This document shows positions 1 to 64,000 of a DNA stretch of 64,000 bases, one piece after another. The stretch covers positions 1-64,000 of the forward strand of contig CANRPO010000010.1 in the NCBI GenBank assembly GCA_947632515.1, read 5' to 3'. Position 1 is the first letter of the stretch. Each line of letters opens with the position of its first letter. The stretch is from an uncultured Lachnospiraceae bacterium (GTDB lineage Bacteria; Bacillota; Clostridia; Lachnospirales; Lachnospiraceae). Position numbers and translations under genes: made by a program. The notes under the pieces were generated by a model. The model did no database searches. It saw only the letters and a program-made list of their open reading frames with translations, and was not told the origin of the DNA.

Positions 1-465
1 ACAATCGAACAGCATGATAATGGCAATCCGTTAGTTGAGGCTAATCTACTTCGTGTGGAAATCGTATTTCTTGATAAAGCATTAAAGAGAATGTATGGCG
101 ATAAAAACACTTTGAACGATATACTGACACAAAAAGCTATTGTAATTTTGTGTAAGGAATATAAAAAGGTATTCAAGCAAGAAGTAGTTGAGAAATCCGT
201 AAAGTCATATCTTAATTGGTGCGTAAAGATGTTATTTGACAGCTTGCTTTATTTTGAACATGGGAATACGGTTTCAGAAACGATTGCAAAGCATAAGGAG
301 CATATCCCTGATATGGAAGTACTTAGGAAAGCATTGAAAAAATGGTATCATTACAAAAAAGTTGCTGATAGAAGTGCAAAAGTAATCAACTATTATCGTA
401 AACAAAATATCGGCATTCCAGAGGGTGTATTAAAGACAATCAAAACATTTAGTGAGAATTGTTAA
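1..465 (+). CDS. C-terminal part of a replication initiation-like protein (5' end outside window)
   Basis: The frame is open from base 1, so about 154 C-terminal residues are seen and the true start is upstream. The visible part is Lys-rich and mostly helical, with a segment reading LLRVEIVFLDKALKRM near its beginning. That segment resembles the region after the catalytic core in plasmid/phage type replication initiation proteins of Gram-positive integrative elements. The excisionase and integrase that follow fit that role. No catalytic residues are visible, so the family call is an inference and a conjugation-linked protein is also possible. Confidence 0.4.
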   Translation, partial: TIEQHDNGNPLVEANLLRVEIVFLDKALKRMYGDKNTLNDILTQKAIVILCKEYKKVFKQEVVEKSVKSYLNWCVKMLFDSLLYFEHGNTVSETIAKHKEHIPDMEVLRKALKKWYHYKKVADRSAKVINYYRKQNIGIPEGVLKTIKTFSENC

Positions 466-722
466 TGAAAAATGCCTAAGAATTGGGCATGATTTGAGAG
501 TTAAGAAGAAGCTATAGAAGCAGAGAAAAGCTACTATTTACAACGGTTTGAAACAGTTTTCAAAGCATGAAAATGGAACATAACAGGGGAAGTAAAATAC
601 AGTGGCGAACAAGATAGATAAGTTTATCAGTCAGGCGTGCAGTTGCACAAAGACAGTAATATTTGTGTGACAGCATAATCATTAGGATATTGGGCTGTTA
701 CTTCATTGAAAGGAGCAGAACT

Positions 723-998
723 ATGGAAACAACAGGAATTTCAAGACCATATAGAGTAATATTTAATGATAAAGCGCCGAGAGGAAACAACGATATGTCA
801 AAACCGTTGAATGCGCCGAGAATGAGGACTATTGACGAAGTATCTAAGCTGACAGGCTTATCTTATACATTCATCAGAAAGCTGTGTTTGAATGGTAAAA
901 TTGTTCATGTAAAGACAGGCAGAAAATATCTTGTCAATTTAGATAAGTTCTATGAGTATCTCAATACAGGGGATAAGCAAGAAAATATTTCATGCTAA
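723..998 (+). CDS. Excisionase-like helix-turn-helix DNA-binding protein
   Basis: 91 residues. The start at 723 is chosen because GAAAGGAG (708-715) lies 7 bases upstream; an in-frame ATG at 798 is an alternative. Residues ~36-80 form an excisionase/MerR-type winged helix: a first helix in TIDEVSKLTG, a recognition helix in SYTFIRKLCLNG, then a basic wing (KTGRKYLVN). Proteins of this kind bend the ends of integrative elements and steer the integrase towards excision. It lies upstream of a small cysteine gene and the integrase on the same strand, the common xis-int order. Confidence 0.7.
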   Translation: METTGISRPYRVIFNDKAPRGNNDMSKPLNAPRMRTIDEVSKLTGLSYTFIRKLCLNGKIVHVKTGRKYLVNLDKFYEYLNTGDKQENISC

Positions 999-1265
999 GA
1001 CAGCGACAGCATACATACAGTTATAAGCGCATTATTTCATTCATATTTTGAGTTTTAGAGCGCAAGCACGGAAAATATCGCAGAGACGACGAAAAGCTTG
1101 TTAAATCGCAAATATGAAAGCGATAGCGCATAGCAATCATTTCTTGATGTGCTGACAAAACAAACGAATAACCGCTTTCCGGAGTGCCATTTTTCAGAAC
1201 TTGGAAGATAATAAAATTGTAATAGGAAAGCGGTCAATGTTTTGTATCGGTCGGAGGAGGTGCAA

Positions 1266-1466
1266 ATGGATAAAGAATTAAATCCGATAGACAGGAAATG
1301 CAGAAATGATAAATGGGTTGTTACGATAGTATCAAATGACAATCTGATATGCAGAAACTGCATATATCGGAATGACGAAAAACCAGGTGTCTGCAAGATG
1401 TATCAGGACATCAAGCCAGCCATGGTATTTGAGAAAGGCGAGTGCAAAGAGTATATCAGAGTATAG
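1266..1466 (+). CDS. Small cysteine-containing protein of the integrative element
   Basis: 66 residues, starting at 1266 because GGAGGAGG (1253-1260) sits 5 bases before that ATG. Cysteines occur as C..C (CRNC), then C in GVCKMY and C in GECKEY, which could bind a metal. I do not recognise a named family. Such short proteins between xis and int are common in Firmicutes elements and their role is unknown. It ends 42 bases before the integrase start and is probably co-transcribed with it. Confidence 0.5.
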   Translation: MDKELNPIDRKCRNDKWVVTIVSNDNLICRNCIYRNDEKPGVCKMYQDIKPAMVFEKGECKEYIRV

Positions 1467-1508
1467 GTCGGATATTCAAACCGACACATAAAAGGAGAAG
1501 ATGAAGAA

Positions 1509-2822
1509 ATGGCATCAATAAAAAGAGTTGTTAAGAAAAACGGTAAAGTTGTATACCGTATCAGAGTATCTTTAGGACAGGACAAGCAAGGAAAGCAGAA
1601 TATCAAAGTACATACTTATGAGGTAGACCAAAACGCAACACCGACACAGCAGGAAAAACAGGCATTAAAATATTCGCTGGCTCTTGAAGACAGGTTGAAA
1701 AATGGCGATAATTTAGAGGGCGAGGAAACATCATTTGAAATGTTTGCGGAGAAATGGCTGTCATACATGAAAACAGAGTTAGCTTATTCAACATATGAAA
1801 ACTATGAGCGTAATGTAAATGATGTGATTGTACCGTATTTCAAACCGTACAAGGTGGCAAAGATAAAAACTCCGCTGATAGAAACATTTTATAAAACGCT
1901 TGTCGGGAAATACGCTAATGCTTCAATCCTCAAGATAGCAAACATATTAAGCGGTATGTTTCGGACGGCGATTAGATGGCAGATGATACAGATAAATCCT
2001 TGCAGAGACGCTAAAAAGCCAAAAAATGATGATGAAGAAACGGGATTGAAGTTTTTCACTCCCGAACAGTCGCTAATGTTTTTAAGGTCACTTGATACTA
2101 CGTTCTCATGGGAAGTCAAAGGGCATACAAGAATAGATGATACAGGAAAGCCTTATCAAGTGGGGAATTATCAAGAGCCACACCAGACATCAACACAACT
2201 GAAAGTTTTTTTCAATCTTTCATTGTACTGTGGTTTTCGTAAAGGCGAAACATTGGCTTTGCATTGGAGCGATATAGACTTTGAAAAAAGAGAAATCAAG
2301 ATTGCAAAGGCAGTCGGCAAGGCAGAGGACGGCGTTACAATCAAAAAGCCGAAAACAGCTACATCAGTGCGGACTGTCACATTTCCAGAAGAAATACTTC
2401 CGTTGCTGAAGCAGTACCGCAGAGAATACAATACATATCGGTTAAGCCTTGGCGACCAGTGGAAAGGTGATGGAAATCTGTTTATACAGTGGGACGGAAA
2501 ACTAATGGGACTGTCAACAACATATCAGTATTTCAAGCGCCATCTTAGGATTTATAATGACTGGGTTAAAAATCATGAGGACGAAGCAAAGATAAAAGGA
2601 TTTGAAGAATTGCCGATAATACCGTTACATGGATTAAGACATTCCTGTGCAACGCTTCTGAATTACTTGGGAATAAATCTGATAGACATTAGTAAAATCC
2701 TCGGTCATGCAAAGAGCAGTACAACAATGGATATTTACGCACACAGCTTTGACGGACAGAACAAAGAAGCCGCAAACAGGATAGATGAATTTCTTCAAGA
2801 GAAAAGGCTTAAACAGGCATAA
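1509..2822 (+). CDS. int: Tyrosine recombinase (site-specific integrase)
   Basis: 437 residues, the usual length for Tn916-type integrases. An N-terminal arm-binding region (about 1-55) is followed by a SAM-like core-binding domain (about 70-160) and a catalytic domain. Catalytic features are visible: the first Arg in CGFRKGETL (~244), the His-x-x-Arg-His block HGLRHSC (~374-379), the LGHAKSSTTMDIYAH block and its nucleophile Tyr (~410). The start at 1509 has AAAAGGAG upstream. It is the last gene of the element, 275 bases from the tRNA half site at 3098, as expected of an enzyme acting at that site. Confidence 0.95.
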   Translation: MASIKRVVKKNGKVVYRIRVSLGQDKQGKQNIKVHTYEVDQNATPTQQEKQALKYSLALEDRLKNGDNLEGEETSFEMFAEKWLSYMKTELAYSTYENYERNVNDVIVPYFKPYKVAKIKTPLIETFYKTLVGKYANASILKIANILSGMFRTAIRWQMIQINPCRDAKKPKNDDEETGLKFFTPEQSLMFLRSLDTTFSWEVKGHTRIDDTGKPYQVGNYQEPHQTSTQLKVFFNLSLYCGFRKGETLALHWSDIDFEKREIKIAKAVGKAEDGVTIKKPKTATSVRTVTFPEEILPLLKQYRREYNTYRLSLGDQWKGDGNLFIQWDGKLMGLSTTYQYFKRHLRIYNDWVKNHEDEAKIKGFEELPIIPLHGLRHSCATLLNYLGINLIDISKILGHAKSSTTMDIYAHSFDGQNKEAANRIDEFLQEKRLKQA

Positions 2823-3097
2823 CAGCTATTGAAGCGGACAACACAACAAAGACTCGGGTATCGGAGCAATCCAATACTCGGGTTTTTAAATTTTCCAATA
2901 TTCGGTATCTTAAATATGCTTGACATAAGCTAATGGCAGAAGTAAGATGTATTCAGATTTTGTGTTCAGAATTTGTTACCTGAACAAGAACGACTGAAAA
3001 CAGGCTGTGACGAGAGATGACGAAAAACCTTGTAAAATCAACGCTTTAGAGCGACTTAGAATAAGCTGTGACAACGCAGAAAAAGCGGTATCGGGCA

Positions 3098-3139
3098 TTG
3101 GTAATGCGGAGGTCACGGGTCCGATTCCCGTCAGCAGCT
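3098..3139 (+). other. Attachment site: 3' half of tRNA-Thr(GGT)
   Basis: The segment reads as a tRNA from the anticodon loop (TTGGTAA, anticodon GGT, Thr), through a T arm (ACGGG stem, TCCGATT loop, CCCGT stem at 3115-3131), to an acceptor strand CAGCAGC and discriminator T. Upstream bases do not complete the 5' half, so this is not a whole tRNA. It is best read as the crossover copy left at one end of an element that integrates into tRNA-Thr. Otherwise the 2823-3388 gap shows no gene. Confidence 0.75.
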
Positions 3140-3388
3140 CGCGAATATTGGCTTTAAAGGCTTTCTGAGGCTTTAAGGTCAATATTTTTTTGTGTAAGAT
3201 TAACCCATGAGCGTAATACTTAGTCGATCATAAAGTCATTGTTTTTCCTGTATTAGTTTGTTATACTTTAACTGTGATTGCATAAAGTTTTGAAATGGCA
3301 GAAAGTATATTTGTGTATGGCTTAAATATTTGCATATAGCATTATTGGGATTTATAAATGCAGATATGATTTGAAAGGATGTGTTTTT

Positions 3389-3628
3389 ATGACATATGAT
3401 ACATTAGTTTATGATACATTAGTTAAAGAAGCGAAAGATCTTCCCGAAGATTTGATAGAGCAGGTAATTGAATTTATGAGGTTCTTGAAATTATCAAAAG
3501 AGCAGACAAAACACTCTATAAGTAATAATATGACATTTCACAGATCGGTAAATCCATTAGCGGATGAATTGATTGCTATTGCAGAGGATTTTGACGAAAC
3601 ACCGGAATGTTTTAAGGAGTATATTTAA
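3389..3628 (+). CDS. Antitoxin, DUF2281/VapB-like
   Basis: 79 residues. Start at 3389 supported by AAAGGATG eight bases before it. The N-terminal part (EAKDLPEDLIEQVIEFMRFLK) is the short amphipathic stretch typical of DUF2281-type antitoxins paired with PIN toxins, and the acidic C-terminal tail would wrap the toxin. Its stop overlaps the toxin start by one base (TAATG), a tight translational coupling seen in type II toxin-antitoxin pairs. Such pairs are normally repressed by their own complex. The pair lies between two tRNA-Thr-like half sites. Confidence 0.75.
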   Translation: MTYDTLVYDTLVKEAKDLPEDLIEQVIEFMRFLKLSKEQTKHSISNNMTFHRSVNPLADELIAIAEDFDETPECFKEYI

Positions 3629-4008
3629 TGTATCTATTAGACACAAATGCTTTGTTATTCTTTTTATATGATAGTGAAAAACTTTCAAGAAAAGCATCAG
3701 AAATAATTTACAGTAATGATGAAAAAATCAGTGTAAGTATTGTTTCCATGTGGGAAATCGCGATTAAATCAAGTATTGGAAAACTGAAAATTAAAAGTTC
3801 AATTTCTAAGATTGCGGACACTTGTGAAAAAGAGCAACTGGAAATTCTTTCTATAAAACCGTTTCATCTTGACGAAATTAATAAACTTCCCCCAATTCAT
3901 GGAGATCCATTTGACAGGTTGATTATCTCACAGGCAATTACAGAAAACTTAGTGATTATTACAAAAGACGAGACAATACCACAGTATAATGTCAAAGTTC
4001 TTTGGTAA
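3628..4008 (+). CDS. PIN-domain toxin (VapC/PilT-type ribonuclease)
   Basis: 126 residues, full length for the family. The acidic residues expected to bind magnesium are visible: Asp5 in LLDTNALL, Glu in MWEIAIKS (~43), Asp in GDPFDRLI (~93-96) and Asp in TKDETI (~113). PIN toxins cleave RNA, often tRNA or rRNA. Coupled to the antitoxin by a one-base overlap, with an internal TAAGGAG at 3613-3619 as its own binding site. AT content is like the left flank and unlike the GC-rich core, consistent with acquired DNA. Confidence 0.88.
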   Translation: MYLLDTNALLFFLYDSEKLSRKASEIIYSNDEKISVSIVSMWEIAIKSSIGKLKIKSSISKIADTCEKEQLEILSIKPFHLDEINKLPPIHGDPFDRLIISQAITENLVIITKDETIPQYNVKVLW

Positions 4009-4047
4009 TTAAAATGGGATGGATGAATCAAAAGTAAAAAAATATTA

Positions 4048-4089
4048 TTAGTAGTACGGAGATCACGGATCCGATTTCCGTCGGTGACT
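4048..4089 (+). repeat. Decayed second copy of the tRNA-Thr half site
   Basis: Aligned without gaps to 3098-3139 the two segments share about three quarters of positions, and every difference I count is a transition. The T arm changes are paired (ACGGG/CCCGT becomes ACGGA/TCCGT), so the stem is kept. It could be the scar of an older insertion at the same tRNA, which would make 3140-4047 with its toxin-antitoxin pair a bounded cargo. The rest of 4009-4519 shows no gene apart from the terminator at 4370. Confidence 0.5.
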
Positions 4090-4369
4090 TTTATTTGGAT
4101 TTTGGGGCGAAAAAATAGGTTGAAACTTATATAAAAATCGGCGGCTAGACAGGCAAATAAAATGTTTTTGTCTCCAGCGCCGTTTATTTCCTTTTTTAAA
4201 AAGGAAGATTTGCGGGAAAAATATCAACATGGAAAAGTATTGAAACATGGTTTTTCAAATAATTTTTGGCATTGAAAATTTTTTCACTTTCCGCTTGTCT
4301 ATCCTGTTTTGCCGCAGATACTTTATACAGGAATCTTTCTCGGCGAAATTATATTTTGATATTTGAAAA

Positions 4370-4394
4370 AGCCCAGTCGACTACCGACTAGGCT
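4370..4394 (-). terminator. Rho-independent terminator of the acyl-CoA ligase transcript
   Basis: Arms AGCCCAGTCG and CGACTAGGCT form a near-perfect stem. Read on the minus strand it is followed by TTTTTC. It lies 126 bases past the stop of the minus-strand ligase gene and is correctly oriented for it. Confidence 0.75.
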
Positions 4395-4519
4395 TTATAT
4401 TGTAAACACCAATATATAACATTTGACAATTCCCTAAAATTGCCATTAAACTAAAAGGTATATAGTCAGCTTATGTATTTCTATATTTAGCTAAATACCT
4501 TTAATTAACTACTAGTTGT

Positions 4520-6198
4520 TTACAACCTTGATGCAAGCGCCAGATAATCTATTTTACCCACAGGCGTTCGAGGAAAAGAAGTCACAAAGTTCCATTCCAC
4601 TGGACATTCATAATCTGGAAGTTTGTTTTTGCAAAGCATATTCAATTCGTCTATAACACAATCTACACTATCTTTGCAATCTGAACGCAATATAACAAAT
4701 GCTACCGGCACTTGTCCGACTGCATGGCATGGATCTTGTTTTCCTACAACTACACAGTTTTCCACTGACTTAGATTGTATAATAATTTTCTCAATAATAG
4801 GCGGAAACACCTTTGCACCATTATAATATACAAACATACGCTTAATCCTTCCGTCAATATAAAGAAATCCATCGTTATCCATATGTCCCAGATCACCTGT
4901 ATGTAGCCAATATATTCCGTCCTTATGTATTTTAATCATATCATCAGTTGCGGCTTTGTTGTTAAAATATCCCAACATAACACTTGGCCCGGCAATACAT
5001 ACTTCGCCTGTTTCTCCATATTTTAGTTCGTTTTGCGTATCAGAATCAAAAATAGATATTATAGTATCGATAAATGGAATTCCTACACTCCCAAACTTGG
5101 TACAACCGTCGCCTTGATTGATACATATCCCGGCAGCCGTTTCTGTTAGGCCATATCCTTGGCAGATATTCCATTTGCAACCGTGAGTTTTAGAAAATCA
5201 TTGATTTCATTTTCCAATTTCAAACTCATATAGTCCGCTCCGGTAATTGGTGCAATCAAATGAGAAAAATCACAAGATTGTGCTTCAGATAAATGTATCA
5301 CATTTTCCCACATGAGAGGATTGCCTGCTATATGATTATATTTATCTTTTACGGTTTGAACTGCAATCAGTTGTGGGTCATAAATAACAAGTTTGCATAT
5401 CATTCCAAGTGATAAGGGAATGTGCATACTGAATATAAACGCATATGCAATAAAAGGCGCTGCTACTGATTGCCATGACTGACCGCGTTTATTATCAATA
5501 CGTGTTCTCGCATATTGAAAAGCAGCAGCGTTGACATTTTCGTTAGATAAAACGACGCCTTTAGGTTCACCGGTTGTTCCACCGGTATATTCTATGAGCG
5601 CAGGATGATTTGCTGAAAAAGGAACATTTGATACTTTACATTTTAGAGAAACTTGAGATAAAAGATTCACCCAAGTAATATGTTTGAACGTAATAGGTGC
5701 AATTTCTTTTTGGGAAAGGGACAAATTTTCATTTGATGTAGGCAGAATGACTATAGTGCAATCGTCTGCAATAGTAAACATAGAAACCTTATCAGAAAAA
5801 ATATCTAATAAAATTAAACAACGTGATTTGGTATTTGAAATAATATCTAAGATCACTTCGTCTGACATTCTTGGATCAATCATATTGCAGATTGCTCCTA
5901 AATAATTTGTTGCATAGATTGAATAAATAAGTTCAGGAGTTGTAACGGCTAGAAAAGAAACAATATCCCCCTGTCTAACACCGATAGACGCCAGACCAGA
6001 CGCGGCAATTTCTATTTCTTTGAACATAGCACTGTATGTTATTGTTTGTCCATAGTATTCTAACGCAATATTATCAAAATACTTTTCGTTATTTCTATAG
6101 ATGTACTCATACATACTATATTTTGGCAGTTTTTGGTCAATTACCCTATTATCATAATATTGTAGCCACGGCTTATCAATAGATGGATATCCGGTCAT
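4520..6198 (-). pseudogene. AMP-forming acyl-CoA synthetase, split by one frameshift
   Basis: The first reading frame (6198-5146) carries the adenylation P-loop YTGGTTGEPKGV. At about 5166-5169 the frame shifts by one base. In the shifted frame the expected GYGLTETA motif, HTGDLGHMDNDGFLYIDGR and the C-terminal Lys motif GKIDY all follow down to 4520. Together they make a complete ligase of roughly 560 residues, which would activate a carboxylic acid with ATP and load it on CoA. Start at 6198 has AGGAGGG upstream. The break may be real or a sequencing error; all core motifs are intact, so decay is recent at most. No partner genes are nearby. Confidence 0.85.
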
Positions 6199-6265
6199 AT
6201 TTATGCCCTCCTATGTGCATTTTTCTTTTATCCTATCACAACATCGCCGCAATATCAAGTTATAA

Positions 6266-6306
6266 GTAACTATTCATATAGTAACTATACAAAAGTGTAT
6301 CGTTAC
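6266..6306. promoter_or_regulatory. Operator-like repeats between divergent genes
   Basis: Between the minus-strand ligase and the plus-strand XRE gene, GTAACTAT occurs twice (6266-6273 and 6281-6288). The second copy starts an inverted repeat, GTAACTATAC facing GTATCGTTAC (6281-6306). The placement suggests the neighbouring XRE protein binds here and controls both directions. Confidence 0.45.
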
Positions 6307-6346
6307 ATCATAACACTTCAAGTAGTATATAAAAGAGGTGTAGACA

Positions 6347-6589
6347 ATGAAAAAGGAAATATTTACAATAAATCATTACGGCTCGATTTCGGTTGAGGTT
6401 AAATCTATAATGGATAGCAAAGGTCTTAGCAGAAATGCTTTGGCTAGAGCAATAAACGCTCGATTTGAAGTAATCAACAAATGGTATAATGGAACAGTGG
6501 AAAAAATAGATGCAGATATTCTTGCAAGAATATGCTATGTGCTTGAATGTACTCCTGCAGATATTATTAAATATAAGCCCTCAAATTAA
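6347..6589 (+). CDS. XRE-family transcriptional regulator
   Basis: 80 residues, a single Cro/C1-type helix-turn-helix. The helix pair is in SRNALARAINARFEVINKWYNG (about residues 29-50), followed by the usual ECTPADIIKY end of the domain. Residues 1-13 form a short lead. An AGAGGTG ribosome binding site precedes the ATG at 6347. It diverges from the acyl-CoA ligase gene with an inverted repeat between them, so autoregulation and control of the ligase are likely but inferred. After its stop, 6590-6880 is AT-rich with no supportable gene. Confidence 0.85.
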   Translation: MKKEIFTINHYGSISVEVKSIMDSKGLSRNALARAINARFEVINKWYNGTVEKIDADILARICYVLECTPADIIKYKPSN

Positions 6590-6880
6590 AAAAGCTATTT
6601 TGCATAAACACTTTCTGTCTCTTTATGATATAAATAAACTCAATATTCTATTTTTATCATTTGGTCATTTTAGTTTATATCATTTCTACGCTATTTTATA
6701 AAATTTATAAATGATAAACAAAATGTTAGAAACCCTTGCCGTAAACGAATATAAAACAACTTATTAAGACAACGAAAAAGAGCTATGTTCAATTAAAATG
6801 ATTTTCACATAAATGCGTTTTTATGGCTTTCGATGGGGTTGGGCCCATCAATATTTTAATTGCAAAAAATCTTTTTTTGT

Positions 6881-7153
6881 TTAGCTTAACTCCTTCATCA
6901 TCTGGTCTACGTCGGTATAAGTTCTGCTGAGGTTGGGATCGGCTTTCATGCGCTGCACTTTCTGAATGGCCTCAATGGTTTCAGCATTCGGAGTAGATGC
7001 GGTCACCCGAAAAGGAATGGCCTGCTCCCGGACAGCCTGACGGAGAAAGATGTTAACCGCTGTACTGAGGTTTAAACCAAGACTTTCAAACAACGCCTGA
7101 GATTCCTGCTTTAATTGTGAATCTATTTTGATATTTGTACTTACGGCGGACAT
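6881..7153 (-). CDS. RelB/DinJ-family antitoxin-like protein without a visible toxin
   Basis: 90 residues with the ribbon-helix-helix start of RelB/DinJ proteins: a short strand TNIKIDSQLK, then helices in ESLGLNLSTAVNIFLRQAV, followed by the family's IPFRV. Start at 7153 preceded by GGGAGGTG on the minus strand. Such proteins normally neutralise a YafQ/RelE toxin encoded just downstream. Here 6590-6880 holds no toxin reading frame, so it is an orphan. It may act in trans or as a plain DNA-binding regulator. Confidence 0.75.
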   Translation of the reverse strand: MSAVSTNIKIDSQLKQESQALFESLGLNLSTAVNIFLRQAVREQAIPFRVTASTPNAETIEAIQKVQRMKADPNLSRTYTDVDQMMKELS

Positions 7154-7316
7154 AATAGCACCTCCCTTCAGAGATATTATGTGCCTATGGTATCCACAAT
7201 GTCAATATAATATGCAAGGACACAGATTTTTACGGATTTTCTAATAGAATTTAGATAGACTGGCATGGTACAATATGGCTGTTGGAAATTTTGATGGGAT
7301 TTTATAAGGAGCAGTT

Positions 7317-7844
7317 ATGATGGATAAGAAAGTTGATATAATAAAGGACGCCGACGGCAAAAGCATTGTGGTCATCAACGATCTGCGTTTCAAGGGAAGG
7401 CGGAGCGTGGATTGGAACATTGTTGAGGATTGTCTGAAAGAATATATCGGGGAGTGTGCGGAGATCACAGAAACCTCGGATGTGGTATACATAGGAACGG
7501 ATTTTCCGGATGAGTTTGCGCATTCCAAAGACACAAAGGAGCTAAGGGGCGCAAATATGTATGCAAAGGCAAATTCTTCGAGTGTGATTAAGGAGATGAT
7601 TGAGATTGCCACGAATAAAACCTTTGCGGAGAATTATGCCAGAAAGCACAGCACAGATGCAAAATTTGGATGGTACAGATATGACACACGTTTTGCGATA
7701 CCTGTTTATGATGATGCGGGAGAACTGGCAAGGTACAATGTATTTAAGGCAAGAATACTGGTGCGCCATGCAAAGGACGGGAAATTGTATCTGTATGATA
7801 TTTTGAGGACAAAAAAAGAAACGAGCAAGCCGCTTGAGCAATAG
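7317..7844 (+). CDS. LPD3-like polyvalent-protein-associated domain protein
   Basis: 175 residues. From about 55 to the end the pattern (YIGTDFPDEF, then KANMYAKANSS with an ENY.RKHSTDAKFGWYRYD block, then a YNVFKARILVRHAKDG strand and a KKETS.PLEQ tail) matches, from memory, the LPD3-type domain found in large multi-domain proteins of integrative elements and phages. There it is thought to act on incoming DNA or its host response; its activity is not known. Here it stands alone. Two adjacent ATGs at 7317 and 7320 follow AAGGAG. Base composition is intermediate between flank and core. Confidence 0.55.
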   Translation: MMDKKVDIIKDADGKSIVVINDLRFKGRRSVDWNIVEDCLKEYIGECAEITETSDVVYIGTDFPDEFAHSKDTKELRGANMYAKANSSSVIKEMIEIATNKTFAENYARKHSTDAKFGWYRYDTRFAIPVYDDAGELARYNVFKARILVRHAKDGKLYLYDILRTKKETSKPLEQ

Positions 7845-8044
7845 CTGTACGGTCGAAAAACTCATTTCTTTCTAAAGATACTTTAAAGGCATACGGCGAT
7901 TTTGTCAAGTATAAAAATTTAATATTGGTACAGCGTATGTATAATTGATTCCATGACTGGGCCGCAAAATAAATTATAAACATAGTAGATAAATGGCGAA
8001 TTATAGGATATAATGTCAGAAAACAGATTGGAAGGAAAACAGAG

Positions 8045-8668
8045 ATGAAGATATTTCAAAATAAAAAATTTATCATACTGTTATGCGTGGCGGGTCTGCT
8101 ATTGTTTCCGATCATAATTGCTGTTTTGGTGTCATTGCCGATTTTTCCGAAACTGGAGACTCATAATGATTGGATCGGTTTCTGGGGAGGTTATCTTGGC
8201 AGTATTCTAGGGGGATTGATAACACTGTTTGTGCTCAAGATTACCATTGACGATAACAATAAATTAAAGCGGCGTGAGGAGAAGATCTCTTATTACAATC
8301 ATATAACAAAACTGTACGCATCGTTCGGCGCGACGGCAGGTGATTTATGTACGTTGGCAAATAGATATATAAAAGAGCGCAGTCAACAGAACCGCGATCC
8401 GTTTATACAAAAATATAATGTTTTATACACTATTATGGCGGAGATCAGCATATTGCTGGAAAGCAGCCTGGAAGTATACAAGGTGCAAGATTTCTATGAA
8501 AAATATCGGGCAATCACAGATGAGATCAACAGAGTGTCCGACATGGTTGACAGAGAGGAAGTGGAGAGTGTAGAGGATATAGAAAATGAGATGAATAAGA
8601 TATTGGCAGAGGTAACGGTCGGGGATAACATTCTGACCGCGGTTATAAAAAATGATCTATATACATAA
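8045..8668 (+). CDS. Membrane protein with two N-terminal spans, unknown function
   Basis: 207 residues. Two hydrophobic segments (about 9-31 and 45-67) are followed by a charged helical region of ~140 residues predicted to face the cytoplasm, with coiled-coil character in its second half. The layout (short loop between spans with IGFWGGYLGSILGG) resembles unnamed accessory membrane proteins found beside mobile elements and defence genes. GAAGGAAA precedes the ATG and a TATAAT lies at 8009-8014. I do not recognise a characterised family. Confidence 0.6.
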   Translation: MKIFQNKKFIILLCVAGLLLFPIIIAVLVSLPIFPKLETHNDWIGFWGGYLGSILGGLITLFVLKITIDDNNKLKRREEKISYYNHITKLYASFGATAGDLCTLANRYIKERSQQNRDPFIQKYNVLYTIMAEISILLESSLEVYKVQDFYEKYRAITDEINRVSDMVDREEVESVEDIENEMNKILAEVTVGDNILTAVIKNDLYT

Positions 8669-8694
8669 ACGCTTGGATCGGTATATTTCTGAAT

Positions 8695-8744
8695 GGGGAC
8701 TGTTGCTCCATAGATCACACATCTATTTTGCAACGGCCCCTTTT
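8695..8744 (+). terminator. Terminator after the 8045-8668 gene
   Basis: GGGG-x2-TGTTGC at 8695-8706 pairs with GCAACGGCCCC at 8730-8740, followed by TTTTCT. The loop is long (over 20 bases), which lowers confidence. Confidence 0.5.
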
Positions 8745-8768
8745 CTGTTGCCTCAGATCAAATTCTCC

Positions 8769-8798
8769 GCATAAAATCCCCGCGAAAAAAGCATACTG
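8769..8798 (+). promoter_or_regulatory. Sigma-G-type promoter of spoVAA-AB-AC
   Basis: GCATA (8769-8773), an 18-base spacer and CATACTG (8792-8798) fit the forespore sigma-G pattern GHATR - N17-18 - CATNHTA with one mismatch at the last base. The spoVA operon is a known sigma-G target. The same arrangement, with the same 18-base spacer, lies upstream of spoVAD at 38684. Confidence 0.65.
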
Positions 8799-8833
8799 AT
8801 ACTGTGTAGCGCACAGCAGGCGTCAGATGATGA

Positions 8834-8911
8834 GTTATGTAAACTTTCAAGACCACAAATCAAAAAGTTATGTAAACTTAATGGAAAAGTGGGATTAAAG
8901 ATTATGTAAAC
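8834..8911 (+). repeat. Array of three TTATGTAAAC motifs in the spoVAA leader
   Basis: Copies start at 8834, 8867 and 8901, all in the same orientation, spaced 33 and 34 bases. A variant (GTTATGTCAAC, 8971-8981) includes the spoVAA start codon. The array sits between the sigma-G-type promoter and the gene and would be in the leader RNA. The 8669-8973 gap holds nothing else beyond the terminator and promoter. Confidence 0.85.
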
Positions 8912-8973
8912 TTATAGAGCTGAGCCGTACCGCACACGATTCAAGGAAATTTATATGAATGGGAATGAAAGTT

Positions 8974-9609
8974 ATGTCAACTAGCAGACCGACAATCTAT
9001 ATTAAGGCGGAACAGAATGTGGAGCTGCAGACAGAGGACGTCTGCGTGAAGGATATTGCCAAGATCATGTGCGGCGACCCGAACACGCTGGCGAAGGTAA
9101 AAGCGATCAGGCTGCACCGGTTCAAGGAAGGACAGCCAAAGCGACAAGTCATCAGTCTGCTGAAGGTGATCGAGGAGATCGACAAGGTCTGTCCGGGCGC
9201 CGATGTACAGAGTATCGGGGAGCCGGCCGTTATGGTGGAACGTATCGATGTGGACAGGCACAAAGGGCCTGTGCAGACCATGAAACTGATCTTTGTGGCC
9301 TTGGTCAGTTTCTTCGGGACTTCCTTCACGATCATGGCATTTCACAACGACATCGGCATCAACGACGTATTTACGAAGATTTATGAGATGGTGACGGGAA
9401 ATGTGGGGGACGGCTACGGCATTTTGGAACTGTCCTACTCGGTTGGGCTGGCCGTCGGCATCATTGTCTTTTTTAACCACATCGGCGGCAGGCGGATCAC
9501 CAAGGACCCGACGCCCATCGAGGTGGAGATGCGCATCTATGAGGAGGACGTCAACAAGGCGCTGATCGAGACGGCGGACAGGGAGGGAAAGACGATCGAT
9601 GTTTCTTAG
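8974..9609 (+). CDS. spoVAA: Stage V sporulation protein AA
   Basis: 211 residues from the ATG at 8974; ATGs at 8959 and 8965 are in frame and AAGGA (8943) would suit 8959. The N-terminal half (1-98) is the soluble two-lobed SpoVAA region; two membrane spans follow (about 102-122 and 152-172). SpoVA proteins form the channel complex in the spore inner membrane that moves dipicolinic acid with calcium into the forespore and out at germination. Overlaps spoVAB by 11 bases. The start codon lies inside a copy of the dispersed motif (8971-8981). Confidence 0.92.
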   Translation: MSTSRPTIYIKAEQNVELQTEDVCVKDIAKIMCGDPNTLAKVKAIRLHRFKEGQPKRQVISLLKVIEEIDKVCPGADVQSIGEPAVMVERIDVDRHKGPVQTMKLIFVALVSFFGTSFTIMAFHNDIGINDVFTKIYEMVTGNVGDGYGILELSYSVGLAVGIIVFFNHIGGRRITKDPTPIEVEMRIYEEDVNKALIETADREGKTIDVS

Positions 9610-10096
9610 ACAGCTTTTACTGGCCGTCATCGGCGCAAGCAGCGGCCTGATCGTGTCGGCGGGGGTGTTTACGGTGTTGATCTCAGTGGGACTGATCCCC
9701 CGTTTCGCGGGCAAGATGCATGTGGCGCGCAAGATATTCATTTTGGAGGAGATGGTGGTGTTAGGCACGCTTGCGGGCGGATTCTTCAGCATTTTCAGCG
9801 ATTGGGGCATGGTGGGCCGATTCGTGCGGGAACACGCGCTGTTCGGTGAAAACGCCACGGAAGGGGTCTGGCGCTTTATCGGAACGATATTCCTGATCGT
9901 GTTCGGCGTGTTCGCCGGCATATTCGTGGGATGTCTTGCCCTCGCCATCGCGGAGATGCTCAACACGATCCCGGTCTTCGCCAGGCGGATCGGGTTCCGA
10001 CATGGTCTGGGGATCGCCATTCTCGCGGTGGCCTTTGGCAAACTGGTCGGCAGTCTGATCTACTTCACGGAACAGGTGTATTTGTACGGCGGCTGA
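9599..10096 (+). CDS. spoVAB: Stage V sporulation protein AB
   Basis: 165 residues with four to five hydrophobic segments and almost no soluble part, as expected of SpoVAB. The ATG at 9599 lies inside the end of spoVAA. SpoVAB works with SpoVAA in the dipicolinic acid channel; both are absent from some Clostridia such as C. difficile, so their presence is informative. A 168-base gap, rich in GGAAATAGAT-like repeats, separates it from spoVAC. Confidence 0.9.
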   Translation: MFLRQLLLAVIGASSGLIVSAGVFTVLISVGLIPRFAGKMHVARKIFILEEMVVLGTLAGGFFSIFSDWGMVGRFVREHALFGENATEGVWRFIGTIFLIVFGVFAGIFVGCLALAIAEMLNTIPVFARRIGFRHGLGIAILAVAFGKLVGSLIYFTEQVYLYGG

Positions 10097-10264
10097 CGGA
10101 GGGCGCGCACGGCTTTTGGGAGGACAGAGATGCCTGCGGCAGTGCGGGAAAGTCATACAGGGAAATAGATGAAGAGATGCAAGGAAATAGATGAATAGAT
10201 ATAAGAAAATATAGGAAACAGGAAAATGCAGCAAGACGGAATGGGACGGAAAGGAATAGCGGAT

Positions 10265-10753
10265 ATGACACAGAATAAACAACAGCCGAAGACGGAACAG
10301 CAGAAGAAGGAGCAGGAATACAGAGAGCATGTGGAACAGGTGACGCCCAGGTACAATCTGCCGTACCAGATGTGTAAAGCCTTTCTGGTGGGCGGTCTGA
10401 TCTGCCTTCTGGGACAGGCGATCCTGAATGTCGCCACAGAAAAGATGGGACTGGACAAGGAGACGGCGGCGGCCTGGTGTTCCATGCTGCTGGTATTTGC
10501 CAGTGTGTTGTTCACGGGATTCAATCTGTACCCGAAACTGGTGGAGTGGGGCGGCGCCGGAGCGCTTGTGCCGATCACGGGATTCGCCAACTCTGTGGCC
10601 TCGGCGGCCATTGAGTACCAGAAAGAGGGGCAGGTGTTCGGGATCGGCTGCAAGATCTTCACGATTGCCGGGCCGGTCATTCTGTTCGGCATCGTGACAA
10701 GCTGGGGGCTGGGATTCCTCTACTGGATCGGGACACTTTTAGGCATTGTGTAG
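10265..10753 (+). CDS. spoVAC: Stage V sporulation protein AC
   Basis: 162 residues from the ATG at 10265, picked because AAAGGA lies nine bases before it; ATGs at 10226 and 10241 are in frame. A Gln/Lys-rich cytoplasmic start (1-30) is followed by four spans and the family motif GAGALVPITGFANSVASAAIE. SpoVAC is the mechanosensitive-type subunit of the dipicolinic acid channel. In most spore formers spoVAD follows at once. Here the next spoVA gene is 28 kb away at 38750 and the cobalamin cluster begins instead. Confidence 0.92.
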   Translation: MTQNKQQPKTEQQKKEQEYREHVEQVTPRYNLPYQMCKAFLVGGLICLLGQAILNVATEKMGLDKETAAAWCSMLLVFASVLFTGFNLYPKLVEWGGAGALVPITGFANSVASAAIEYQKEGQVFGIGCKIFTIAGPVILFGIVTSWGLGFLYWIGTLLGIV

Positions 10754-10794
10754 GTGGGGCCGATGGCGTTAAGAGACGATCTCATACAAAAAGA

Positions 10795-10823
10795 GTGATT
10801 TTGTGTCCGAGTGATGTTATAAT
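10795..10823 (+). promoter_or_regulatory. Extended -10 promoter before cbiD
   Basis: TGTTATAAT (TATAAT at 10818-10823 with upstream TG) and a weak -35, GTGATT (10795-10800), at 17-base spacing. This is the best vegetative promoter ahead of cbiD. The 84-base leader does not show the B12-box or core of a cobalamin riboswitch. Confidence 0.5.
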
Positions 10824-10906
10824 GTGATGGGCGCAAGGAAATCAGATCGTTTTGCAGGCCCGCAAAGAGGAAAAACAGGCGGCGCAGGCGGCAGAGCACA
10901 GGCACG

Positions 10907-12049
10907 ATGGATCGGTATATCTACAAAAATCAAAAAAAACTGAGACTTGGCTACACCACGGGCACATGCGCGGCGGCGGCCGTGAAGGCCGCGGCACGGA
11001 TGCTGCTTACGGGAGAGCGCGTGGAGCAGACCTCCCTCCTGACGCCCAAGGGCATTCCTCTGAAATTAAAGATCGAACAGATCACGGTCGGGGAGAATCG
11101 TGTGCAGTGCGCTGTCAGGAAGGACGCGGGCGACGACCACGACGTGACGGACGGCGCTTACATCTATGCCTGCGTGGAGAAAACCGAGCGCGGCATGGAA
11201 ATTGACGGCGGCGAGGGCGTGGGCAGAGTGACAAGGCCGGGGCTGGATCAGCCTGTGGGAAACGCGGCGATCAACTCTGTTCCGCGGCGGATGATGGAGG
11301 AGGTCATGCGGGAAACCGCCGACGACTGCGGATATGAGGGCGGACTGCGGGCGGTCATCTCAGTACCTGAAGGCGGGGAGATGGCCAAACGCACCTTGAA
11401 TGAAAGGCTGGGGATCGTGGGCGGCATTTCCATACTTGGCACATCGGGTATCGTGGAACCCATGAGCGAGCAGGCGTTACTTGATACCATTCGCGCGGAG
11501 ATCAGCATGTACAACGCCCGGGGCGGAAAAGACCTCATTGTCACGCCGGGCAATTACGGTGGGACTTTTTTGGCGGAGCAGCTTGGGCTGGATCTGAGCC
11601 GCACGGTGAAATGCAGCAATTTCATCGGCGGTACGATCGATATGGCGCACGAGTTTCATCTGAAAAGCCTGCTCCTCGTGGGACATCTGGGAAAGCTGGT
11701 CAAACTGGGGAGCGGCGTCATGAACACGCACTCCTCTTACGCCGACGGCAGGATGGAGACGCTGGCGAGCTGCGTGCTCCTGGCGGGCGGCAGTGCGGAG
11801 CTTGCGCGCTCCATGCTCTCGTGCAATACCACGGATGACGCGGTGGCGATCCTGAGGGCGGCCTCTTTTCAAGAGAGGACAATGGCGCGGCTCATGGAAC
11901 GGATACAGGGCGTATTGCGGCGGCGCGCGGGAGAGGGATTGACCGTGGAGGCGGTGGTTTTTTCCAATCGTTACGGCCTGCTGGGGATGACGGACGGCGC
12001 GGCGGCACTGATGGAATTACATAGAACGACGCCCGCATGGAACGGTTGA
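10907..12049 (+). CDS. cbiD: Cobalt-precorrin-5B C1-methyltransferase
   Basis: 380 residues. The N-terminal LRLGYTTGTCAAAAVKAA signature, followed by DAGDDHDVTDGA, the GVGRVTRPGL turn and ISVPEGGEMAKRTLNERLGI, identifies CbiD. It transfers a methyl from S-adenosylmethionine to C1 in the anaerobic, early-cobalt branch of cobalamin synthesis. First gene of the cluster; cbiF follows after 25 bases on the same strand, so an operon is likely. Confidence 0.95.
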   Translation: MDRYIYKNQKKLRLGYTTGTCAAAAVKAAARMLLTGERVEQTSLLTPKGIPLKLKIEQITVGENRVQCAVRKDAGDDHDVTDGAYIYACVEKTERGMEIDGGEGVGRVTRPGLDQPVGNAAINSVPRRMMEEVMRETADDCGYEGGLRAVISVPEGGEMAKRTLNERLGIVGGISILGTSGIVEPMSEQALLDTIRAEISMYNARGGKDLIVTPGNYGGTFLAEQLGLDLSRTVKCSNFIGGTIDMAHEFHLKSLLLVGHLGKLVKLGSGVMNTHSSYADGRMETLASCVLLAGGSAELARSMLSCNTTDDAVAILRAASFQERTMARLMERIQGVLRRRAGEGLTVEAVVFSNRYGLLGMTDGAAALMELHRTTPAWNG

Positions 12050-12074
12050 TGACAGGAAAGAGAAGGAAAGGGAA

Positions 12075-12827
12075 ATGGTGGATTTCGTGGGGGCAGGTCC
12101 CGGGGCTGCGGACCTGATCACGGTGCGCGGCAAAAAGCTGATCGGGGAGGCGGACTGCATCATCTATGCGGGTTCGCTGGTGAATCCTGAGCTGCTCTCC
12201 TACGCCTCCGGGGACTGTCTTATTTATAACAGCGCTAAGATGCACTTGGAACAGGTGCTGGGCGTTATGGAGGAAATGGAGGCACAGGGCAAAAATACGG
12301 TCAGACTGCACACGGGCGATCCCTCTCTGTACGGCGCGATAAGAGAGCAGATGGACGCTCTGCGAAAGAGGGGGATCCCTTTTCGGATCTGCCCGGGAGT
12401 CAGCAGTTTCTGCGGCGCGGCTGCGGCGCTGGAGGCAGAATACACGCTGCCCGAGGTGAGCCAGAGCGTGATCATCACACGGATGGAGGGCAGAACGGGC
12501 GTGCCGGAGCGCGAAAAGCTGCATCTTCTGGCGGAACACGGCGCGACAATGGTGCTTTTTCTCAGCGGCGGTATGGCCGGCCGGGTGCAGGAAGAGCTTT
12601 TGCGGGGCGCGTACACGGAAGATACGCCTTGCGCCATCGTCTACAGGGCCACATGGCAGGACGAAAAGGTGATTCGGGGGACTGTTGGAGAGTTATGTAA
12701 ACTTGCAGACGAGAACGGGATCACGAGTACGGCGCTTATTGTCGTCGGGGATGTTCTCGGTGATGATTACGGGCTGTCCAGGCTGTATGACAGACATTTT
12801 ACCACAGCTTACCGCAAAGGAGAGTGA
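12075..12827 (+). CDS. cbiF: Cobalt-precorrin-4 C11-methyltransferase
   Basis: 250 residues of the tetrapyrrole methylase fold. VDFVGAGPGAADLITVRG at the N-terminus, YAGSLVNPELL and LHTGDPSLYGA are diagnostic of CbiF/CobM. It methylates C11 of the corrin ring. GGAAAGGGAAATG gives its ribosome binding site. A copy of GTTATGTAAAC (12692-12702) lies in the gene and encodes Leu-Cys-Lys in GELCKLAD, using codons (TTA, TGT) that stand out against the CTG/TGC-rich surroundings. Confidence 0.95.
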   Translation: MVDFVGAGPGAADLITVRGKKLIGEADCIIYAGSLVNPELLSYASGDCLIYNSAKMHLEQVLGVMEEMEAQGKNTVRLHTGDPSLYGAIREQMDALRKRGIPFRICPGVSSFCGAAAALEAEYTLPEVSQSVIITRMEGRTGVPEREKLHLLAEHGATMVLFLSGGMAGRVQEELLRGAYTEDTPCAIVYRATWQDEKVIRGTVGELCKLADENGITSTALIVVGDVLGDDYGLSRLYDRHFTTAYRKGE

Positions 12828-12868
12828 CAGGTCATACACAAATCATATGTACATATAGGGAGAAAGAA

Positions 12869-13813
12869 ATGAAACCGGTAAATCCAAATGCAACTTATCA
12901 GGCGAGAAGACTATTGCAGTATCTGTCCGCTCTCGGCGGGCGCAAGATCCTCACGGGGCAGCACACCCAGACGGTGGCGATGGAGGAGATCGACGAGATC
13001 CTGAGAGTGACGGGCAGGGAGCCGGCCCTTCGGGGGTTCGAGCTTTTGTCCTACTCGCCCAACATACGCTACGAGACGGGCGATGAGGCGTGCCGCACAG
13101 AGATCGACGAGAACAGAAACACGCTGGAGCAGGCGAGGGTGTTCGGCAGGAGCGGCGGCATCGTGACGCTCACCTGGCACTGGTTCTCACCGATCGGCGG
13201 CAGGGACAAGAGTTTCTATGCTAAAAACACGGATTTCGACCCGGAACGGGTGCTGCTCATGGGCACCGAGGAGCGGGCGGCGTTCTATCACGATCTGGAT
13301 GTGATAGCGGGCTGTCTGACGCCTCTTCGAGACGAGGATATTCCGATCCTGTGGCGGCCTTTCCATGAGGCGGAGGGCACATGGTTCTGGTGGGGGAGAA
13401 AAGGCCCCGCCGTGGCGGCGAAAATGTACCGCATGATGTACGAGTATTTTGTGGGAGTGCACCATCTCGACAATCTGCTCTGGGTCTGGAACTGTCCGCT
13501 GAGGGAGGGCTATCCCGGCGACGACGTAGTGGATATTATCTCGCGGGATGTCTATGCTGAGAAAGGCACGAGGACGGACTACCGCAGGGAGTATGAGGAG
13601 CTGATCGCCATCACGGAGGAGAAAAAACCGGTGGCTCTGGCGGAGGTGGGCATCCTGCCGGATATGACGAAACTTGAGGAAAGCCGTGTGCCGTGGTGCT
13701 ACTTTATGACGTGGAGCAAGGAATTTATGCTCGGCGACGAGTACAACAGCCGCGAGGAGCTGCGGGAAGTCTACGCCAGCGATTATGCGGTGACTTATCC
13801 CGCCAATATGTAG
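12869..13813 (+). CDS. GH26 beta-mannanase-like glycoside hydrolase
   Basis: 314 residues from the ATG at 12869 (GGGAGAAAG upstream). GH26 features are clear: LTGQHTQ near residue 30, TLTWHWFSP, the acid/base Glu in WRPFHEAEGTWFWWG (~166-169), and the nucleophile Glu in ALAEVGILPD (~258). The family cleaves beta-1,4 mannan or related beta-linked glycans. There is no signal peptide, so the enzyme should stay in the cytoplasm and act on short imported oligosaccharides. Its place between cbiF and cbiG has no metabolic logic I can see. Confidence 0.88.
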   Translation: MKPVNPNATYQARRLLQYLSALGGRKILTGQHTQTVAMEEIDEILRVTGREPALRGFELLSYSPNIRYETGDEACRTEIDENRNTLEQARVFGRSGGIVTLTWHWFSPIGGRDKSFYAKNTDFDPERVLLMGTEERAAFYHDLDVIAGCLTPLRDEDIPILWRPFHEAEGTWFWWGRKGPAVAAKMYRMMYEYFVGVHHLDNLLWVWNCPLREGYPGDDVVDIISRDVYAEKGTRTDYRREYEELIAITEEKKPVALAEVGILPDMTKLEESRVPWCYFMTWSKEFMLGDEYNSREELREVYASDYAVTYPANM

Positions 13814-13873
13814 CGGACGGTACATAAGGCGGCAACAGCAATATGCGGTCAGAGCTGCGGGGATAGCGTGGTT

Positions 13874-14995
13874 ATGCGTCGGATCGTTATTTTCTCCTAC
13901 ACGGAGCCGGGAGGACAACTGAATCACAGGATCGCGCGCCGTCTGGCGGAGGGCGGCGATGTGGCGCTGAGTTATCTGTACGGGCGAGACTTCACTTCGA
14001 CCGCTGCGGCGCTAGAGAGCGAGTGGCGGTGCACGAGCGCCTTTGTCTTCATCGGCGCCGTGGGGATCGCCGTGCGGCATATCGCGCCTTTTTTGCAGGA
14101 CAAGCTGCAGGACCCGGCGGTGCTCGTGATCGACGAGGCCGGGCAATTTGCGATTCCCGTGCTGTCGGGCCATGTGGGCGGCGGCGTGGCGCTGGCGCGC
14201 GAGGTGGCGCGGTTTTTGGGCGCGCAGGCGGTGGTCACCACGGCGACGGATGTGCGGGAGCGCTTTGCGGTGGACGTCTTCGCGGCGGACAATCATCTCA
14301 GGCTCCCCGATTCTGCAGCGGTCAGAGAGGTTTCCGCAGCCGTTTTGCAGGACAGGAAGATAGTGCTGCGAACGCAGATCCCCTTGGAGGGCGAGGCATT
14401 CCCCGGAGTGACGGCGGCGCGGGCGACGGCAGGAAACGACGGGGCGGCGCGGGCTGCGGCCGACGTGGCGGTGGAATATGGGGACGGCCGGACAGCCTGT
14501 GTGCTGGCCCATCGCTCTTATATTGTGGGCGTGGGCTGTAAGAAAGGAAAGAGCGGGGAGGAACTGTATACGTTCCTCGCGCACACATGCGAACAGAACG
14601 GCGTTGCGCTGCACAGGATCGCGGCCGTCGCCTCTATCGACGGGAAACGGGAAGAGCGGGGCATATGGGAGCTGGCGCGGAGGCTGGGCGCGTCCTACGA
14701 GGTCTTTTCGGCAGAGGAACTCTCGAAGGTCGAGGGTAAAGTGAACGGTTCGGCCTTTGTGGAGCGCACCGTGGGCGTGGACAACGTGTGCGAGCGCAGC
14801 GCGCTGTGTCTGGCAGGACGATGGGCCGCAGCGCGCGGAAAAGGCGGTGAAAGCGGCGGCGCGTCGGAGTGTGACGGCGGCGGTCGGGAAGAGGGCGGCG
14901 CATACCGTCTTGCGGTGGAGAAACAGGCGCAGGACGGCATGACGCTGGCTCTCGCGCGTTTTGAGCCGTCGGTCTACCGATGGCGCGCGCTCTGA
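13874..14995 (+). CDS. cbiG: Cobalt-precorrin-5A hydrolase
   Basis: 373 residues from ATG 13874 (GTG 13868 is an alternative). The N-terminal region holds FIGAVGIAVRHIAPFLQDK and the DPAVLVIDEAGQFAIPVLSGHVGGG block. The central region is variable, and the C-terminal domain begins near YIVGVGCKKGKSGEEL. CbiG opens the delta-lactone of cobalt-precorrin-5A, releasing acetaldehyde. The last ~70 residues contain a low-complexity Gly-rich stretch (AARGKGGESGGASE). It lies between GH26 and cbiH. Confidence 0.93.
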   Translation: MRRIVIFSYTEPGGQLNHRIARRLAEGGDVALSYLYGRDFTSTAAALESEWRCTSAFVFIGAVGIAVRHIAPFLQDKLQDPAVLVIDEAGQFAIPVLSGHVGGGVALAREVARFLGAQAVVTTATDVRERFAVDVFAADNHLRLPDSAAVREVSAAVLQDRKIVLRTQIPLEGEAFPGVTAARATAGNDGAARAAADVAVEYGDGRTACVLAHRSYIVGVGCKKGKSGEELYTFLAHTCEQNGVALHRIAAVASIDGKREERGIWELARRLGASYEVFSAEELSKVEGKVNGSAFVERTVGVDNVCERSALCLAGRWAAARGKGGESGGASECDGGGREEGGAYRLAVEKQAQDGMTLALARFEPSVYRWRAL

Positions 14996-15060
14996 GAGCT
15001 GTTTGCCCGCCGGACAAAAGGGCAGGCGGGATGATCGAAGGATCAGAAACGGAGAAAGTT

Positions 15061-15873
15061 ATGTTAACTATAGCGGGGATCGGGCCGGGAAAAAAGGAGG
15101 GTATGACCGAGGAAGTCTTACAGTCTTTGGAGACGTGCGACTGCATCGTGGGGTATACGGTATACACGGAGCTTGTGCGCGGCCTTTTCCCGGATAAGGA
15201 ATATTATGCCACGGCCATGACAAAAGAGGCGGAGCGGTGTCTGTGGGCCATCGGGCAGGCGAGAGCGGGGCGCGACGTGGTGATCGTGTGCAGCGGCGAC
15301 GGCGGCGTGTACGGCATGGCCGGACTGGTGTGCGAGCTGCTTGTGGAGGATGTGCCCACAGAAAACGCAGAAATAGACTGTGCGAAGGATCACGGCAGTG
15401 CGGGCGGTGTGACTGAAAAAGGCAGGCAGATCGGCGGCGTGGAGCTGCGGATCCTGCCCGGGGTGACGGCGGCGCTCAGCGGAGCGGCGATCTTAGGCGC
15501 GCCGCTGGCAAATGATTTCGCGGTCATCAGCTTAAGCGACAGGCTGACGCCCTGGGAACAGATAGAGAGACGTCTGCGGGCCGCAGCGGAGGCGGATTTT
15601 GCGATCTGCCTGTACAATCCGGCCAGCCGGGGGCGGCCGGAGCATCTGCGGCGCGCGTGCGGCGTGCTCTTGGAGAGCGGCCTCGAGGCGGACAGAATCT
15701 GCGGCGTGGCGCGCAACATCGGCAGGGAAGGGCAGGCGTGCCGGATCATGACGCTGGGAGCGCTGCGGGATTACGAGGCGGATATGTTCACCACAGTGTA
15801 CATCGGCAGCAGTGTGACGCGAAAGATCGGAGATTACATGGTGACGCCGCGGGGGTATCGCGGATGGACTTGA
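15061..15873 (+). CDS. cbiH: Cobalt-precorrin-3B C17-methyltransferase
   Basis: 270 residues. Starts MLTIAGIGPGKKEGMT, the glycine-rich S-adenosylmethionine loop of the tetrapyrrole methylases. VVIVCSGDGGVYGMAG, LPGVTAALSGAAILGAPL and LYNPASRGRPEHL are typical of CbiH/CobJ, which methylates C17 and contracts the ring. The start codon sits inside a motif variant, GTTATGTTAAC (15058-15068). An insert around residues 97-125 (Asp/Glu/Gly-rich) is not in typical members. The end overlaps cbiJ by 10 bases. Confidence 0.94.
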   Translation: MLTIAGIGPGKKEGMTEEVLQSLETCDCIVGYTVYTELVRGLFPDKEYYATAMTKEAERCLWAIGQARAGRDVVIVCSGDGGVYGMAGLVCELLVEDVPTENAEIDCAKDHGSAGGVTEKGRQIGGVELRILPGVTAALSGAAILGAPLANDFAVISLSDRLTPWEQIERRLRAAAEADFAICLYNPASRGRPEHLRRACGVLLESGLEADRICGVARNIGREGQACRIMTLGALRDYEADMFTTVYIGSSVTRKIGDYMVTPRGYRGWT

Positions 15874-16796
15874 TCGTGTTTGCGGGCACAAGCGAAGGGA
15901 GAAGACTGTATGATTTCTGCGTGGAGAGACGGATCGATGCGCTCTTTTGCGTGGCCACGGACTACGGGCGGGAGACGTTATGCGCCCCGTCCGGCGAGTC
16001 TTCTGCCGGATCGTCTGCGGGCGGAGATGCAGAGCCGTCGGGCCATCAGCGCATACAAGAGTTATGTAAACCCAAAATCCGTGTCGGCAGAATGGAGGCG
16101 AAGGAGATGGAGACGCTGTTTCGCACAGAGAACCCCCGCCTTGTGATCGACGCGACCCACCCCTACGCGGCGCAGGCGACGGAGAACATACAGGCCGCCG
16201 TGGAGCGGTATGTGCGGGCGGAGGGAGCGGAAAAACAGCTGTACTGCAGAGTGCGCAGGGAGACGCGGGAGCGGGAAGAGGCGTCTGCGGAAAGCTCCGT
16301 GGAGAGATTTGCGGACATGGCGCAGGCGATAGATTACCTGAACGGGACGCGGGGCAATGTGCTCGTCGCCACGGGGAGTAGGGAAATGGATACGTTATGT
16401 AAACTTAATGCCTACGCAGAGCGGGCCTATGTCAGGATCCTCCCCAACCCGGATATTTTGCAGGCTTTTCTGGACAGAGGATTCCCGCCCGGCCATATGA
16501 TCTGTATGCAGGGCCCCTTTACGGAGGAACTGAATCTGGCTCTAATGAGGCAGTGCGGCATACGCTATCTGCTCACGAAACAGTCCGGCGCGGCGGGGGG
16601 TTACCCTGAGAAACGCCGGGCGGCGCAGGAGGCGGGCGTGAAACTTCTGGTTATACAGCCGCCACGGGAGGACGCGGCCGGGTGCAGCGTGGAGGAGGCA
16701 CAGGAGATGATCTTAGAGCGGCTTGCCCTGCAAGGAGCGGGCGGATCGATGCGGGAGAGCGCCGCAGAGCATACAGGACGGAAACGGAAACCATGA
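15864..16796 (+). CDS. cbiJ: Cobalt-precorrin-6A reductase
   Basis: 310 residues from the ATG at 15864, inside the end of cbiH. Starts MDLIVFAGTSEGRRL, the nucleotide loop of CbiJ/CobK. It also has RLVIDATHPYAAQATENI and the C-terminal LLTKQSGAAGGYPEKRRAA. It reduces the corrin ring with a pyridine nucleotide. Two copies of GTTATGTAAAC (16061-16071, 16394-16404) lie in the gene and give ELCKPK and TLCKLN. The stop overlaps the next ATG (ATGA). Confidence 0.93.
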   Translation: MDLIVFAGTSEGRRLYDFCVERRIDALFCVATDYGRETLCAPSGESSAGSSAGGDAEPSGHQRIQELCKPKIRVGRMEAKEMETLFRTENPRLVIDATHPYAAQATENIQAAVERYVRAEGAEKQLYCRVRRETREREEASAESSVERFADMAQAIDYLNGTRGNVLVATGSREMDTLCKLNAYAERAYVRILPNPDILQAFLDRGFPPGHMICMQGPFTEELNLALMRQCGIRYLLTKQSGAAGGYPEKRRAAQEAGVKLLVIQPPREDAAGCSVEEAQEMILERLALQGAGGSMRESAAEHTGRKRKP

Positions 16797-19549
16797 AAAG
16801 ACAGACGGAGAACAAGAGGACGGCGGAAGGACAACTGTATATCATCGGCGCGGGGATGGGGGATCCGCGCACGCTGACGGTGGAGGCGCGGGAGGCGGTC
16901 GGCCGGGCGGCGTTCGTCATCGGCGCGGAGAGGATGCTTGCCCCCTACCAGAACGACAGGCGCTGTATCGCGGCGGGGCGCACCGACGATATTCTGCAGG
17001 CATTGGCGCGGGTGTGCGGGGAGCTGGCCGACGCGCGGACAGTGGCGGTGCTCATGTCGGGGGACAGCGGATTCTTCAGCGGCACGAAACAGCTTTTGGC
17101 CGCCTTAGGAGTCTCGCACGGGGGCAGCTGTGAGCCTTGTCCCGGGGTGGAGTATGCGGTGACCGTGCTGCCGGGCGTCTCGTCGCTGTCTTATTTTTGC
17201 GCCAGGATCGGCAGATCGTGGGAGGACGTGAAGATCGTCAATCTTCACGGAGCCAATGAGAATCTGTGGCAGGCGGCGCTGACCCATGAGAAGGTGTTTG
17301 CCGTCACGGGAGGCGATGTGCGGGAACAGCTCGCGGGGCTTGCGGAGCATGGCATGGGGGACGTCTGCGGCTATGTGGGCGAGCGCCTGTCCTATGAGGA
17401 CGAGCGGATCAGGCAGGGGACGGTGGCGCAGCTGTGCGCCCACGCCTACGACAATCCGGCGGTCCTGTACCTGGAAAATCCCCGGACAGTGGGACATCAT
17501 CTGACCGGGCTGCCCGACGACAGTTTTGCGCGCGGAAAGACGCCCATGACCAAGGCGGAAGTGCGCGCCGTGGTGATGAGTAAGCTGCGCGTGCGGGAGG
17601 GGGAGATCGTCTACGACATCGGCGCGGGCACGGGGGCCGTGTCGGTGGAGCTGTCGCTTGCCGCCTCCAAAGGCATGGTCTTTTCCGTGGAAAAAGATGC
17701 CGACGCGATAGAGTTATGTAAACTTAATAAAGAACGATTTAGTTTACATAACATGAAGATCATCGAGGGGGAGGCTCCCGATGTCCTGCGCGGCCTCCCG
17801 GCTCCCGACGCGGCCTTTATCGGCGGCAGCGGCGGGCGTCTGGAGGAGATCGTCGCCTGTCTGCGGGAGAAGAATCCCTCCGTCCGTCTGGTCGTCAACA
17901 CGGTCACGGTGGAGAGTACGGAGCGCGCGCTCAGGCTGCTGGAGGACGGCTCTTTTGCCCATGCGGAGGCAGTGCAGATCCAGGTCAACAGGATCAAAAA
18001 AGCGGGGAAGAGCCATATGGTGGCGGCGCAGAACCCGGTCACCATTGTGACGGCCACGGGGCGCGGCGACAGGGGCTCGGGAATCGGCGAGGCGTCCGGC
18101 GGCGGGCCGGGGGTGCTGATCGCGGGGAACGGCAGCGGCAGCGGCAAGACCACGTTGGTGTGCGGCATTCTCGCCGCTCTGCGGCGAAAGGGGCTCAGGC
18201 CGCGCGGGTTCAAATGCGGGCCGGATTACATCGATCCCTCTTATCACAGGGCGGCCTCCGGCGTCCCCTGTTACAATCTGGATCCCTTCTTTACGGAGGG
18301 GGATGTGCTGCGGCAGTTATACGAGAGACATATGCGCTCCTGTGACATCGGCGTGGTGGAGGGCGTCATGGGCTACTATGACGGCGTGGGATTCACGGAG
18401 GAGTCCGGCACCTACACTGTGGCGAAGGAACTGGGGCTCCCTGTGATTTTGACCGTGGACTGTAAGGGGATGGGCAGCTCCGTGATGGCGTCCGTGGAGG
18501 GATTTCTGCGCCACAGGCAGCCAAGTTACATCTATGGCGTTATTTTCAACAGGATCGCGCCGCCGCTCTACGAACAGGCCGCGCGCGCGGCGCGGGCTCT
18601 GGGCGTCGTGCCGCTCGGGTATCTGCCAGAGTCGGAGGAGCTCAGGCTGGACAGCAGGCATCTCGGTCTGGTGATGGCGCAGGAACTCGAAGATTTCGCG
18701 GCGCTTGCAGAGCGCATGGGGGAGGCGGCGGCGCGCACCGTAGATCTGGACGGTATTGTGAGACTGGCGCAGACTGCGGTTTCTCCTTCTCGCCCTCTGC
18801 TTGTGCAGATAGATAAAATAACACATGAAACGGAAAACGACGGGGAGCGGCCGGGCTGCAGGATCGCGGTGGCGCGGGACGAGGCGTTCTGTTTTCTCTA
18901 TGAGGACAACCTGAACTTTCTGCGGGAGCGCGGCGCGCAGATCCTGCCCTTCAGCCCGCTGCACGACAGCGCGCTGCCGGAGTGCGACGCGCTGTACTTG
19001 AGCGGCGGCTATCCGGAGCTGTATGCCGCGCAGCTGGAAGAGAATGTCTCCATGCGGGAGGAGATTCGGGAAAAGATTGAGAGCGGCCTGCCTGCGATCG
19101 CGGAGTGCGGCGGTTTTCTGTATCTGCACGACAGAATTCAGGCGGGAGACGAAGGCCCTAAGGGGGAGAAGACTTTTTACAGTATGGCGGGCGTCATCGG
19201 CGCCGATGCGGTGGGAGAGCGGCGTAGGGGGCGGTTCGGTTATATCGAGGCGACACTCGCGAAGGACTGCCTGCTGGGACGTGGAGGCGATACCTTTCGG
19301 GCGCATGAGTTCCACTACTGGACGTCGCTTGCGGACTGCGCCGATCTGGAGATATACAGGCCTGGGAACGGTTCGTCGTGGCGGGAAGGATTCTGCACGG
19401 ACACACTGTACGCGGGATTTCCGCATCTGTATTTCTACGGCAGCCCCAAAGTGGGCGAAAGTTTTCTGCGCGCTGCCGGAGAGTACGCGGCAAGGCATGA
19501 GCGGAAGAAAGACGGAAACAGCGCGGGAGAGCGGACGGAACACAGATAG
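16793..19549 (+). CDS. Triple fusion CbiE-CbiT-CbiA (C5/C15 methyltransferase with cobyrinate a,c-diamide synthase)
   Basis: 918 residues in one open frame from the ATG at 16793. Residues ~14-215 are CbiE (IIGAGMGDPRTLT, LMSGDSGFFSG, VLPGVSSLSYFCARIG). Residues ~250-425 are CbiT (MTKAEVRAVVMSKLRV, DIGAGTGAVSVELS). From ~440 comes CbiA, with a P-loop AGNGSGSGKTTLV, CGPDYIDPSYH and the C-terminal amidase Cys in AIAECGGFLYL (~771). The protein would methylate C5 and C15, drop the C12 carboxyl, then amidate side chains a and c with glutamine and ATP. CbiE-T fusion is well known; adding CbiA is unusual. An inverted motif pair sits in the CbiT part. Confidence 0.93.
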   Translation: MKRQTENKRTAEGQLYIIGAGMGDPRTLTVEAREAVGRAAFVIGAERMLAPYQNDRRCIAAGRTDDILQALARVCGELADARTVAVLMSGDSGFFSGTKQLLAALGVSHGGSCEPCPGVEYAVTVLPGVSSLSYFCARIGRSWEDVKIVNLHGANENLWQAALTHEKVFAVTGGDVREQLAGLAEHGMGDVCGYVGERLSYEDERIRQGTVAQLCAHAYDNPAVLYLENPRTVGHHLTGLPDDSFARGKTPMTKAEVRAVVMSKLRVREGEIVYDIGAGTGAVSVELSLAASKGMVFSVEKDADAIELCKLNKERFSLHNMKIIEGEAPDVLRGLPAPDAAFIGGSGGRLEEIVACLREKNPSVRLVVNTVTVESTERALRLLEDGSFAHAEAVQIQVNRIKKAGKSHMVAAQNPVTIVTATGRGDRGSGIGEASGGGPGVLIAGNGSGSGKTTLVCGILAALRRKGLRPRGFKCGPDYIDPSYHRAASGVPCYNLDPFFTEGDVLRQLYERHMRSCDIGVVEGVMGYYDGVGFTEESGTYTVAKELGLPVILTVDCKGMGSSVMASVEGFLRHRQPSYIYGVIFNRIAPPLYEQAARAARALGVVPLGYLPESEELRLDSRHLGLVMAQELEDFAALAERMGEAAARTVDLDGIVRLAQTAVSPSRPLLVQIDKITHETENDGERPGCRIAVARDEAFCFLYEDNLNFLRERGAQILPFSPLHDSALPECDALYLSGGYPELYAAQLEENVSMREEIREKIESGLPAIAECGGFLYLHDRIQAGDEGPKGEKTFYSMAGVIGADAVGERRRGRFGYIEATLAKDCLLGRGGDTFRAHEFHYWTSLADCADLEIYRPGNGSSWREGFCTDTLYAGFPHLYFYGSPKVGESFLRAAGEYAARHERKKDGNSAGERTEHR
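17713..17752. repeat. Perfect inverted pair of the dispersed motif inside the CbiT coding region
   Basis: GTTATGTAAACT (17713-17724) and AGTTTACATAAC (17741-17752) are exact reverse complements separated by 16 AT-rich bases. The DNA is in frame and encodes IELCKLNKERFSLHNMK, which also fits the CbiT family. The segment is far more AT-rich than its surroundings. Confidence 0.9.
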
Positions 19550-19568
19550 TTTGGAGAGACAGCATCGT

Positions 19569-19697
19569 ATGAAAGTCAACGTGAAACGGGTGCGCTCGGC
19601 AGATGAGGAGCATGCAGACATCTATGCGGCGGAAGTGACTGCGGTGTGTGTGGCGGTCATGATCCGTATTTATGGAGGAAGATACAGACGGGAGTGA
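19569..19697 (+). CDS. Small hypothetical protein
   Basis: 42 residues (MKVNVKRVRSADEEHADIY and so on) with a weak TTGGAGAG binding site before the ATG, 20 bases after the cbiETA stop. It starts with alternating basic residues, has an acidic middle and a hydrophobic AVCVAVMIRI stretch. I do not recognise it. It could be a fragment of a longer gene, or only part of the leader of cobT. Confidence 0.3.
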   Translation: MKVNVKRVRSADEEHADIYAAEVTAVCVAVMIRIYGGRYRRE

Positions 19698-19732
19698 CCG
19701 ACACTGCCTGTGCGGTGACGACGGCGCGCTTG

Positions 19733-19761
19733 CCCCAGCCATGCACCTGTGGTAAAATAGG
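19733..19761 (+). promoter_or_regulatory. Possible promoter before cobT
   Basis: TTGCCC, 17 bases, TAAAAT, with TGTGG upstream of the -10. The ~70-base leader contains AGGAA and TTCCTTCTTTTTT, which could form a weak attenuator hairpin. It is not a cobalamin riboswitch by its visible core. Confidence 0.3.
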
Positions 19762-19825
19762 AAGGACACTCGACGAGCGAAAGCAGACCGGGTTCCTTCT
19801 TTTTTATATTCACAGGTGCAGGGAT

Positions 19826-20905
19826 ATGATGTGTGAAGAAGAATTATGGAAACTGAAAACAGAGCCGCTTGACGTCCATGCCATGGAACAGGCGCGCGCC
19901 CGTCTGGACGATATTGCCAAGCCCATCGACGGGCTGGGGCAGTTTGAGAAGATACTGGTGCAGCTTGCGGGCATACAGAGGACGGCGGATATTGGCTGTG
20001 AACGGCGGGCCGTTCTCGTCATGTGCGCCGACAACGGCGTTGTGGAGGAGGGCGTGGCGCAGACCTCGGACGAAGTGACGGCGCTTGTCGCCGCCAACAT
20101 GGCAGCCGGGCGCTCCTCCGTCAACCGCATGGCGGCGGTGGCCGGGGCGGATGTGCTGGTCACGGACATCGGGATCCGCGGGGCTCTGTCCTGTGAGAAT
20201 GTGAGAGCGCGGAAGATCAGAAACGGCACGGCCAACTTCGCCAGGGAGCCTGCCATGACCAGACAGGAGGCTCTGGCGGCGCTCCACGAGGGGATCGTCT
20301 GGGCGCGGGAATGCCGCGATCAGGGTTACTCGCTGCTGGGGGTCGGGGAGATGGGGATCGGCAACACCACCACGGCGACGGCGGTGTGCTGCGCGCTCCT
20401 GGGGCTGTCTCCGGAGCGGATGACCGGGCGCGGCGCGGGTCTGGACGACGAGGGGCTTGTGCGGAAACGGGCGGTGATCTCCCGGGCCATTGAAGGCTAT
20501 CGTTTGGAGCGGGCGGATGCGCTGACAGTGCTGGCCGCCGTGGGCGGGCTGGATATTGCGGGAATAGCAGGCGTTATGATAGGCGGCGCGCTCTGCCGTA
20601 TGCCCGTTGTGCTGGACGGCCTGATCACGGAGGCGGCGGCTCTCGTGGCGGACAGGCTTGTGCCAAGCGTCAGGCGGTATCTCATCGCCTCCCATTTGGG
20701 GAGGGAGCCGCTCTGTCAGGCGGTGACGGAGGAACTTGCGCTGCATCCTATCATCTGCGCGGACATGGCGCTGGGCGAGGGAACGGGAGCGGTCATGCTC
20801 TTGCCGCTGTTGGATATGGCGCTCAGCGTGTACCGGCAGAACGACTCCTTCGCGCAGATGCACATGGAAGGTTACAGGCGGTACCGGGAGGGAGACGTTC
20901 TATGA
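19826..20905 (+). CDS. cobT: Nicotinate-nucleotide-dimethylbenzimidazole phosphoribosyltransferase
   Basis: 359 residues from the ATG at 19826 (19829 also possible). PIDGLGQFEKILVQLAGIQ, VLVMCADNGVVEEGVAQT with the base-binding Asn, EMGIGNTTTATAVCCAL, TGRGAGLDDEGL and the C-terminal catalytic Glu in LGEGTGAVMLLPLLD are all present. It makes alpha-ribazole phosphate, the lower ligand of cobalamin. Overlaps cobU by four bases (ATGA), so the two are translationally coupled. Confidence 0.95.
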   Translation: MMCEEELWKLKTEPLDVHAMEQARARLDDIAKPIDGLGQFEKILVQLAGIQRTADIGCERRAVLVMCADNGVVEEGVAQTSDEVTALVAANMAAGRSSVNRMAAVAGADVLVTDIGIRGALSCENVRARKIRNGTANFAREPAMTRQEALAALHEGIVWARECRDQGYSLLGVGEMGIGNTTTATAVCCALLGLSPERMTGRGAGLDDEGLVRKRAVISRAIEGYRLERADALTVLAAVGGLDIAGIAGVMIGGALCRMPVVLDGLITEAAALVADRLVPSVRRYLIASHLGREPLCQAVTEELALHPIICADMALGEGTGAVMLLPLLDMALSVYRQNDSFAQMHMEGYRRYREGDVL

Positions 20906-21540
20906 TGCTTGTCATTACGGGGGTGAGCGCAAGCGGCAAGTCCGCCTGTGCGGAGAGGCGGGCCGTGGAGCTTGCCGACGGCGGGCCGCTGTACTATGTC
21001 GCGGCCATGGAGCCCTATGGGGAGGAAGGCAGACGGCGTATCGAGAGACACCGCAGGCTGCGGGAGGGCAAGGGCTTTGTCACAGTGGAGTGTTACCGGG
21101 ATATTGAGAGAGCGGTGGACATGATCGGCCCGCCGCGCTGTATGGAGGCCACGGTATTGGTGGAGTGTATGTCCAATCTGCTCGCCAACGAGATGTTCTC
21201 CCGCGGGGCAGAGCCGGAAACTGCGGAACTTGGGCCGACAGATCCGACCGGGCGGAGCAGCGCGGCGGACGTCTGGCGGGAAGGCGGGGACGAGCGGCAG
21301 CGGCGTCTCCTCGACAAGATGCTGTCCGGGCTGTCCTATCTGTCCGGACAGTGCAGAAATCTCATTGTCGTCACCAACGAGGTGTTCTCAGACGGCGGTG
21401 CTTATGGGGAGGAGACGGAAGTTTACATAAAACTGCTTGGAGCCCTCAATCAGAGACTTGTGGAAATGGCGGACGAGGCGGTGGAAGTGGTGTATACAGT
21501 GCCGCTGCATATCGGGACGCGGAGAGATAACGTTATGTAA
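20902..21540 (+). CDS. cobU: Adenosylcobinamide kinase / guanylyltransferase
   Basis: 212 residues. P-loop VITGVSASGKSACAE, the YVAAMEPYGEEGRRRIERHR block with the guanylylated His, VLVECMSNLLANEMF, and IVVTNEVFSDG fit CobU. An insert (~93-120) of low complexity separates two core blocks. It activates adenosylcobinamide with GTP. The dispersed motif occurs twice: GTTTACATAAA (21421-21431, coding VYIK) and GTTATGTAAAC (21532-21542), the latter containing the stop codon so that the protein ends Val-Met. Confidence 0.94.
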   Translation: MMLVITGVSASGKSACAERRAVELADGGPLYYVAAMEPYGEEGRRRIERHRRLREGKGFVTVECYRDIERAVDMIGPPRCMEATVLVECMSNLLANEMFSRGAEPETAELGPTDPTGRSSAADVWREGGDERQRRLLDKMLSGLSYLSGQCRNLIVVTNEVFSDGGAYGEETEVYIKLLGALNQRLVEMADEAVEVVYTVPLHIGTRRDNVM

Positions 21541-21597
21541 ACTAGGATCCGCTTTGCCTGACACGCGGCCGTTTCCGCGCCGCAGAAAGGACAGGAT

Positions 21598-22371
21598 ATG
21601 AAATCTTTGCTCAACGGTTTTTGCATCGCTTTTTCCATGTATTCCAAGATCCCCGTGCCGAAAGCAGAGTGGAATCAGCGGAATATGAAGTATGCGCTCT
21701 GTTTTTTTCCTGTGATCGGGCTTGTCATCGGGGCGTTTCTCTGGGCGTGGGGCGAGCTGTGCGTCTCTGCGGCGGGGGAGCTTGGCACGATGACCTTCGC
21801 CTTAGTGGGCGCGGTGATCCCGATTATCATAACAGGCGGTATTCATATGGACGGCTTTCTGGACACGGCCGACGCCCTGCACTCCTATGAGAAGAAGGAG
21901 AGAAAGCTGGAGATCCTGAAAGATCCTCATGTGGGCGCTTTTGCGGTGATCGCGGCGATCTGTTACTTTCTGCTCTATGTGGCAGGACTGGCACTGATGC
22001 GGACGCGAAGACAGTTTTTGCTTCTGGCGCTCAGTTTCGTTATATCCAGAACCCTGAGCGGCATGAGTCTGGTGTGGTTTTCGGCGGCGAAGAGAGAGGG
22101 AACGCTGTACTCTTTCGCCTCTGGGGCGGACAGAAGGACGGTGCGGGCAGCGCTCGTCACGATCCTGGCGCTGTGTTTTGTCAGTGCGATTCTGATCTAT
22201 CCTGTGCCCGGCGCGGCCATGTCGCTTGCGGCGATGTGGGTCTGGACATACTATTACTACATGTCGCTAAAGCAGTTTGGCGGCATTACGGGGGATCTGG
22301 CAGGATATTTCCTGTGTCTTTGCGAGTTGTCGAGCGTGTTGGTGATTGGACTTTTAGGAAAAGTTATGTAA
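21598..22371 (+). CDS. cobS: Adenosylcobinamide-GDP ribazoletransferase
   Basis: 257 residues, integral membrane with six or so spans. FSMYSKIPVPKAEW, then GGIHMDGFLDTADALHSYEKKERKLEILKDPHVGAF (substrate-binding acidic motif) and the C-terminal GGITGDLAGYFLC identify CobS. It joins activated cobinamide to alpha-ribazole, giving cobalamin. AGAAAGGA lies before the ATG. As in cobU, the stop codon is within GTTATGTAAAC (22363-22373) and the protein ends Val-Met. Confidence 0.95.
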   Translation: MKSLLNGFCIAFSMYSKIPVPKAEWNQRNMKYALCFFPVIGLVIGAFLWAWGELCVSAAGELGTMTFALVGAVIPIIITGGIHMDGFLDTADALHSYEKKERKLEILKDPHVGAFAVIAAICYFLLYVAGLALMRTRRQFLLLALSFVISRTLSGMSLVWFSAAKREGTLYSFASGADRRTVRAALVTILALCFVSAILIYPVPGAAMSLAAMWVWTYYYYMSLKQFGGITGDLAGYFLCLCELSSVLVIGLLGKVM

Positions 22372-22389
22372 ACCAAATAAAAAGGAGAT

Positions 22390-25221
22390 ATGATGGGCGG
22401 GAAAAAACTGGTGGTGGGCATTCTGGCCCATGTGGATGCCGGCAAGACCACGCTGGCGGAGAGCATACTGTATCTTAGCGGCTCGATCCGCAGTCTCGGG
22501 CGGGTGGATCACGGGGATGCCTTTCTGGATACAGACAGCCAGGAGCGCGACCGGGGTATCACGATCTTTTCCAAGCAGGCGCTCTTCTCCTGGCGGGACA
22601 TGGAAGTCACGCTGTTGGATACGCCCGGGCATGCGGATTTCTCGGCGGAGATGGAGCGCACGCTCCAAATCCTTGACTGCGCAATCCTCGTCATAAACGG
22701 CGCGGACGGCGTGCAGGGGCATGTGCCGACGCTCTGGCGGCTGCTCAGACGCTACGGCATCCCCACGTTCCTTTTTGTCAATAAAATGGATCAGCCGGGC
22801 ACGGACGAGGCGGCGCTTATGCGGGAGCTGAAAGACAGTCTGGACGAGGGCTGCGTTTCGTTTGGCGCGCGGGACGAGGCGTTTTACGAGGAGATCGCAG
22901 TCTGCGACGAGGCGCTTTTGGAACGGTATCTGGAGGCGGATGCGGACAGTGCGGCTGCAAGCGGCGGGGCGCAGACGCTCATCGACCGCGGGACGATCGC
23001 TTCTCTCGTGGCGAGACGGCAGATTTTTCCGTGCTATTTCGGCTCGGCGCTCAAAGTGGAGGGTGTGGAGGAACTGTTGAACGGCGTGGACGACTATACT
23101 AAGATGCCGTCCTATCCGGAGGCTTTTGGCGCGAGAGTCTTCAAAATCGCCAGAGATGAGCGGGGCAGCCGCCTGACCTATGTGAAGGTCACGGGCGGGA
23201 CGCTGCGGGTGAGACAGACGGTGCGGACCCACGGCGGACGCGGGACATCTCTTGGGGAAGACGGGACAGCGCCGGCGACGGAGGAGAAGACAGACCAGAT
23301 CCGCGTGTACTCCGGCAGCAAGTACACGCTGCTGCAGGAGGCGTCCGCCGGGACGGTCTGCGCCCTGACGGGTCTGACTACGACCTATTGCGGAGAAGGA
23401 CTCGGCGCGGAGCAGGGGGACACGGTTCCGCTCCTTGCGCCTGTCATGACCTACCGCGTCGTGCTGCCGGAGGGCTGTGACGTCTATGGGATGTATCAGA
23501 AGTTATGTCAACTTGAAGAGGAGGAGCCGCAGCTCCATATCGTCTGGCGGGAACGGATCAGTGAGATACAGGCGCAGCTCATGGGTGAGGTGCAGATCGA
23601 GATATTGAAAAATATCATCAGACAGCGCTTTGACACAGAGGTAGATTTCGACGAGGGCAGCATCGCCTACCGGGAAACCATTGCCGCGCCCGTGGAGGGC
23701 GTTGGGCATTACGAACCGCTGAGACACTACGCGGAGGTACATCTGCTTTTAGAACCGGGCGAGCCGGGCAGCGGGCTGGTCTTCGGGACGCGGTGCGGCG
23801 AGGACATGCTGGACCGCAGCTGGCAGCGCCTTGTGTTGACGCACTTGCAGGAAAAGGAACATCTCGGCGTGCTGACGGGTTCGCCTGTGACGGATATGCA
23901 GATCACCCTGGTGGCCGGACGGGCGCACTTAAAACACACGGAGGGCGGCGATTTCAGACAGGCCACCTACCGGGCCGTCAGACAGGGATTGTGCAAGGCG
24001 CAGAGTATCCTGCTGGAGCCGGTATACGCCTTTCGGCTGGAGCTGCCGACGGCGATGATCGGGCGCGGCATGACCGACATGCAGGGCAGAGGAGCGAAGT
24101 TCGGCGCGCCGGAGACGGCGGGGGACTGCGCCGTGCTGACGGGAACGGTCCCCGCCGCCCGCATGGCAGGCTACCAGTCGGAGGTTCTGTCCTACTCGGG
24201 CGGAAAAGGCAGACTGTACACGGAGTTCAAAGGCTACGAGCCGTGCCGGAACGCGGAGGAGGTCATCGCAAAGATCGGCTACGACGCGCTGCGGGATACG
24301 GAGAATCCGTGCGGTTCCGTGTTCTGCGCTCACGGCGCCGGATTCGTGGCGGAGTGGGATCAGGTAGAGTCGTATATGCACTTGGACAGAGTGCTGCCGG
24401 AGGAAGAAGAGCGGGAGAACAGCCGCCGTTACAGGGAGGAGAACGCGGCGGGTCGTCAGGGAGACTTGGCGCGGGACAGGGCGGAAAGGGAGACTTCCGC
24501 CGCAGACTTTATCGGGCAGGATGAGATCGACGAGATCATGGAGCGCACTTATGGGACGAAAGAGCGCAGGAGACAGGGCTGGGCGCGGACCATACGCGCC
24601 GAAAGGCATACAGAGGGAGAGGAAAAGCCCGACGGCAAAGAGACGAAAGACGGCTTTCGCCGGTCGAGAGAGACGGGAGCGGCGTCAAGCGCTGCACAGC
24701 AGGAGGAATATCTGCTGGTGGACGGCTATAACATTATTTTTGCATGGGAGGAGTTAAGGGAACTGGCGAAGGAGAATCTGGACAGCGCGCGGGGCAGGCT
24801 GATGGATATTCTGAGTAATTTTCAGGGGTATCGCAGGATGAGGCTGATCCTTGTGTTCGACGCCTACAAGGTCAAGGGGAATCCCGGCAGCACGGCGCGC
24901 TATCACAATATCGACGTGGTATACACCAGAGAGGCGGAGACGGCGGATCAGTATATCGAAAAGGTGACGCATCAGATCGGCAGGAAACACCGTGTACGCG
25001 TGGCGACTTCCGACGGGCTGGAACAGCTCATCATCATGGGCGCGGGAGCGGTCCGCGTTTCGGCGGGCGAGCTGCACGAGGAGATCATGGCGGCGGGCGA
25101 GGAACTGCGCCTGCTGTCCCGGGAACTGCGCGGGAAGTCGCAGGAAGGCAGGAATTACCTTATGGAGGATGTTTCCGACGAGGTGGGAGCATATGTGGAG
25201 CGGACATTGGACGGCGAATAG
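22390..25221 (+). CDS. TetM-like ribosome-binding GTPase fused to a Rae1/YacP-type NYN nuclease domain
   Basis: 943 residues. Residues 1-~670 are an elongation-factor-G/TetM-type GTPase: G1 AHVDAGKTT, RGITIF switch, DTPGHADF, NKMDQ, then domains II-V including GMTDMQGRGAKFGAPETAGD. A charged linker (~672-770) leads to an NYN/PIN-fold domain (~772-925) starting YLLVDGYNIIF, with DAYKVKG, YTREAETADQYIE and VATSDGLEQ, as in B. subtilis Rae1, which cuts mRNA in the ribosomal A site. The fusion suggests one protein that docks on a ribosome and cuts RNA there. Drug resistance is not shown. AAAAAGGAG precedes ATG 22390. It carries a motif variant (23502-23512). Confidence 0.9.
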   Translation: MMGGKKLVVGILAHVDAGKTTLAESILYLSGSIRSLGRVDHGDAFLDTDSQERDRGITIFSKQALFSWRDMEVTLLDTPGHADFSAEMERTLQILDCAILVINGADGVQGHVPTLWRLLRRYGIPTFLFVNKMDQPGTDEAALMRELKDSLDEGCVSFGARDEAFYEEIAVCDEALLERYLEADADSAAASGGAQTLIDRGTIASLVARRQIFPCYFGSALKVEGVEELLNGVDDYTKMPSYPEAFGARVFKIARDERGSRLTYVKVTGGTLRVRQTVRTHGGRGTSLGEDGTAPATEEKTDQIRVYSGSKYTLLQEASAGTVCALTGLTTTYCGEGLGAEQGDTVPLLAPVMTYRVVLPEGCDVYGMYQKLCQLEEEEPQLHIVWRERISEIQAQLMGEVQIEILKNIIRQRFDTEVDFDEGSIAYRETIAAPVEGVGHYEPLRHYAEVHLLLEPGEPGSGLVFGTRCGEDMLDRSWQRLVLTHLQEKEHLGVLTGSPVTDMQITLVAGRAHLKHTEGGDFRQATYRAVRQGLCKAQSILLEPVYAFRLELPTAMIGRGMTDMQGRGAKFGAPETAGDCAVLTGTVPAARMAGYQSEVLSYSGGKGRLYTEFKGYEPCRNAEEVIAKIGYDALRDTENPCGSVFCAHGAGFVAEWDQVESYMHLDRVLPEEEERENSRRYREENAAGRQGDLARDRAERETSAADFIGQDEIDEIMERTYGTKERRRQGWARTIRAERHTEGEEKPDGKETKDGFRRSRETGAASSAAQQEEYLLVDGYNIIFAWEELRELAKENLDSARGRLMDILSNFQGYRRMRLILVFDAYKVKGNPGSTARYHNIDVVYTREAETADQYIEKVTHQIGRKHRVRVATSDGLEQLIIMGAGAVRVSAGELHEEIMAAGEELRLLSRELRGKSQEGRNYLMEDVSDEVGAYVERTLDGE

Positions 25222-25338
25222 GGAAGGACGGCCGATTGCGTGTTTTTTGCTGTTTTTTGAGAGGATTTATGGTAAAATGGACGCAGACCGGACAAAGGCG
25301 TTTGACATAAATACGGCAGAAGGAAACAGAGAGACGAA

Positions 25339-27891
25339 ATGAAAAACAGGACGACACGGTTTTTGATCATAAGCGGGATATTGACGATAGCGTTGTGCGT
25401 AGTGATCTTTACGGTGCAGGCGATTCATATGAGCAGGCGGAGCGCGGAGGCGATCAGCGAGCTTGAGGACATCTACATATCGGGAATGAGCGAACAGGCG
25501 GCAAGACACTTTGGCACTACCGTAGAACTCAGAATGATGCAGGTATCGACGATTGTGAATTCCGTGCCTTCCAGGGGCGCCGTCGAATCGTCGATGCGCC
25601 TTACCCTGACATACAATGCAAGGATGCGGGGATTTGCCTATCTTGCGATGTGTTCGAAAGACGGGGCGCTGGAAATGCTCTATGGCAGCCAGCTTGCCGT
25701 GGATGACCAGGACAGTTTTCTCGCGTCGCTTACGCGGGGCGAGCAGAAGATGTCCGTGGGACACGACGGGGACGGCAGGGATGTCGTTTTGATGGGAGTA
25801 CCCGCCGTCTATCCCATGACGGAAGGCGAAAACAGCATCGCCCTCGTGGCGGGGTTTCCGGCAAGCTATATCACGGATACGCTCTCCGTTGACATGGACG
25901 ATTCGAATCTCTACTATGCCATTATACGAGACGACGGGAGCTATATTCTGCGCGACAGCCAAATGCAGGAGAGCGACTATTTTGAGCGTGTGCGCAAGCG
26001 CTATGACAGCGTAGGGGATAAGAGCCCTGAACAGTATATTGAAGAGCTTTCCGCAGCAATGCGGGAGAAACGGAATTACGGCAGCGAGTTCTCGCTGGAC
26101 GGGGAGAGGCGTTTCCTGTACTGCACCAGCCTGCCCTATTCAGACTGGTTTATGATCATGTTCCTGCCCTACGGCAGGCTGGACAAAACCGTCGATACGC
26201 TTGGGGCGCAGTGGACGCGGACGTCTGTGGGCGGCTGCGGGGTGATACTGCTTATGCTGCTGCTTGTCTTTGCGGGGTATTATTGTCTTACAAGGCGGCA
26301 GATGCGGGAGCTGGACGCGGCGAGGACGCTGGCGGAGCAGACAAGCAAGGCGAAGAGCGAATTTTTGTCCAACATGAGCCACGACATCAGGACGCCGATG
26401 AACGGCATCGTGGGAATGACGGCCATCGCGAGCGCAAATATCGAAAATATTCCGCAGGTAAGAAACTGTCTGAAAAAGATCGAGCTTTCCAGCAAGCATC
26501 TGCTGGGGCTTATCAACGATATTCTTGATATGTCGAGGATCGAGAGCGGAAAGCTCACGCTCCACTTCGAGCAGGTGTCCCTGCAGGATACCATACAGAA
26601 TATCGTTGATATGGTACGGCCGCAGAGCAAGACCAAAAAACAGTCGCTGGATGTCTACGTGAGCGACAACATAGCGGAAAATGTGTACTGCGACGGCATA
26701 CGGTTAAATCAGGTCATACTGAACCTCGTCGGAAATGCGATCAAGTTCACCCCCGACGAGGGCGCGGTGCAGATCGAACTGTGCGAGGAGGACTCGCCGC
26801 TCGGCCCGCAGTACGTGAGAGTTCATCTCCGCGTCAGGGACAACGGCATCGGCATGTCGCCGGAGTTTAAAGACAGGGTATTCGAGTCGTTTATGAGAGA
26901 GGACAACGCGAGGGTGCAGAAGACCGAAGGCTCGGGTCTTGGCATGGCGATCACCAAGTATATCGTCGATGCGATGAAGGGCACGATCGAGGTGGAGAGC
27001 GAGCTTGGCAAGGGCAGTGAATTTCATGTGACGCTCGATCTGGAAAAGGCTTGCGAAGGCAAGACCGAAATGCGTCTGCCTGCCTGGGAGGCGCTTGTGG
27101 TGGACGACGACCGGCTCTTGTGCGAGAGCACCGTTTCGGAGCTGAAGGCGCTCGGCGTGAAGACCGCGTGGGCGCTGAGCGGCGAGAGCGCTGTCGGGCT
27201 GGTAAAGGAACGCCGGGCGCAGGGCGGGGATTTTGACGTGATCCTTCTGGACTGGAGACTGCCGGACAGGGATGGCGTCTCGACAGCGAGGGAGATCAGA
27301 AAGTATTGCGGGGAGAAAACGCCGATCATACTCACATCCGCCTACGACTGGGGTGAGTATGAGAGCGAGGCGAAGGCGGCGGGCATAAACGGTTTTCTGG
27401 AAAAGCCGCTGTTGCGCTCCAAGCTGTATGATTGCCTGAAACAGTATGACCGGGGCGCGGAGCCGGGCGGGCAGTCCGATGACAATCAGGCCATTGACTA
27501 CAGCGGGAGAAGATTCCTTGTAGCGGAGGACAACGATCTGAACTGGGAGATCGCGCAGGAACTTATCTCGGGGCTTGGCGCGGAGGTGGAGAGAGCGGAA
27601 AACGGAAAGGTGTGCGTGGAAAAATTTGAACGCTCGGAAAAAGATCATTACGACGCTATTCTGATGGACATCAGGATGCCCGTCATGACGGGCTATGAGG
27701 CGACAAGGGCTATCAGAGCCCTGGAGCGCGAGGATGCCCGGAAAATTCCGATTATAGCCATGAGCGCCGACGCTTTTTCAGATGACGTGAAGCGCTCCTT
27801 GGAGAGCGGCATGAATGCGCACGTGGCAAAACCCATAGATATGGACGAGCTTGCGGTACAGCTTGAAAAGAACCTTAGGAAAAGAAACTGA
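25339..27891 (+). CDS. Hybrid sensor histidine kinase with two receiver domains
   Basis: 850 residues. TM1 (~8-28), an extracellular sensing region (~29-290, Cache-like), TM2 (~294-316). A HisKA domain follows with the phospho-His in FLSNMSHDIRTPMNG (~347), then the ATPase with NLVGNAIKFT and GSGLGMAITK. Two receiver domains come next, with Asp in LLDWRLPDRDG (~637) and LMDIRMPVMTG (~776). There is no output domain, and no response regulator gene is adjacent. The solute-binding lipoprotein starting 36 bases after it is likely its co-sensor. Start codon follows an AGAGACGAA stretch with no strong binding site. Confidence 0.92.
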   Translation: MKNRTTRFLIISGILTIALCVVIFTVQAIHMSRRSAEAISELEDIYISGMSEQAARHFGTTVELRMMQVSTIVNSVPSRGAVESSMRLTLTYNARMRGFAYLAMCSKDGALEMLYGSQLAVDDQDSFLASLTRGEQKMSVGHDGDGRDVVLMGVPAVYPMTEGENSIALVAGFPASYITDTLSVDMDDSNLYYAIIRDDGSYILRDSQMQESDYFERVRKRYDSVGDKSPEQYIEELSAAMREKRNYGSEFSLDGERRFLYCTSLPYSDWFMIMFLPYGRLDKTVDTLGAQWTRTSVGGCGVILLMLLLVFAGYYCLTRRQMRELDAARTLAEQTSKAKSEFLSNMSHDIRTPMNGIVGMTAIASANIENIPQVRNCLKKIELSSKHLLGLINDILDMSRIESGKLTLHFEQVSLQDTIQNIVDMVRPQSKTKKQSLDVYVSDNIAENVYCDGIRLNQVILNLVGNAIKFTPDEGAVQIELCEEDSPLGPQYVRVHLRVRDNGIGMSPEFKDRVFESFMREDNARVQKTEGSGLGMAITKYIVDAMKGTIEVESELGKGSEFHVTLDLEKACEGKTEMRLPAWEALVVDDDRLLCESTVSELKALGVKTAWALSGESAVGLVKERRAQGGDFDVILLDWRLPDRDGVSTAREIRKYCGEKTPIILTSAYDWGEYESEAKAAGINGFLEKPLLRSKLYDCLKQYDRGAEPGGQSDDNQAIDYSGRRFLVAEDNDLNWEIAQELISGLGAEVERAENGKVCVEKFERSEKDHYDAILMDIRMPVMTGYEATRAIRALEREDARKIPIIAMSADAFSDDVKRSLESGMNAHVAKPIDMDELAVQLEKNLRKRN

Positions 27892-27927
27892 GCGCAGCGG
27901 AAGGTGAGAGAAAAGAGGAGGGCGGCG

Positions 27928-29226
27928 ATGAGAAAAGGCATAGCGGTATTTGCGATAGGATTGTCGTTGGGACTTACGGCTTGTCAGGGCGATAAAGCGG
28001 CAGTCGATGAGACGGTGGAAAAAGAGGAAGTGGAGATTTCCCTCTGGACATATCCCGTGGGAAATTGGGGCAATCCGAGTACGGTGGCGGAGCTGCTTAC
28101 GGATTTCCAACAGCAATACCCGGATATTCATGTGTCGGTAAAGTGCCTGACCTATGAGGAGGGCGACGCCGAGATAAACGAGGCGATCGAGCAGGGAACG
28201 GCTCCCGACCTGGTCTTTGAAGGCCCTGAGCGCCTTGTGGCGGACTGGGGCAGCAGAGGGGTGATGGCCGATCTGACGGATGTGTGGGAGACCGGGAGCG
28301 CGGCGGAGGGGATATACGATAATGTGCGCGCGGCGTGCAGGCACAGCAACGGAGAATATTACGAGTTTCCGCTGTGTATGACCACTCACTGTATGGCTAT
28401 CAATTACGATATGTTTCAGGCGGCGGGCGCGCTGCAGTACATAGACGAGGAAAACCGCACGTGGACTACCCGGGATTTCGCAGAGGCGGTGAAGGCGCTT
28501 GTGGCATATGGTCAGGAGGATGTGGGAGTCGTATACTGCGGCGGGCAGGGCGGCGATCAGGGGACCAGGGCTCTCGTCACCAATCTTTATGGCGGCGCGT
28601 TTACCAATCCTGAGCACACGGAATATACTGCCAGCGATCCCAGGAATGTGAAAGCGCTTGAGATGCTCAGAGATCTGGACGGCATCAGCTTTGCGCCCGA
28701 CATTGTGGGCGGCGACGAGATACAGCGCTTTACGGACGGCGAACTCGCCATGGCGTTTTGCTGGAACGCCTCGCTGGAGCTTAATCAGACGCTGAACAAT
28801 CCGAATCTGGATTTCGAGATCATGCCGATGACATTTCCCACGGACAGCGGCACACCGAATCTGCAGGGCGGCATCTGGGGTTTCGGCATATTCGACAATG
28901 GGGACGAGGCAAGGCTGGAGGCGGCGAAAACCTTTATAAAATTTATGACGGAAGACGAGAAGGAATACCGAAAGGCGGTGATCGCCGCAGCACAGTTCCC
29001 CGCGAAAAATGACGACTCCATATACGCAAATGATGAGTTTATGAATGAGTACAGCATGTTTATGCGCTATATGGGCGACTATTATCAGGTGACGACAAAC
29101 TGGGCGAACGCGCGCACGGCATGGTGGAATATGCTCCGGAGCGTAGGAAGGGGCGATGATGTCGGGGACGCGCTCGCAAACTTTGACGCGGAGGCGAATC
29201 AAGGCGTCGCGGCGGTAGGGGATTGA
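27928..29226 (+). CDS. Solute-binding lipoprotein (family 1 extracellular binding protein)
   Basis: 432 residues from the ATG at 27928 (GAGGAGGG upstream). Signal peptide with lipobox LTAC, Cys ~19 of the mature anchor. The body has family 1 features: ISLWTYPVGNW, LLTDFQQQYPDIHVSV and a hinge around GELAMAFCWNAS, typical of sugar or oligosaccharide binders. No ABC permease is nearby, so this copy may present its ligand to the preceding kinase instead of feeding a transporter. The last residues (GVAAVGD) run to the stop. Confidence 0.88.
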   Translation: MRKGIAVFAIGLSLGLTACQGDKAAVDETVEKEEVEISLWTYPVGNWGNPSTVAELLTDFQQQYPDIHVSVKCLTYEEGDAEINEAIEQGTAPDLVFEGPERLVADWGSRGVMADLTDVWETGSAAEGIYDNVRAACRHSNGEYYEFPLCMTTHCMAINYDMFQAAGALQYIDEENRTWTTRDFAEAVKALVAYGQEDVGVVYCGGQGGDQGTRALVTNLYGGAFTNPEHTEYTASDPRNVKALEMLRDLDGISFAPDIVGGDEIQRFTDGELAMAFCWNASLELNQTLNNPNLDFEIMPMTFPTDSGTPNLQGGIWGFGIFDNGDEARLEAAKTFIKFMTEDEKEYRKAVIAAAQFPAKNDDSIYANDEFMNEYSMFMRYMGDYYQVTTNWANARTAWWNMLRSVGRGDDVGDALANFDAEANQGVAAVGD

Positions 29227-29287
29227 GATATATTATGTCAACCTAATCCGCAGCGGCGGACAATACGGGCGCGGGAGAAAATGCGGT

Positions 29288-30286
29288 ATGCGTTTGGTGA
29301 TCGGCGGTTCATGGCAAGGCAAGTGGGAATATGTAAAAAGAAAATACGGGCTGGAGGATGCGCAGATATGGCAGGGCACGTCCCCGTCGCTCCCCCCCGG
29401 CACAGCCGCCATATACGGTTTACATAATATAATCAAACGGATGCTGTCGGAAAGCGGCGCGGAAAAGGAGCCGGAGCGGTATGTCCTGGGCCGCGTCAGG
29501 GAATGGGTACGGCTCTGTCCCGACTGTATTCTGATCTGCGACGAGGTGGGCGGCGGCATCGTGCCTGTTAAGAGAGAGGAGCGGGACTACAGGGAGTGCG
29601 TGGGAAGAGTGCTGTGCGAGCTGGCGCGGGAGGCGGACTCGGTGGAGCGCGTGTACTGCGGCGTCGGGCAGACGATCAAGCGCACGGTCTTGGTGGCGCT
29701 GCTGCGCCATGGCGCCACGGAGAGCAATCTGCGGGGACGGTATCTCGGCGTCACCGACGAGCCGCTTAGTGAAGAGGGCATTGCGGCGCTGCGGGAGCGG
29801 AGACAAGAAGGGCTCTATCCGCCTGTGGCGCGGGTCGTGACAAGTCCGCTGTGCAGATGCAGGCAGACCGCGCAGATACTCTATCCCGATATTTCAGGAG
29901 AGGTCGTACAGGAACTTCGCGAGACAGATTTCGGACTGTTTGAGGGCAAAAATCACGGGGAGCTTATGGCGGACAAGAGGCTGCGGGAGACGTATCAGGC
30001 GTGGATCGACAGCGGCGGCAGGCTGCCTTTCCCGGAAGGGGAGTCCATGGAGCAGAGTATGAGACGGTGCGGACGGGCTTTTGAACAATTACTGCCGACG
30101 CTGACAGACAGTACGGCCCTCATCGTTCACGGCGGGACGATCATGGGGATTCTGGGTACGCACATTCTCCCAAGACGGGATTATTTCGACTATCGGTGCG
30201 ACAACGGGACGGGGTATCTGTGCCGCGTGGAACTGACGGGGGACGGAGCGCTGTACCGCATGGAAATCGCGCGGCGTCTGGGATAA
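29288..30286 (+). CDS. Fusion of a CobU-like nucleotide-binding domain with CobC-type alpha-ribazole phosphatase
   Basis: 332 residues. The N-terminal ~130 residues (MRLVIGGSWQGKWEYVKRKY and later CDEVGGGIVPV) resemble CobU but with an altered P-loop. The C-terminal domain starts LVALLRHGATESNLRGRYLG, a histidine phosphatase with catalytic His in RHG, the RCRQTAQ block, LRETDFGLFEGK, and a second His in IVHGGTIMG. CobC removes the phosphate from alpha-ribazole phosphate or adenosylcobalamin phosphate. A classical CobU is also encoded at 20902, so the N-terminal part may be a non-catalytic or specialised copy. Motif copies lie before (29232) and within (29418) the gene. Confidence 0.82.
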   Translation: MRLVIGGSWQGKWEYVKRKYGLEDAQIWQGTSPSLPPGTAAIYGLHNIIKRMLSESGAEKEPERYVLGRVREWVRLCPDCILICDEVGGGIVPVKREERDYRECVGRVLCELAREADSVERVYCGVGQTIKRTVLVALLRHGATESNLRGRYLGVTDEPLSEEGIAALRERRQEGLYPPVARVVTSPLCRCRQTAQILYPDISGEVVQELRETDFGLFEGKNHGELMADKRLRETYQAWIDSGGRLPFPEGESMEQSMRRCGRAFEQLLPTLTDSTALIVHGGTIMGILGTHILPRRDYFDYRCDNGTGYLCRVELTGDGALYRMEIARRLG

Positions 30287-30367
30287 GGAGCGTCTGTCGG
30301 CACGGCGCGGCGGTATAGGCACGCACGGGCGTGGCACAGATTCGAAACGCGCGGAGAGGGAGAAGTC

Positions 30368-31354
30368 ATGACAGTGATCGCAAACCGCATCATCTGCCTT
30401 TTCATAGGGATCGCGCTGGATGCGCTGCTTGGCGACCCGTACAGACTGCCCCATCCCGTCAGGGGGATCGGGAGACTGATCGGCGCCTTGGAGCGGCGTC
30501 TGCTGCGGGAGAGCGATAGCGCGGCGGCGAAGAGACGGCGCGGCGTTCTGCTCGTTCTGCTCGTGACGGCGGCGTCAGGGGGCGCAGCGCTTGCCGTGCT
30601 CGCGGCGGCTTACCGCGTTCATCACAGCGTTGGAGTCGCGGTGGAGAGCGTTCTCTGCTATCAGATGCTGGCTATGAAGTGCCTGCGGACAGAGAGCATG
30701 AAGGTGTATCGCGCGCTCAGGGCAGGCGATACCGGGCAGGCGAGAAACGCCGTCTCCATGATCGTCGGCAGGGACACGGGCCGGCTGGACGGGGCAGGTA
30801 TCGCGCGGGCGGCGGTGGAAACCGTGGCGGAGAACACTTCCGACGGCGTCGTAGCGCCGCTGTTCTATATGTTCCTCGGCGGCGCGCCTCTCGGCGTGCT
30901 GTACAAGGCGGTCAACACTATGGATTCCATGATCGGCTATAAGAGCGAAAAATATGCGGATTTCGGCAGATGCGCGGCGAAACTGGACGATGCGGCGAAT
31001 TTTTTCCCCAGCCGGATCGCCGCTGTGCTGATGATTGCCGCATCAAAGTTATGTAAACCAAAAGACCGATATTCCGCGAAGAATGCGCTGCGCATTTTTC
31101 GGCGTGACCGATTCAGGCACGCCAGCCCTAACTCCGCCCAGACGGAGGCGGTTTGTGCCGGCGCGCTGGGGATCCGTTTGGCGGGGGATGCGTGGTACTT
31201 TGGAAAAAAGGTGGAAAAACCTTATATCGGGGACGATGTGAGGCCGATCGAGGCGGAGGATATTGTGCGGGCGAACAGGCTGCTCTACGGCACGTCGTTT
31301 CTGATGTGGGCGCTCTGTGAGGGCGTGTTGGCGGCGGTTCTGTGTCTTGTGTGA
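30368..31354 (+). CDS. cbiB: Adenosylcobinamide-phosphate synthase
   Basis: 328 residues, integral membrane. GIALDALLGDPYRLPHPVRGIGRLI, the AVETVAENTSDGVVAPLFYMFLGGAPLGVLYKAVNTMDSMIGYK block and the C-terminal NRLLYGTSFLMWAL are diagnostic. It attaches aminopropanol (or its phosphate) to adenosylcobyric acid. GGGAGAAG precedes the ATG. A copy of GTTATGTAAAC (31048-31058) gives SKLCKPKD in a loop of the protein. Confidence 0.94.
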   Translation: MTVIANRIICLFIGIALDALLGDPYRLPHPVRGIGRLIGALERRLLRESDSAAAKRRRGVLLVLLVTAASGGAALAVLAAAYRVHHSVGVAVESVLCYQMLAMKCLRTESMKVYRALRAGDTGQARNAVSMIVGRDTGRLDGAGIARAAVETVAENTSDGVVAPLFYMFLGGAPLGVLYKAVNTMDSMIGYKSEKYADFGRCAAKLDDAANFFPSRIAAVLMIAASKLCKPKDRYSAKNALRIFRRDRFRHASPNSAQTEAVCAGALGIRLAGDAWYFGKKVEKPYIGDDVRPIEAEDIVRANRLLYGTSFLMWALCEGVLAAVLCLV

Positions 31355-31362
31355 GACAAATA

Positions 31363-31438
31363 GTTTACATAACTTTACAAGTTGATTTACATAACTTTGA
31401 AAATAGTTTACATAATTTCCAGAATGGGTTTACATAAT
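31363..31438 (-). repeat. Array of four motifs between cbiB and cobQ
   Basis: GTTTACATAAC (31363), ATTTACATAAC (31385), GTTTACATAAT (31406) and GTTTACATAAT (31428), all in the same orientation, spaced 22, 21 and 22 bases. This is close to two turns of the helix per step. It fills nearly the whole intergenic gap before cobQ and would cover its promoter. Confidence 0.9.
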
Positions 31439-31462
31439 ATATCGCAGAGGACGGAAAGGAAA

Positions 31463-33058
31463 ATGTCTCGAAATCTCATGATTCAGGGGACCATGTCGAA
31501 CGCGGGCAAAAGTCTGCTCGTGGCAGGCATTCTGCGGGTGCTCAGACAGGACGGGTACTGTGCGGCCCCCTTCAAATCCCAGAACATGGCGCTCAATTCC
31601 TACGTGACGGCGGACGGGCTGGAGATGGGGCGGGCGCAGGTCATGCAGGCGGAGGCGGCGTGCATCGCGCCTGAGGTGTGCATGAACCCGATCCTGCTAA
31701 AACCCACCGGCGACGTGGGTTCCCAGGTGATCGTTCACGGCAGGGTGCGGGGCAACTATACGGCGCAGGAATATTTTCGGATGAAGAGAGAACTGATCCC
31801 CGATATTCTGCGCGCCTATGAGCAGCTGCGGGAGCGAGCGGACATCATCGTGCTGGAAGGTGCGGGCAGTCCCGCAGAGATCAATCTGAAAGCGGACGAC
31901 ATCGTCAATATGGGGATGGCGAAACTGGTGGACGCTCCCGTGCTGCTTGTGGGGGACATCGACAGGGGCGGCGTGTTCGCCCAGCTCTTAGGGACGGTGG
32001 AACTCTTGGAAGAAGAGGAGCGCAGACGCATCAAGGGGTTTGTCATCAACAAGTTTCGAGGCGATGAGAAACTGCTGTCCCCCGGGCCTGAGATGCTTTT
32101 CGGAAAATGTGGGATTCCCACGCTGGGCGTGCTGCCCTATCTGAAACTGCAGCTCGACGACGAGGACAGCCTGTCGGAGCGGCTGGCCTACAGACAGCCT
32201 GTTTGGGAGGACGGAAACAGGATAGACATTGCGGTGATACGCCTGCCGCACATTTCCAACTTTACGGACTTTAACCCGCTCATAAGATACCCGTTCGTGT
32301 GGCTCAGCTACGTGGAAAACGCGGCACAGATGGAGCGTATGGGAACGCCCGACCTGATCATACTGCCGGGCAGTAAGAATACGGTTCGGGATATGGCGTG
32401 GCTGCGCGAGACGGGGTTGGAAAACGTGATTCTGGAGCAGGCTGCGCGCGGCTGCAGGGTGCTGGGGATCTGCGGCGGCTATCAGATGCTTGGCGGGACG
32501 ATCACGGACGCTGCGGGGAGCGAGGGCGGCGGCGCGATCCGGGGCATGGGACTTCTGCCCGTAGATACTGTCTACCGCGCGGATAAGAGACTGGAGCGGA
32601 CGGCGGGGACGGTTCGGAAACTGCCGCCTGCGTGGCGTGCGTTTGACGGCCTTTCTGTGGAAGGGTATGAGATCCATATGGGAGTGACGGAATACCGTGC
32701 GGACGATGCGGCGGAGCTTACGGGGACAGAAGATGCCGCAGACAAGGCAAGGGCCGGAGACGGCAGGGACGGCGGCATGACGCCGTTCTGCATATTGGCG
32801 GACGGCAGGGCGGACGGCTGTGTGAAGGGCAGGACGTTTGGCACCTATCTGCACGGCGTCCTCGAGACGGACGAGTTTACCGGGCGGCTGCTTCTCCTTC
32901 TGGGGACGGAAAAAGGGATGGATAGAGGGCGCTTGGAGGCGGCCATCGCAGAATGCATGGAGTACCGCGCGTTCAAGGAATCCCAGTACGACCTTTTGGC
33001 GGACGCGGTGCGGGAGCATCTGGATATGGAGCGGGTGTATAAGATCATAGGCGCTTGA
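31463..33058 (+). CDS. cobQ: Cobyric acid synthase (CobQ/CbiP)
   Basis: 531 residues from the ATG at 31463 (GGAAAGG upstream). N-terminal ATP domain with MIQGTMSNAGKSLLVAGILR, APFKSQNMALNSYVT and LEGAGSPAEINL. C-terminal amidase domain with ILPGSKNTVRDM, the catalytic Cys in VLGICGGYQMLGG (~337) and the His in GTYLHGVLE. It amidates side chains b, d, e and g using glutamine and ATP. The last quarter has an Ala/Asp/Gly insert. It follows a four-copy motif array and no longer overlaps cbiB. Confidence 0.95.
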   Translation: MSRNLMIQGTMSNAGKSLLVAGILRVLRQDGYCAAPFKSQNMALNSYVTADGLEMGRAQVMQAEAACIAPEVCMNPILLKPTGDVGSQVIVHGRVRGNYTAQEYFRMKRELIPDILRAYEQLRERADIIVLEGAGSPAEINLKADDIVNMGMAKLVDAPVLLVGDIDRGGVFAQLLGTVELLEEEERRRIKGFVINKFRGDEKLLSPGPEMLFGKCGIPTLGVLPYLKLQLDDEDSLSERLAYRQPVWEDGNRIDIAVIRLPHISNFTDFNPLIRYPFVWLSYVENAAQMERMGTPDLIILPGSKNTVRDMAWLRETGLENVILEQAARGCRVLGICGGYQMLGGTITDAAGSEGGGAIRGMGLLPVDTVYRADKRLERTAGTVRKLPPAWRAFDGLSVEGYEIHMGVTEYRADDAAELTGTEDAADKARAGDGRDGGMTPFCILADGRADGCVKGRTFGTYLHGVLETDEFTGRLLLLLGTEKGMDRGRLEAAIAECMEYRAFKESQYDLLADAVREHLDMERVYKIIGA

Positions 33059-33344
33059 TAAAAGCGCCTACTTGCTTTTTGCCCCATATTTCATGGAGAT
33101 GAATACGGCGATAAAAATGACGACGATTCCGGCGATGCTGTTGGGCTTGCTATACAGAAGTTTTCTTTTTCGCTTTCATAGTGTTTCACGCCTCCCCTCC
33201 AAAACAGTAGTTGTATCTGTTAATTTATGGTATCACAGGAGATAAAATAATAACAAATTTTGTTTTCCAAAGAGGAGGAGAGAGATTATGAGAAAGCATT
33301 TTAGCGTATGAAACATTACATCATCACTCACTCATAACAACTTG

Positions 33345-33382
33345 AAACGTCGCACTTGCGAAAATGCAGGTGCGATGTTTTA
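33345..33382 (+). terminator. Terminator in the 33059-33425 gap
   Basis: ACGTCGCACTTGC (33348-33360) pairs with GCAGGTGCGATGTTTT (33366-33381) around a short A-rich loop, followed by TAATAAAA. It would end the cobQ transcript. A short minus-strand frame with a membrane-like segment at about 33070-33170 has no start codon. Nothing else is supportable in this gap. Confidence 0.6.
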
Positions 33383-33425
33383 ATAAAAGGGGAGAAACGA
33401 TCAAGATGTACAGAGGTGTTTGCAG

Positions 33426-34124
33426 ATGAAGAAAGTGATAGGCGTCATGCCGCTGTGGGACGATGAGAAGGAGAGCCTTTGGATGCTGCCGGGCTATCCG
33501 GACGGGATCAGGGAGTCGGGCGGACTGCCGTTTATCTTTCCGCTCACGACGGACAGGGAGGAGATTGCGCAGCTTTGCAGTATGTGCGGCGGTTTCCTCT
33601 TTACGGGCGGTCATGATGTCTGTCCTGAACTGTACGGAGAGAGCCCTCTGCCGGGGCTGGTCGTATCCTGCAGAGAGCGCGACGAGTTGGAAAAACAGGT
33701 TTTGGATCATGCGGTCGCGGAGAACAAGGCGATTCTCGGTATCTGCAGAGGCATTCAATTCATCAATGCGGCGCTCGGCGGGACGCTCTATCAGGATCTT
33801 CCGTCCCAGCATCCGTCCGATACGGAGCATCACATGACGGCGCCCTACAACAGAGAATGCCACCGCGTCAGCATCCGTAGGGATTCCGCGCTGTACGGTC
33901 TGCTGGGGACGGAGACGCTGGGTGTCAACAGCTATCACCATCAGGCTGTCAGGACGGTAGCGCCGGGGCTGCAGATCATGGCATGGTCGGAGGACGGGCT
34001 TGCGGAGGCAGTCTGCATGGAGCATAAGAAATTTATCTGGGCGGTGCAGTGGCATCCGGAATTTTCCTACAGAACAGACGAGAACAGCAGGAAGATCTTC
34101 AGGGCGTTTGTGGAGAACTGTTAG
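33426..34124 (+). CDS. Class I glutamine amidotransferase, peptidase C26 / gamma-glutamyl-GABA hydrolase type
   Basis: 232 residues from the ATG at 33426 (AGAGGTG upstream). The catalytic Cys is in ILGICRGIQFINAALGG, with GGHDVCPELYGE ahead of it and the His-Glu pair in AVQWHPEFS. It follows the PuuD family, which removes gamma-glutamyl groups. It follows the cobQ terminator, so it is a separate unit. A general amidase role, including one on corrinoid or folate glutamate, cannot be excluded. Confidence 0.85.
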   Translation: MKKVIGVMPLWDDEKESLWMLPGYPDGIRESGGLPFIFPLTTDREEIAQLCSMCGGFLFTGGHDVCPELYGESPLPGLVVSCRERDELEKQVLDHAVAENKAILGICRGIQFINAALGGTLYQDLPSQHPSDTEHHMTAPYNRECHRVSIRRDSALYGLLGTETLGVNSYHHQAVRTVAPGLQIMAWSEDGLAEAVCMEHKKFIWAVQWHPEFSYRTDENSRKIFRAFVENC

Positions 34125-34203
34125 CTTTGCCCTGCATATGCGCTCATGGGATGAAACAAACCACGGAGCGGCGCTCGGATGCAGCGCAGGAAGGAGTAGA
34201 TTC

Positions 34204-34359
34204 ATGGCGATACACAAGGTTGCGGTCATATCAGATACCCACGGCATTCTGCGACAGGAAGTGATAGAAGTGCTGAAAACGACAGAGCGCATCCTGCACG
34301 GCGGGGACATTACCTCGAAAAAGGTGCCGGATAAGCTGAGTGAGATCGCGGGGCTGTGA
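34204..34359 (+). pseudogene. N-terminal stub of a YfcE/MJ0936-type metallophosphoesterase
   Basis: 51 residues only. It has the first two metal motifs (VISDTHG and LHGGDIT), then stops at 34359, where the family normally continues for another ~110 residues with NHD and GHTH motifs. GGAAGGAGTAG precedes the ATG. The toxin-antitoxin locus starts right after the break, so that insertion probably truncated the gene. Confidence 0.8.
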
Positions 34360-34389
34360 AAGACGGCAGAAAAGATTTTATTTGCGGGA

Positions 34390-34419
34390 TTGACATAGTA
34401 AACCGGCTATTTGTATAAT
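34390..34419 (+). promoter_or_regulatory. Promoter of the toxI-toxN locus
   Basis: TTGACA (34390-34395), 18 bases, TATAAT (34414-34419): a near-consensus vegetative promoter 26 bases ahead of the repeats. Strong constant transcription is typical of type III toxin-antitoxin loci. Confidence 0.85.
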
Positions 34420-34444
34420 ACTGATAAGGAGTAGCGATACTCTC

Positions 34445-34555
34445 AAAGCGGTGTACCCTGCCATTCTAAGTGGGAGCCAAAAAAGCGGTGTACCCTACCA
34501 TTCTGAGTGGGAGCCAAAAAAGCGGTGTACCCTACCATCTAGTGGGAACTGAAAA
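34445..34555 (+). ncRNA. toxI: ToxI-type antitoxin RNA: three tandem 37-base repeats
   Basis: Three direct repeats of about 37 bases (AGCGGTGTACCC core at 34484, period 37 bases; the last copy is slightly shortened) lie between a strong promoter and a terminator, just before a ToxN/AbiQ-type toxin gene. In this system each processed RNA repeat folds into a pseudoknot that binds and inhibits one toxin. No spacers separate the repeats, so this is not a CRISPR array. Confidence 0.88.
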
Positions 34556-34556
34556 G

Positions 34557-34592
34557 AAAAGGGTTGGGTGGGAACCTGACCCTTTTGTTTTG
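34557..34592 (+). terminator. Leaky terminator between toxI and toxN
   Basis: AAAAGGGT (34557-34564) pairs with ACCCTTTT (34579-34586) then GTTTTG. In type III systems a partial terminator in this place keeps the antitoxin RNA in excess of toxin mRNA. Confidence 0.75.
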
Positions 34593-34633
34593 TCTGCCGC
34601 CATCGAAAATATCTGATTACAAGGAGCACATCT

Positions 34634-35227
34634 ATGAACCTTTCTTTTTATACGATCGAATCTGCCTATTGCGATTTTTTGAGGAAAACAGATCCTTGCG
34701 TTCCCTATACGATGAATGAAAAAGCTGCGCGTCCGTTTGTGGGAATTGTGTTTGTTATCGGTGAGTTTTGTTATTATGCGCCGCTGTCTTCTCCAAAACC
34801 GAAACATTTGCATATGAAGAATCAAATTGATTTTTTAAAGATCAATCACGGCAGATGGGGCGTTATCAATTTTAATAATATGATTCCCGTTTTTTCTGAA
34901 AATCTGACAAAGGTCGATATGCGGATCAGGCCGACAGACGTTAAGGCGGAAAAAGATTATAAAAATTTGCTGTCGAACCAGCTTTCCTGGTGTAATGCGA
35001 ATAAGGCGTTGATTCTAAGGCAGGCTCAAAAGCTGTATGATACGATCACTTGCGGAAAAGCGTGGGGCGATCTGGCAAAACGATGCTGCGATTTTGCCTT
35101 TGACGAGAGACAGTGCCTGCTTTACAGAAAAGAGCGGGAATGCGCCATGAAAGCGCCGGGAGAAAAATTGGGGTTGGAAGACGCGGAGAAAACGGATATA
35201 ATAGATTTGAAACGTGATTTTGAATGA
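34634..35227 (+). CDS. toxN: ToxN/AbiQ-family endoribonuclease toxin (type III toxin-antitoxin)
   Basis: 197 residues, the family's usual length (170-200). Family pattern: FYTIESAYCDFL at the start, ARPFVGIVFVIGEFCYYAPLSSPKPKH, the FLKI..G.WGVINFNNMIPV strand pair, and KRCCDF near the end. ToxN cuts RNA at A-rich sites and its release on phage infection blocks phage growth. AAGGAG precedes the ATG. More AT-rich than its neighbours, so probably acquired. The stop lies 13 bases before cbiC. Confidence 0.88.
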   Translation: MNLSFYTIESAYCDFLRKTDPCVPYTMNEKAARPFVGIVFVIGEFCYYAPLSSPKPKHLHMKNQIDFLKINHGRWGVINFNNMIPVFSENLTKVDMRIRPTDVKAEKDYKNLLSNQLSWCNANKALILRQAQKLYDTITCGKAWGDLAKRCCDFAFDERQCLLYRKERECAMKAPGEKLGLEDAEKTDIIDLKRDFE

Positions 35228-35240
35228 ACGAAGGCAGGAC

Positions 35241-35894
35241 ATGAGTAACGACACACCACGGATTCCGCCGCCGATCCCCCCGGCAGAGATCGAGCGGCGA
35301 AGTTTTGAGATCATAGAGCGGGAATTGCCGCATGCGCTCGACCCGGCGCAGGCGCCGATCATCAAGCGGGTGATCCACACCACGGCGGATTTCTCCTACG
35401 CTGATTCTCTGCGTTTCTCGGAGGGCTCCATAGAGCGTGGGCGGGCGGCTCTTTATGGCGGCGCGCACATCGTCGCGGACACGCAGATGGTGCGGGCCGG
35501 CATCAACAAAAAGAAACTTGCCGCATACGGCGGCGAGGTGCACTGTTTCATGGCGGACGAGGATGTGGCGAGAGAGGCGGCCGAACGGGGGATAACGCGG
35601 GCAGCGGTCAGCATGGAAAAGTCTGCCATTATAGGAGAGAATGGCGTCTATGCCATCGGCAACGCGCCGACAGCGCTGATACGCCTGTATGAACTGATCG
35701 GAGAGGGCAGGCTGCATCCGGCGCTGGTCATCGGCGTGCCTGTGGGGTTCGTGCATGTGGCGGAGGCCAAGGAGCTGATCATGCGCGCAGGCGTTCCCTA
35801 CATCGTTGCCGCCGGGCGTAAAGGGGGCAGCAATGTGGCGGCGGCGGTCTGCAACGCGCTGCTGTATGGGATCGACGGTCCGGCGGAAGGCTGA
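35241..35894 (+). CDS. cbiC: Cobalt-precorrin-8 methylmutase
   Basis: 217 residues from the ATG at 35241. IERRSFEIIERELPH, KRVIHTTADFSYADSLRFS with the catalytic His, NAPTALIRLYELI and VGVPVGFVHVAEAKELIM are family signatures. It shifts a methyl from C11 to C12 to form cobyrinic acid. It lies apart from the rest of the cluster, behind the toxin-antitoxin insertion. Confidence 0.95.
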   Translation: MSNDTPRIPPPIPPAEIERRSFEIIERELPHALDPAQAPIIKRVIHTTADFSYADSLRFSEGSIERGRAALYGGAHIVADTQMVRAGINKKKLAAYGGEVHCFMADEDVAREAAERGITRAAVSMEKSAIIGENGVYAIGNAPTALIRLYELIGEGRLHPALVIGVPVGFVHVAEAKELIMRAGVPYIVAAGRKGGSNVAAAVCNALLYGIDGPAEG

Positions 35895-35963
35895 GGCGGC
35901 CGGTTTCGCGGGAAAAGGGACGTTTATAAAAATAAGAAGATAAGACTCAGGCGAAGAACAGGA

Positions 35964-37988
35964 ATGATGGAAGATACCAATAAGAATTTGATGGAAGACG
36001 ATATACAGAGTGCGCCGAAAGATATACCCGAGAGCGTCTGGCGCACTTATCTGGACGCGTTCTTGGAATTTAAACCGAACGACCGCCGAAGGCCGATCAA
36101 GAGCTGCGAGCGGCAGATCGGGCAGATGGAACGGCGCATCGCCCGCAAGAAGGGGCAGGAGAACCACCAGATTCTGGCGGATATGAAGGAGCTGCACAAG
36201 CGGGCGGCGGCGATCGGCTACACGGTGGCCAAGCGGGACAGGCATTTGCTGAAAAAGTTCAAACATGCGCTGCAGGCGCTTGTGAGGCTGGACATTTCTT
36301 TCCTGCACAGGATGGCCGCAGGGGCGAACCCGGAGGACATCGTGCAGATGGGAAAAACGGCGGAGCTCCTTCGGCTCAAGTCGCTCTATGAGATCTACAG
36401 GGAAGACTATATGCAGTATCTTGTAGGGCAGCGCATCGAGGAACTGATGGGGGCGGAGCCGGAGAGACAGTACCCCGAGGCCAGAGGAATGAAACGGCGC
36501 TTTATCCTGCACATCGGGCCGACCAACAGCGGCAAGACCTATCAGGCGCTCCAGAGGCTCAGACAGGCGTACAGAGGCATCTATCTTGGGCCGCTGCGGC
36601 TTTTGGCTCTGGAGGTGTACGACAGAATGATGATGTCGGGCATTCCGTGCAGCATGATCACGGGCGAGGAGGCGATTCGCACACCGGGCAGTTTCGTGCA
36701 GGCGTCCACCGTGGAGATCCTGGATATCCGCGAGACATACGACATTGCCGTGATCGATGAGGCCCAGATGATGGCGGACGAGAACAGAGGCAGTTTCTGG
36801 ACGCGGGCGATCCTGGGGATCCGCGCGGAGGAGATTCATGTGTGCTGTTCGGGCACGGCGGAGGCGCTGCTTGTCAGGATGATCAAGCGGTGCGGGGATT
36901 CCTACGAGATCGTGCGCCATGAGCGCAACACGAGACTGGAATTTATTCCGGCCCGTTACGATATGGGCAAGGACGTGGAGCCGGGGGACGCGCTGATCGC
37001 TTTCTCCAAAAAGAACGTGTTGGCTATCGCCGCGACGCTGGAGAGCCGCGGGATCAAGGCCAGCGTCATCTACGGGAATCTGCCGCCCCAGACGAGGCAG
37101 GAGCAGGTGCGCCTTTTTACGGAAGGGATCAATCAGGTCGTGGTGGCGACGGATGCCATCGGCATGGGGATCAATCTGCCGATCCGCCGGGTGGTATTCA
37201 TGAACAGCATGAAGTTCGACGGCACGGACAAGCGCAGGCTGGAGGCGGAGGAGATCAGGCAGATCGCGGGCCGTGCGGGCAGATACGGCTACTATGACGT
37301 GGGATACGTACAGTCCGCGGTGGACACGGAATATATCGGCAAAAAGCTGGAGGAACCGCTGATGCCGTTGTCAAGGGCGCGCATCGGTTTTCCCGAGGTG
37401 CTCCTCGACATCGACATGGAGATGGACGAGATTATAGAGGCTTGGGAGCGGACGAAGAATCTGCCGATGTACGACAAGATCTCCATGGCAGAGAGCGTCA
37501 AGAAGTACCGCTATCTCAAAAATTACAGGAAAAAGCTGTCCTACATCGACGACAGGAAGTTCGTGCTGTCGCTGATCACCTGTCCCTTTGACGTGAAGGA
37601 CAGAGATGTGCTGCGCCTGTGGCTTAAATACTGCGAGAATCCCACGAAACAGCACAACTGTCCCATGCTCCCCTACGACTTCAGTCTGGAAGGTCTGGAA
37701 TCTTACTATAAGCAGCTTGATCTGTACACGCAGTTCTCCGGCAGGATGAACTGGGTGATAGACAGGGAGGAAGTGGCGGTCAACAGAGAGTGGGCGCAGC
37801 ATGAGATCAATGAACTCTTAAAGGAGGACAAGGGACAGTTCGAGAAGAAATGCAGTATGTGCGGCGCTGTGCTGCCGTGGGATTACGCCTATCCCATCTG
37901 TCAGAACTGCTACCACAGCGACGGGGAGACGGATGACAGGGTGCGCCGCTCCATGCACAGGTATCCTCACAGCCGCCGCAGAAGGTAG
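35964..37988 (+). CDS. Suv3-like superfamily 2 RNA helicase with C-terminal zinc ribbon
   Basis: 674 residues. The N-terminal ~170 residues are helical and basic. The helicase core has Walker A IGPTNSGKTYQAL (~181), then GPLRLLALEVYDR and ITGEE as in mitochondrial Suv3, Walker B VIDEAQMM (~263), CSGTAE, and QIAGRAGRYG (~432). Residues ~629-651 form a zinc ribbon (CSMC, CQNC). Suv3 unwinds RNA for degradation with PNPase in mitochondria and related bacteria. Firmicutes homologues are little studied. ATGs at 35964 and 35967 are both possible. Confidence 0.88.
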   Translation: MMEDTNKNLMEDDIQSAPKDIPESVWRTYLDAFLEFKPNDRRRPIKSCERQIGQMERRIARKKGQENHQILADMKELHKRAAAIGYTVAKRDRHLLKKFKHALQALVRLDISFLHRMAAGANPEDIVQMGKTAELLRLKSLYEIYREDYMQYLVGQRIEELMGAEPERQYPEARGMKRRFILHIGPTNSGKTYQALQRLRQAYRGIYLGPLRLLALEVYDRMMMSGIPCSMITGEEAIRTPGSFVQASTVEILDIRETYDIAVIDEAQMMADENRGSFWTRAILGIRAEEIHVCCSGTAEALLVRMIKRCGDSYEIVRHERNTRLEFIPARYDMGKDVEPGDALIAFSKKNVLAIAATLESRGIKASVIYGNLPPQTRQEQVRLFTEGINQVVVATDAIGMGINLPIRRVVFMNSMKFDGTDKRRLEAEEIRQIAGRAGRYGYYDVGYVQSAVDTEYIGKKLEEPLMPLSRARIGFPEVLLDIDMEMDEIIEAWERTKNLPMYDKISMAESVKKYRYLKNYRKKLSYIDDRKFVLSLITCPFDVKDRDVLRLWLKYCENPTKQHNCPMLPYDFSLEGLESYYKQLDLYTQFSGRMNWVIDREEVAVNREWAQHEINELLKEDKGQFEKKCSMCGAVLPWDYAYPICQNCYHSDGETDDRVRRSMHRYPHSRRRR

Positions 37989-38000
37989 AATGATTTCGAG

Positions 38001-38672
38001 ATGATCTATACTTATTATATCGACGTCACGCAATTTGACGACGAAGAGCTTTTTCGGGAAAAGTGCAGACTGCTCTCCCCATACAGGCAGCAGAAGATCG
38101 CGATCTTAAAACACGGGATGGACAAGAAGAGAAGTCTCGGCGCGGGGATCGCGCTGGATCACGCGCTTGAGACTTACGGCCTCAGGGAGAAGAGCGCGGA
38201 GTATGAGTTTGGCGAGTGGGGCAAGCCGTCCTTGAAGTATCAGCCGGGCATTCACTTTTCACTGTCCCATTCGGGAGACTACGCCATATGCAGCATCGGC
38301 GACAGGGCCATGGGCAACGACATCGAGCTGATCAAGCCGGGGCGGTTGAAGGTGGCGGACCGCTTTTTTGCCAAAGAGGAATTGGATTGGATGTATGAGC
38401 CGCAGGACGAGGCGGAGGTCACGGAGCGCATGTTCCGCATCTGGACGATGAAAGAGGGGTTTTTAAAGGCCACGGGCAAGGGGATCTCCCTGCCGCTTGG
38501 CGACTTCGCGGTGCTGGTGGACGAGGCGCAGCATAAGATACGCGTAAAGCACAGCTACAATGCAAAATTTTATCATATGAAAGAATATGCGGAGATTCCC
38601 GGCTACCGTGTGGCGGTCTGCTGCGAGGAGAGCCGGGACGTCTCCTACAGCATGATACCGATCATTTTTTGA
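38001..38672 (+). CDS. 4'-phosphopantetheinyl transferase, Sfp type
   Basis: 223 residues. Family motifs: GKPSLKYQPGIHFSLSHSGDYAICSIG, the metal-binding GNDIELIKPGR, and RIWTMKEGFLKATGKGIS. It loads phosphopantetheine onto carrier proteins for polyketide, peptide or fatty acid synthesis. No carrier protein or synthase is in the window. It starts 13 bases after the helicase stop, so the two may share a transcript. Confidence 0.93.
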   Translation: MIYTYYIDVTQFDDEELFREKCRLLSPYRQQKIAILKHGMDKKRSLGAGIALDHALETYGLREKSAEYEFGEWGKPSLKYQPGIHFSLSHSGDYAICSIGDRAMGNDIELIKPGRLKVADRFFAKEELDWMYEPQDEAEVTERMFRIWTMKEGFLKATGKGISLPLGDFAVLVDEAQHKIRVKHSYNAKFYHMKEYAEIPGYRVAVCCEESRDVSYSMIPIIF

Positions 38673-38683
38673 AATTTTAAACA

Positions 38684-38713
38684 GTATAGATCGCCTGTAA
38701 AAAATCCATACTA
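38684..38713 (+). promoter_or_regulatory. Sigma-G-type promoter of spoVAD
   Basis: GTATA (38684-38688), an 18-base spacer and CATACTA (38707-38713) match the forespore sigma-G pattern in full. It lies 36 bases ahead of the spoVAD start and gives this half of spoVA its own forespore control. Confidence 0.75.
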
Positions 38714-38749
38714 TCTCTGTAAAGACAGAATCGATAAGGAGATAGCAGG

Positions 38750-39778
38750 ATGTTAGGAAAACAGAGTCTTCAATTTGTAAATAAACCGTATCTGGTCAGC
38801 AGCGGCTCGATCGTGGGCAGTAAAGAGGCTGAGGGCCCGATGGGGAAATTGTTTGATAAGGTGTGCTACGGCGACAAGTTCGGCGCCGATACATGGGAAG
38901 AGGCCGAGAGCAGTATGCAGAAGGAGGCGCTGGAGATCGCCCTCAGAAAAGCCGGCCTGCAGAAACAGGACTTACAGCTTGTCTATGCGGGCGATCTGCT
39001 GGGGCAGTCCATCGCCAGCAGTTTCGGGCTGTCGGGGTATCAGATCCCGCACATCGGGCTTTACGGGGCGTGTTCCACCTGCGGACTGACATTGGCGATG
39101 GGCGGTATGGCGATCACGGGCGCTTTCGCGGAGCGGGTGGCCTGCGTTACCTCCAGTCATTTCGCAAGCGCCGAGAAGGAATTCCGTTTTCCGCTTGCCT
39201 ACGGAAACCAGCGGCCCAAATCCGCCACTTGGACAGTGACGGGCAGCGGAGCGTTCATCCTCTCGGCTCAGCCGGGCAAGCAGGTCCGGGCAGTCATAGC
39301 GGGCGTCACCATCGGCAAGATCGTGGATTACGGCCTGAAGGATTCCATGAACATGGGAGCGTGCATGGCTCCGGCGGCTGCGGATACCATCAAACAGAAT
39401 CTGGCGGATTTCGGGAGAGCGCCCAGAGAGTATGACAAGATCATCACGGGCGATCTGGGGACGGTCGGACAGAAACTGCTCTTCGATCTGCTGGCGGAAT
39501 CCCAGATCGACATTACAAAACAGCATATGGATTGCGGGATAGAAGTTTATGACAGCGAGAAACAGGATACCAACGCCGGAGGATCAGGCTGCGGCTGCAG
39601 CGCGGTGGTGCTCTCGGCGTATATCCTGAAAAAGATCGAGGAGGGCGTCTGGAAGAGAGTGCTCTTCGTTCCCACGGGCGCGCTGTTGAGCAAGACCAGT
39701 TTCAACGAAGGGCAGACGATCCCGGGCATCGCCCACGCGATTGTGCTGGAACACTACGAGAAATATAGAGTGGAGTGA
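38750..39778 (+). CDS. spoVAD: Stage V sporulation protein AD
   Basis: 342 residues, thiolase/ketoacyl-synthase III fold. LVYAGDLLGQSIASSFGLSGYQIPHIGLYGACSTCG has the Cys position of the fold; TSSHFASAEKEFRFPLAYGNQRP and the C-terminal GALLSKTSFNEGQTIPGIAHAI are SpoVAD-specific. It binds dipicolinic acid directly at the spore membrane. ATAAGGAGA lies upstream of the ATG. In most relatives it follows spoVAC directly; here it is 28 kb from it. Confidence 0.96.
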   Translation: MLGKQSLQFVNKPYLVSSGSIVGSKEAEGPMGKLFDKVCYGDKFGADTWEEAESSMQKEALEIALRKAGLQKQDLQLVYAGDLLGQSIASSFGLSGYQIPHIGLYGACSTCGLTLAMGGMAITGAFAERVACVTSSHFASAEKEFRFPLAYGNQRPKSATWTVTGSGAFILSAQPGKQVRAVIAGVTIGKIVDYGLKDSMNMGACMAPAAADTIKQNLADFGRAPREYDKIITGDLGTVGQKLLFDLLAESQIDITKQHMDCGIEVYDSEKQDTNAGGSGCGCSAVVLSAYILKKIEEGVWKRVLFVPTGALLSKTSFNEGQTIPGIAHAIVLEHYEKYRVE

Positions 39779-39840
39779 CGCAGCGCTTGCGGATATGGCG
39801 GCAGGCGGCTGCGGGGCTGCATGGAAAGAAGGACAGAGCG

Positions 39841-40071
39841 ATGCGTGAGATGGAATTTAAGATGGAGCGGCCGGGGCTGTTGAAGGAGGGGGACAGAGTC
39901 ACCGTGACCGAGGGAGTCCTGCCCAGCAACTACTACTACACCATCGATCCGTCGCTCGCCATGTCCGGCAATTTCCCGTTCAGAGAGCGCATGTTAGAGC
40001 GGGAGGGCGTGGTGACGGAAGTCATCGAGAACGCCAGAGGATTCTATGTGAAGGCGAGATTCGGAGAGTAA
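39841..40071 (+). CDS. Small hypothetical protein
   Basis: 76 residues starting MREMEFKMERPGLLKEGDRV, with an OB- or SH3-like alternation of strands (DRVTVTEGVL, GVVTEVIENARGFYVKARF). I do not recognise a named family. It sits between spoVAD and ridA. The start at 39841 has only GGACAG upstream; ATG 39850 is an alternative. Confidence 0.55.
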   Translation: MREMEFKMERPGLLKEGDRVTVTEGVLPSNYYYTIDPSLAMSGNFPFRERMLEREGVVTEVIENARGFYVKARFGE

Positions 40072-40154
40072 AGGCACACCGTTGCGGGTGGGCGGTTCCC
40101 GAAAGGGACGGCCGTCTGCAGCGCGGTATATCTATCATAAAGGAGGATGAAGTT

Positions 40155-40532
40155 ATGTTAACTAAAATTTCTACAGACAAGGCGCCGGCAGCGATCGGAC
40201 CGTACTCACAGGGGATCGTCGCGGGAGATTTCCTGTTCGCGTCGGGGCAGATTCCGATCGATCCCGCCACGGGAGACATCAGGGGCGGCGACATCACCGA
40301 ACAGGCCGAACAGGTCATGAAGAACGTGGGGGCGATTCTCAAGGAGGCGGGCGCGGACTACGGCAAAGCCGTAAAGACGACCTGCTTTCTGGCGGAGATG
40401 GCGGATTTCGCGGCCTTCAACGCGGTGTATGAGAAATATTTCACGGAGAAACCCGCCAGAAGCTGTGTGGCGGTAAAACAGCTCCCCAAAGATGTGCTGT
40501 GCGAAGTGGAAGTCACGGCGTATCTGAAATAG
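40155..40532 (+). CDS. ridA: RidA family reactive imine/enamine deaminase
   Basis: 125 residues. KAPAAIGPYSQGIVAGDFLFASGQIPIDPATG, the catalytic Arg in ARSCVAVKQLPKD, and CEVEVTAYLK at the C-terminus are typical. RidA hydrolyses 2-aminoacrylate-type intermediates from PLP enzymes. AAAGGAGG precedes the ATG, which is inside a motif variant (GTTATGTTAAC, 40152-40162). Confidence 0.94.
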   Translation: MLTKISTDKAPAAIGPYSQGIVAGDFLFASGQIPIDPATGDIRGGDITEQAEQVMKNVGAILKEAGADYGKAVKTTCFLAEMADFAAFNAVYEKYFTEKPARSCVAVKQLPKDVLCEVEVTAYLK

Positions 40533-40541
40533 ATTATGTGA

Positions 40542-40621
40542 GTTATGTAAACTTAAAGATTTGGGCCTGTGCCGCATAGTAGTTTACATAACATATAATA
40601 CGCAAACGAGGTTTACATAAT
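40542..40621. repeat. Three motif copies between ridA and aroK
   Basis: GTTATGTAAAC (40542-40552) faces GTTTACATAAC (40582-40592), a widely spaced inverted pair; GTTTACATAAT (40611-40621) ends two bases before the aroK start. Together they fill the gap. Confidence 0.88.
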
Positions 40622-40623
40622 AC

Positions 40624-41133
40624 ATGAACAGGGACAATATCGTGCTCATCGGTATGCCGGGTGCGGGCAAAAGTACCGTGGGCGTCGTGCTGGCCAAAAA
40701 ACTCGGCTATGCCTTCGTGGATGCCGATCTGGTGATACAGGAGCGGGAAGGCAGGCTGTTACACGAGATCATAGCCGAGCGCGGCGTGGAAGGATTTCGG
40801 ACTGTGGAGGAGGAGGCGAATCTCTCCATCGACACGGAAAGAGCCGTGATCGCCACAGGCGGCAGCGCCGTGTACGGCGACAGGGCGATGGAACATTTCG
40901 GGCGTCGCGGACTTGTCGTGTATCTGCGCCTGTCCTGCGGGGCGATTGCCGACAGGCTGGGAGACTTGCACGAGCGCGGCGTGGCGCTGCGGGACGGGCA
41001 GGGGCTTGCGCAGCTCTACGATGAGCGCGTTCCGCTGTACGAGAAGTACGCGGATCTCACGGTGGACTGCGAGAGGCTGTCGATCCGGGAGATCGTGGAA
41101 CAGATCGCGGACATAGTCAAAAATCGGGCGTAA
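40624..41133 (+). CDS. aroK: Shikimate kinase
   Basis: 169 residues. P-loop IGMPGAGKSTVG, the shikimate-binding DADLVIQ (Asp) and FRTVEEE regions, ATGGSAVYG and the lid. It phosphorylates shikimate at O3 in the aromatic amino acid pathway. It has no clear Shine-Dalgarno sequence: the bases before the ATG at 40624 are taken up by a motif copy. It lies in the spoVAD-spoVAE interval, which is not a common neighbourhood. Confidence 0.93.
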   Translation: MNRDNIVLIGMPGAGKSTVGVVLAKKLGYAFVDADLVIQEREGRLLHEIIAERGVEGFRTVEEEANLSIDTERAVIATGGSAVYGDRAMEHFGRRGLVVYLRLSCGAIADRLGDLHERGVALRDGQGLAQLYDERVPLYEKYADLTVDCERLSIREIVEQIADIVKNRA

Positions 41134-41208
41134 GTCCGTATAATATGCCCAAAATGAAAGAAAATAACCATAGGGATCCGGAGACGGATATTTTGAAAGG
41201 AATGGACG

Positions 41209-41574
41209 GTGGATCATATGGATTATTGGAATGCTTTTTGGGTGGGCGGCGCCATCTGCGCGCTGGTACAGATTTTATTGGAGAAGACGAAACTGATGCC
41301 GGGGCGTATCATGGTGCTGCTCGTGTGCACGGGGGCCGTGATCAGTTTCTTCGGCTGGTACGAACCTTTTATGGAGTATGCGGGCGCAGGCGCAAGCGTG
41401 CCTCTGTTAGGCTATGGTAATATCCTGATGAAGGGCGTCAGGGAGGCGGTGTCGCAGAGCGGCTTTATCGGCCTCTTTCAGGGCGGTTTCAAGACCGGCG
41501 CGGTGGGATGCTGTGCCGCGCTGGTGTTCGGCTACCTTGCGAGCCTGGTTTTCAGGCCCAGGATGAAAGGGTAA
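41209..41574 (+). CDS. spoVAE: Stage V sporulation protein AE
   Basis: 121 residues if the GTG at 41209 is used (AAAGGA 41196-41201), or 118 from the ATG at 41218. Three to four spans; the motif AGAGASVPLLGYGNILMKGVREAV matches SpoVAE. It completes the conserved spoVACDE set. Separated from spoVAD by the small protein, ridA and aroK; no sigma-G-type promoter is evident just ahead of it. Confidence 0.9.
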   Translation: MDHMDYWNAFWVGGAICALVQILLEKTKLMPGRIMVLLVCTGAVISFFGWYEPFMEYAGAGASVPLLGYGNILMKGVREAVSQSGFIGLFQGGFKTGAVGCCAALVFGYLASLVFRPRMKG

Positions 41575-41600
41575 GAAACAGAGATATTTCGGAAGACATT

Positions 41601-42584
41601 ATGAAAAAATTGGCGGAAGAGATCAAGTCGGGACAACTGAAACAGGTCTACATCCTCTACGGCGAGGAGGCGTACCTTAGAAACCAGTATCGGGATAAGC
41701 TGAAGGACGCGCTGCTTGGCGGCGGCGATCCCATGAATCTCCACTGCTTTGAGGGCAAAGACGTGAAGGCGGGCGAGGTGATCGATCTGGCGGAGACGAT
41801 GCCTTTTCTCGCGGAGCGCAGAGTTATCATACTGGAGAACAGCGGGCTTTTCGCCCGCGGAGGAGAGGAGCTTGCGGCGTACCTGGCGGCTCCTTCCGAG
41901 ACAGCGTATTTTGTCTTTGTGGAGCCGGCGCCCGACAAGCGCAGCAAGCTGTACAAGGCGGCGACGGCCAGAGGGCGGGCCATCGAGTTCGGCGCGCAGG
42001 ACGAGGCCGTGCTGAAACGCTGGATACTGGGTTTTTTAAAAAGAGAGGATAAGAAGATCACGGAGCGGGATCTGGCGCTCTTCCTCGACAAGACAGGCTC
42101 GGACATGGAGAACATCAGGGGCGAGCTGGAGAAACTGCTCTGCTACTGCATGGATCGGGACGCGGTAACGGCGCAGGACATCGAGGCAGTCTGCACGAAA
42201 CAGGTGAGCAGCCAGATCTTCGACATGATCAACGCGGTGGCGGAGAGACGGCAGAAGGCGGCGATGGATCTGTACTATGATCTGTTGACGTTGAAGGAGC
42301 CTCCCATGAGGATCCTTTTCCTGATCACGAGGCAGTTCAATCTGCTCCTGCAGGTGAAAGAGCTGAAAAACAAGGGATGCGATACGAATACCATTGGAGA
42401 AAAAGTGGGGCTTGCGGGGTTCATAGCGAGAAAATACGTGGCGCAGGCCGCCAAGTTTAAGGAGGCGGATCTGCGCCGGGCGCTGACGGACTGCGTGGAG
42501 ACGGAGGAGGCGGTCAAGACAGGCCGCATGAACGACGTGATGAGCGTGGAGCTGCTGATCGTGAAGTACAGCGCCGCGTCTTAG
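41601..42584 (+). CDS. holA: DNA polymerase III delta subunit
   Basis: 327 residues from the ATG at 41601. ILYGEEAYLRNQYRDKLKDAL at the N-terminus, AERRVIILENSG, and the C-terminal MRILFLITRQFNLLLQVKELKN region are the HolA pattern. It opens the sliding clamp in the clamp loader. It follows spoVAE by 26 bases. Base composition and codon use are of the GC-rich core type. Confidence 0.92.
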   Translation: MKKLAEEIKSGQLKQVYILYGEEAYLRNQYRDKLKDALLGGGDPMNLHCFEGKDVKAGEVIDLAETMPFLAERRVIILENSGLFARGGEELAAYLAAPSETAYFVFVEPAPDKRSKLYKAATARGRAIEFGAQDEAVLKRWILGFLKREDKKITERDLALFLDKTGSDMENIRGELEKLLCYCMDRDAVTAQDIEAVCTKQVSSQIFDMINAVAERRQKAAMDLYYDLLTLKEPPMRILFLITRQFNLLLQVKELKNKGCDTNTIGEKVGLAGFIARKYVAQAAKFKEADLRRALTDCVETEEAVKTGRMNDVMSVELLIVKYSAAS

Positions 42585-42601
42585 AGGAGGGTACATAGAT
42601 T

Positions 42602-43090
42602 ATGGTTGAGATTATCATCTTTGCTGTTATTACCTGGGCGGTCTTTAGAAAGATCAAGCGGAGCGCCGCAGGGGATAGCGCCGGGCAAAACCGCCGGAGG
42701 CCGGATGTTTCGGCGACGACCGCGCAGCCTGCGCCGGATCATGCCCACAGTGAGAAAACGCTCCCGCGCGGCGACGCGCGGCCGCCGATGAAAAAAGGAT
42801 CCATGCAGGAGGCGATCGAGGAGGCGAAGGAGGACGGCCATGCCACCACCGCGTATCTGATGGAGAAGGCGCAGGAGGACGCGAGAGAGCATGCGCGGGA
42901 GAAGTACGAGGAGCAGAAAAGGCTCTCGGCGTCGCGGGGCGGCCTGCCTGTGGCGGAGAGATACCTGTACGGCGACAGCGTCCCGCAGGGGAAGAAGATC
43001 GTGAACTGCGGTTACTGCGGCGCGGAAAATCTGATCCCGATGACGCCGAAGAGCAGATATAGCTGCTATTTTTGCAGAGAGACGCTCTAG
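42602..43090 (+). CDS. Membrane-anchored zinc-ribbon protein, unknown function
   Basis: 162 residues. A short membrane segment at 2-15 is followed by a disordered polar region (20-65), a charged helix (~68-115), and a C-terminal zinc ribbon of two Cys-x2-Cys pairs (CGYC, CYFC). GGAGG precedes the ATG. I do not recognise a named family; zinc ribbons of this kind often bind nucleic acid or protein partners. Confidence 0.65.
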   Translation: MVEIIIFAVITWAVFRKIKRSAAGDSAGQNRRRPDVSATTAQPAPDHAHSEKTLPRGDARPPMKKGSMQEAIEEAKEDGHATTAYLMEKAQEDAREHAREKYEEQKRLSASRGGLPVAERYLYGDSVPQGKKIVNCGYCGAENLIPMTPKSRYSCYFCRETL

Positions 43091-43121
43091 CGGACGGGAG
43101 CGGGGGCGCAAAGCAAGCATA

Positions 43122-43188
43122 GTTTACATAATATATGAAAAACGTGAAGAGACTTCAAACAGGAAATGGACGAATTAGTTTACATAAA
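43122..43188 (-). repeat. Two motif copies upstream of the GH3 gene
   Basis: GTTTACATAAT at 43122-43132 and GTTTACATAAA at 43178-43188, both in the same orientation. They lie in the 43091-43201 gap, the second 13 bases before the start codon. Confidence 0.85.
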
Positions 43189-43201
43189 ATGTGAGGATCG
43201 T

Positions 43202-45322
43202 ATGGAGATGAGCAAGCGGAGCGAAGCGCGGGAGCGCGCAAGACAGAAGGCAAAAGAACTGGTCGGCAGGATGACTGTGGAGGAGCGGGCGTCCCAGCTG
43301 CGCTACGACGCGCCGGCCATCGAGCGGCTGAATATCCCCGCGTACAACTGGTGGAACGAGGCGCTGCACGGTGTGGCCAGAGCGGGCGTGGCCACGAGTT
43401 TCCCCTAGGCCATCGGCATGGCGGCGACATTTGACACGGCGCTTGTGAGGAAAGCGGGCGACGCGGCGGCCACCGAGGGACGGGCGAAGTACAATGCCTA
43501 TAGCAGGGAGGGCGATCGGGACATCTACAAGGGGCTCACGTTCTGGTCGCCCAACGTGAATATCTTCCGCGATCCCAGATGGGGACGGGGTCATGAGACG
43601 TACGGCGAGGATCCCTTTCTGACGGGCAGACTGGGCGTGGCGTACATACAGGGACTGCAGGGGGATGGCGAGACGCTCAAGAGCGCGGCCTGCGCCAAAC
43701 ATTTCGCCGTCCATTCAGGGCCGGAGGCTCTGCGCCATGAGTTTGACGCAAGAGCGACCAAAAAGGATATGGCGGAGACTTATCTGCCCGCGTTCAAAGC
43801 CTGCGTGCAGGAGGCGGACGTGGAGGCGGTGATGGGCGCGTACAACAGGACCAACGGACAGCCCTGCTGCGGACACAGGGAGCTGATACAGGAGGTACTG
43901 CGCAAAGAGTGGGGGTTCGAGGGGTACTATGTGTCGGACTGCTGGGCGATTCGGGATTTCCACGAGCATCACATGGTGACGCGCACGGCGGAGGAATCTG
44001 CCGCCATGGCGTTAAAGGCGGGCTGCGACATCAACTGCGGCGTGACTTACCTCCATCTGCTCAGGGCGCTGCAGGAGGGGCTTGTGACGGAGGAGGAGAT
44101 CACGGCCGCGGCGGAGCGCGCCTTTACCACCAGGTATATGCTGGGGCTGTTCGACGGCAGCGAGTACGACGCTATTCCCTATGAAAAAGTAGAGTGTGAG
44201 GAGCACTTGAAGATCGCGGAGCAGTTGGCGGCAGAGTCTGTTGTGCTCCTCAAGAATGACGGGATCCTGCCTCTTAAGGCGGGCAAGACCATAGGCGTGA
44301 TCGGCCCGAATGCGGACAGCAGAGCGGCGTTGATCGGAAATTACCATGGAACCTCCTCACGGTACATAACGATTTTGGAAGGCATTCAAGATAAAGTCGG
44401 ACATAATGGAAGAGTTCTGTATTCCGAGGGCGCACACCTTTTCAAGGATAGAGTGGAAAGTCTCGCCAAACAGGGCGACAGGATCTCCGAGGCGGTGATT
44501 GTGGCGAGACACAGCGATGTGGTGATCCTCTGCGTCGGTCTGGACGAGACGCTGGAGGGCGAGGAGGGAGACACCGGCAACAGCTACGCGTCGGGCGACA
44601 AGGCGGATCTGCAGCTCCCGCAGTCCCAGCGCGACCTGATGGAGGCGGTTCTCTCGGTGGGAAAGCCTGTGGTCGTCTGCCTGATGGCGGGCAGCGCCAT
44701 CGATCTGTCCGCGGCGCAGGACAGGGCGGACGCGGTATTGCAGCTCTGGTATCCCGGCGCGAGAGGCGGCCGGGCGGTGGCGGATATTCTGTTCGGGGAC
44801 TGCTCGCCGTCAGGAAAACTTCCCGTGACATTCTATCGCTCGGTCGAGGAACTTCCGCCGTTCGAGGACTATAGCATGGAGGGACGCACCTACCGCTATA
44901 TGCGGGGAGAGCCGCTCTATCCCTTCGGATACGGTTTAAGCTACGGCGACGTGGCGGTGGAGAGCGTTCGGATCGCGGCAAAGCGGGAGGACACGCGGGA
45001 GGTCACGCTGGAAGTGCGGGCGGTAAACCGCGGCGGCACAGCCACCGGGGAGGTGCTGCAGATCTATGTGAAGGACTTGGAATCGCCGTATGCCGTGCCA
45101 AACCACAGTCTCTGCGCCTTCGAGCGCATCTTTCTGGAGGCGGGGGAGAGAAGGGACGTCACGCTCACGGTTCCGGGGGACGCTTTCTCGGCGGTCAACG
45201 ACGAGGGCGAGCGCGTGCGGGACTCGCGCCGTTTCATGCTCTACGCGGGGACGGGGCAGCCTGACGCGCGCACATATGCGCTGACGGGCAGGAAGGGCGC
45301 GGAGACGGAGATCGCCTTTTGA
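43202..45322 (+). pseudogene. GH3 beta-glucosidase-type hydrolase with an in-frame amber codon
   Basis: A single frame of 707 codons interrupted once, at 43406-43408 (TAG). Reading through gives HGVARAGVATSFP-stop-AIGMAATFD, exactly where GH3 enzymes have a conserved Gln after Phe-Pro, so CAG to TAG is the simplest change. The rest is intact: RDPRWGRGHETYGEDP, CAKHFAVHSGPE, the nucleophile Asp in YVSDCWAI (~246), the C-terminal domain and a fibronectin-like end. No signal peptide. It may be a recent nonsense allele, a read-through gene, a sequencing error, or be expressed as a C-terminal product from the ATG at 43418. Confidence 0.9.
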
Positions 45323-45478
45323 CCCGGCGGCGTTTGAGCGGAACATTTCTGACGGGGCCGGCAAAATAAAGTTGCGGACAGCGAAACGGTGGACTATACT
45401 GTAGCTGTGTCTGCGGCGCTTTTTTGCGCGGGCAGCGGGCAGGGTAAAATACAAAGATACAGAGACGGAGGAAGAGAC

Positions 45479-46090
45479 ATGAGTATGCATATCGTATGTC
45501 TGGATCTGGAGGGCGTTCTCGTCCCTGAGATCTGGATCGCTTTTGCGCAGGCCAGCGGCATCCCGGAGCTGAAACGAACGACCAGGGATGAGCCTGACTA
45601 TAACAAGCTGATGAACTGGCGGCTGGGGATACTCAGAGAACACGGCCTTGGTTTGAAGGAGATTCAGGACACGATCGCGACGATCGATCCGATCCCCGGG
45701 GCGAAGGAGTTTTTGGATGAACTGCGAAGCATCACACAGGTTATCATCATCAGCGACACCTTTACACAGTTTGCGGGCCCGCTTATGAAGAAACTCGGCT
45801 ACCCGACGATCTTCTGCAATTCTCTCGAGGTTGCGCCTGACGGCGAAATCACGGGATTTAAGATGCGCATCGAGAATTCCAAGCTGGCGACGGTGAAGGC
45901 GCTGCAGTCGATCGGGTACGAGACGATCGCCGGAGGAGACAGCCACAACGACCTGGGAATGATCAGGGCGAGCAAGGCGGGATTCCTTTTTAAGAGTACG
46001 GAGCAGATCAAGAGAGACAATCCGCAGATTCCCGCCTACGAGACGTATGAGGAACTGATGGCGGTGATCAGGAAAGCGCTTGCGGAATAG
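45479..46090 (+). CDS. thrH: ThrH-type HAD phosphatase/phosphotransferase
   Basis: 203 residues from the ATG at 45479 (GGAGGAAG upstream). HAD motif I is CLDLEGVLVPEIW, with Asp-x-Glu in place of Asp-x-Asp as in ThrH, then IISDTF (motif II) and GGDSHNDLGMI (motif III). ThrH dephosphorylates phosphoserine and can move the phosphate to homoserine. It lies ~10 kb from hom and lysC, whose pathway it could feed. Confidence 0.85.
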   Translation: MSMHIVCLDLEGVLVPEIWIAFAQASGIPELKRTTRDEPDYNKLMNWRLGILREHGLGLKEIQDTIATIDPIPGAKEFLDELRSITQVIIISDTFTQFAGPLMKKLGYPTIFCNSLEVAPDGEITGFKMRIENSKLATVKALQSIGYETIAGGDSHNDLGMIRASKAGFLFKSTEQIKRDNPQIPAYETYEELMAVIRKALAE

Positions 46091-46120
46091 CCCTTTTCGC
46101 GCGGGAGGACGGGAAATGCC

Positions 46121-47680
46121 ATGAGAGTACTACGCAAAATTCTGTATGCGCTGGCGCTGTTTTTGGCGCTTTGCTGCGTGTTTATCATTATCTGCGCGGT
46201 GAGGCCGGACATCACGGCGAAGGTCAGGGATACGCTGTACCCGGGTAAAGAGGCGTCGTCGGCGGACGAGGAAGGTCCGGCGGCGCAGGATGCAGCGTAT
46301 GTGCTGCAGGATGAAAACGGCGGCGCTTCGGATGATAATGGCGACGATGGGGAGCAGACGGACGGCGGCGGACAGTCGGATCTTCCTCAGGGCGGACAGC
46401 AAAACGGCGGCGGAGACAAGGCGGGTTTAAGGAGCGACAACACGGAAGACTATGTGGCGCCAAACGAGGCCGACATCGTCGTGCCCGATGAAGTCTCAGG
46501 CAAAAACGGCTACAGGCAGATCGAGGGCGACGCGCAGCAGATCGGCGACGACGACGCGGACGACATAAGGAGCAGACTCGACTACGGGCACACGGGAGAC
46601 GGACTGGATTTTGACGCGGCCTACTATCCGTACTACGCGATGCTGGACGATACGGGCAGACATGTCTACCGCCAGATCTATGCCAACGCGGACGCGGTAT
46701 ATCCCACATTTATGCCGGTGGAGGATGTGACTTCGGCGCAGCTTAGGAATATCTTTGCGGCTGTGTACAACGACCACCCGGAACTGTTCTGGGTGGAGAC
46801 GGCCTATGCCTGCAAATATATCAGCACGGGGCAGTGCGTGGAGATCGATCTGGCGTTCAACCGCACGTCGCAGGAGCTGGACAGCGCCAAGGCTGTCTTT
46901 GGGGAGCAGGCGGGCGGCATCGCTGCGGGTGCGCAGGGGCTTTCAGACAACTATGCCAAGGAAAAGTATGTGCATGACCGGCTGATTGACAGGATCACCT
47001 ACAACGCGGGCGCTGAGATGAACCAGAGCGCATACAGCGCGCTTGTGAACGGTCAGACGGTGTGCGCGGGCTACGCGAGAGCTTTTCAGTATATCATGCA
47101 GCAGCTGGGCGTCCCCTGCTATTACTGTACAGGATATGCGGGCGAGAGCCACGCCTGGAATATCATATCGCTGGACGACGGTTTCTACAATGTGGATGCC
47201 ACATGGGACGACTCCGGCGGCGGAAACTACGACTACTTTAACAAGACGGATGCCGACTACGCGAGCAGCCACATCAGGCAGGAGCTCTCCGTGTATCTGC
47301 CTCCCTGCAACGGGCAGGCGTACCGCGATCTCGAGAGGAACGAGGCGTCTGAGGGTGAGGCGGAAGCGGCTCTGCGGAGCATCTATGACACGGGAGTGAC
47401 GCAGGATCGCATTTTCACGGATATGGAAAGCTACTACGAGGACTGCCATGACCGGATCGTGCAGAATGGCATAGGGGATTATACCTTCTACAGCGTGGTG
47501 ACCGGAGAAGAGCTGGCGGAGGAGATCATGAAAAATTACTATTCGGGCGAGTACGCGCCGGCTTACATGCAGCAGGCGATCGACGAGCTGGGCGCGGCCT
47601 ACTGTACATGGGAGGTCACGCCGGAGCGGCTGCAAGGCGGCATGTATCTGCTGGAACACGAGATGCATGTGACGCAGTAG
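46121..47680 (+). CDS. Membrane-anchored transglutaminase-like protease-fold protein
   Basis: 519 residues. TM at 8-28, an acidic, low-complexity region (~40-110, Asp/Gly/Gln-rich), then a transglutaminase core: Cys in TVCAGYARAFQYIM (~313), His in GESHAWNI (~343), Asp in NVDATWDD (~357). Extracytoplasmic members are peptidases or cross-linking enzymes, often linked to the cell wall. The start has GGAGGACGGG upstream. The last ~150 residues have no recognised fold. Confidence 0.85.
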   Translation: MRVLRKILYALALFLALCCVFIIICAVRPDITAKVRDTLYPGKEASSADEEGPAAQDAAYVLQDENGGASDDNGDDGEQTDGGGQSDLPQGGQQNGGGDKAGLRSDNTEDYVAPNEADIVVPDEVSGKNGYRQIEGDAQQIGDDDADDIRSRLDYGHTGDGLDFDAAYYPYYAMLDDTGRHVYRQIYANADAVYPTFMPVEDVTSAQLRNIFAAVYNDHPELFWVETAYACKYISTGQCVEIDLAFNRTSQELDSAKAVFGEQAGGIAAGAQGLSDNYAKEKYVHDRLIDRITYNAGAEMNQSAYSALVNGQTVCAGYARAFQYIMQQLGVPCYYCTGYAGESHAWNIISLDDGFYNVDATWDDSGGGNYDYFNKTDADYASSHIRQELSVYLPPCNGQAYRDLERNEASEGEAEAALRSIYDTGVTQDRIFTDMESYYEDCHDRIVQNGIGDYTFYSVVTGEELAEEIMKNYYSGEYAPAYMQQAIDELGAAYCTWEVTPERLQGGMYLLEHEMHVTQ

Positions 47681-47780
47681 GCGCCCGCACGCCGACAGCG
47701 CATCTTCGCATGTTTAGCGGGCGGCGGGGCCGCTTATAAGCAGATTTATAATAGGAGACGGAAATACGGATGGGAAGGCG

Positions 47781-47822
47781 CCCGGCACGGTGACGGTAAG
47801 TTGATCGTGCCGGGTATTTTTA
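47781..47822 (+). terminator. Terminator before the 47979 gene
   Basis: CCCGGCACG (47781-47789) and CGTGCCGGG (47806-47814) form a perfect 9-base stem, followed by TATTTTTA. In the 47681-47978 gap it is the only clear element. Confidence 0.85.
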
Positions 47823-47978
47823 TGCTTGTATCGATGAACGCTTTTTGCCGCAGAATGGCGCCGAGTCCGTTTTATGGTACATACGCCGTGCTATTCTTAT
47901 ATCAACACAGGCGCAGGCGGCCGGTATTGCGCGCCGCGCCGGAAGAGGAGAGACATGCGCCGGAAGGAGGAATGCGGG

Positions 47979-48347
47979 ATGACGTATATAAGAGGAAAGG
48001 CATTTGGGATTTTGACGGTGCTGCTCGTGCTGATCATTGTTTTCTGTGTGAGGGGCACCGTGATGAGCAGAGAGGGCGGCGAGCGTGCGCAGAGGAACCG
48101 TTTCTACGCGGCGCTGGAGGAACAATATCTGGAAGAGGCGCGGCGTCTTTTGGAGGACGAGGGATTCAAAAACTGCGGTGTCGATCTGCGGTGGGTGTCC
48201 TATGAAGACGGGAGGCGGGAGTACACCATGTTTCTCCATCACAGGAGACTGGAGCGTATGTCTGAGGAGGATAAAGCCGCTTTGGCAGGCAGATTGTCCG
48301 AGGCGGATTTTCACGGTGAGATGTGCACCTTTACCTATGAGCTGTAA
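47979..48347 (+). CDS. Small single-span membrane protein
   Basis: 122 residues from the ATG at 47979, favoured by AAGGAGG nine bases ahead; ATG 47955 (130 residues) is possible. One span (~8-25, GILTVLLVLIIVFCV), then a soluble region with EEQYLEEARRLLEDEGFKNCGV and a C-terminal strand-rich part. The pattern is common in hypothetical exported proteins of Lachnospiraceae. Function unknown. Confidence 0.65.
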   Translation: MTYIRGKAFGILTVLLVLIIVFCVRGTVMSREGGERAQRNRFYAALEEQYLEEARRLLEDEGFKNCGVDLRWVSYEDGRREYTMFLHHRRLERMSEEDKAALAGRLSEADFHGEMCTFTYEL

Positions 48348-48352
48348 GGCTG

Positions 48353-48402
48353 TTGACAAAATCGAACGTATGTTTTATATTTGAAATATAGAACAAATGT
48401 TC
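48353..48402 (+). promoter_or_regulatory. Promoter with two LexA (SOS) boxes
   Basis: TTGACA (48353-48358), 17 bases, TATATT (48376-48381). Box 1, CGAACGTATGTTT (48363-48375), lies in the spacer; box 2, GAACAAATGTTC (48391-48402), is a perfect palindrome near the start site. Both fit the Gram-positive LexA pattern CGAACRNRYGTTYG, so LexA would block this promoter until DNA damage. Confidence 0.78.
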
Positions 48403-48516
48403 TGTCAAGCATTTTTGCCAAAGAGAAAGAATGACATTTTTACGATTTGGGATTATACTGATAGAGGCGGACAAAACCGATGGATCTCCGCTGAATAAAA
48501 CAGAACGGAGCAGAAT

Positions 48517-49104
48517 ATGAGACCGAATCCCAAACCACAGGAAATGTACAGACATTTTAAAGGAAATATCTATCAGATACGCTGTCTCGCGAAACACAGT
48601 GAGACGGGCGAGACGATGGTGGTATATCAGGCGATGTACGACACCTTTCAGATCTATGCAAGACCGCTGGATCTGTTTATGGGAGAGGTGGACAGAGTCA
48701 AGTATCCCGACGCAAAGCAGAGGTATCGTTTTGAGCTGCTGCAGGATATGGACGATATGGCGGAGCCGGGTGCGTGGAGCGGATATGAGCGGGCCGAGCG
48801 GCGGGAGACGCCGGCGGCAGAGACCGGAATCCCGGCTCAGACAGAGACGCCCGCACAGACGGCGGAAAAGGAACAACAATTAAATATCGATCCTCTGGTG
48901 ATGGAATTTTTGGATGCGGACACTTACGAGCGAAGACTGCACATTTTGGCGGCCTTGCGGGACAGGGTTACCGACGATATGATCAATACGATGGCGGTCG
49001 CCGTCGATCTGGAGATCAAGGATGGCAGCGTCGAAGAGCGGTACGAGGAGCTGAAAAACTGTCTGCTCACCTTCGAGAAGTACGAGTGTAACAGATTGAG
49101 ATAG
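48517..49104 (+). CDS. DUF1653 protein with extra C-terminal domain
   Basis: 195 residues. Residues 8-75 (YRHFKGNIYQIRCLAKHSETGETMVVYQAMY) are the DUF1653 fold, a small beta-barrel found alone in many bacteria. A Glu/Ala/Thr-rich linker (~88-120) leads to a helical C-terminal region (~125-195). Function unknown. It is the first gene after the LexA boxes; a second weak promoter (TTATACT at ~48453) may also serve it. Confidence 0.8.
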   Translation: MRPNPKPQEMYRHFKGNIYQIRCLAKHSETGETMVVYQAMYDTFQIYARPLDLFMGEVDRVKYPDAKQRYRFELLQDMDDMAEPGAWSGYERAERRETPAAETGIPAQTETPAQTAEKEQQLNIDPLVMEFLDADTYERRLHILAALRDRVTDDMINTMAVAVDLEIKDGSVEERYEELKNCLLTFEKYECNRLR

Positions 49105-49161
49105 GCCGGCGAAAAGCTGTCTCCGGAGGATCGGCAAATGATCTCTGACAGGAGGTAGCGT

Positions 49162-50106
49162 ATGGCTTATGATTTGGAGAACAGGCTTGTGGTTGGCGTA
49201 TCGTCGCGGGCGCTGTTTGACCTGACGTACGAGAACAAGATCTTTGAGTCGGAAGGGGTGGAGGCTTACTGCCGATACCAGATCGAACACGAGAACGACA
49301 TTCTTCGGCCGGGACCAGGATTTCCGCTGATCAAAGCGCTGCTTAATTTGAATAATTTACCAAACCACGAGGGCAGCGTAGAGGTTATCATTATGTCAAG
49401 GAACAGTCCCGACTCCTCGCTGCGGGTCTTTAAGGCGATCGAGCACTACGGCCTGAATATCACGAGGGCGGTTCTCGCCAGCGGAGCGTCTTTGGCGCCG
49501 TATTTGTCCGCGTTTAAGACGGACCTTTTTCTGTCGGCGTATGAGGATGACGTGCAGAGCGCGATCGACTCCAATATCGCGGCGGGCATTATCTGTACGG
49601 ATGGTCTGCGCACCTATGACTGCGATCATCAGATCAGGCAGATACGGATAGCTTTCGACGGGGATGCGGTGCTCTTTTCGGACGAGTCGGAACAGATTTT
49701 CAGGGAACACGGCCTGGAGGCTTTTGAGGAGAACGAGAGGCGCAATGCGGACAACCCGCTTAAGGCGGGGCCCTTTGCCAAATTCTTAAAGACGCTGTCC
49801 GAATTGCAGAAAGACTTCACGCAGGAGGAGGCGCCCATCAGGACGGCGCTTGTCACGACGCGCTGCGCACCGGCGCATGAGCGGGTGATCCGCACCTTGC
49901 GGGCGTGGAATGTGCGTATCGACGAGGTTTTCTTCCTCGGCGGAGTCCGCAAGAAGGATGTGCTTGAGGCGTTCGGGGCGCACATTTTCTTCGACGATCA
50001 GTCGGTGCACACTGCCCAGGCGTCGGAGGTCGTTCCGGCGGCGAGAGTGCCATACAAGAGCAGGAGGGTATGGGACGGGGAGCAACCCGATCCGGACAGC
50101 AGTTGA
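49162..50106 (+). CDS. Cytosolic-type 5'-nucleotidase
   Basis: 314 residues of the NT5C1-like family: LVVGVSSRALFDLTYENKIFE, LLNLNNLP, the IIMSRNSPDSSLRVF motif, IAFDGDAVLFSDESEQIF (HAD-like Asp pair), HERVIRTLRAW and IFFDDQSVHT. It should remove the 5' phosphate from nucleoside monophosphates. CAGGAGGTAG precedes the ATG. It lies within the unit that follows the LexA boxes. Confidence 0.85.
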   Translation: MAYDLENRLVVGVSSRALFDLTYENKIFESEGVEAYCRYQIEHENDILRPGPGFPLIKALLNLNNLPNHEGSVEVIIMSRNSPDSSLRVFKAIEHYGLNITRAVLASGASLAPYLSAFKTDLFLSAYEDDVQSAIDSNIAAGIICTDGLRTYDCDHQIRQIRIAFDGDAVLFSDESEQIFREHGLEAFEENERRNADNPLKAGPFAKFLKTLSELQKDFTQEEAPIRTALVTTRCAPAHERVIRTLRAWNVRIDEVFFLGGVRKKDVLEAFGAHIFFDDQSVHTAQASEVVPAARVPYKSRRVWDGEQPDPDSS

Positions 50107-50170
50107 CGCTAAAGCTGCGCATATACATGTGTATGCGCATGGGATGCGGATGATAAATGGTTTACATAAT

Positions 50171-51889
50171 ATGAAATATAACGAGGTCATCACGGCAAAC
50201 TTTATAGAGAGACCGAACAGATTTATCGCCTATGTAGAGATAGAAGGAGTGCGCACGAAGGTGCATGTGAAGAATACAGGGCGATGCAGGGAGCTGCTGC
50301 GCGAGAATGCGCGGGTGTATCTTGCAAGGAGCGACAACCCGGAGCGCTCTACGGCTTATGATCTGGTGGCGGCGGACAAGGACGGCAGACTGATCAACAT
50401 GGATTCGGGCGCGCCGAACAAGGTCGTCGAGGAGTGGCTTAAGGCGGGCGGGCTGTATGCGGACGTCAGTCTCGTGCGGCCGGAGACGGTATTTGGCAAT
50501 TCCAGATTTGACTTCTATGTGGAAAGCGCCTCGGGTGCGAAGGCGTTTATCGAGGTGAAGGGCGTCACGCTGGAGAAAAACAATGTGGCCGCTTTCCCGG
50601 ACGCTCCCTCCGAGAGGGCGCTGAAACATGTGGAGGAGTTGATCGAGGCGCACGCGCAGGGATATGAGGCGTACCTGATCTTCGTTGTCCAGATGAAAAA
50701 CGCCGACCGGGTGGAGCCTAACCGGGCAACGCAGCCGGCGTTCGGGGATGCGCTGCAGAGGGCGAGGAGCGCGGGCGTGCGTCTGCTCGCCTACGATTGT
50801 CTGGTGGGAGAGGACAGCCTTGCGATAGACGAGGAGGTCCCCGTTGTGGTGGACAGTCTGGATTTGATTGCGAAACCGCTGCTCGCATGGTATGATACCC
50901 GTAGACGCATCCTTCCCTGGCGGGAAGACCCTACCCCTTACCATGTATGGCTGTCGGAGATCATGCTGCAGCAGACGCGGGTGGAGGCAGTCAAGCCCTA
51001 TTATGACCGATTTTTGAGGGAATTGCCGGACATTGCGAGTCTCGCCGCCGTGGAGGAAGAGAGGCTTCTGAAACTCTGGGAAGGGCTTGGCTATTACAAC
51101 AGGGCGAGAAACCTGAAAAAATCGGCGATTCAGATCATGGAGGAGTATGGCGGCAGTATGCCGTCTGATCGCCGTGAGCTTTTGAAATTGTGCGGAGTCG
51201 GCAGTTACACGGCGGGGGCGATCGCCTCCATCGCGTTCGGGCAGCCGACGCCCGCCGTGGACGGCAATGTTCTGAGGATCCTGTCGAGGCTGCGGGCCGA
51301 CGGCAGAGATATTCTGGACGCGCGGGTGAAGAACTCCATCGAGGAGGAACTTTCAGGCGTTATGCCGAAGGACAGACCGGGGGATTTCAACCAGGCGCTC
51401 ATGGAACTCGGCGCGGTAGTCTGTGTCCCAAACGGCAGTCCGAAGTGCGGGGAGTGTCCGTGGCAGGAGCTTTGCCTTGCGAGGAGACAGGGGCGGGAGA
51501 CGGCATATCCCGTCAAGTCTGCAAAGAAACCGCGCAGGATAGAGGAAAAGACGATTCTGATTATACAGTATGGGCAGCTTTTTGCGCTCCGCAAGAGGCC
51601 CGACAGGGGACTGCTTGCCGGTATGTATGAATTTCCCTCTCTGGAAGGGCATCGGAGCGAAGAGCAGGTTCTCGAGCACTTGAGACGCACGGGAGTCGTA
51701 CCTCTCCGGATTCGCGCACTGCAGCCCTCAAAGCATATTTTTACGCACAGGGAATGGCATATGACGGCCTACCTGATCCGCGTGGACGATCTGGCGGGCA
51801 TGGGAGACTATGTGTTTGTGGAGCCGGACAAAATGAAGAACGAATATCCCGTCCCCTCCGCGTTTGCCGCTTACATGGATCTGATCTGA
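50171..51889 (+). CDS. SfsA-MutY fusion protein
   Basis: 572 residues from the ATG at 50171. Residues 1-~225 are SfsA: FIERPNRFIAYVEIEG, VHVKNTGRC, and a nuclease-like FIEVKGVTLEKN with FPDAPSERALKH. Residues ~235-572 are MutY: LLAWYDTRRRILPWRE, EIMLQQTRVEAVKPYY, the HhH motif KLCGVGSYTAGAIAS, the catalytic Asp in AVDGNVLRI, a [4Fe-4S] Cys set (C..C..C in CVPNGSPKCGECPWQELC) and a NUDIX-like end. MutY removes A opposite 8-oxoG. SfsA has a proposed DNA-binding or nuclease role. A motif copy (50160-50170) directly precedes the start. Confidence 0.93.
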   Translation: MKYNEVITANFIERPNRFIAYVEIEGVRTKVHVKNTGRCRELLRENARVYLARSDNPERSTAYDLVAADKDGRLINMDSGAPNKVVEEWLKAGGLYADVSLVRPETVFGNSRFDFYVESASGAKAFIEVKGVTLEKNNVAAFPDAPSERALKHVEELIEAHAQGYEAYLIFVVQMKNADRVEPNRATQPAFGDALQRARSAGVRLLAYDCLVGEDSLAIDEEVPVVVDSLDLIAKPLLAWYDTRRRILPWREDPTPYHVWLSEIMLQQTRVEAVKPYYDRFLRELPDIASLAAVEEERLLKLWEGLGYYNRARNLKKSAIQIMEEYGGSMPSDRRELLKLCGVGSYTAGAIASIAFGQPTPAVDGNVLRILSRLRADGRDILDARVKNSIEEELSGVMPKDRPGDFNQALMELGAVVCVPNGSPKCGECPWQELCLARRQGRETAYPVKSAKKPRRIEEKTILIIQYGQLFALRKRPDRGLLAGMYEFPSLEGHRSEEQVLEHLRRTGVVPLRIRALQPSKHIFTHREWHMTAYLIRVDDLAGMGDYVFVEPDKMKNEYPVPSAFAAYMDLI

Positions 51890-51958
51890 CGGCGGCGGAT
51901 CAGGGCGGGAAATGGTAATGATCCGCACAAAAAGCATACAATAGGAACGGAGGCTTAC

Positions 51959-52984
51959 ATGAAACTGTTATCGGTAGCTGTACCATGCTATAATTCGGAA
52001 CCATACATGAGGAAGTGTATCGATTCTCTGCTTGTGGGCGGGGAGGATGTGGAGATACTGATCGTTGACGACGGCTCCACGGACAGGACGGGCGCTATCG
52101 CGGACGAGTACGCGGCGAGACATCCTTCCGTTATCAAGGTGATCCACAAGGAGAACGGAGGGCACGGCTCCGCTGTCAATGCAGGACTGGCCCATGCTGC
52201 CGGATTGTATTTCAAGGTGGTGGACAGCGACGACTGGGTGAAGGAGAGCGCCTACTACAGGATACTGGAAGTCCTTCGGGACATCACCTCCGGCGATTCC
52301 ACTCTCGACATGTTGGTCAGCAACTTCGTCTACGAGAAGGAGGGCGAGGCGCGCCACAAGGTCATGAAGTACAGACACGCCCTGCCGCAGGATCGGATCT
52401 TTACCTGGAGTGATGTAAAGCATTTCCACAAGGGGCAATACATACTGATGCACTCCGTCATCTTTAGGACGAGACTGCTTAAGGAATGCGGACTGAAACT
52501 GCCGGACAACACATTCTATGTGGACAATCTCTTCGTGTTTGAACCGCTTCCGTTTGTGCGCAACATGTATTACCTTGACGTCAATTTTTACCGCTATTAT
52601 ATCGGCAGAGAGGGGCAGTCCGTCAACGAGAAGGTCATGATCTCCAGGATCGATCAGCAGATCCGGGTCAATAAGATCATGGTCGATTACCTGACGGCAA
52701 ATATGGACAAGGTCTGCGGCAGGCGCAAACTGAAAAACTATATGATCAACTATCTGGAGATCATCACGGTCATCTCTTCCATATTGCTGATTCGCTCCGG
52801 CACGGAGGAAAATCTCGCGAAGAAACAGGAGTTGTGGCAATATATAAAGAAAAAAGACCTGAGACTCTACATGAGGCTCAGGTACGGGGTGCTCGGCAAT
52901 TCCATGAATCTGCCCGGAAAAGGCGGCCGGAAAATATCGGTGGAAGGGTATAAGATCTGCCGGCGCTTTTTCAAGTTTAACTAA
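51959..52984 (+). CDS. Family 2 glycosyltransferase
   Basis: 341 residues. The GT-A start LLSVAVPCYNSEPYMRKCIDSLL, ILIVDDGSTDRTGAIADEYA and the DxD-like VVDSDDWVKE are typical GT2. It would transfer a sugar from a nucleotide donor to a cell-surface acceptor. AACGGAGG precedes the ATG. The C-terminal ~120 residues are basic and helical with no span. It is followed by a convergent PAP2 gene. Confidence 0.9.
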   Translation: MKLLSVAVPCYNSEPYMRKCIDSLLVGGEDVEILIVDDGSTDRTGAIADEYAARHPSVIKVIHKENGGHGSAVNAGLAHAAGLYFKVVDSDDWVKESAYYRILEVLRDITSGDSTLDMLVSNFVYEKEGEARHKVMKYRHALPQDRIFTWSDVKHFHKGQYILMHSVIFRTRLLKECGLKLPDNTFYVDNLFVFEPLPFVRNMYYLDVNFYRYYIGREGQSVNEKVMISRIDQQIRVNKIMVDYLTANMDKVCGRRKLKNYMINYLEIITVISSILLIRSGTEENLAKKQELWQYIKKKDLRLYMRLRYGVLGNSMNLPGKGGRKISVEGYKICRRFFKFN

Positions 52985-53005
52985 GCGTCGGCAGATCAGA
53001 CAGAC

Positions 53006-53710
53006 TCAGATGCTCTCGGGTTTTCTCTTGCGGCGGTTCTGCCAGTTGTGGTAGAGCGTGTACAGCACGTCGGAATGATATACGATGCCGTACATGATCC
53101 CCGCCATGATAAAGGCTGTGAGCACATCATAGGCCGAGTGCTGCTTAATGAGCATGGTTGACATAATTATTGAAACGCACAGGACAAGAGAACCGATGCG
53201 AACTGCCTTGTGCTTTTTCAGTTTTCGGCTTTTCATGATGGCGATGTGACAGCCCAGCGAGTTGTACACATGGATGCTCGGCCACAGATTCGTGGGAGTG
53301 TCTACTCTGTACAGGGCGGCTACCATCCGCGTGAAAATGTTGTCCCGCGGCATGACGTAAGGCCGCAGATGGTGTCCGTTAGGCCACAGTGTGGACACCA
53401 GCAGGAAGATTGTCATTCCTGTGCAGAGAAACACGAAAATCTTAAAGTAGTCGTCCCTGTCTGTCAGGAAGAAGTACCCCACCGTCACGACGACGTAGGC
53501 AAACCACAGCATGTAGGGGACGACAAATACCTCGCAGAATGGGATCAGGTCGTCGAGCGCCACGTGAATGACCTGATAACGATTCACAACAGCGTGTTCC
53601 AGGTGATTGAACCACGCCAGATATATGACGGCGTAGATGATCAGCGGAATCCCGTGCCAATACTTTTGGACAAACCGAATGAACGGCTGCTTTTGCCGAT
53701 AAGTCTCCAT
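53006..53710 (-). CDS. PAP2-superfamily membrane phosphatase
   Basis: 234 residues with six spans. The acid phosphatase signature is visible in degenerate form: LRPYVMPRDN, then NLWPSIHVYNSLG (His) and IKQHSAYDVL (His). Members dephosphorylate lipid or polyprenyl phosphates at the membrane. A motif variant (GTTGACATAAT, 53157-53167) lies in the gene, where it gives Ile-Met-Ser-Thr. The convergent end with the glycosyltransferase gene leaves only 21 bases between stops. Confidence 0.87.
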   Translation of the reverse strand: METYRQKQPFIRFVQKYWHGIPLIIYAVIYLAWFNHLEHAVVNRYQVIHVALDDLIPFCEVFVVPYMLWFAYVVVTVGYFFLTDRDDYFKIFVFLCTGMTIFLLVSTLWPNGHHLRPYVMPRDNIFTRMVAALYRVDTPTNLWPSIHVYNSLGCHIAIMKSRKLKKHKAVRIGSLVLCVSIIMSTMLIKQHSAYDVLTAFIMAGIMYGIVYHSDVLYTLYHNWQNRRKRKPESI

Positions 53711-53903
53711 CGCTCATATCCCCTTTTGAAAACGGCTTTTTCTTATTTTTTATAAATGCTATCATAGCAGATTGCGTGTAAAAGTCAAAATAAGATTTTC
53801 ATAAATATTTCTTAAATTTTCTTGAAAAAGTATCCATTATGCTTATAGTTTACGTCAAGATCCGTCTCCACATGACCAAATCGGCCTTCTTTTCAACATG
53901 ATG

Positions 53904-53933
53904 TTGCACCGCAAACCTTCCTTGTGTTATACT
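53904..53933 (+). promoter_or_regulatory. Promoter of glyA
   Basis: TTGCAC, 18 bases, TATACT, about 36 bases ahead of the glyA start. The upstream 53711-53903 region is AT-rich and divergent to the PAP2 gene, with CAACATGATGTTG as a near palindrome at 53895-53907. Confidence 0.55.
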
Positions 53934-53969
53934 AATACCGATTTTATTTTAGAAAGGCAGGAACAGGGA

Positions 53970-55208
53970 ATGTATTCATTGGACGAAGTAAGGACGGTTG
54001 ACCCCGAGATCGCGCAGGCGATCGAGGACGAGCAGAGGAGGCAGGACTCCCATATCGAGCTGATCGCGTCGGAGAACTGGGTGAGCAAAGCGGTGATGGC
54101 GGCGATGGGCAGCCCGCTCACCAACAAGTATGCGGAAGGGTACCCGGGCAAGAGATATTACGGCGGCTGCGAGTGCGTGGACGTGGTGGAGGAGCTCGCC
54201 GGAGAGAGGGCGAAAAAGCTGTTTGGCTGCGAGTATGTCAATGTGCAGCCCCACTCCGGCGCACAGGCGAACATGGCGGTGTTTTTCGCGGTCATGGAGC
54301 CGGGCGACACCTTCATGGGCATGAATCTGGACCACGGCGGCCATCTCTCCCACGGTTCGCCGGTCAATATGTCCGGCAAGTATTTTCACTGCGTGCCTTA
54401 CGGCGTAAACGATGATGGATTCCTTGATTATGATAATGTTCGCAAGATCGCTTTGGAGTGTAAGCCGAAGATGATCGTGGCAGGCGCGTCCGCTTATGCC
54501 AGAACGATCGACTTTAAAAAATTCAGAGAGATCGCCGACGAGGTGGGCGCTGTGCTGATGGTGGACATTGCGCACATCGCGGGTCTTGTCGCGGCGGGCC
54601 TGCATCCAAGCCCGATCCCTTACGCCCATGTGACGACCACCACGACGCACAAGACGCTCAGAGGCCCCCGCGGCGGCATGATTATGTCCTCTCAGGAAGT
54701 GGCGGATCAGTATAATTTCAACAAGGCGATCTTCCCCGGGATTCAGGGCGGCCCGCTGATGCATGTGATCGCGGCGAAGGCTGTCTGCTTTCAGGAGGCC
54801 CTGCAGCCGTCCTTTAAGCAGTATATGCAGAATGTCGTTGACAACGCGCAGGCGCTCTGCAAGGGACTGCAGAACAGGGGCGTGAAGATCGTGTCCGGAG
54901 GTACGGACAATCACTTGATGCTGGTCGATCTGACCACCTACGATCTGACGGGTAAGGCTGTGGAGAAGCTCTTGGACGAGGCGCACATCACGGCAAACAA
55001 GAACACGATCCCCAACGATCCGAAATCTCCCTTCGTCACCAGCGGTATCCGTCTCGGCACGCCGGCGGCGACGTCGCGCGGCTTGAATACGGAAGATATG
55101 GATCAGGTCGCGGAGGCGATCTCCATCGTGATCAAAGAGGGAGAGAACGGAGTCGGGAAAGCGCGCGCCATTGTCAAAACGCTGACGGATAAGTACCCGT
55201 TGATATAA
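53970..55208 (+). CDS. glyA: Serine hydroxymethyltransferase
   Basis: 412 residues from the ATG at 53970. Family blocks: [54 protein letters not shown], and the PLP Lys in [14 protein letters not shown] (~229-235). It converts serine to glycine while loading a one-carbon unit on tetrahydrofolate. The gene has its own promoter; hom follows after 18 bases, then lysC, so the three may share a transcript. Confidence 0.97.
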
Positions 55209-55226
55209 GAGAGGAGCATTTTTACT

Positions 55227-56435
55227 ATGATACATGTAGCGGTGTTAGGATACGGCACGGTGGGAAGCGGTGTCGTGGAGGTGATAGAGACCAACAAGGC
55301 GGCTATCAACAAGCGCGCGGGCGCGGAGCTGAATATCAAGTATATTTTGGATCTGCGGGATTTTCCGGGCGATCCTTACGAGGACAAGGTCGTCCATGAT
55401 TACAATATCATTCTGAACGACCCGGAAGTGAAGGTGATCTGCGAGACGATGGGCGGCATCAAACCGGCCTACGATTTTTCCAAGCAGGCGCTCCTTGCGG
55501 GCAAGAGCGTGTGCACTTCCAACAAGGAATTGGTCGCGAGCCACGGGCCTGAACTGATCCGCATAGCCCGAGAGCATCAATGCAATTATCTGTTTGAGGC
55601 GAGCGTGGGCGGCGGTATTCCGATCATCCGCCCCCTGAACTATTCTCTGACGGCGGAGAAGATCGACACCATTACAGGTATTCTGAACGGAACGACCAAC
55701 TATATCCTGACCAAGATGGACAAGGAGGGCGCGTCCTTTGAGGACGTGCTGAAAGAGGCGCAGGAGAAAGGATATGCCGAGAGAAACCCGGAGGCGGATG
55801 TGGAGGGCTACGACGCCTGCCGCAAGATCGCGATCCTCTCCTCTCTGATGTGCGGCAAGAACGTAAAATATGAGGAGATCTACACGGAGGGGATCACGAA
55901 GATCTCTCCCGAGGATTTCCGCTATGCGAAACAGATGAACAAGTCCATTAAGCTGCTCGCCATGAGCAGGGACACGGAGGAGGGGTTCTTCGCGATGGTA
56001 GCGCCCTTCCTGATCTCCGTAGAGCATCCGCTTTACGGCGTGAACGGCGTGTTCAACGCGGTCTATGTGCACGGCAATATGTTGGGCGACACGATGTATT
56101 ACGGCCGCGGCGCCGGCAAGCTGCCGACGGCCAGCGCGGTGGTGTCCGACGTGGTGGACTGCGCCAGACATCTGGGCAAGACCGTCATGTGTTTCTGGGA
56201 GAATGAGGATGTGAAGGTGACCGGTATCGAGGAGGATCAGGGCAAATTTTTCGTCAGGGTCGAAAGCGGCAGGCGGGAGGCCGCCATGGAGGCGTTCGGC
56301 GCGCTGGCCGAGATCAACGTCGGCATCTCGGAGGAATTTGCGTTCATGACACAAGTCATGACTGAGAAGGACTTCAACGACAGGATCGGGAAGATCGGCG
56401 GCTGCATCAACAGGATCAGGATCCTGAGCGCATAG
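55227..56435 (+). CDS. hom: Homoserine dehydrogenase
   Basis: 402 residues. NAD(P)-binding VAVLGYGTVGSGVVEVI, catalytic region SNKELVASHGPEL, FEASVGGGIPIIRPL, GILNGTTNYILTKM, and NPEADVEGYDACRKIAILSSL. The C-terminal ~70 residues form an ACT-like regulatory region, so feedback by threonine is expected. It reduces aspartate semialdehyde to homoserine. Beside lysC, it makes up the shared first steps of threonine and methionine synthesis. Confidence 0.97.
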   Translation: MIHVAVLGYGTVGSGVVEVIETNKAAINKRAGAELNIKYILDLRDFPGDPYEDKVVHDYNIILNDPEVKVICETMGGIKPAYDFSKQALLAGKSVCTSNKELVASHGPELIRIAREHQCNYLFEASVGGGIPIIRPLNYSLTAEKIDTITGILNGTTNYILTKMDKEGASFEDVLKEAQEKGYAERNPEADVEGYDACRKIAILSSLMCGKNVKYEEIYTEGITKISPEDFRYAKQMNKSIKLLAMSRDTEEGFFAMVAPFLISVEHPLYGVNGVFNAVYVHGNMLGDTMYYGRGAGKLPTASAVVSDVVDCARHLGKTVMCFWENEDVKVTGIEEDQGKFFVRVESGRREAAMEAFGALAEINVGISEEFAFMTQVMTEKDFNDRIGKIGGCINRIRILSA

Positions 56436-56511
56436 TCTGCGGGACTCATTGTTTCATATAATTTATAGAAGAAAGACGGAATACGGAATTGAAAATTATG
56501 AGGATGGGATC

Positions 56512-57831
56512 ATGAGGAAAGTGGTAAAATTCGGCGGCAGTTCTCTTGCGAGCGCCGAGCAGTTCAAAAAGGTAGGAGATATTATCCGCGCGGATAAGGA
56601 GAGGAAGTTTGTTGTTCCCTCCGCCCCGGGAAAACGAAATCCCGACGATACGAAGGTGACGGACATGCTCTACGCGTGTTATGCGCTTGCCGAGGAGGGG
56701 AAGGATTTCAAGGACGAGCTTAAGGCGATCGGGGAGCGCTACCGGGAGATCATTGACGGGTTGGGGCTGACGCTCTCCCTGGAGGAAGAATTTAAGACCA
56801 TTGCGCAAAACTTCAAAGCCAAGGCGGGCGACAACTATGCCGCCTCCAGAGGCGAATACCTGAACGGCATCGTTATGGCGAACTATCTCGGCTATGAGTT
56901 CATAGACGCCGCGGAGGTGGTCTTGTTCGACCGGAACGGAGAGTTCGACGCGGAGACCACGAACCGGAAACTGCGGGAACGGCTGGAAAATGTGGAGACG
57001 GCGGTCATTCCCGGATTTTACGGCGCCTGTGAGGACGGGACGGTCAAGACCTTTTCCAGAGGCGGCTCCGACATAACGGGTTCCATCGTGGCGCGGGCGG
57101 TCAAGGCCAACGTGTACGAGAACTGGACGGACGTGTCAGGCTTTTTGATCGCGGATCCCCGTATCATCTACAAGCCCGAGGGCATTGAGACGATCACCTA
57201 CAAGGAGCTGCGCGAGCTGTCCTACATGGGCGCCACGGTGCTCCACGAGGACGCCATCTTCCCGGTCAGGAGAGAAGGTATCCCGATCAACATACGCAAC
57301 ACCAATGCCCCTGAGGACAATGGCACATGGATCGTGGAGAGCACCTGCCAGAAACCGAAGTATGTCATCACGGGGATCGCGGGCAAGAGAGGGTTCTGTT
57401 CCGTGAATATCGACAAGGATATGATGAACTCTGAGATCGGGTTCGGCCGCAAGGTGCTGCAGGCGTTCGAGGAGAACGGTATCTCTTTCGAGCACGTGCC
57501 TTCGGGAATCGACACGATGACGGTGTTCGTGCATCAGGATGAGTTCATGCACAAGGAGCAGCAGGTCGTATCGGCGATCCACAGACTGGCGGAGCCTGAC
57601 CACATTGAGATCGAGGGCGACTTGGCGCTGATTGCCGTTGTGGGACGCGGTATGAAGTCCACGCGAGGCACGGCGGGCAGGATCTTCTCTGCGCTGGCTC
57701 ACGCCAACGTGAACGTCAAGATGATCGATCAGGGGTCCAGCGAGCTGAATATCATTATCGGTGTGGCGAACTCGGATTTCGAGAGCGCAATCAAAGCGAT
57801 CTATGACATTTTTGTGCGGATCCAAATTTAG
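56512..57831 (+). CDS. lysC: Aspartate kinase
   Basis: 439 residues from the ATG at 56512. KVVKFGGSSLASAEQFKKV at the N-terminus, the SRGGSDITGSIVARAVKANVYENWTDVSGF catalytic block, and two ACT domains near the C-terminus (GKRGFCSVNIDKDMMNSEIGF and RIFSALAHANVNVKMIDQGSSELN). It phosphorylates aspartate. The ACT domains imply amino acid feedback. It lies next to hom but is a separate polypeptide, as in many Firmicutes. Confidence 0.96.
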   Translation: MRKVVKFGGSSLASAEQFKKVGDIIRADKERKFVVPSAPGKRNPDDTKVTDMLYACYALAEEGKDFKDELKAIGERYREIIDGLGLTLSLEEEFKTIAQNFKAKAGDNYAASRGEYLNGIVMANYLGYEFIDAAEVVLFDRNGEFDAETTNRKLRERLENVETAVIPGFYGACEDGTVKTFSRGGSDITGSIVARAVKANVYENWTDVSGFLIADPRIIYKPEGIETITYKELRELSYMGATVLHEDAIFPVRREGIPINIRNTNAPEDNGTWIVESTCQKPKYVITGIAGKRGFCSVNIDKDMMNSEIGFGRKVLQAFEENGISFEHVPSGIDTMTVFVHQDEFMHKEQQVVSAIHRLAEPDHIEIEGDLALIAVVGRGMKSTRGTAGRIFSALAHANVNVKMIDQGSSELNIIIGVANSDFESAIKAIYDIFVRIQI

Positions 57832-57884
57832 GAGCGCACAATTTGCAGAAAAAATGTCAAATGTTTGCATTTTTCATAAAAATA

Positions 57885-57913
57885 TTGTCGTCTACGACAT
57901 TTTGCTGTATAAT
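57885..57913 (+). promoter_or_regulatory. Promoter with a palindromic operator before the hydrogenase-MCP gene
   Basis: TTGTCG, 17 bases, TATAAT (57908-57913). A perfect inverted repeat, TGTCG-TCTA-CGACA (57887-57900), overlaps the -35 and spacer, as a repressor site would. The regulator is not known. Confidence 0.6.
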
Positions 57914-57998
57914 ACGAAAAATAAAGGGAGTACAATGCATAAAATTGTACGCACAGAGGTTTATCATGCTACAAGTTCATTGATAAGGGAGGTTATAC

Positions 57999-59951
57999 AT
58001 GACTGATCAAAAAGTGGACTCGTTGGTTTATACCAATGACAAATGTGTGGGCTGCAATAAATGTATTTCAGCCTGCCCCGTACTTACCGCCAATCATGCG
58101 GTGATCGAGAACGGAGCCAACAGGATCGTCGTTGACGGCGATCAATGCGTGAGCTGCGGAGCGTGTTTTGACGCGTGCGCGCATGGGGCGAGAAGTTTCA
58201 ACGACGATACGGAGCGTTTCTTCGAGGATCTGAAGAAGGGGGAGAAGATCTCACTTCTGTTGGCACCGGCTTTTCTGGCGAACTACCCGAGAGAGTACGG
58301 CAGCGTGCTGGGCGGGCTCAAGAAACTCGGCGTTAATCGGATCATCAGCATCAGTTTCGGCGCGGACATCACGACTTGGGGCTATATCAAGTACATAACA
58401 GAGCATAATTTCACGGGCGGGATCTCACAGCCCTGTCCTGCAATCGTCGGCTATATCGAGAAGTATATTCCGGAACTGATCCCGAGTCTGGTGCCGATAC
58501 ACTCCCCGATGATGTGCGGCGCCATCTATGTGAAAAAGTATATGAAAGTCTCCGATAAACTGGCGTTCATCAGCCCGTGTATCGCGAAGAAGAACGAGAT
58601 AGACGACCCCAACTGCGGCGGCTATGTGTCCTACAACGTCACCTTCGACCATTTGATGGAGTATGTGCGTAAGAACGGGATCTCCGGCCCCGAGGCGACG
58701 GACGAGATCGAGTACGGTCTCGGTTCCATCTATCCGATGCCCGGCGGACTGAAGGAGAATGTGTACTGGTTCTGCGGAGAGGATATTTTTATCAGACAGA
58801 TCGAGGGAGAGAAACACGCCTATGAGTTTCTGGAGGATTACAAGACCAGAGTGCTCGGCAAGAAGGAACTGCCGTTCATGGTCGACGCCTTAAACTGCGC
58901 GAAGGGATGTATCTACGGCACCGGCGTGGAGGAGTCCAAGACGCAGACAGACGATACGCTCTATGAGCTCCAGAGGATTAAGGCGGCGAGCAAGAAGAGC
59001 GGCAGAACCAACGCGTGGAGCAGGAACCTCACGCCCAAGCAGCGTCTCGCACGGTTCTATAAGCAGTTCAAGGACTTGGATATCAACGATTTTATCAGGC
59101 ATTATACCGACAAGTCGGCGGGCTTGACGGTAAAGCGGCCGAGCGAATCTGCATTGAACGATATATTTAATGAGATGGACAAAACGACGGAGGAACAGCG
59201 CAAGATCAACTGCTCCGCCTGCGGATATGCCACCTGTAAGGACATGGCGGCGGCGATCTACAACGATTGCAATTACAGGCAAAACTGCATCCAATATGTA
59301 AAGGGTGAGGTGGAGAAGGAAGGCGAGATCGCAAAACAGATGGCCGAGGAGATGGAGGCCAAGAACTCGGAGATTCAGGAGAAGAACGACATGATCGCGA
59401 AGCTGGTCGCCGAGGTGAACGAGGATTTCGCGAATCTGGACACATCTATCATCGAGATGGCGGAAGGCAACAACAACAACGGACAGGAGAGCACGGGCAT
59501 CTCGCAGTCCATGGCCGACGTCGTCAACTTCTGCGACGGGTTGAAGACGGCGCTGAATCGGATTCAGGATCTTCTCGTAAAACTGGAGGAGAACAACAGC
59601 GAGATCACGAACGTGGCGGAGGAGACGAATCTGCTTGCGCTGAACGCAAGTATCGAGGCCGCGAGAGCGGGAGAATCCGGAAGAGGGTTTGCGATCATCG
59701 CGGAGAATATCAAGAAGTTGGCAGATCTCTCCAAAGATACGGCGAGCGACAGCGATTCTAACAAAGAGCAGATTCAGGGCGCCATCTCGGATCTGCTTGA
59801 GGATGCGGAGAAACTGATCGAGATCATTGACAGCGTCAATCTGCGCGTCACCAATCTGGCGGCGTCCACGGAGGAGATCGCGGCCTCCGCAGATATGGTA
59901 AGCAACGTTTCCTCGAACCTGAAAGAGAAACTTGCCTCCCTGCGGGACTAA
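57999..59951 (+). CDS. Sensory [FeFe]-hydrogenase-like protein fused to a chemoreceptor signalling domain
   Basis: 650 residues. Two ferredoxin-type clusters ([27 protein letters not shown]; ~17-60), a hydrogenase-like H-cluster domain (~75-340) with altered motifs ([31 protein letters not shown]), a further Cys set ([26 protein letters not shown]; ~403-428), a coiled coil, and a methyl-accepting chemotaxis signalling tip ([25 protein letters not shown]; ~545-569). There is no membrane span. The layout is that of soluble hydrogenase-type sensors which report H2 or redox state. No che genes are in the window. AGGGAGG-type site precedes ATG 57999. Confidence 0.9.
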
Positions 59952-59983
59952 GACCGGTACGACAGAATATAGGAAAAGACAGG

Positions 59984-60015
59984 AGAGCTGCGCCGAAAGG
60001 GCGCGGCTCTTTTTG
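59984..60015 (+). terminator. Terminator of the hydrogenase-MCP gene
   Basis: AGAGCTGCGCC and GGCGCGGCTCT form an 11-base stem with a GAAAG loop, followed by TTTTTG. Confidence 0.92.
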
Positions 60016-60208
60016 CGTAGGGGAAAACAGGCGCATTTTTTGTTTTTCATAAGACAGAGTCCCGCATATAAAGCGCTTAAATGGATGCGCATTTTGGCTG
60101 CCCGGAAGAAATTGACTGTTAATTTATGGTTAAAAAGGGCTAAAATAAGCAAAAACGGTCGCATTAAAAAATAAATTGAAAAAATTTTAAAAAATTTGCA
60201 AAAATGTG

Positions 60209-60236
60209 TTGACAAATTAAAACGGGGTGCTATAAT
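60209..60236 (+). promoter_or_regulatory. Strong vegetative promoter of an unassigned transcript
   Basis: TTGACA (60209-60214), 16 bases, TATAAT (60231-60236): both hexamers are consensus. Upstream is A/T-rich (60160-60200), like an UP element. The start site would be at about 60243. Confidence 0.85.
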
Positions 60237-60242
60237 AAAGAC

Positions 60243-60540
60243 ATAAACAAAACAAATTCACATAGATACTCTAAAAGAAAGAGAGGTACGGTCCAACGAA
60301 CACATAACCGTTAAAGTACAAATGAATAGGGAACCAATGACAAAGCATCGAAGACGTAATCGAGTACACAAGAGAAAGTAACGGTACACTAAAGAGAGAA
60401 GAGAGCACGTTACACAGTATACGAATACGAAAGAGAAGTGGAAAGAGTACGGAAGAAGAAAACGGAGGTATGGACCATTGGATAGCGAATTTTAGAAGGA
60501 GGTATTGATTCGGAAAGAATTGATACCTCCTTCACATTGC
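60243..60540 (+). ncRNA. Unassigned ~300-nt purine-rich transcript ending in a 17-base-pair hairpin
   Basis: Between a consensus promoter and a hairpin at 60495-60533 there is no convincing gene. The RNA is rich in GA-type runs and poor in U. The hairpin has 17 pairs (two G-U) and a GGAAA loop. Its 5' arm contains AAGGAGGTAT, a perfect Shine-Dalgarno, and its 3' arm CCTCCTT, the 16S anti-Shine-Dalgarno. A 19-residue basic frame (60322-60381) and a 12-residue frame after GGAGG (near 60470) could be translated. I do not recognise a known RNA family. Confidence 0.6.
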
Positions 60541-60692
60541 GCAAAAATAAAAGTATGGCAATTATTTCCAAAAGGCGAAAAATGTGTGGCATATTTTCCG
60601 GAAATAGGTTATAGTATACTTGTCATTTACTATATGTTGTGTATGATAGATCATTGGTAAACATTTAGATAAGTAATAAGACGAGGTACGAT

Positions 60693-62222
60693 ATGGGAAA
60701 ACTATTCCGCGGAAAAGGTAAGTATTCGGATGAAGATCTTGAGAACGAAGAGATGCTTGAAGAGGAAGATGATGAAATAGAAGACGATGAGGAAGAAGAG
60801 GAGGACGGAGACGGTTCCGAGGATGGTGAGGAATCAGAGGAGGAAGAAGTCGATTCCGGGGAAGATGAGGATGACGACTCAGAGGATGATGAGGAAGAGG
60901 ACGATGAGGAAGAAGAGGTCGACCGACGCACTTTGCGGAGACGCAGAAGGGTTCGCAACCAGATCATCGCTTATTCCGTTGTGTTCGTTATCCTGGCTGC
61001 AATCATTGCGGGCGGAGTCTTCATAGGAACAAAAATCGCAGGTTCCGTCAGGGAAAAGAGAATCGCGGCTAAACAGGAGGAACTTAAGGATCAGCTGGAG
61101 GCGGAGCAGGAGGCGCAGGCCGCCCACGACGTGGTGATAGACGCGCCTGAGACGATGGAGGTTGAGGAAGAGGATTATCTGGGAGAACTGGTGGATTCTT
61201 ATCTGTCGGAGATGCCGTTGGAGGATAAGGTCGCAGGACTTTTTATTGTGACTCCCGAGGCGTTGACGGGCGTCTCCACCGCGATACAGGCGGGCGAGGG
61301 AACACAGACGGCGCTGAATGAATATGCGGTGGGCGGGCTGATCTACTTTGACAAAAATATTGAGGACAGGGAGCAGCTCGCGGAGATGCTCGCCAATACA
61401 GAGTCCATGAGCAGATACCCGATCTTTTTGGGAGTGGACGAAGAGGGCGGTGCTGTCAGCAGAGTCGCGGAGAGCGGCATTGATGTGATCCGTGTCGACG
61501 ATATGGCGACAATCGGCGCAAACGGAGACACGGCCCAGGCGTATGAGGCGGGTCTGACGATCGGCACTTATCTGAAGGAATTGGGGTTTAATCTTGATTT
61601 CGCGCCGGTTGCGGACGTGGCGGATTCCGGGGACGGTGCGTTGGGCGACAGGGTTTTCGGATCGGATGCGGCGCTGGTGGGAGACATGGTCTCCAACATG
61701 GTGGATGGCATCGAGGGAACGGGCGTGAGTTCCTGTCTGAAACATTTTCCGGGGATCGGCTCTGTGGAGGGCGATACGCATGACGGCAGGGTCGAGACGA
61801 CGAAAACGCTTGACGAGATGCGAAACTCTGATTTTATCTCCTTTAAGGCGGGGATCGAGGCGGGCGCCGACTTCGTGATGGTCAGCCATGTCACGGCCAC
61901 GGCCGTGGACGAGACGGATGTGCCTTGCAGTCTGTCCAAGACGGTCATAACGGATATTCTGAGAAACGAACTTGGCTTTGAGGGGGTCGTCATCACGGAC
62001 GCGCTTGACATGGGCGCGATCACCGAATACTATACCTCCGAGGAGGCTGCGGTGCAGGCGATTGAGGCGGGGGCGGATATGCTGCTGATGCCCGAGGACT
62101 TCTATGTGGCGTATGACGCTCTGCTGGAGGCGGTGCAGGGAGGGACGATCTCTGAGGAGCGGATCGACGAGTCGCTGCGGCGCATATACAGAGTGAAGTG
62201 CGAGGGAAAGATATTCGGGTAG
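60693..62222 (+). CDS. Membrane-anchored GH3 beta-N-acetylhexosaminidase (NagZ-like)
   Basis: 509 residues. An acidic N-terminal tail (~10-75, almost all Asp/Glu/Ser), a basic RRRRRVR stretch, one span (~92-114) and an outer catalytic domain from ~155. GH3 NagZ motifs: GVDEEGGAVSRV, LNLDFAPVADV, the KHFPGIGSVEGDTHDGR loop with the His-Asp pair, and the nucleophile Asp in VVITDALDMGAI. It should remove N-acetylglucosamine from cell-wall or similar glycans at the surface. The acidic tail is cytoplasmic and would not form part of the enzyme. Confidence 0.9.
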   Translation: MGKLFRGKGKYSDEDLENEEMLEEEDDEIEDDEEEEEDGDGSEDGEESEEEEVDSGEDEDDDSEDDEEEDDEEEEVDRRTLRRRRRVRNQIIAYSVVFVILAAIIAGGVFIGTKIAGSVREKRIAAKQEELKDQLEAEQEAQAAHDVVIDAPETMEVEEEDYLGELVDSYLSEMPLEDKVAGLFIVTPEALTGVSTAIQAGEGTQTALNEYAVGGLIYFDKNIEDREQLAEMLANTESMSRYPIFLGVDEEGGAVSRVAESGIDVIRVDDMATIGANGDTAQAYEAGLTIGTYLKELGFNLDFAPVADVADSGDGALGDRVFGSDAALVGDMVSNMVDGIEGTGVSSCLKHFPGIGSVEGDTHDGRVETTKTLDEMRNSDFISFKAGIEAGADFVMVSHVTATAVDETDVPCSLSKTVITDILRNELGFEGVVITDALDMGAITEYYTSEEAAVQAIEAGADMLLMPEDFYVAYDALLEAVQGGTISEERIDESLRRIYRVKCEGKIFG

Positions 62223-62241
62223 AAAAAGAAAAATTTGGGTG

Positions 62242-62270
62242 TTGACAGGGTAAAATTCTTGTAGTATAGT
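62242..62270 (+). promoter_or_regulatory. Promoter of tRNA-Gly
   Basis: TTGACA, 17 bases, TATAGT, 43 bases before the tRNA. Confidence 0.85.
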
Positions 62271-62313
62271 ATTAATTGTTCGAGCGGTCAAAAGACAAAG
62301 CAGAACAATGATT

Positions 62314-62385
62314 GCGCGAGTGGCTCAGGGGTGGAGCACGACCTTGCCAAGGTCGGGGCCGCGGGTTCGAATCCCGTCTCGCGCT
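62314..62385 (+). tRNA. tRNA-Gly(GCC)
   Basis: All arms fold: acceptor GCGCGAG/CTCGCGC, D stem GCTC/GAGC, anticodon stem CGACC/GGTCG with loop TTGCCAA, T stem GCGGG/CCCGT with loop TTCGAAT. Discriminator T. CCA is not encoded. The accessory genes that follow suggest the locus has received insertions. Confidence 0.97.
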
Positions 62386-62396
62386 CTTTTCTTTGG

Positions 62397-62434
62397 AGCG
62401 GGAATGCCGATAAATACGGCATTCCTGCTTTTTT
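62397..62434 (+). terminator. Terminator of tRNA-Gly
   Basis: AGCGGGAATGCCG and CGGCATTCCTGCT form a 13-base stem with one G-T, followed by TTTTTT. A directly repeated GCGTCTAA just downstream (62451-62470) is unexplained. Confidence 0.9.
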
Positions 62435-62571
62435 CATGTCTTGAAATTTGCGTCTAAAGTGCGTCTAATTTTTGTGTCCATAATTTTATAGAAAGTTGTA
62501 GATAGTGTATTTGGTAATAAAAATCAGCGTCTGCTTTTGAAAATTTTCAGATAGGTTCAGCTCAAATTGTG

Positions 62572-63054
62572 TCACAATTTCCAGTTTGCAAAAGGATAAT
62601 TTCCATATTTTTTCTTAAAGTCAAAGAGCAGCTGTTTCTCGATAACTCTTGGCGTTTCATTTTCTTTGCAGGGTTTGATTTCAACTATGAAGTCTTCATT
62701 CTCTTTGAGTTGCCAAATAGCACGTCCGCCATCGTGAGGGCTTGTATTCTCGTCATATCTGAAACCTATATATTGTATTAGTCTTTTTTGTATTCCGACA
62801 CCATGCTTGCTCTGTCCAATATACAGGATGTCGCTGTTGTATTTATCAGCATTTCCATAAACGACTGCTATTTTCCTCTCTAACTTGGAAAGAGGATATT
62901 GGGATTCTTTACCCTTTGATGTCTTCTGTCGTCCTTCTGATCTCTCAAGTATCTGAAATCGGTATTTATATGGCATTCTCACGATGTAAATACCGCCGCT
63001 TGTTGTAATCTTTGAAATTGCACCATCGTGCAATTGTTTAACTGTGTATTTCAT
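62572..63054 (-). CDS. GIY-YIG-like nuclease domain protein
   Basis: 160 residues. Motif order of the GIY-YIG fold is visible in diverged form: IYIVRM early, DILYIGQSKHGVGIQKRL with Arg, the Glu in RVIEKQLL (~138), and an Asn near NYPFANW. Such folds cut DNA in repair, restriction and homing roles. AT-rich and close to tRNA-Gly on the opposite strand, so likely part of a small island. Start at 63054 preceded by TAGGAGG on the minus strand. No partner gene is seen. Confidence 0.65.
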   Translation of the reverse strand: MKYTVKQLHDGAISKITTSGGIYIVRMPYKYRFQILERSEGRQKTSKGKESQYPLSKLERKIAVVYGNADKYNSDILYIGQSKHGVGIQKRLIQYIGFRYDENTSPHDGGRAIWQLKENEDFIVEIKPCKENETPRVIEKQLLFDFKKKYGNYPFANWKL

Positions 63055-63430
63055 TACATATCCTCCTAAAAGTGTGTCCCAAGGGAAATTATAGCATTGA
63101 AATCATTATTTACAAGAAATATTTCGGATGAAAATCGTTTTATCATTTTAGGGTTCAGCCATACGGCCAAATTGTTGGTGGTGTTTCAATATAAAATTTG
63201 TACATAAAAATAGGGAGTGTCGTCTAATAGCTATTTTTTGGTTCTTGCGGCTCCCCCTCTTTTTCGTACCTTGAAATCTGTGCCTGAAGAGGGCCTGATC
63301 CCGAAGTATTCACGGGTCATATTGCAGTCTCTGTAAAAGACGAAAAAGGGTTTGGCTGATTTTAGCCTGCGGATTCAACCGTGACAGAAACGAAAACCGA
63401 ATTATCATAGATTGGGAAATGTATTTTTGA

Positions 63431-63459
63431 TTGCATACAATTCGTGAATATGGTATGAT
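63431..63459 (+). promoter_or_regulatory. Promoter of the holin-like toxin
   Basis: TTGCAT, 17 bases, TATGAT, about 87 bases ahead of the small gene. The leader contains CCCTC-GGAGGG-type inverted repeats. The 63055-63430 interval has no gene I can support. Confidence 0.75.
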
Positions 63460-63546
63460 ACGGCTATGGGAAACCAGAGAGCCGGGCGGCTTACCCTCTT
63501 TGCGGAGGGGCTGACCCTCCAGACGAAAGAAAGGAGGGCGTTGCCA

Positions 63547-63642
63547 ATGATGATTACATATGCTGACTTAGTTCAGACCGGAATATTCATTATTGCCCTC
63601 GTAGGATTGTGCTACACAATCTTTCATGGGAAACGAAAGTAG
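63547..63642 (+). CDS. Holin-like membrane peptide toxin (type I toxin-antitoxin)
   Basis: 31 residues: MMITYADLVQTGIFIIALVG then a short basic end (HGKRK). One span. AAGGAGG at 63531-63537 is nine bases from the ATG. It matches, from memory, the short 'putative holin-like toxin' family of Firmicutes, which harms the membrane when overproduced and is silenced by an antisense RNA. A promoter pointing the other way lies just downstream. Confidence 0.75.
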   Translation: MMITYADLVQTGIFIIALVGLCYTIFHGKRK

Positions 63643-63728
63643 CCGCCACTACTGCCATAGTGACGGCTGATGTAATGCATTAGCTTCAAACTTTGAGGGT
63701 AGCCGCTTCTCTGGCTTTCCCTCTTTCT
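63640..63728 (-). ncRNA. Putative antisense RNA to the holin-like toxin
   Basis: From the minus-strand promoter at 63735-63763 transcription would start near 63728 and run leftward over the 3' end of the toxin mRNA. An inverted repeat AGCCGCCACTA / TAGTGACGGCT (63641-63667) could end it, although no T run follows. Ends are approximate. Confidence 0.5.
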
Positions 63729-63734
63729 ATTCTG

Positions 63735-63763
63735 AATATAACATATTGCGCCAAGCTATGCAA
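63735..63763 (-). promoter_or_regulatory. Promoter of the antisense RNA
   Basis: On the minus strand: TTGCAT (63763-63758), 17 bases, TATATT (63740-63735). The -35 hexamer and spacer length equal those of the toxin promoter. Confidence 0.7.
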
Positions 63764-63878
63764 GTGCGTTTTCGGGATAGGTCAATACCGCCCGAAACCA
63801 ACAGAAAATATAGTATTGTCAGCGTTTTTGCCAACTGCTAAAATAAAAAAAATTGGGGCGGTGAAAGGATAGGAAAAG

Positions 63879-64000
63879 ATGACACAGATCATAGAGACAT
63901 ATGTCTTGGGAGACATGAAAGCGGTCTACTTATCGGATCAGGAGACGCGGAATGCGGAGCTCGCGCTGATTCCTGCATCCATGGAGTATCGGGAGGCCGG
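63879..64000 (+). CDS. Start of an unidentified gene (3' end outside window)
   Basis: 40 residues visible, starting MTQIIETYVLGDMKAVYLSD, with GAAAGGATAGG upstream. The composition returns to the GC-rich core type. The visible part is too short to place in a family. Confidence 0.55.
   Translation, partial: MTQIIETYVLGDMKAVYLSDQETRNAELALIPASMEYREA

Follow-up and report, generated by a model that had tools for sequence, protein, structure and literature searches.

Distribution of a ten-base motif at a cobalamin locus

We analyzed a 64,000-nt stretch of DNA (the window), part of contig C10 of an uncultured Lachnospiraceae genome, that carries a cobalamin operon. We identified 30 matches to TTATGTAAAC with at most one mismatch, comprising 22 exact copies and eight one-base variants. 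One hundred dinucleotide shuffles of the window gave a mean of 1.80 matches and a maximum of 7, confirming the excess claimed in a preliminary description of this DNA. That description listed 29 of the 30 matches; its plus-strand sites are right, with coordinates one base low (the preceding base was included). The match that it left out, TTATGGAAAC at 19844..19853 (+), is a variant that is not enriched and is probably a chance match. The flanks are motif-free, as had been noted (0 matches in 1-8834 and 53167-64000). An AT-rich segment at 1..8000 (36% GC) includes a tyrosine-recombinase gene at 1509-2822 and looks like a recent acquisition.

Several sites are grouped between genes. Three exact motifs in tandem (8835, 8868 and 8902, plus strand, spacing 33 and 34; 8835..8911) lie 5' of spoVAA (SpoVAA by Pfam) in a region with no aligned relative, and the variant TTATGTCAAC at 8972..8981 (+) is close to the spoVAA start. 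Four minus-strand motifs in tandem are located 3' of cbiB at 31363, 31385 (variant TTATGTAAAT), 31406 and 31428 (spacing 22, 21 and 22; 31363..31437). Within this cluster, 31363 and 31406 are kept in the related genome G011 and 31428 in G005; other comparisons fall in alignment gaps. A cluster of three at 40543 (+), 40582 (-) and 40611 (-) (40543..40620) separates a RidA-type gene from the shikimate kinase gene; all three sites are kept in G005, and 40611 is also kept in G036 and G017. Two exact minus-strand motifs at 43122 and 43178 (43122..43187) lie between the DNA polymerase III delta and GH3 genes, again with no aligned relative. The variant TTATGTTAAC is found at the start codon of the RidA-type gene (40153..40162, +), and TTATGTCAAC occurs at an intergenic position, 29233..29242 (+).

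Other sites are written into genes. A tetrapyrrole-methylase gene at 12075-12827, described earlier as CbiF, contains an exact motif at 12693..12702 (+) that is kept in all seven aligned species, and a methylase gene at 14980-15873 contains TTATGTTAAC close to its start (15059..15068, +). Two exact motifs lie in cbiJ: 16062..16071 (+), kept in G005, the sole aligned species, and 16395..16404 (+), kept in four of four aligned species. The gene at 16682-19549 contains an inverted pair, 17714 (+) and 17742 (-), 28 bp apart (17714..17751); G005 and G011 have the same pair and spacing, G013 and G036 keep one member, and both members are changed in G028. The ORF at 20902-21540 contains an exact motif at 21421..21430 (-), kept in G005, G011 and G013 and lost in G028, and its stop is overlapped by another at 21533..21542 (+), kept in G005 (the sole aligned species). 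A similar stop overlap is seen at 22364..22373 (+) in the gene at 21598-22371, where G011 keeps the motif, G005 differs from it by one base, and G013, G028 and G036 have lost it. Further exact motifs are found in the CobU/phosphatase gene (29418..29427, -; kept in G011, lost in G005), in the CobD/CbiB gene (31049..31058, +; kept in G011, G005 and G036, lost in G028) and within the gene at 49910-51889 (50160..50169, -; kept in G005, lost in G017). The variant TTATGTCAAC also occurs within the gene at 22390-25221 (23503..23512, +) and within the ORF at 53006-53710 (53157..53166, -).

Conservation of the motif as DNA

Motif copies outlast other 10-mers in alignments of sister genomes. Exact survival was 26 of 35, 10 of 11 and 12 of 15 aligned copies in relatives, versus 18%, 16% and 8% for other 10-mers, a 4- to 10-fold difference. 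An in-frame Leu-Cys-Lys on the sense strand was confirmed at 12693, 16062, 16395, 17714 and 31049. About 30 of the 47 copies on contigs C6, C10 and C15 of the same genome are intragenic, on both strands and in several frames. Together with the exact conservation, this arrangement supports the earlier proposal that selection acts on DNA rather than on protein.

Sites are solitary or form tandem groups with two to four members. The tight intergenic clusters, for example 8835-8911, 31363-31437 and 40543-40620, would suit operators bound by a transcription factor whose regulon is regional. We consider operators improbable given the intragenic majority on both strands, the fact that copies track chromosome position, and the lack of a common function among the neighbours examined (sporulation, cobalamin, DNA polymerase III delta, shikimate kinase and glycosidases).

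A motif-rich chromosomal domain

The motif is not a cobalamin feature; in one genus of Lachnospiraceae, it marks a single chromosomal domain. The genome that contains the window has 67 exact copies versus 6 of the reversed word, so the excess stood in the genome-wide count that the preliminary description had proposed as its own refutation test. The window holds 22 of these copies versus 1.4 expected under an even spread, and C6, C10 and C15 (8% of the genome) hold 47 of 67. In relatives, most of the DNA of these three contigs maps to one continuous region. Counts inside the domain for G000 leave out C6 past 82 kb and C10:1-8000 (both motif-free), as well as C26. Similar concentrations were found in G005 (34 of 64 copies on 6.6% of the genome) and G017 (58 of 107 copies on 10%). 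The domain spans about 0.6 Mb, as measured in G017, and the domain contig sets contain 34 to 61 exact sites each, spread over 0.2-0.6 Mb. Density in the domain core is about 90-320 per Mb, versus 11 per Mb elsewhere in G017 (965 kb with 11 copies and one of the reversed word, contigs C1 and C4 being kept apart). C1 and C4 of G017 have raised densities of 58 and 70 per Mb.

The earlier placement of the motif "in and around" the cobalamin region was too narrow, as further copies are found on the remainder of C10 and on C6, C15 and C26. We rejected a cobalamin regulon. Most cobalamin genes of the window lack counterparts in the corresponding part of the G017 domain, which still carries the motif, and in six other genus members whose CbiD is more distant (51-53% identical), 20 kb per cobalamin locus yielded 0, 0, 1, 1, 0 and 0 exact copies. 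Closer cobalamin loci (CbiD 70-80%), counted over pieces of 5 to 51 kb, contain 13 copies in G011, 13 in G005, 5 in G013, 9 in G036, 3 in G019, 1 in G018 and 2 in G028; those of G005 and G011 are the ones placed within the domain. The copies at the closer loci of these seven members count against the rejection.

The motif is less dense in AT-rich stretches (5 copies in 126 kb versus 137 in 786 kb), and conserved sequence extends no further than about three bases on either side of it. Among the roles proposed earlier, a chromosome signal fits these observations. Regional restriction, orthologous placement and the lack of a conserved flank make methylation, uptake signals and element remnants a poor fit. 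A methylation or uptake word would be distributed genome-wide, whereas this motif is concentrated in one region with a low level persisting outside the domain. Tandem clusters do resemble, judging by their spacing, the binding sites at transposon ends; still, copies occupy orthologous positions within conserved genes, and we regard mobile-element remnants or ends, or a genome-wide uptake or methylation word, as extremely improbable. The spacing of the three and four tandem sites that flank the operon had suggested Tn7-like ends, which we rejected because single copies occur in conserved genes at orthologous places.

Similarity to the XerD arm of dif

TTATGTAAAC is identical at 10 of 10 positions to bases 18-27 of Bacillus subtilis dif, within the right half of that site, which we take to be the XerD arm. 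An 11th base T also matches the last base of dif, and the base that follows the motif at 163 sites is C in 48% and T in 44%. B. subtilis dif is given as ACTTCCTAGAATATATATTATGTAAACT (PMC3025954). The XerD arms given in the same source for Escherichia coli (TTATGTTAAAT) and Frankia (TTATGTCAAGT) differ from that of B. subtilis at positions 7 and 10 (PMC3025954). One-base variants are clearly raised in the domain only at these positions (A to C or T at position 7; C to T or A at position 10), in counts relative to an outside set of 12 sites in 925 kb in which one 20-kb piece is doubled and other pieces are omitted. The G that Frankia has at position 10 was not seen here.

The motif copies share the XerD arm with dif and differ from it in other respects. 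The dif site is described as 28 bp long, with both arms, and correlated with the skew change (PMC3025954), whereas the domain contains many half-sites that lack a XerC arm. Little or no consensus is seen at bases -14 to -7, the expected place of most of a XerC arm, and none of seven contigs contains paired XerD arms facing each other at 4-10 bp. A search for canonical XerD (TIGR02225) scored above the cut-off in three of four genomes, including G000 and G005, and the G005 protein matches the solved XerD 1a0p (E 6e-59). The G017 XerD scored 250 bits, below the cut-off of 329.6, and its gene contains unread bases. This xerD lies on the same contig as the domain, about 102 kb along, towards the domain edge.

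Through those domain contigs that were read, GC skew has the same sign, except in three 5-kb windows near zero. As there is no flip, the domain does not straddle a terminus, and its sites are confined to one chromosome arm. In G017 a single terminus-type skew change was found, at about 200 kb on contig C18, with almost no motif nearby; sampling covered the starts of 24 contigs besides C23, the ends of 16, and 260 of 264 kb of C18 (240 kb as one profile). In G000, G005 and G017, dnaA is carried by contigs that are not part of the domain.

We found no convincing dif in the contigs scanned, and genus-wide dif-pattern searches gave no clear one. The best match in G017 (C23:339358, 26 of 28, with orthologues in five other genomes) was rejected as dif: it falls inside a conserved protein-coding gene, and orthologues do not maintain the XerC arm, which matches at 8 of 11 positions in G000 and 5 of 11 in G005. 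A weak candidate near the skew change (C18:202440, 20 of 28) is within chance, because 122 stretches of C18 reach at least 18. A two-mismatch dif pattern has matches in 41 of 41 genomes. Among the matches listed, two strings are each present in four genomes; one lies in a 314-aa open frame, and neither is closely matched in the G017 pieces compared.

Among 163 copies on seven contigs, 92 are oriented with replication and 71 against, and the G017 copies are split 31 to 30. Near-equal orientation is expected for a largely non-polar site. Polar replication-fork stops or translocase-orienting (KOPS/SRS-like) sites might account for a domain on one arm, like one side of a fork trap, and for the slight lean. 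Such sites need a single orientation per arm, and given the small lean we consider them very unlikely.

A possible role in SMC unloading

We propose that the TTATGTAAAC(C/T) field probably consists of XerD (RipX) half-sites at which SMC is unloaded, similar to the action of XerD at the B. subtilis terminus. XerD-dependent SMC unloading at that terminus was reportedly described by Karaboja et al. in 2021. XerD is presented as a sequence-specific SMC unloader at the terminus in several sources (PMC12322038, PMC8357415, PMC13220808). The activity is an experimental finding in B. subtilis, and Hi-C patterns at dif have widened it to other bacteria (PMC13342612). The Hi-C account places SMC unloading at dif itself, which counts against a field of half-sites (PMC13342612). 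The single skew sign through the domain, the scarcity of the motif near the C18 skew change, the lack of a convincing dif in the contigs scanned, and the genomes and genera with little, no or more dispersed excess also count against our proposal. Our proposal draws on features of the sequence: the excess, clustering and conservation of the motif, its identity to the XerD arm, the missing XerC arm, the near absence of polarity and the XerD gene. From these we infer XerD binding, SMC unloading and nearness to the terminus.

XerD may bind the half-sites without recombining them, for want of a suitably spaced partner arm. Once bound, it would free SMC condensin complexes coming from the origin, and many weak stops could create a graded unloading zone. 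Sites on one arm could suffice because a complex that zips the arms together would be let go whole. The B. subtilis system is alike in its word (the XerD arm), its XerD gene, its regional concentration and its lack of strict orientation. The field described here differs in that many sites, some embedded in genes and conserved between species, are spread along one arm over a region that has no skew change.

A different domain-organizing protein, MatP-like or a nucleoid protein, could instead recognize a site that equals the XerD arm by chance. The position of the domain on one arm, away from the skew change, is consistent with this explanation, as are three genus members that have no clear motif excess, one of which (G022) has XerD. 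Both the ten-base match to the XerD arm and the shared pair of variable positions would then be coincidence, and we consider such a protein rather unlikely. A known parallel is matS, a palindrome bound by MatP, which has many copies in one chromosome domain (the enterobacterial Ter macrodomain) and acts on condensin. The word identified here is unrelated, non-palindromic and shorter. MatP is described as an unloader of MukBEF (PMC8669397).

Returning to XerD half-sites, we tentatively suggest a more specific arrangement, in which a one-arm SMC-unloading domain of about 0.6 Mb may contain some 50-75 half-sites uncoupled from dif, and DNA that settles there, even the cobalamin operon, may gradually be overwritten with the word. 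A one-sided, distributed unloading zone of this kind would be a new layout for chromosome folding. More generally, in a strongly selected field of XerD half-sites, unloading by XerD would be separated from recombination. Condensin release sites could then be read from sequence alone in a group that lacks experiments, and selection on DNA folding would be strong enough to alter codons in metabolic genes.

Site density varies among genus members, and the idea is therefore testable by comparison. Three of 36 members have little or no excess over the reversed word; counts of a looser word, motif versus reversed, are 76 to 64 in G022, 46 to 45 in G023 and 50 to 37 in G028. XerD is present in G022 despite the small excess. 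Most other genera of the family show no motif excess, and the complete GAM79 genome (G065) shows no clear one (10 versus 6). Another genome, G097, has 67 copies versus 16 of the reversed word, more dispersed, with 12 and 13 on its two richest contigs.

Dispersed motif copies mark a chromosome domain

We identified 22 exact copies of the motif TTATGTAAAC and eight one-mismatch copies in the window (1.8 expected), and a recount reproduced the motif coordinates of the preliminary description. The genome of origin (assembly of 66 contigs, 3.13 Mb, 84% complete) encodes 67 exact copies and six copies of the reversed word, used as a control count. Twenty-two of the 67 copies fall in the window, where an even spread would give 1.4.

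A looser form of the word, TTATGTNAAC, is concentrated on contigs C6, C10 (which carries the window), C15 and C26 of the same genome. For the most part, C6, C10 and C15 correspond to a single gene run on contig C1 (211.7 kb) of G005, a relative from the same genus, and they also map, in more rearranged form, to C23 (431 kb) of a second relative, G017. The motif marks a chromosome domain, not an operon. The concentration around the cobalamin genes described earlier holds in that copies do occur there, but the looser word extends to C6, C15 and C26.

The domain pieces of this genome contain 47 copies (0.27 expected under a third-order Markov model), at densities per Mb of 134 on C6 (first 82 kb), 317 on C10 (after 8 kb), 103 on C15 and 160 on C26. 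Densities in relatives are 161 on G005 C1 and 89 on G011 C5. The C1 run holds 34 of the 64 exact copies in G005 (6.6% of the genome), and 366 kb of C23 hold 58 of the 107 in G017. G017 contigs C1 and C4, linked to the domain run through G011 C5 and C15 and C26 of the genome of origin, have 58 and 70 exact copies per Mb. A further 38 pieces of G017 (965 kb) have 11 per Mb, still an excess (11 exact words versus one reversed). In G005 C1 (212 kb), ATTAGAATAG (14 copies) and TCTATTCTAA (13 copies) also lie far over expectation, probably as a local repeat array.

Within domain contigs, 2-kb stretches below 42% GC contain five copies in 126 kb and the remaining stretches 137 in 786 kb, in agreement with the previously noted absence of the motif from the AT-rich flanks. 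These AT-rich, motif-poor stretches look like recent arrivals. One of them, window positions 1-8 kb (36% GC), looks like an integrated element; a tyrosine-recombinase gene at 1509-2822 (+) within it matches XerA/XerD models at scores far under their cut-offs. Pfam identifies a ToxN-type toxin of a type III toxin-antitoxin system at 34634-35227 (+), in a stretch of 51% GC within the domain. Around the cobalamin genes (10907-33058), no cobalamin riboswitch scored above threshold in Rfam; a tRNA at 62314 is the sole Rfam match of the whole window.

Motif sites are conserved among relatives

At positions aligned by blastn only, with an alignment gap counted as a loss, the exact word is retained at 26/35 sites in G005, 10/11 in G011 and 12/15 in G017. 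Retention is 18.1%, 16.2% and 7.6%, respectively, for all other 10-mers, and 17.3%, 15.3% and 11.8% for 10-mers containing two G or C residues. These alignments support selection acting on DNA at motif sites, as the preliminary description had proposed. Roughly 30 of the 47 sites are intragenic, with both strands and several reading frames represented; by the automatic gene model, which misplaces a few of them, 15 are intergenic.

Window sites are retained at 10/11 positions in G011, 13/17 in G005, 4/6 in G013, 5/7 in G036, 1/1 in each of G018 and G019, and 1/2 in G017. All seven species aligned at 12693 have that site intact. G005 and G011 share the inverted pair 17714/17742 at an identical 28-bp spacing. 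In G028, a genus member with few copies, the cobalamin operon on C87 (L130-L132) keeps one of six aligned sites, perhaps through natural site decay or because the operon lies outside the domain.

The motif resembles the XerD arm of dif

We take the right half of dif to be its XerD half, and the motif putatively represents such a half-site. The published dif sequence is ACTTCCTAGAATATATATTATGTAAACT in Bacillus subtilis, and the terminal parts are TTATGTTAAAT in Escherichia coli and TTATGTCAAGT in Frankia alni (PMC3025954). The domain contains 139 exact copies, and four one-base variants are raised (TTATGTCAAC, 18; TTATGTTAAC, 11; TTATGTAAAT, 8; TTATGTAAAA, 4); the remaining 26 of 30 occur zero to two times each. 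The window variants may in part be chance matches, since some overlap start codons (e.g. 40153).

Across 163 exact sites in seven contigs, with species pooled and each orthologous copy counted separately, the profile is approximately R-W-R-TTATGTAAAC-Y-W-W. Thirty neighbours lie within 120 bp (~3.2 expected), at spacings of 17, 19 (three times), 22, 24, 28 to 30, 33 to 35, 39 and 43 to 60 bp, with four at 96 to 118 bp.

A site in coding sequence at G017 C23:339358, with orthologues L213-L217 and L219, matches the dif consensus at 26/28 positions; among the orthologues the XerC (left) arm drifts, and the XerD arm and spacer are mostly intact. The loosely dif-like TATAATATAGATAATGTTA is present in G006 C20, G007 C94, G020 C51 and G023 C46, among the matches listed.

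A putative role in SMC unloading

XerD proteins score above the curated cut-off in the genome of origin (C8:12399), G005 (C4:102897; match to solved XerD structure 1a0p) and G022. The G017 homolog (C23:101626), whose gene has unread bases, falls under it at 250 bits. Around xerD, both G005 C4 and G017 C23 show collinearity with the domain's outer part.

XerD has been described as a sequence-specific SMC unloader that acts at the terminus of B. subtilis (PMC12322038, PMC8357415, PMC13220808). SMC blocked on one side is also reported to lose occupancy on both, as it does with XerD (PMC12322038). By analogy, we infer that XerD may mediate SMC unloading at the putative half-sites of the domain; XerD bound there would unload SMC as at the B. 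subtilis terminus.

Several observations are consistent with this role. First, the 163-site profile reveals no similar second arm upstream of the motif, and no facing XerD arms 4-10 bp apart occur in the seven contigs; half-sites lacking a partner arm fit binding without recombination. Second, 92 copies lie along replication and 71 opposite, which fits a largely non-polar unloader. Finally, site clusters fit a stronger stop.

Location is the difficulty for this reading. GC skew has one sign along the whole domain run, except in three 5-kb windows near zero, which places the motif field on one chromosome arm. SMC unloading has also been placed at dif itself (PMC13342612), and no dif was found within the domain; dnaA is on contigs outside it. 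A terminus-type skew change occurs at ~200 kb of G017 C18, where the motif is nearly absent. The motif field lies either at mid-arm or, still on one arm, at the origin-proximal side of the terminus.

Occurrence across genomes

Among the open-licence papers listed on XerD, its binding or unloading sites and dif, none describes such a motif field in this bacterial group in its title or the opening of its abstract. Across 36 other members of the genus, the looser word is more frequent than its reversed control, with a ratio of two or more in 29 of them (e.g. 149 versus 13 and 160 versus 19). The excess is barely present in G022 (76/64), G023 (46/45) and G028 (50/37). G022 (6.1 Mb) also has 59 XerD-model matches, indicating very many integrases.

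Three further genomes were reached by way of loci. In these, exact and reversed words number 73 and 20 in G066 (25 copies on C10) and 90 and 13 in G098 (43 on C7); in G097 (67 and 16) copies are more dispersed, the two richest contigs holding 12 and 13. In an order-wide survey of 294 genomes, most other genera lack an excess. Within the same family, we identified an excess in G253 (70 versus 19), G262 (42 versus 16), G326 (37 versus 14) and three of four genomes of genus g31. Genus g127, from a different family, has a mild excess (e.g. 27 versus 9).
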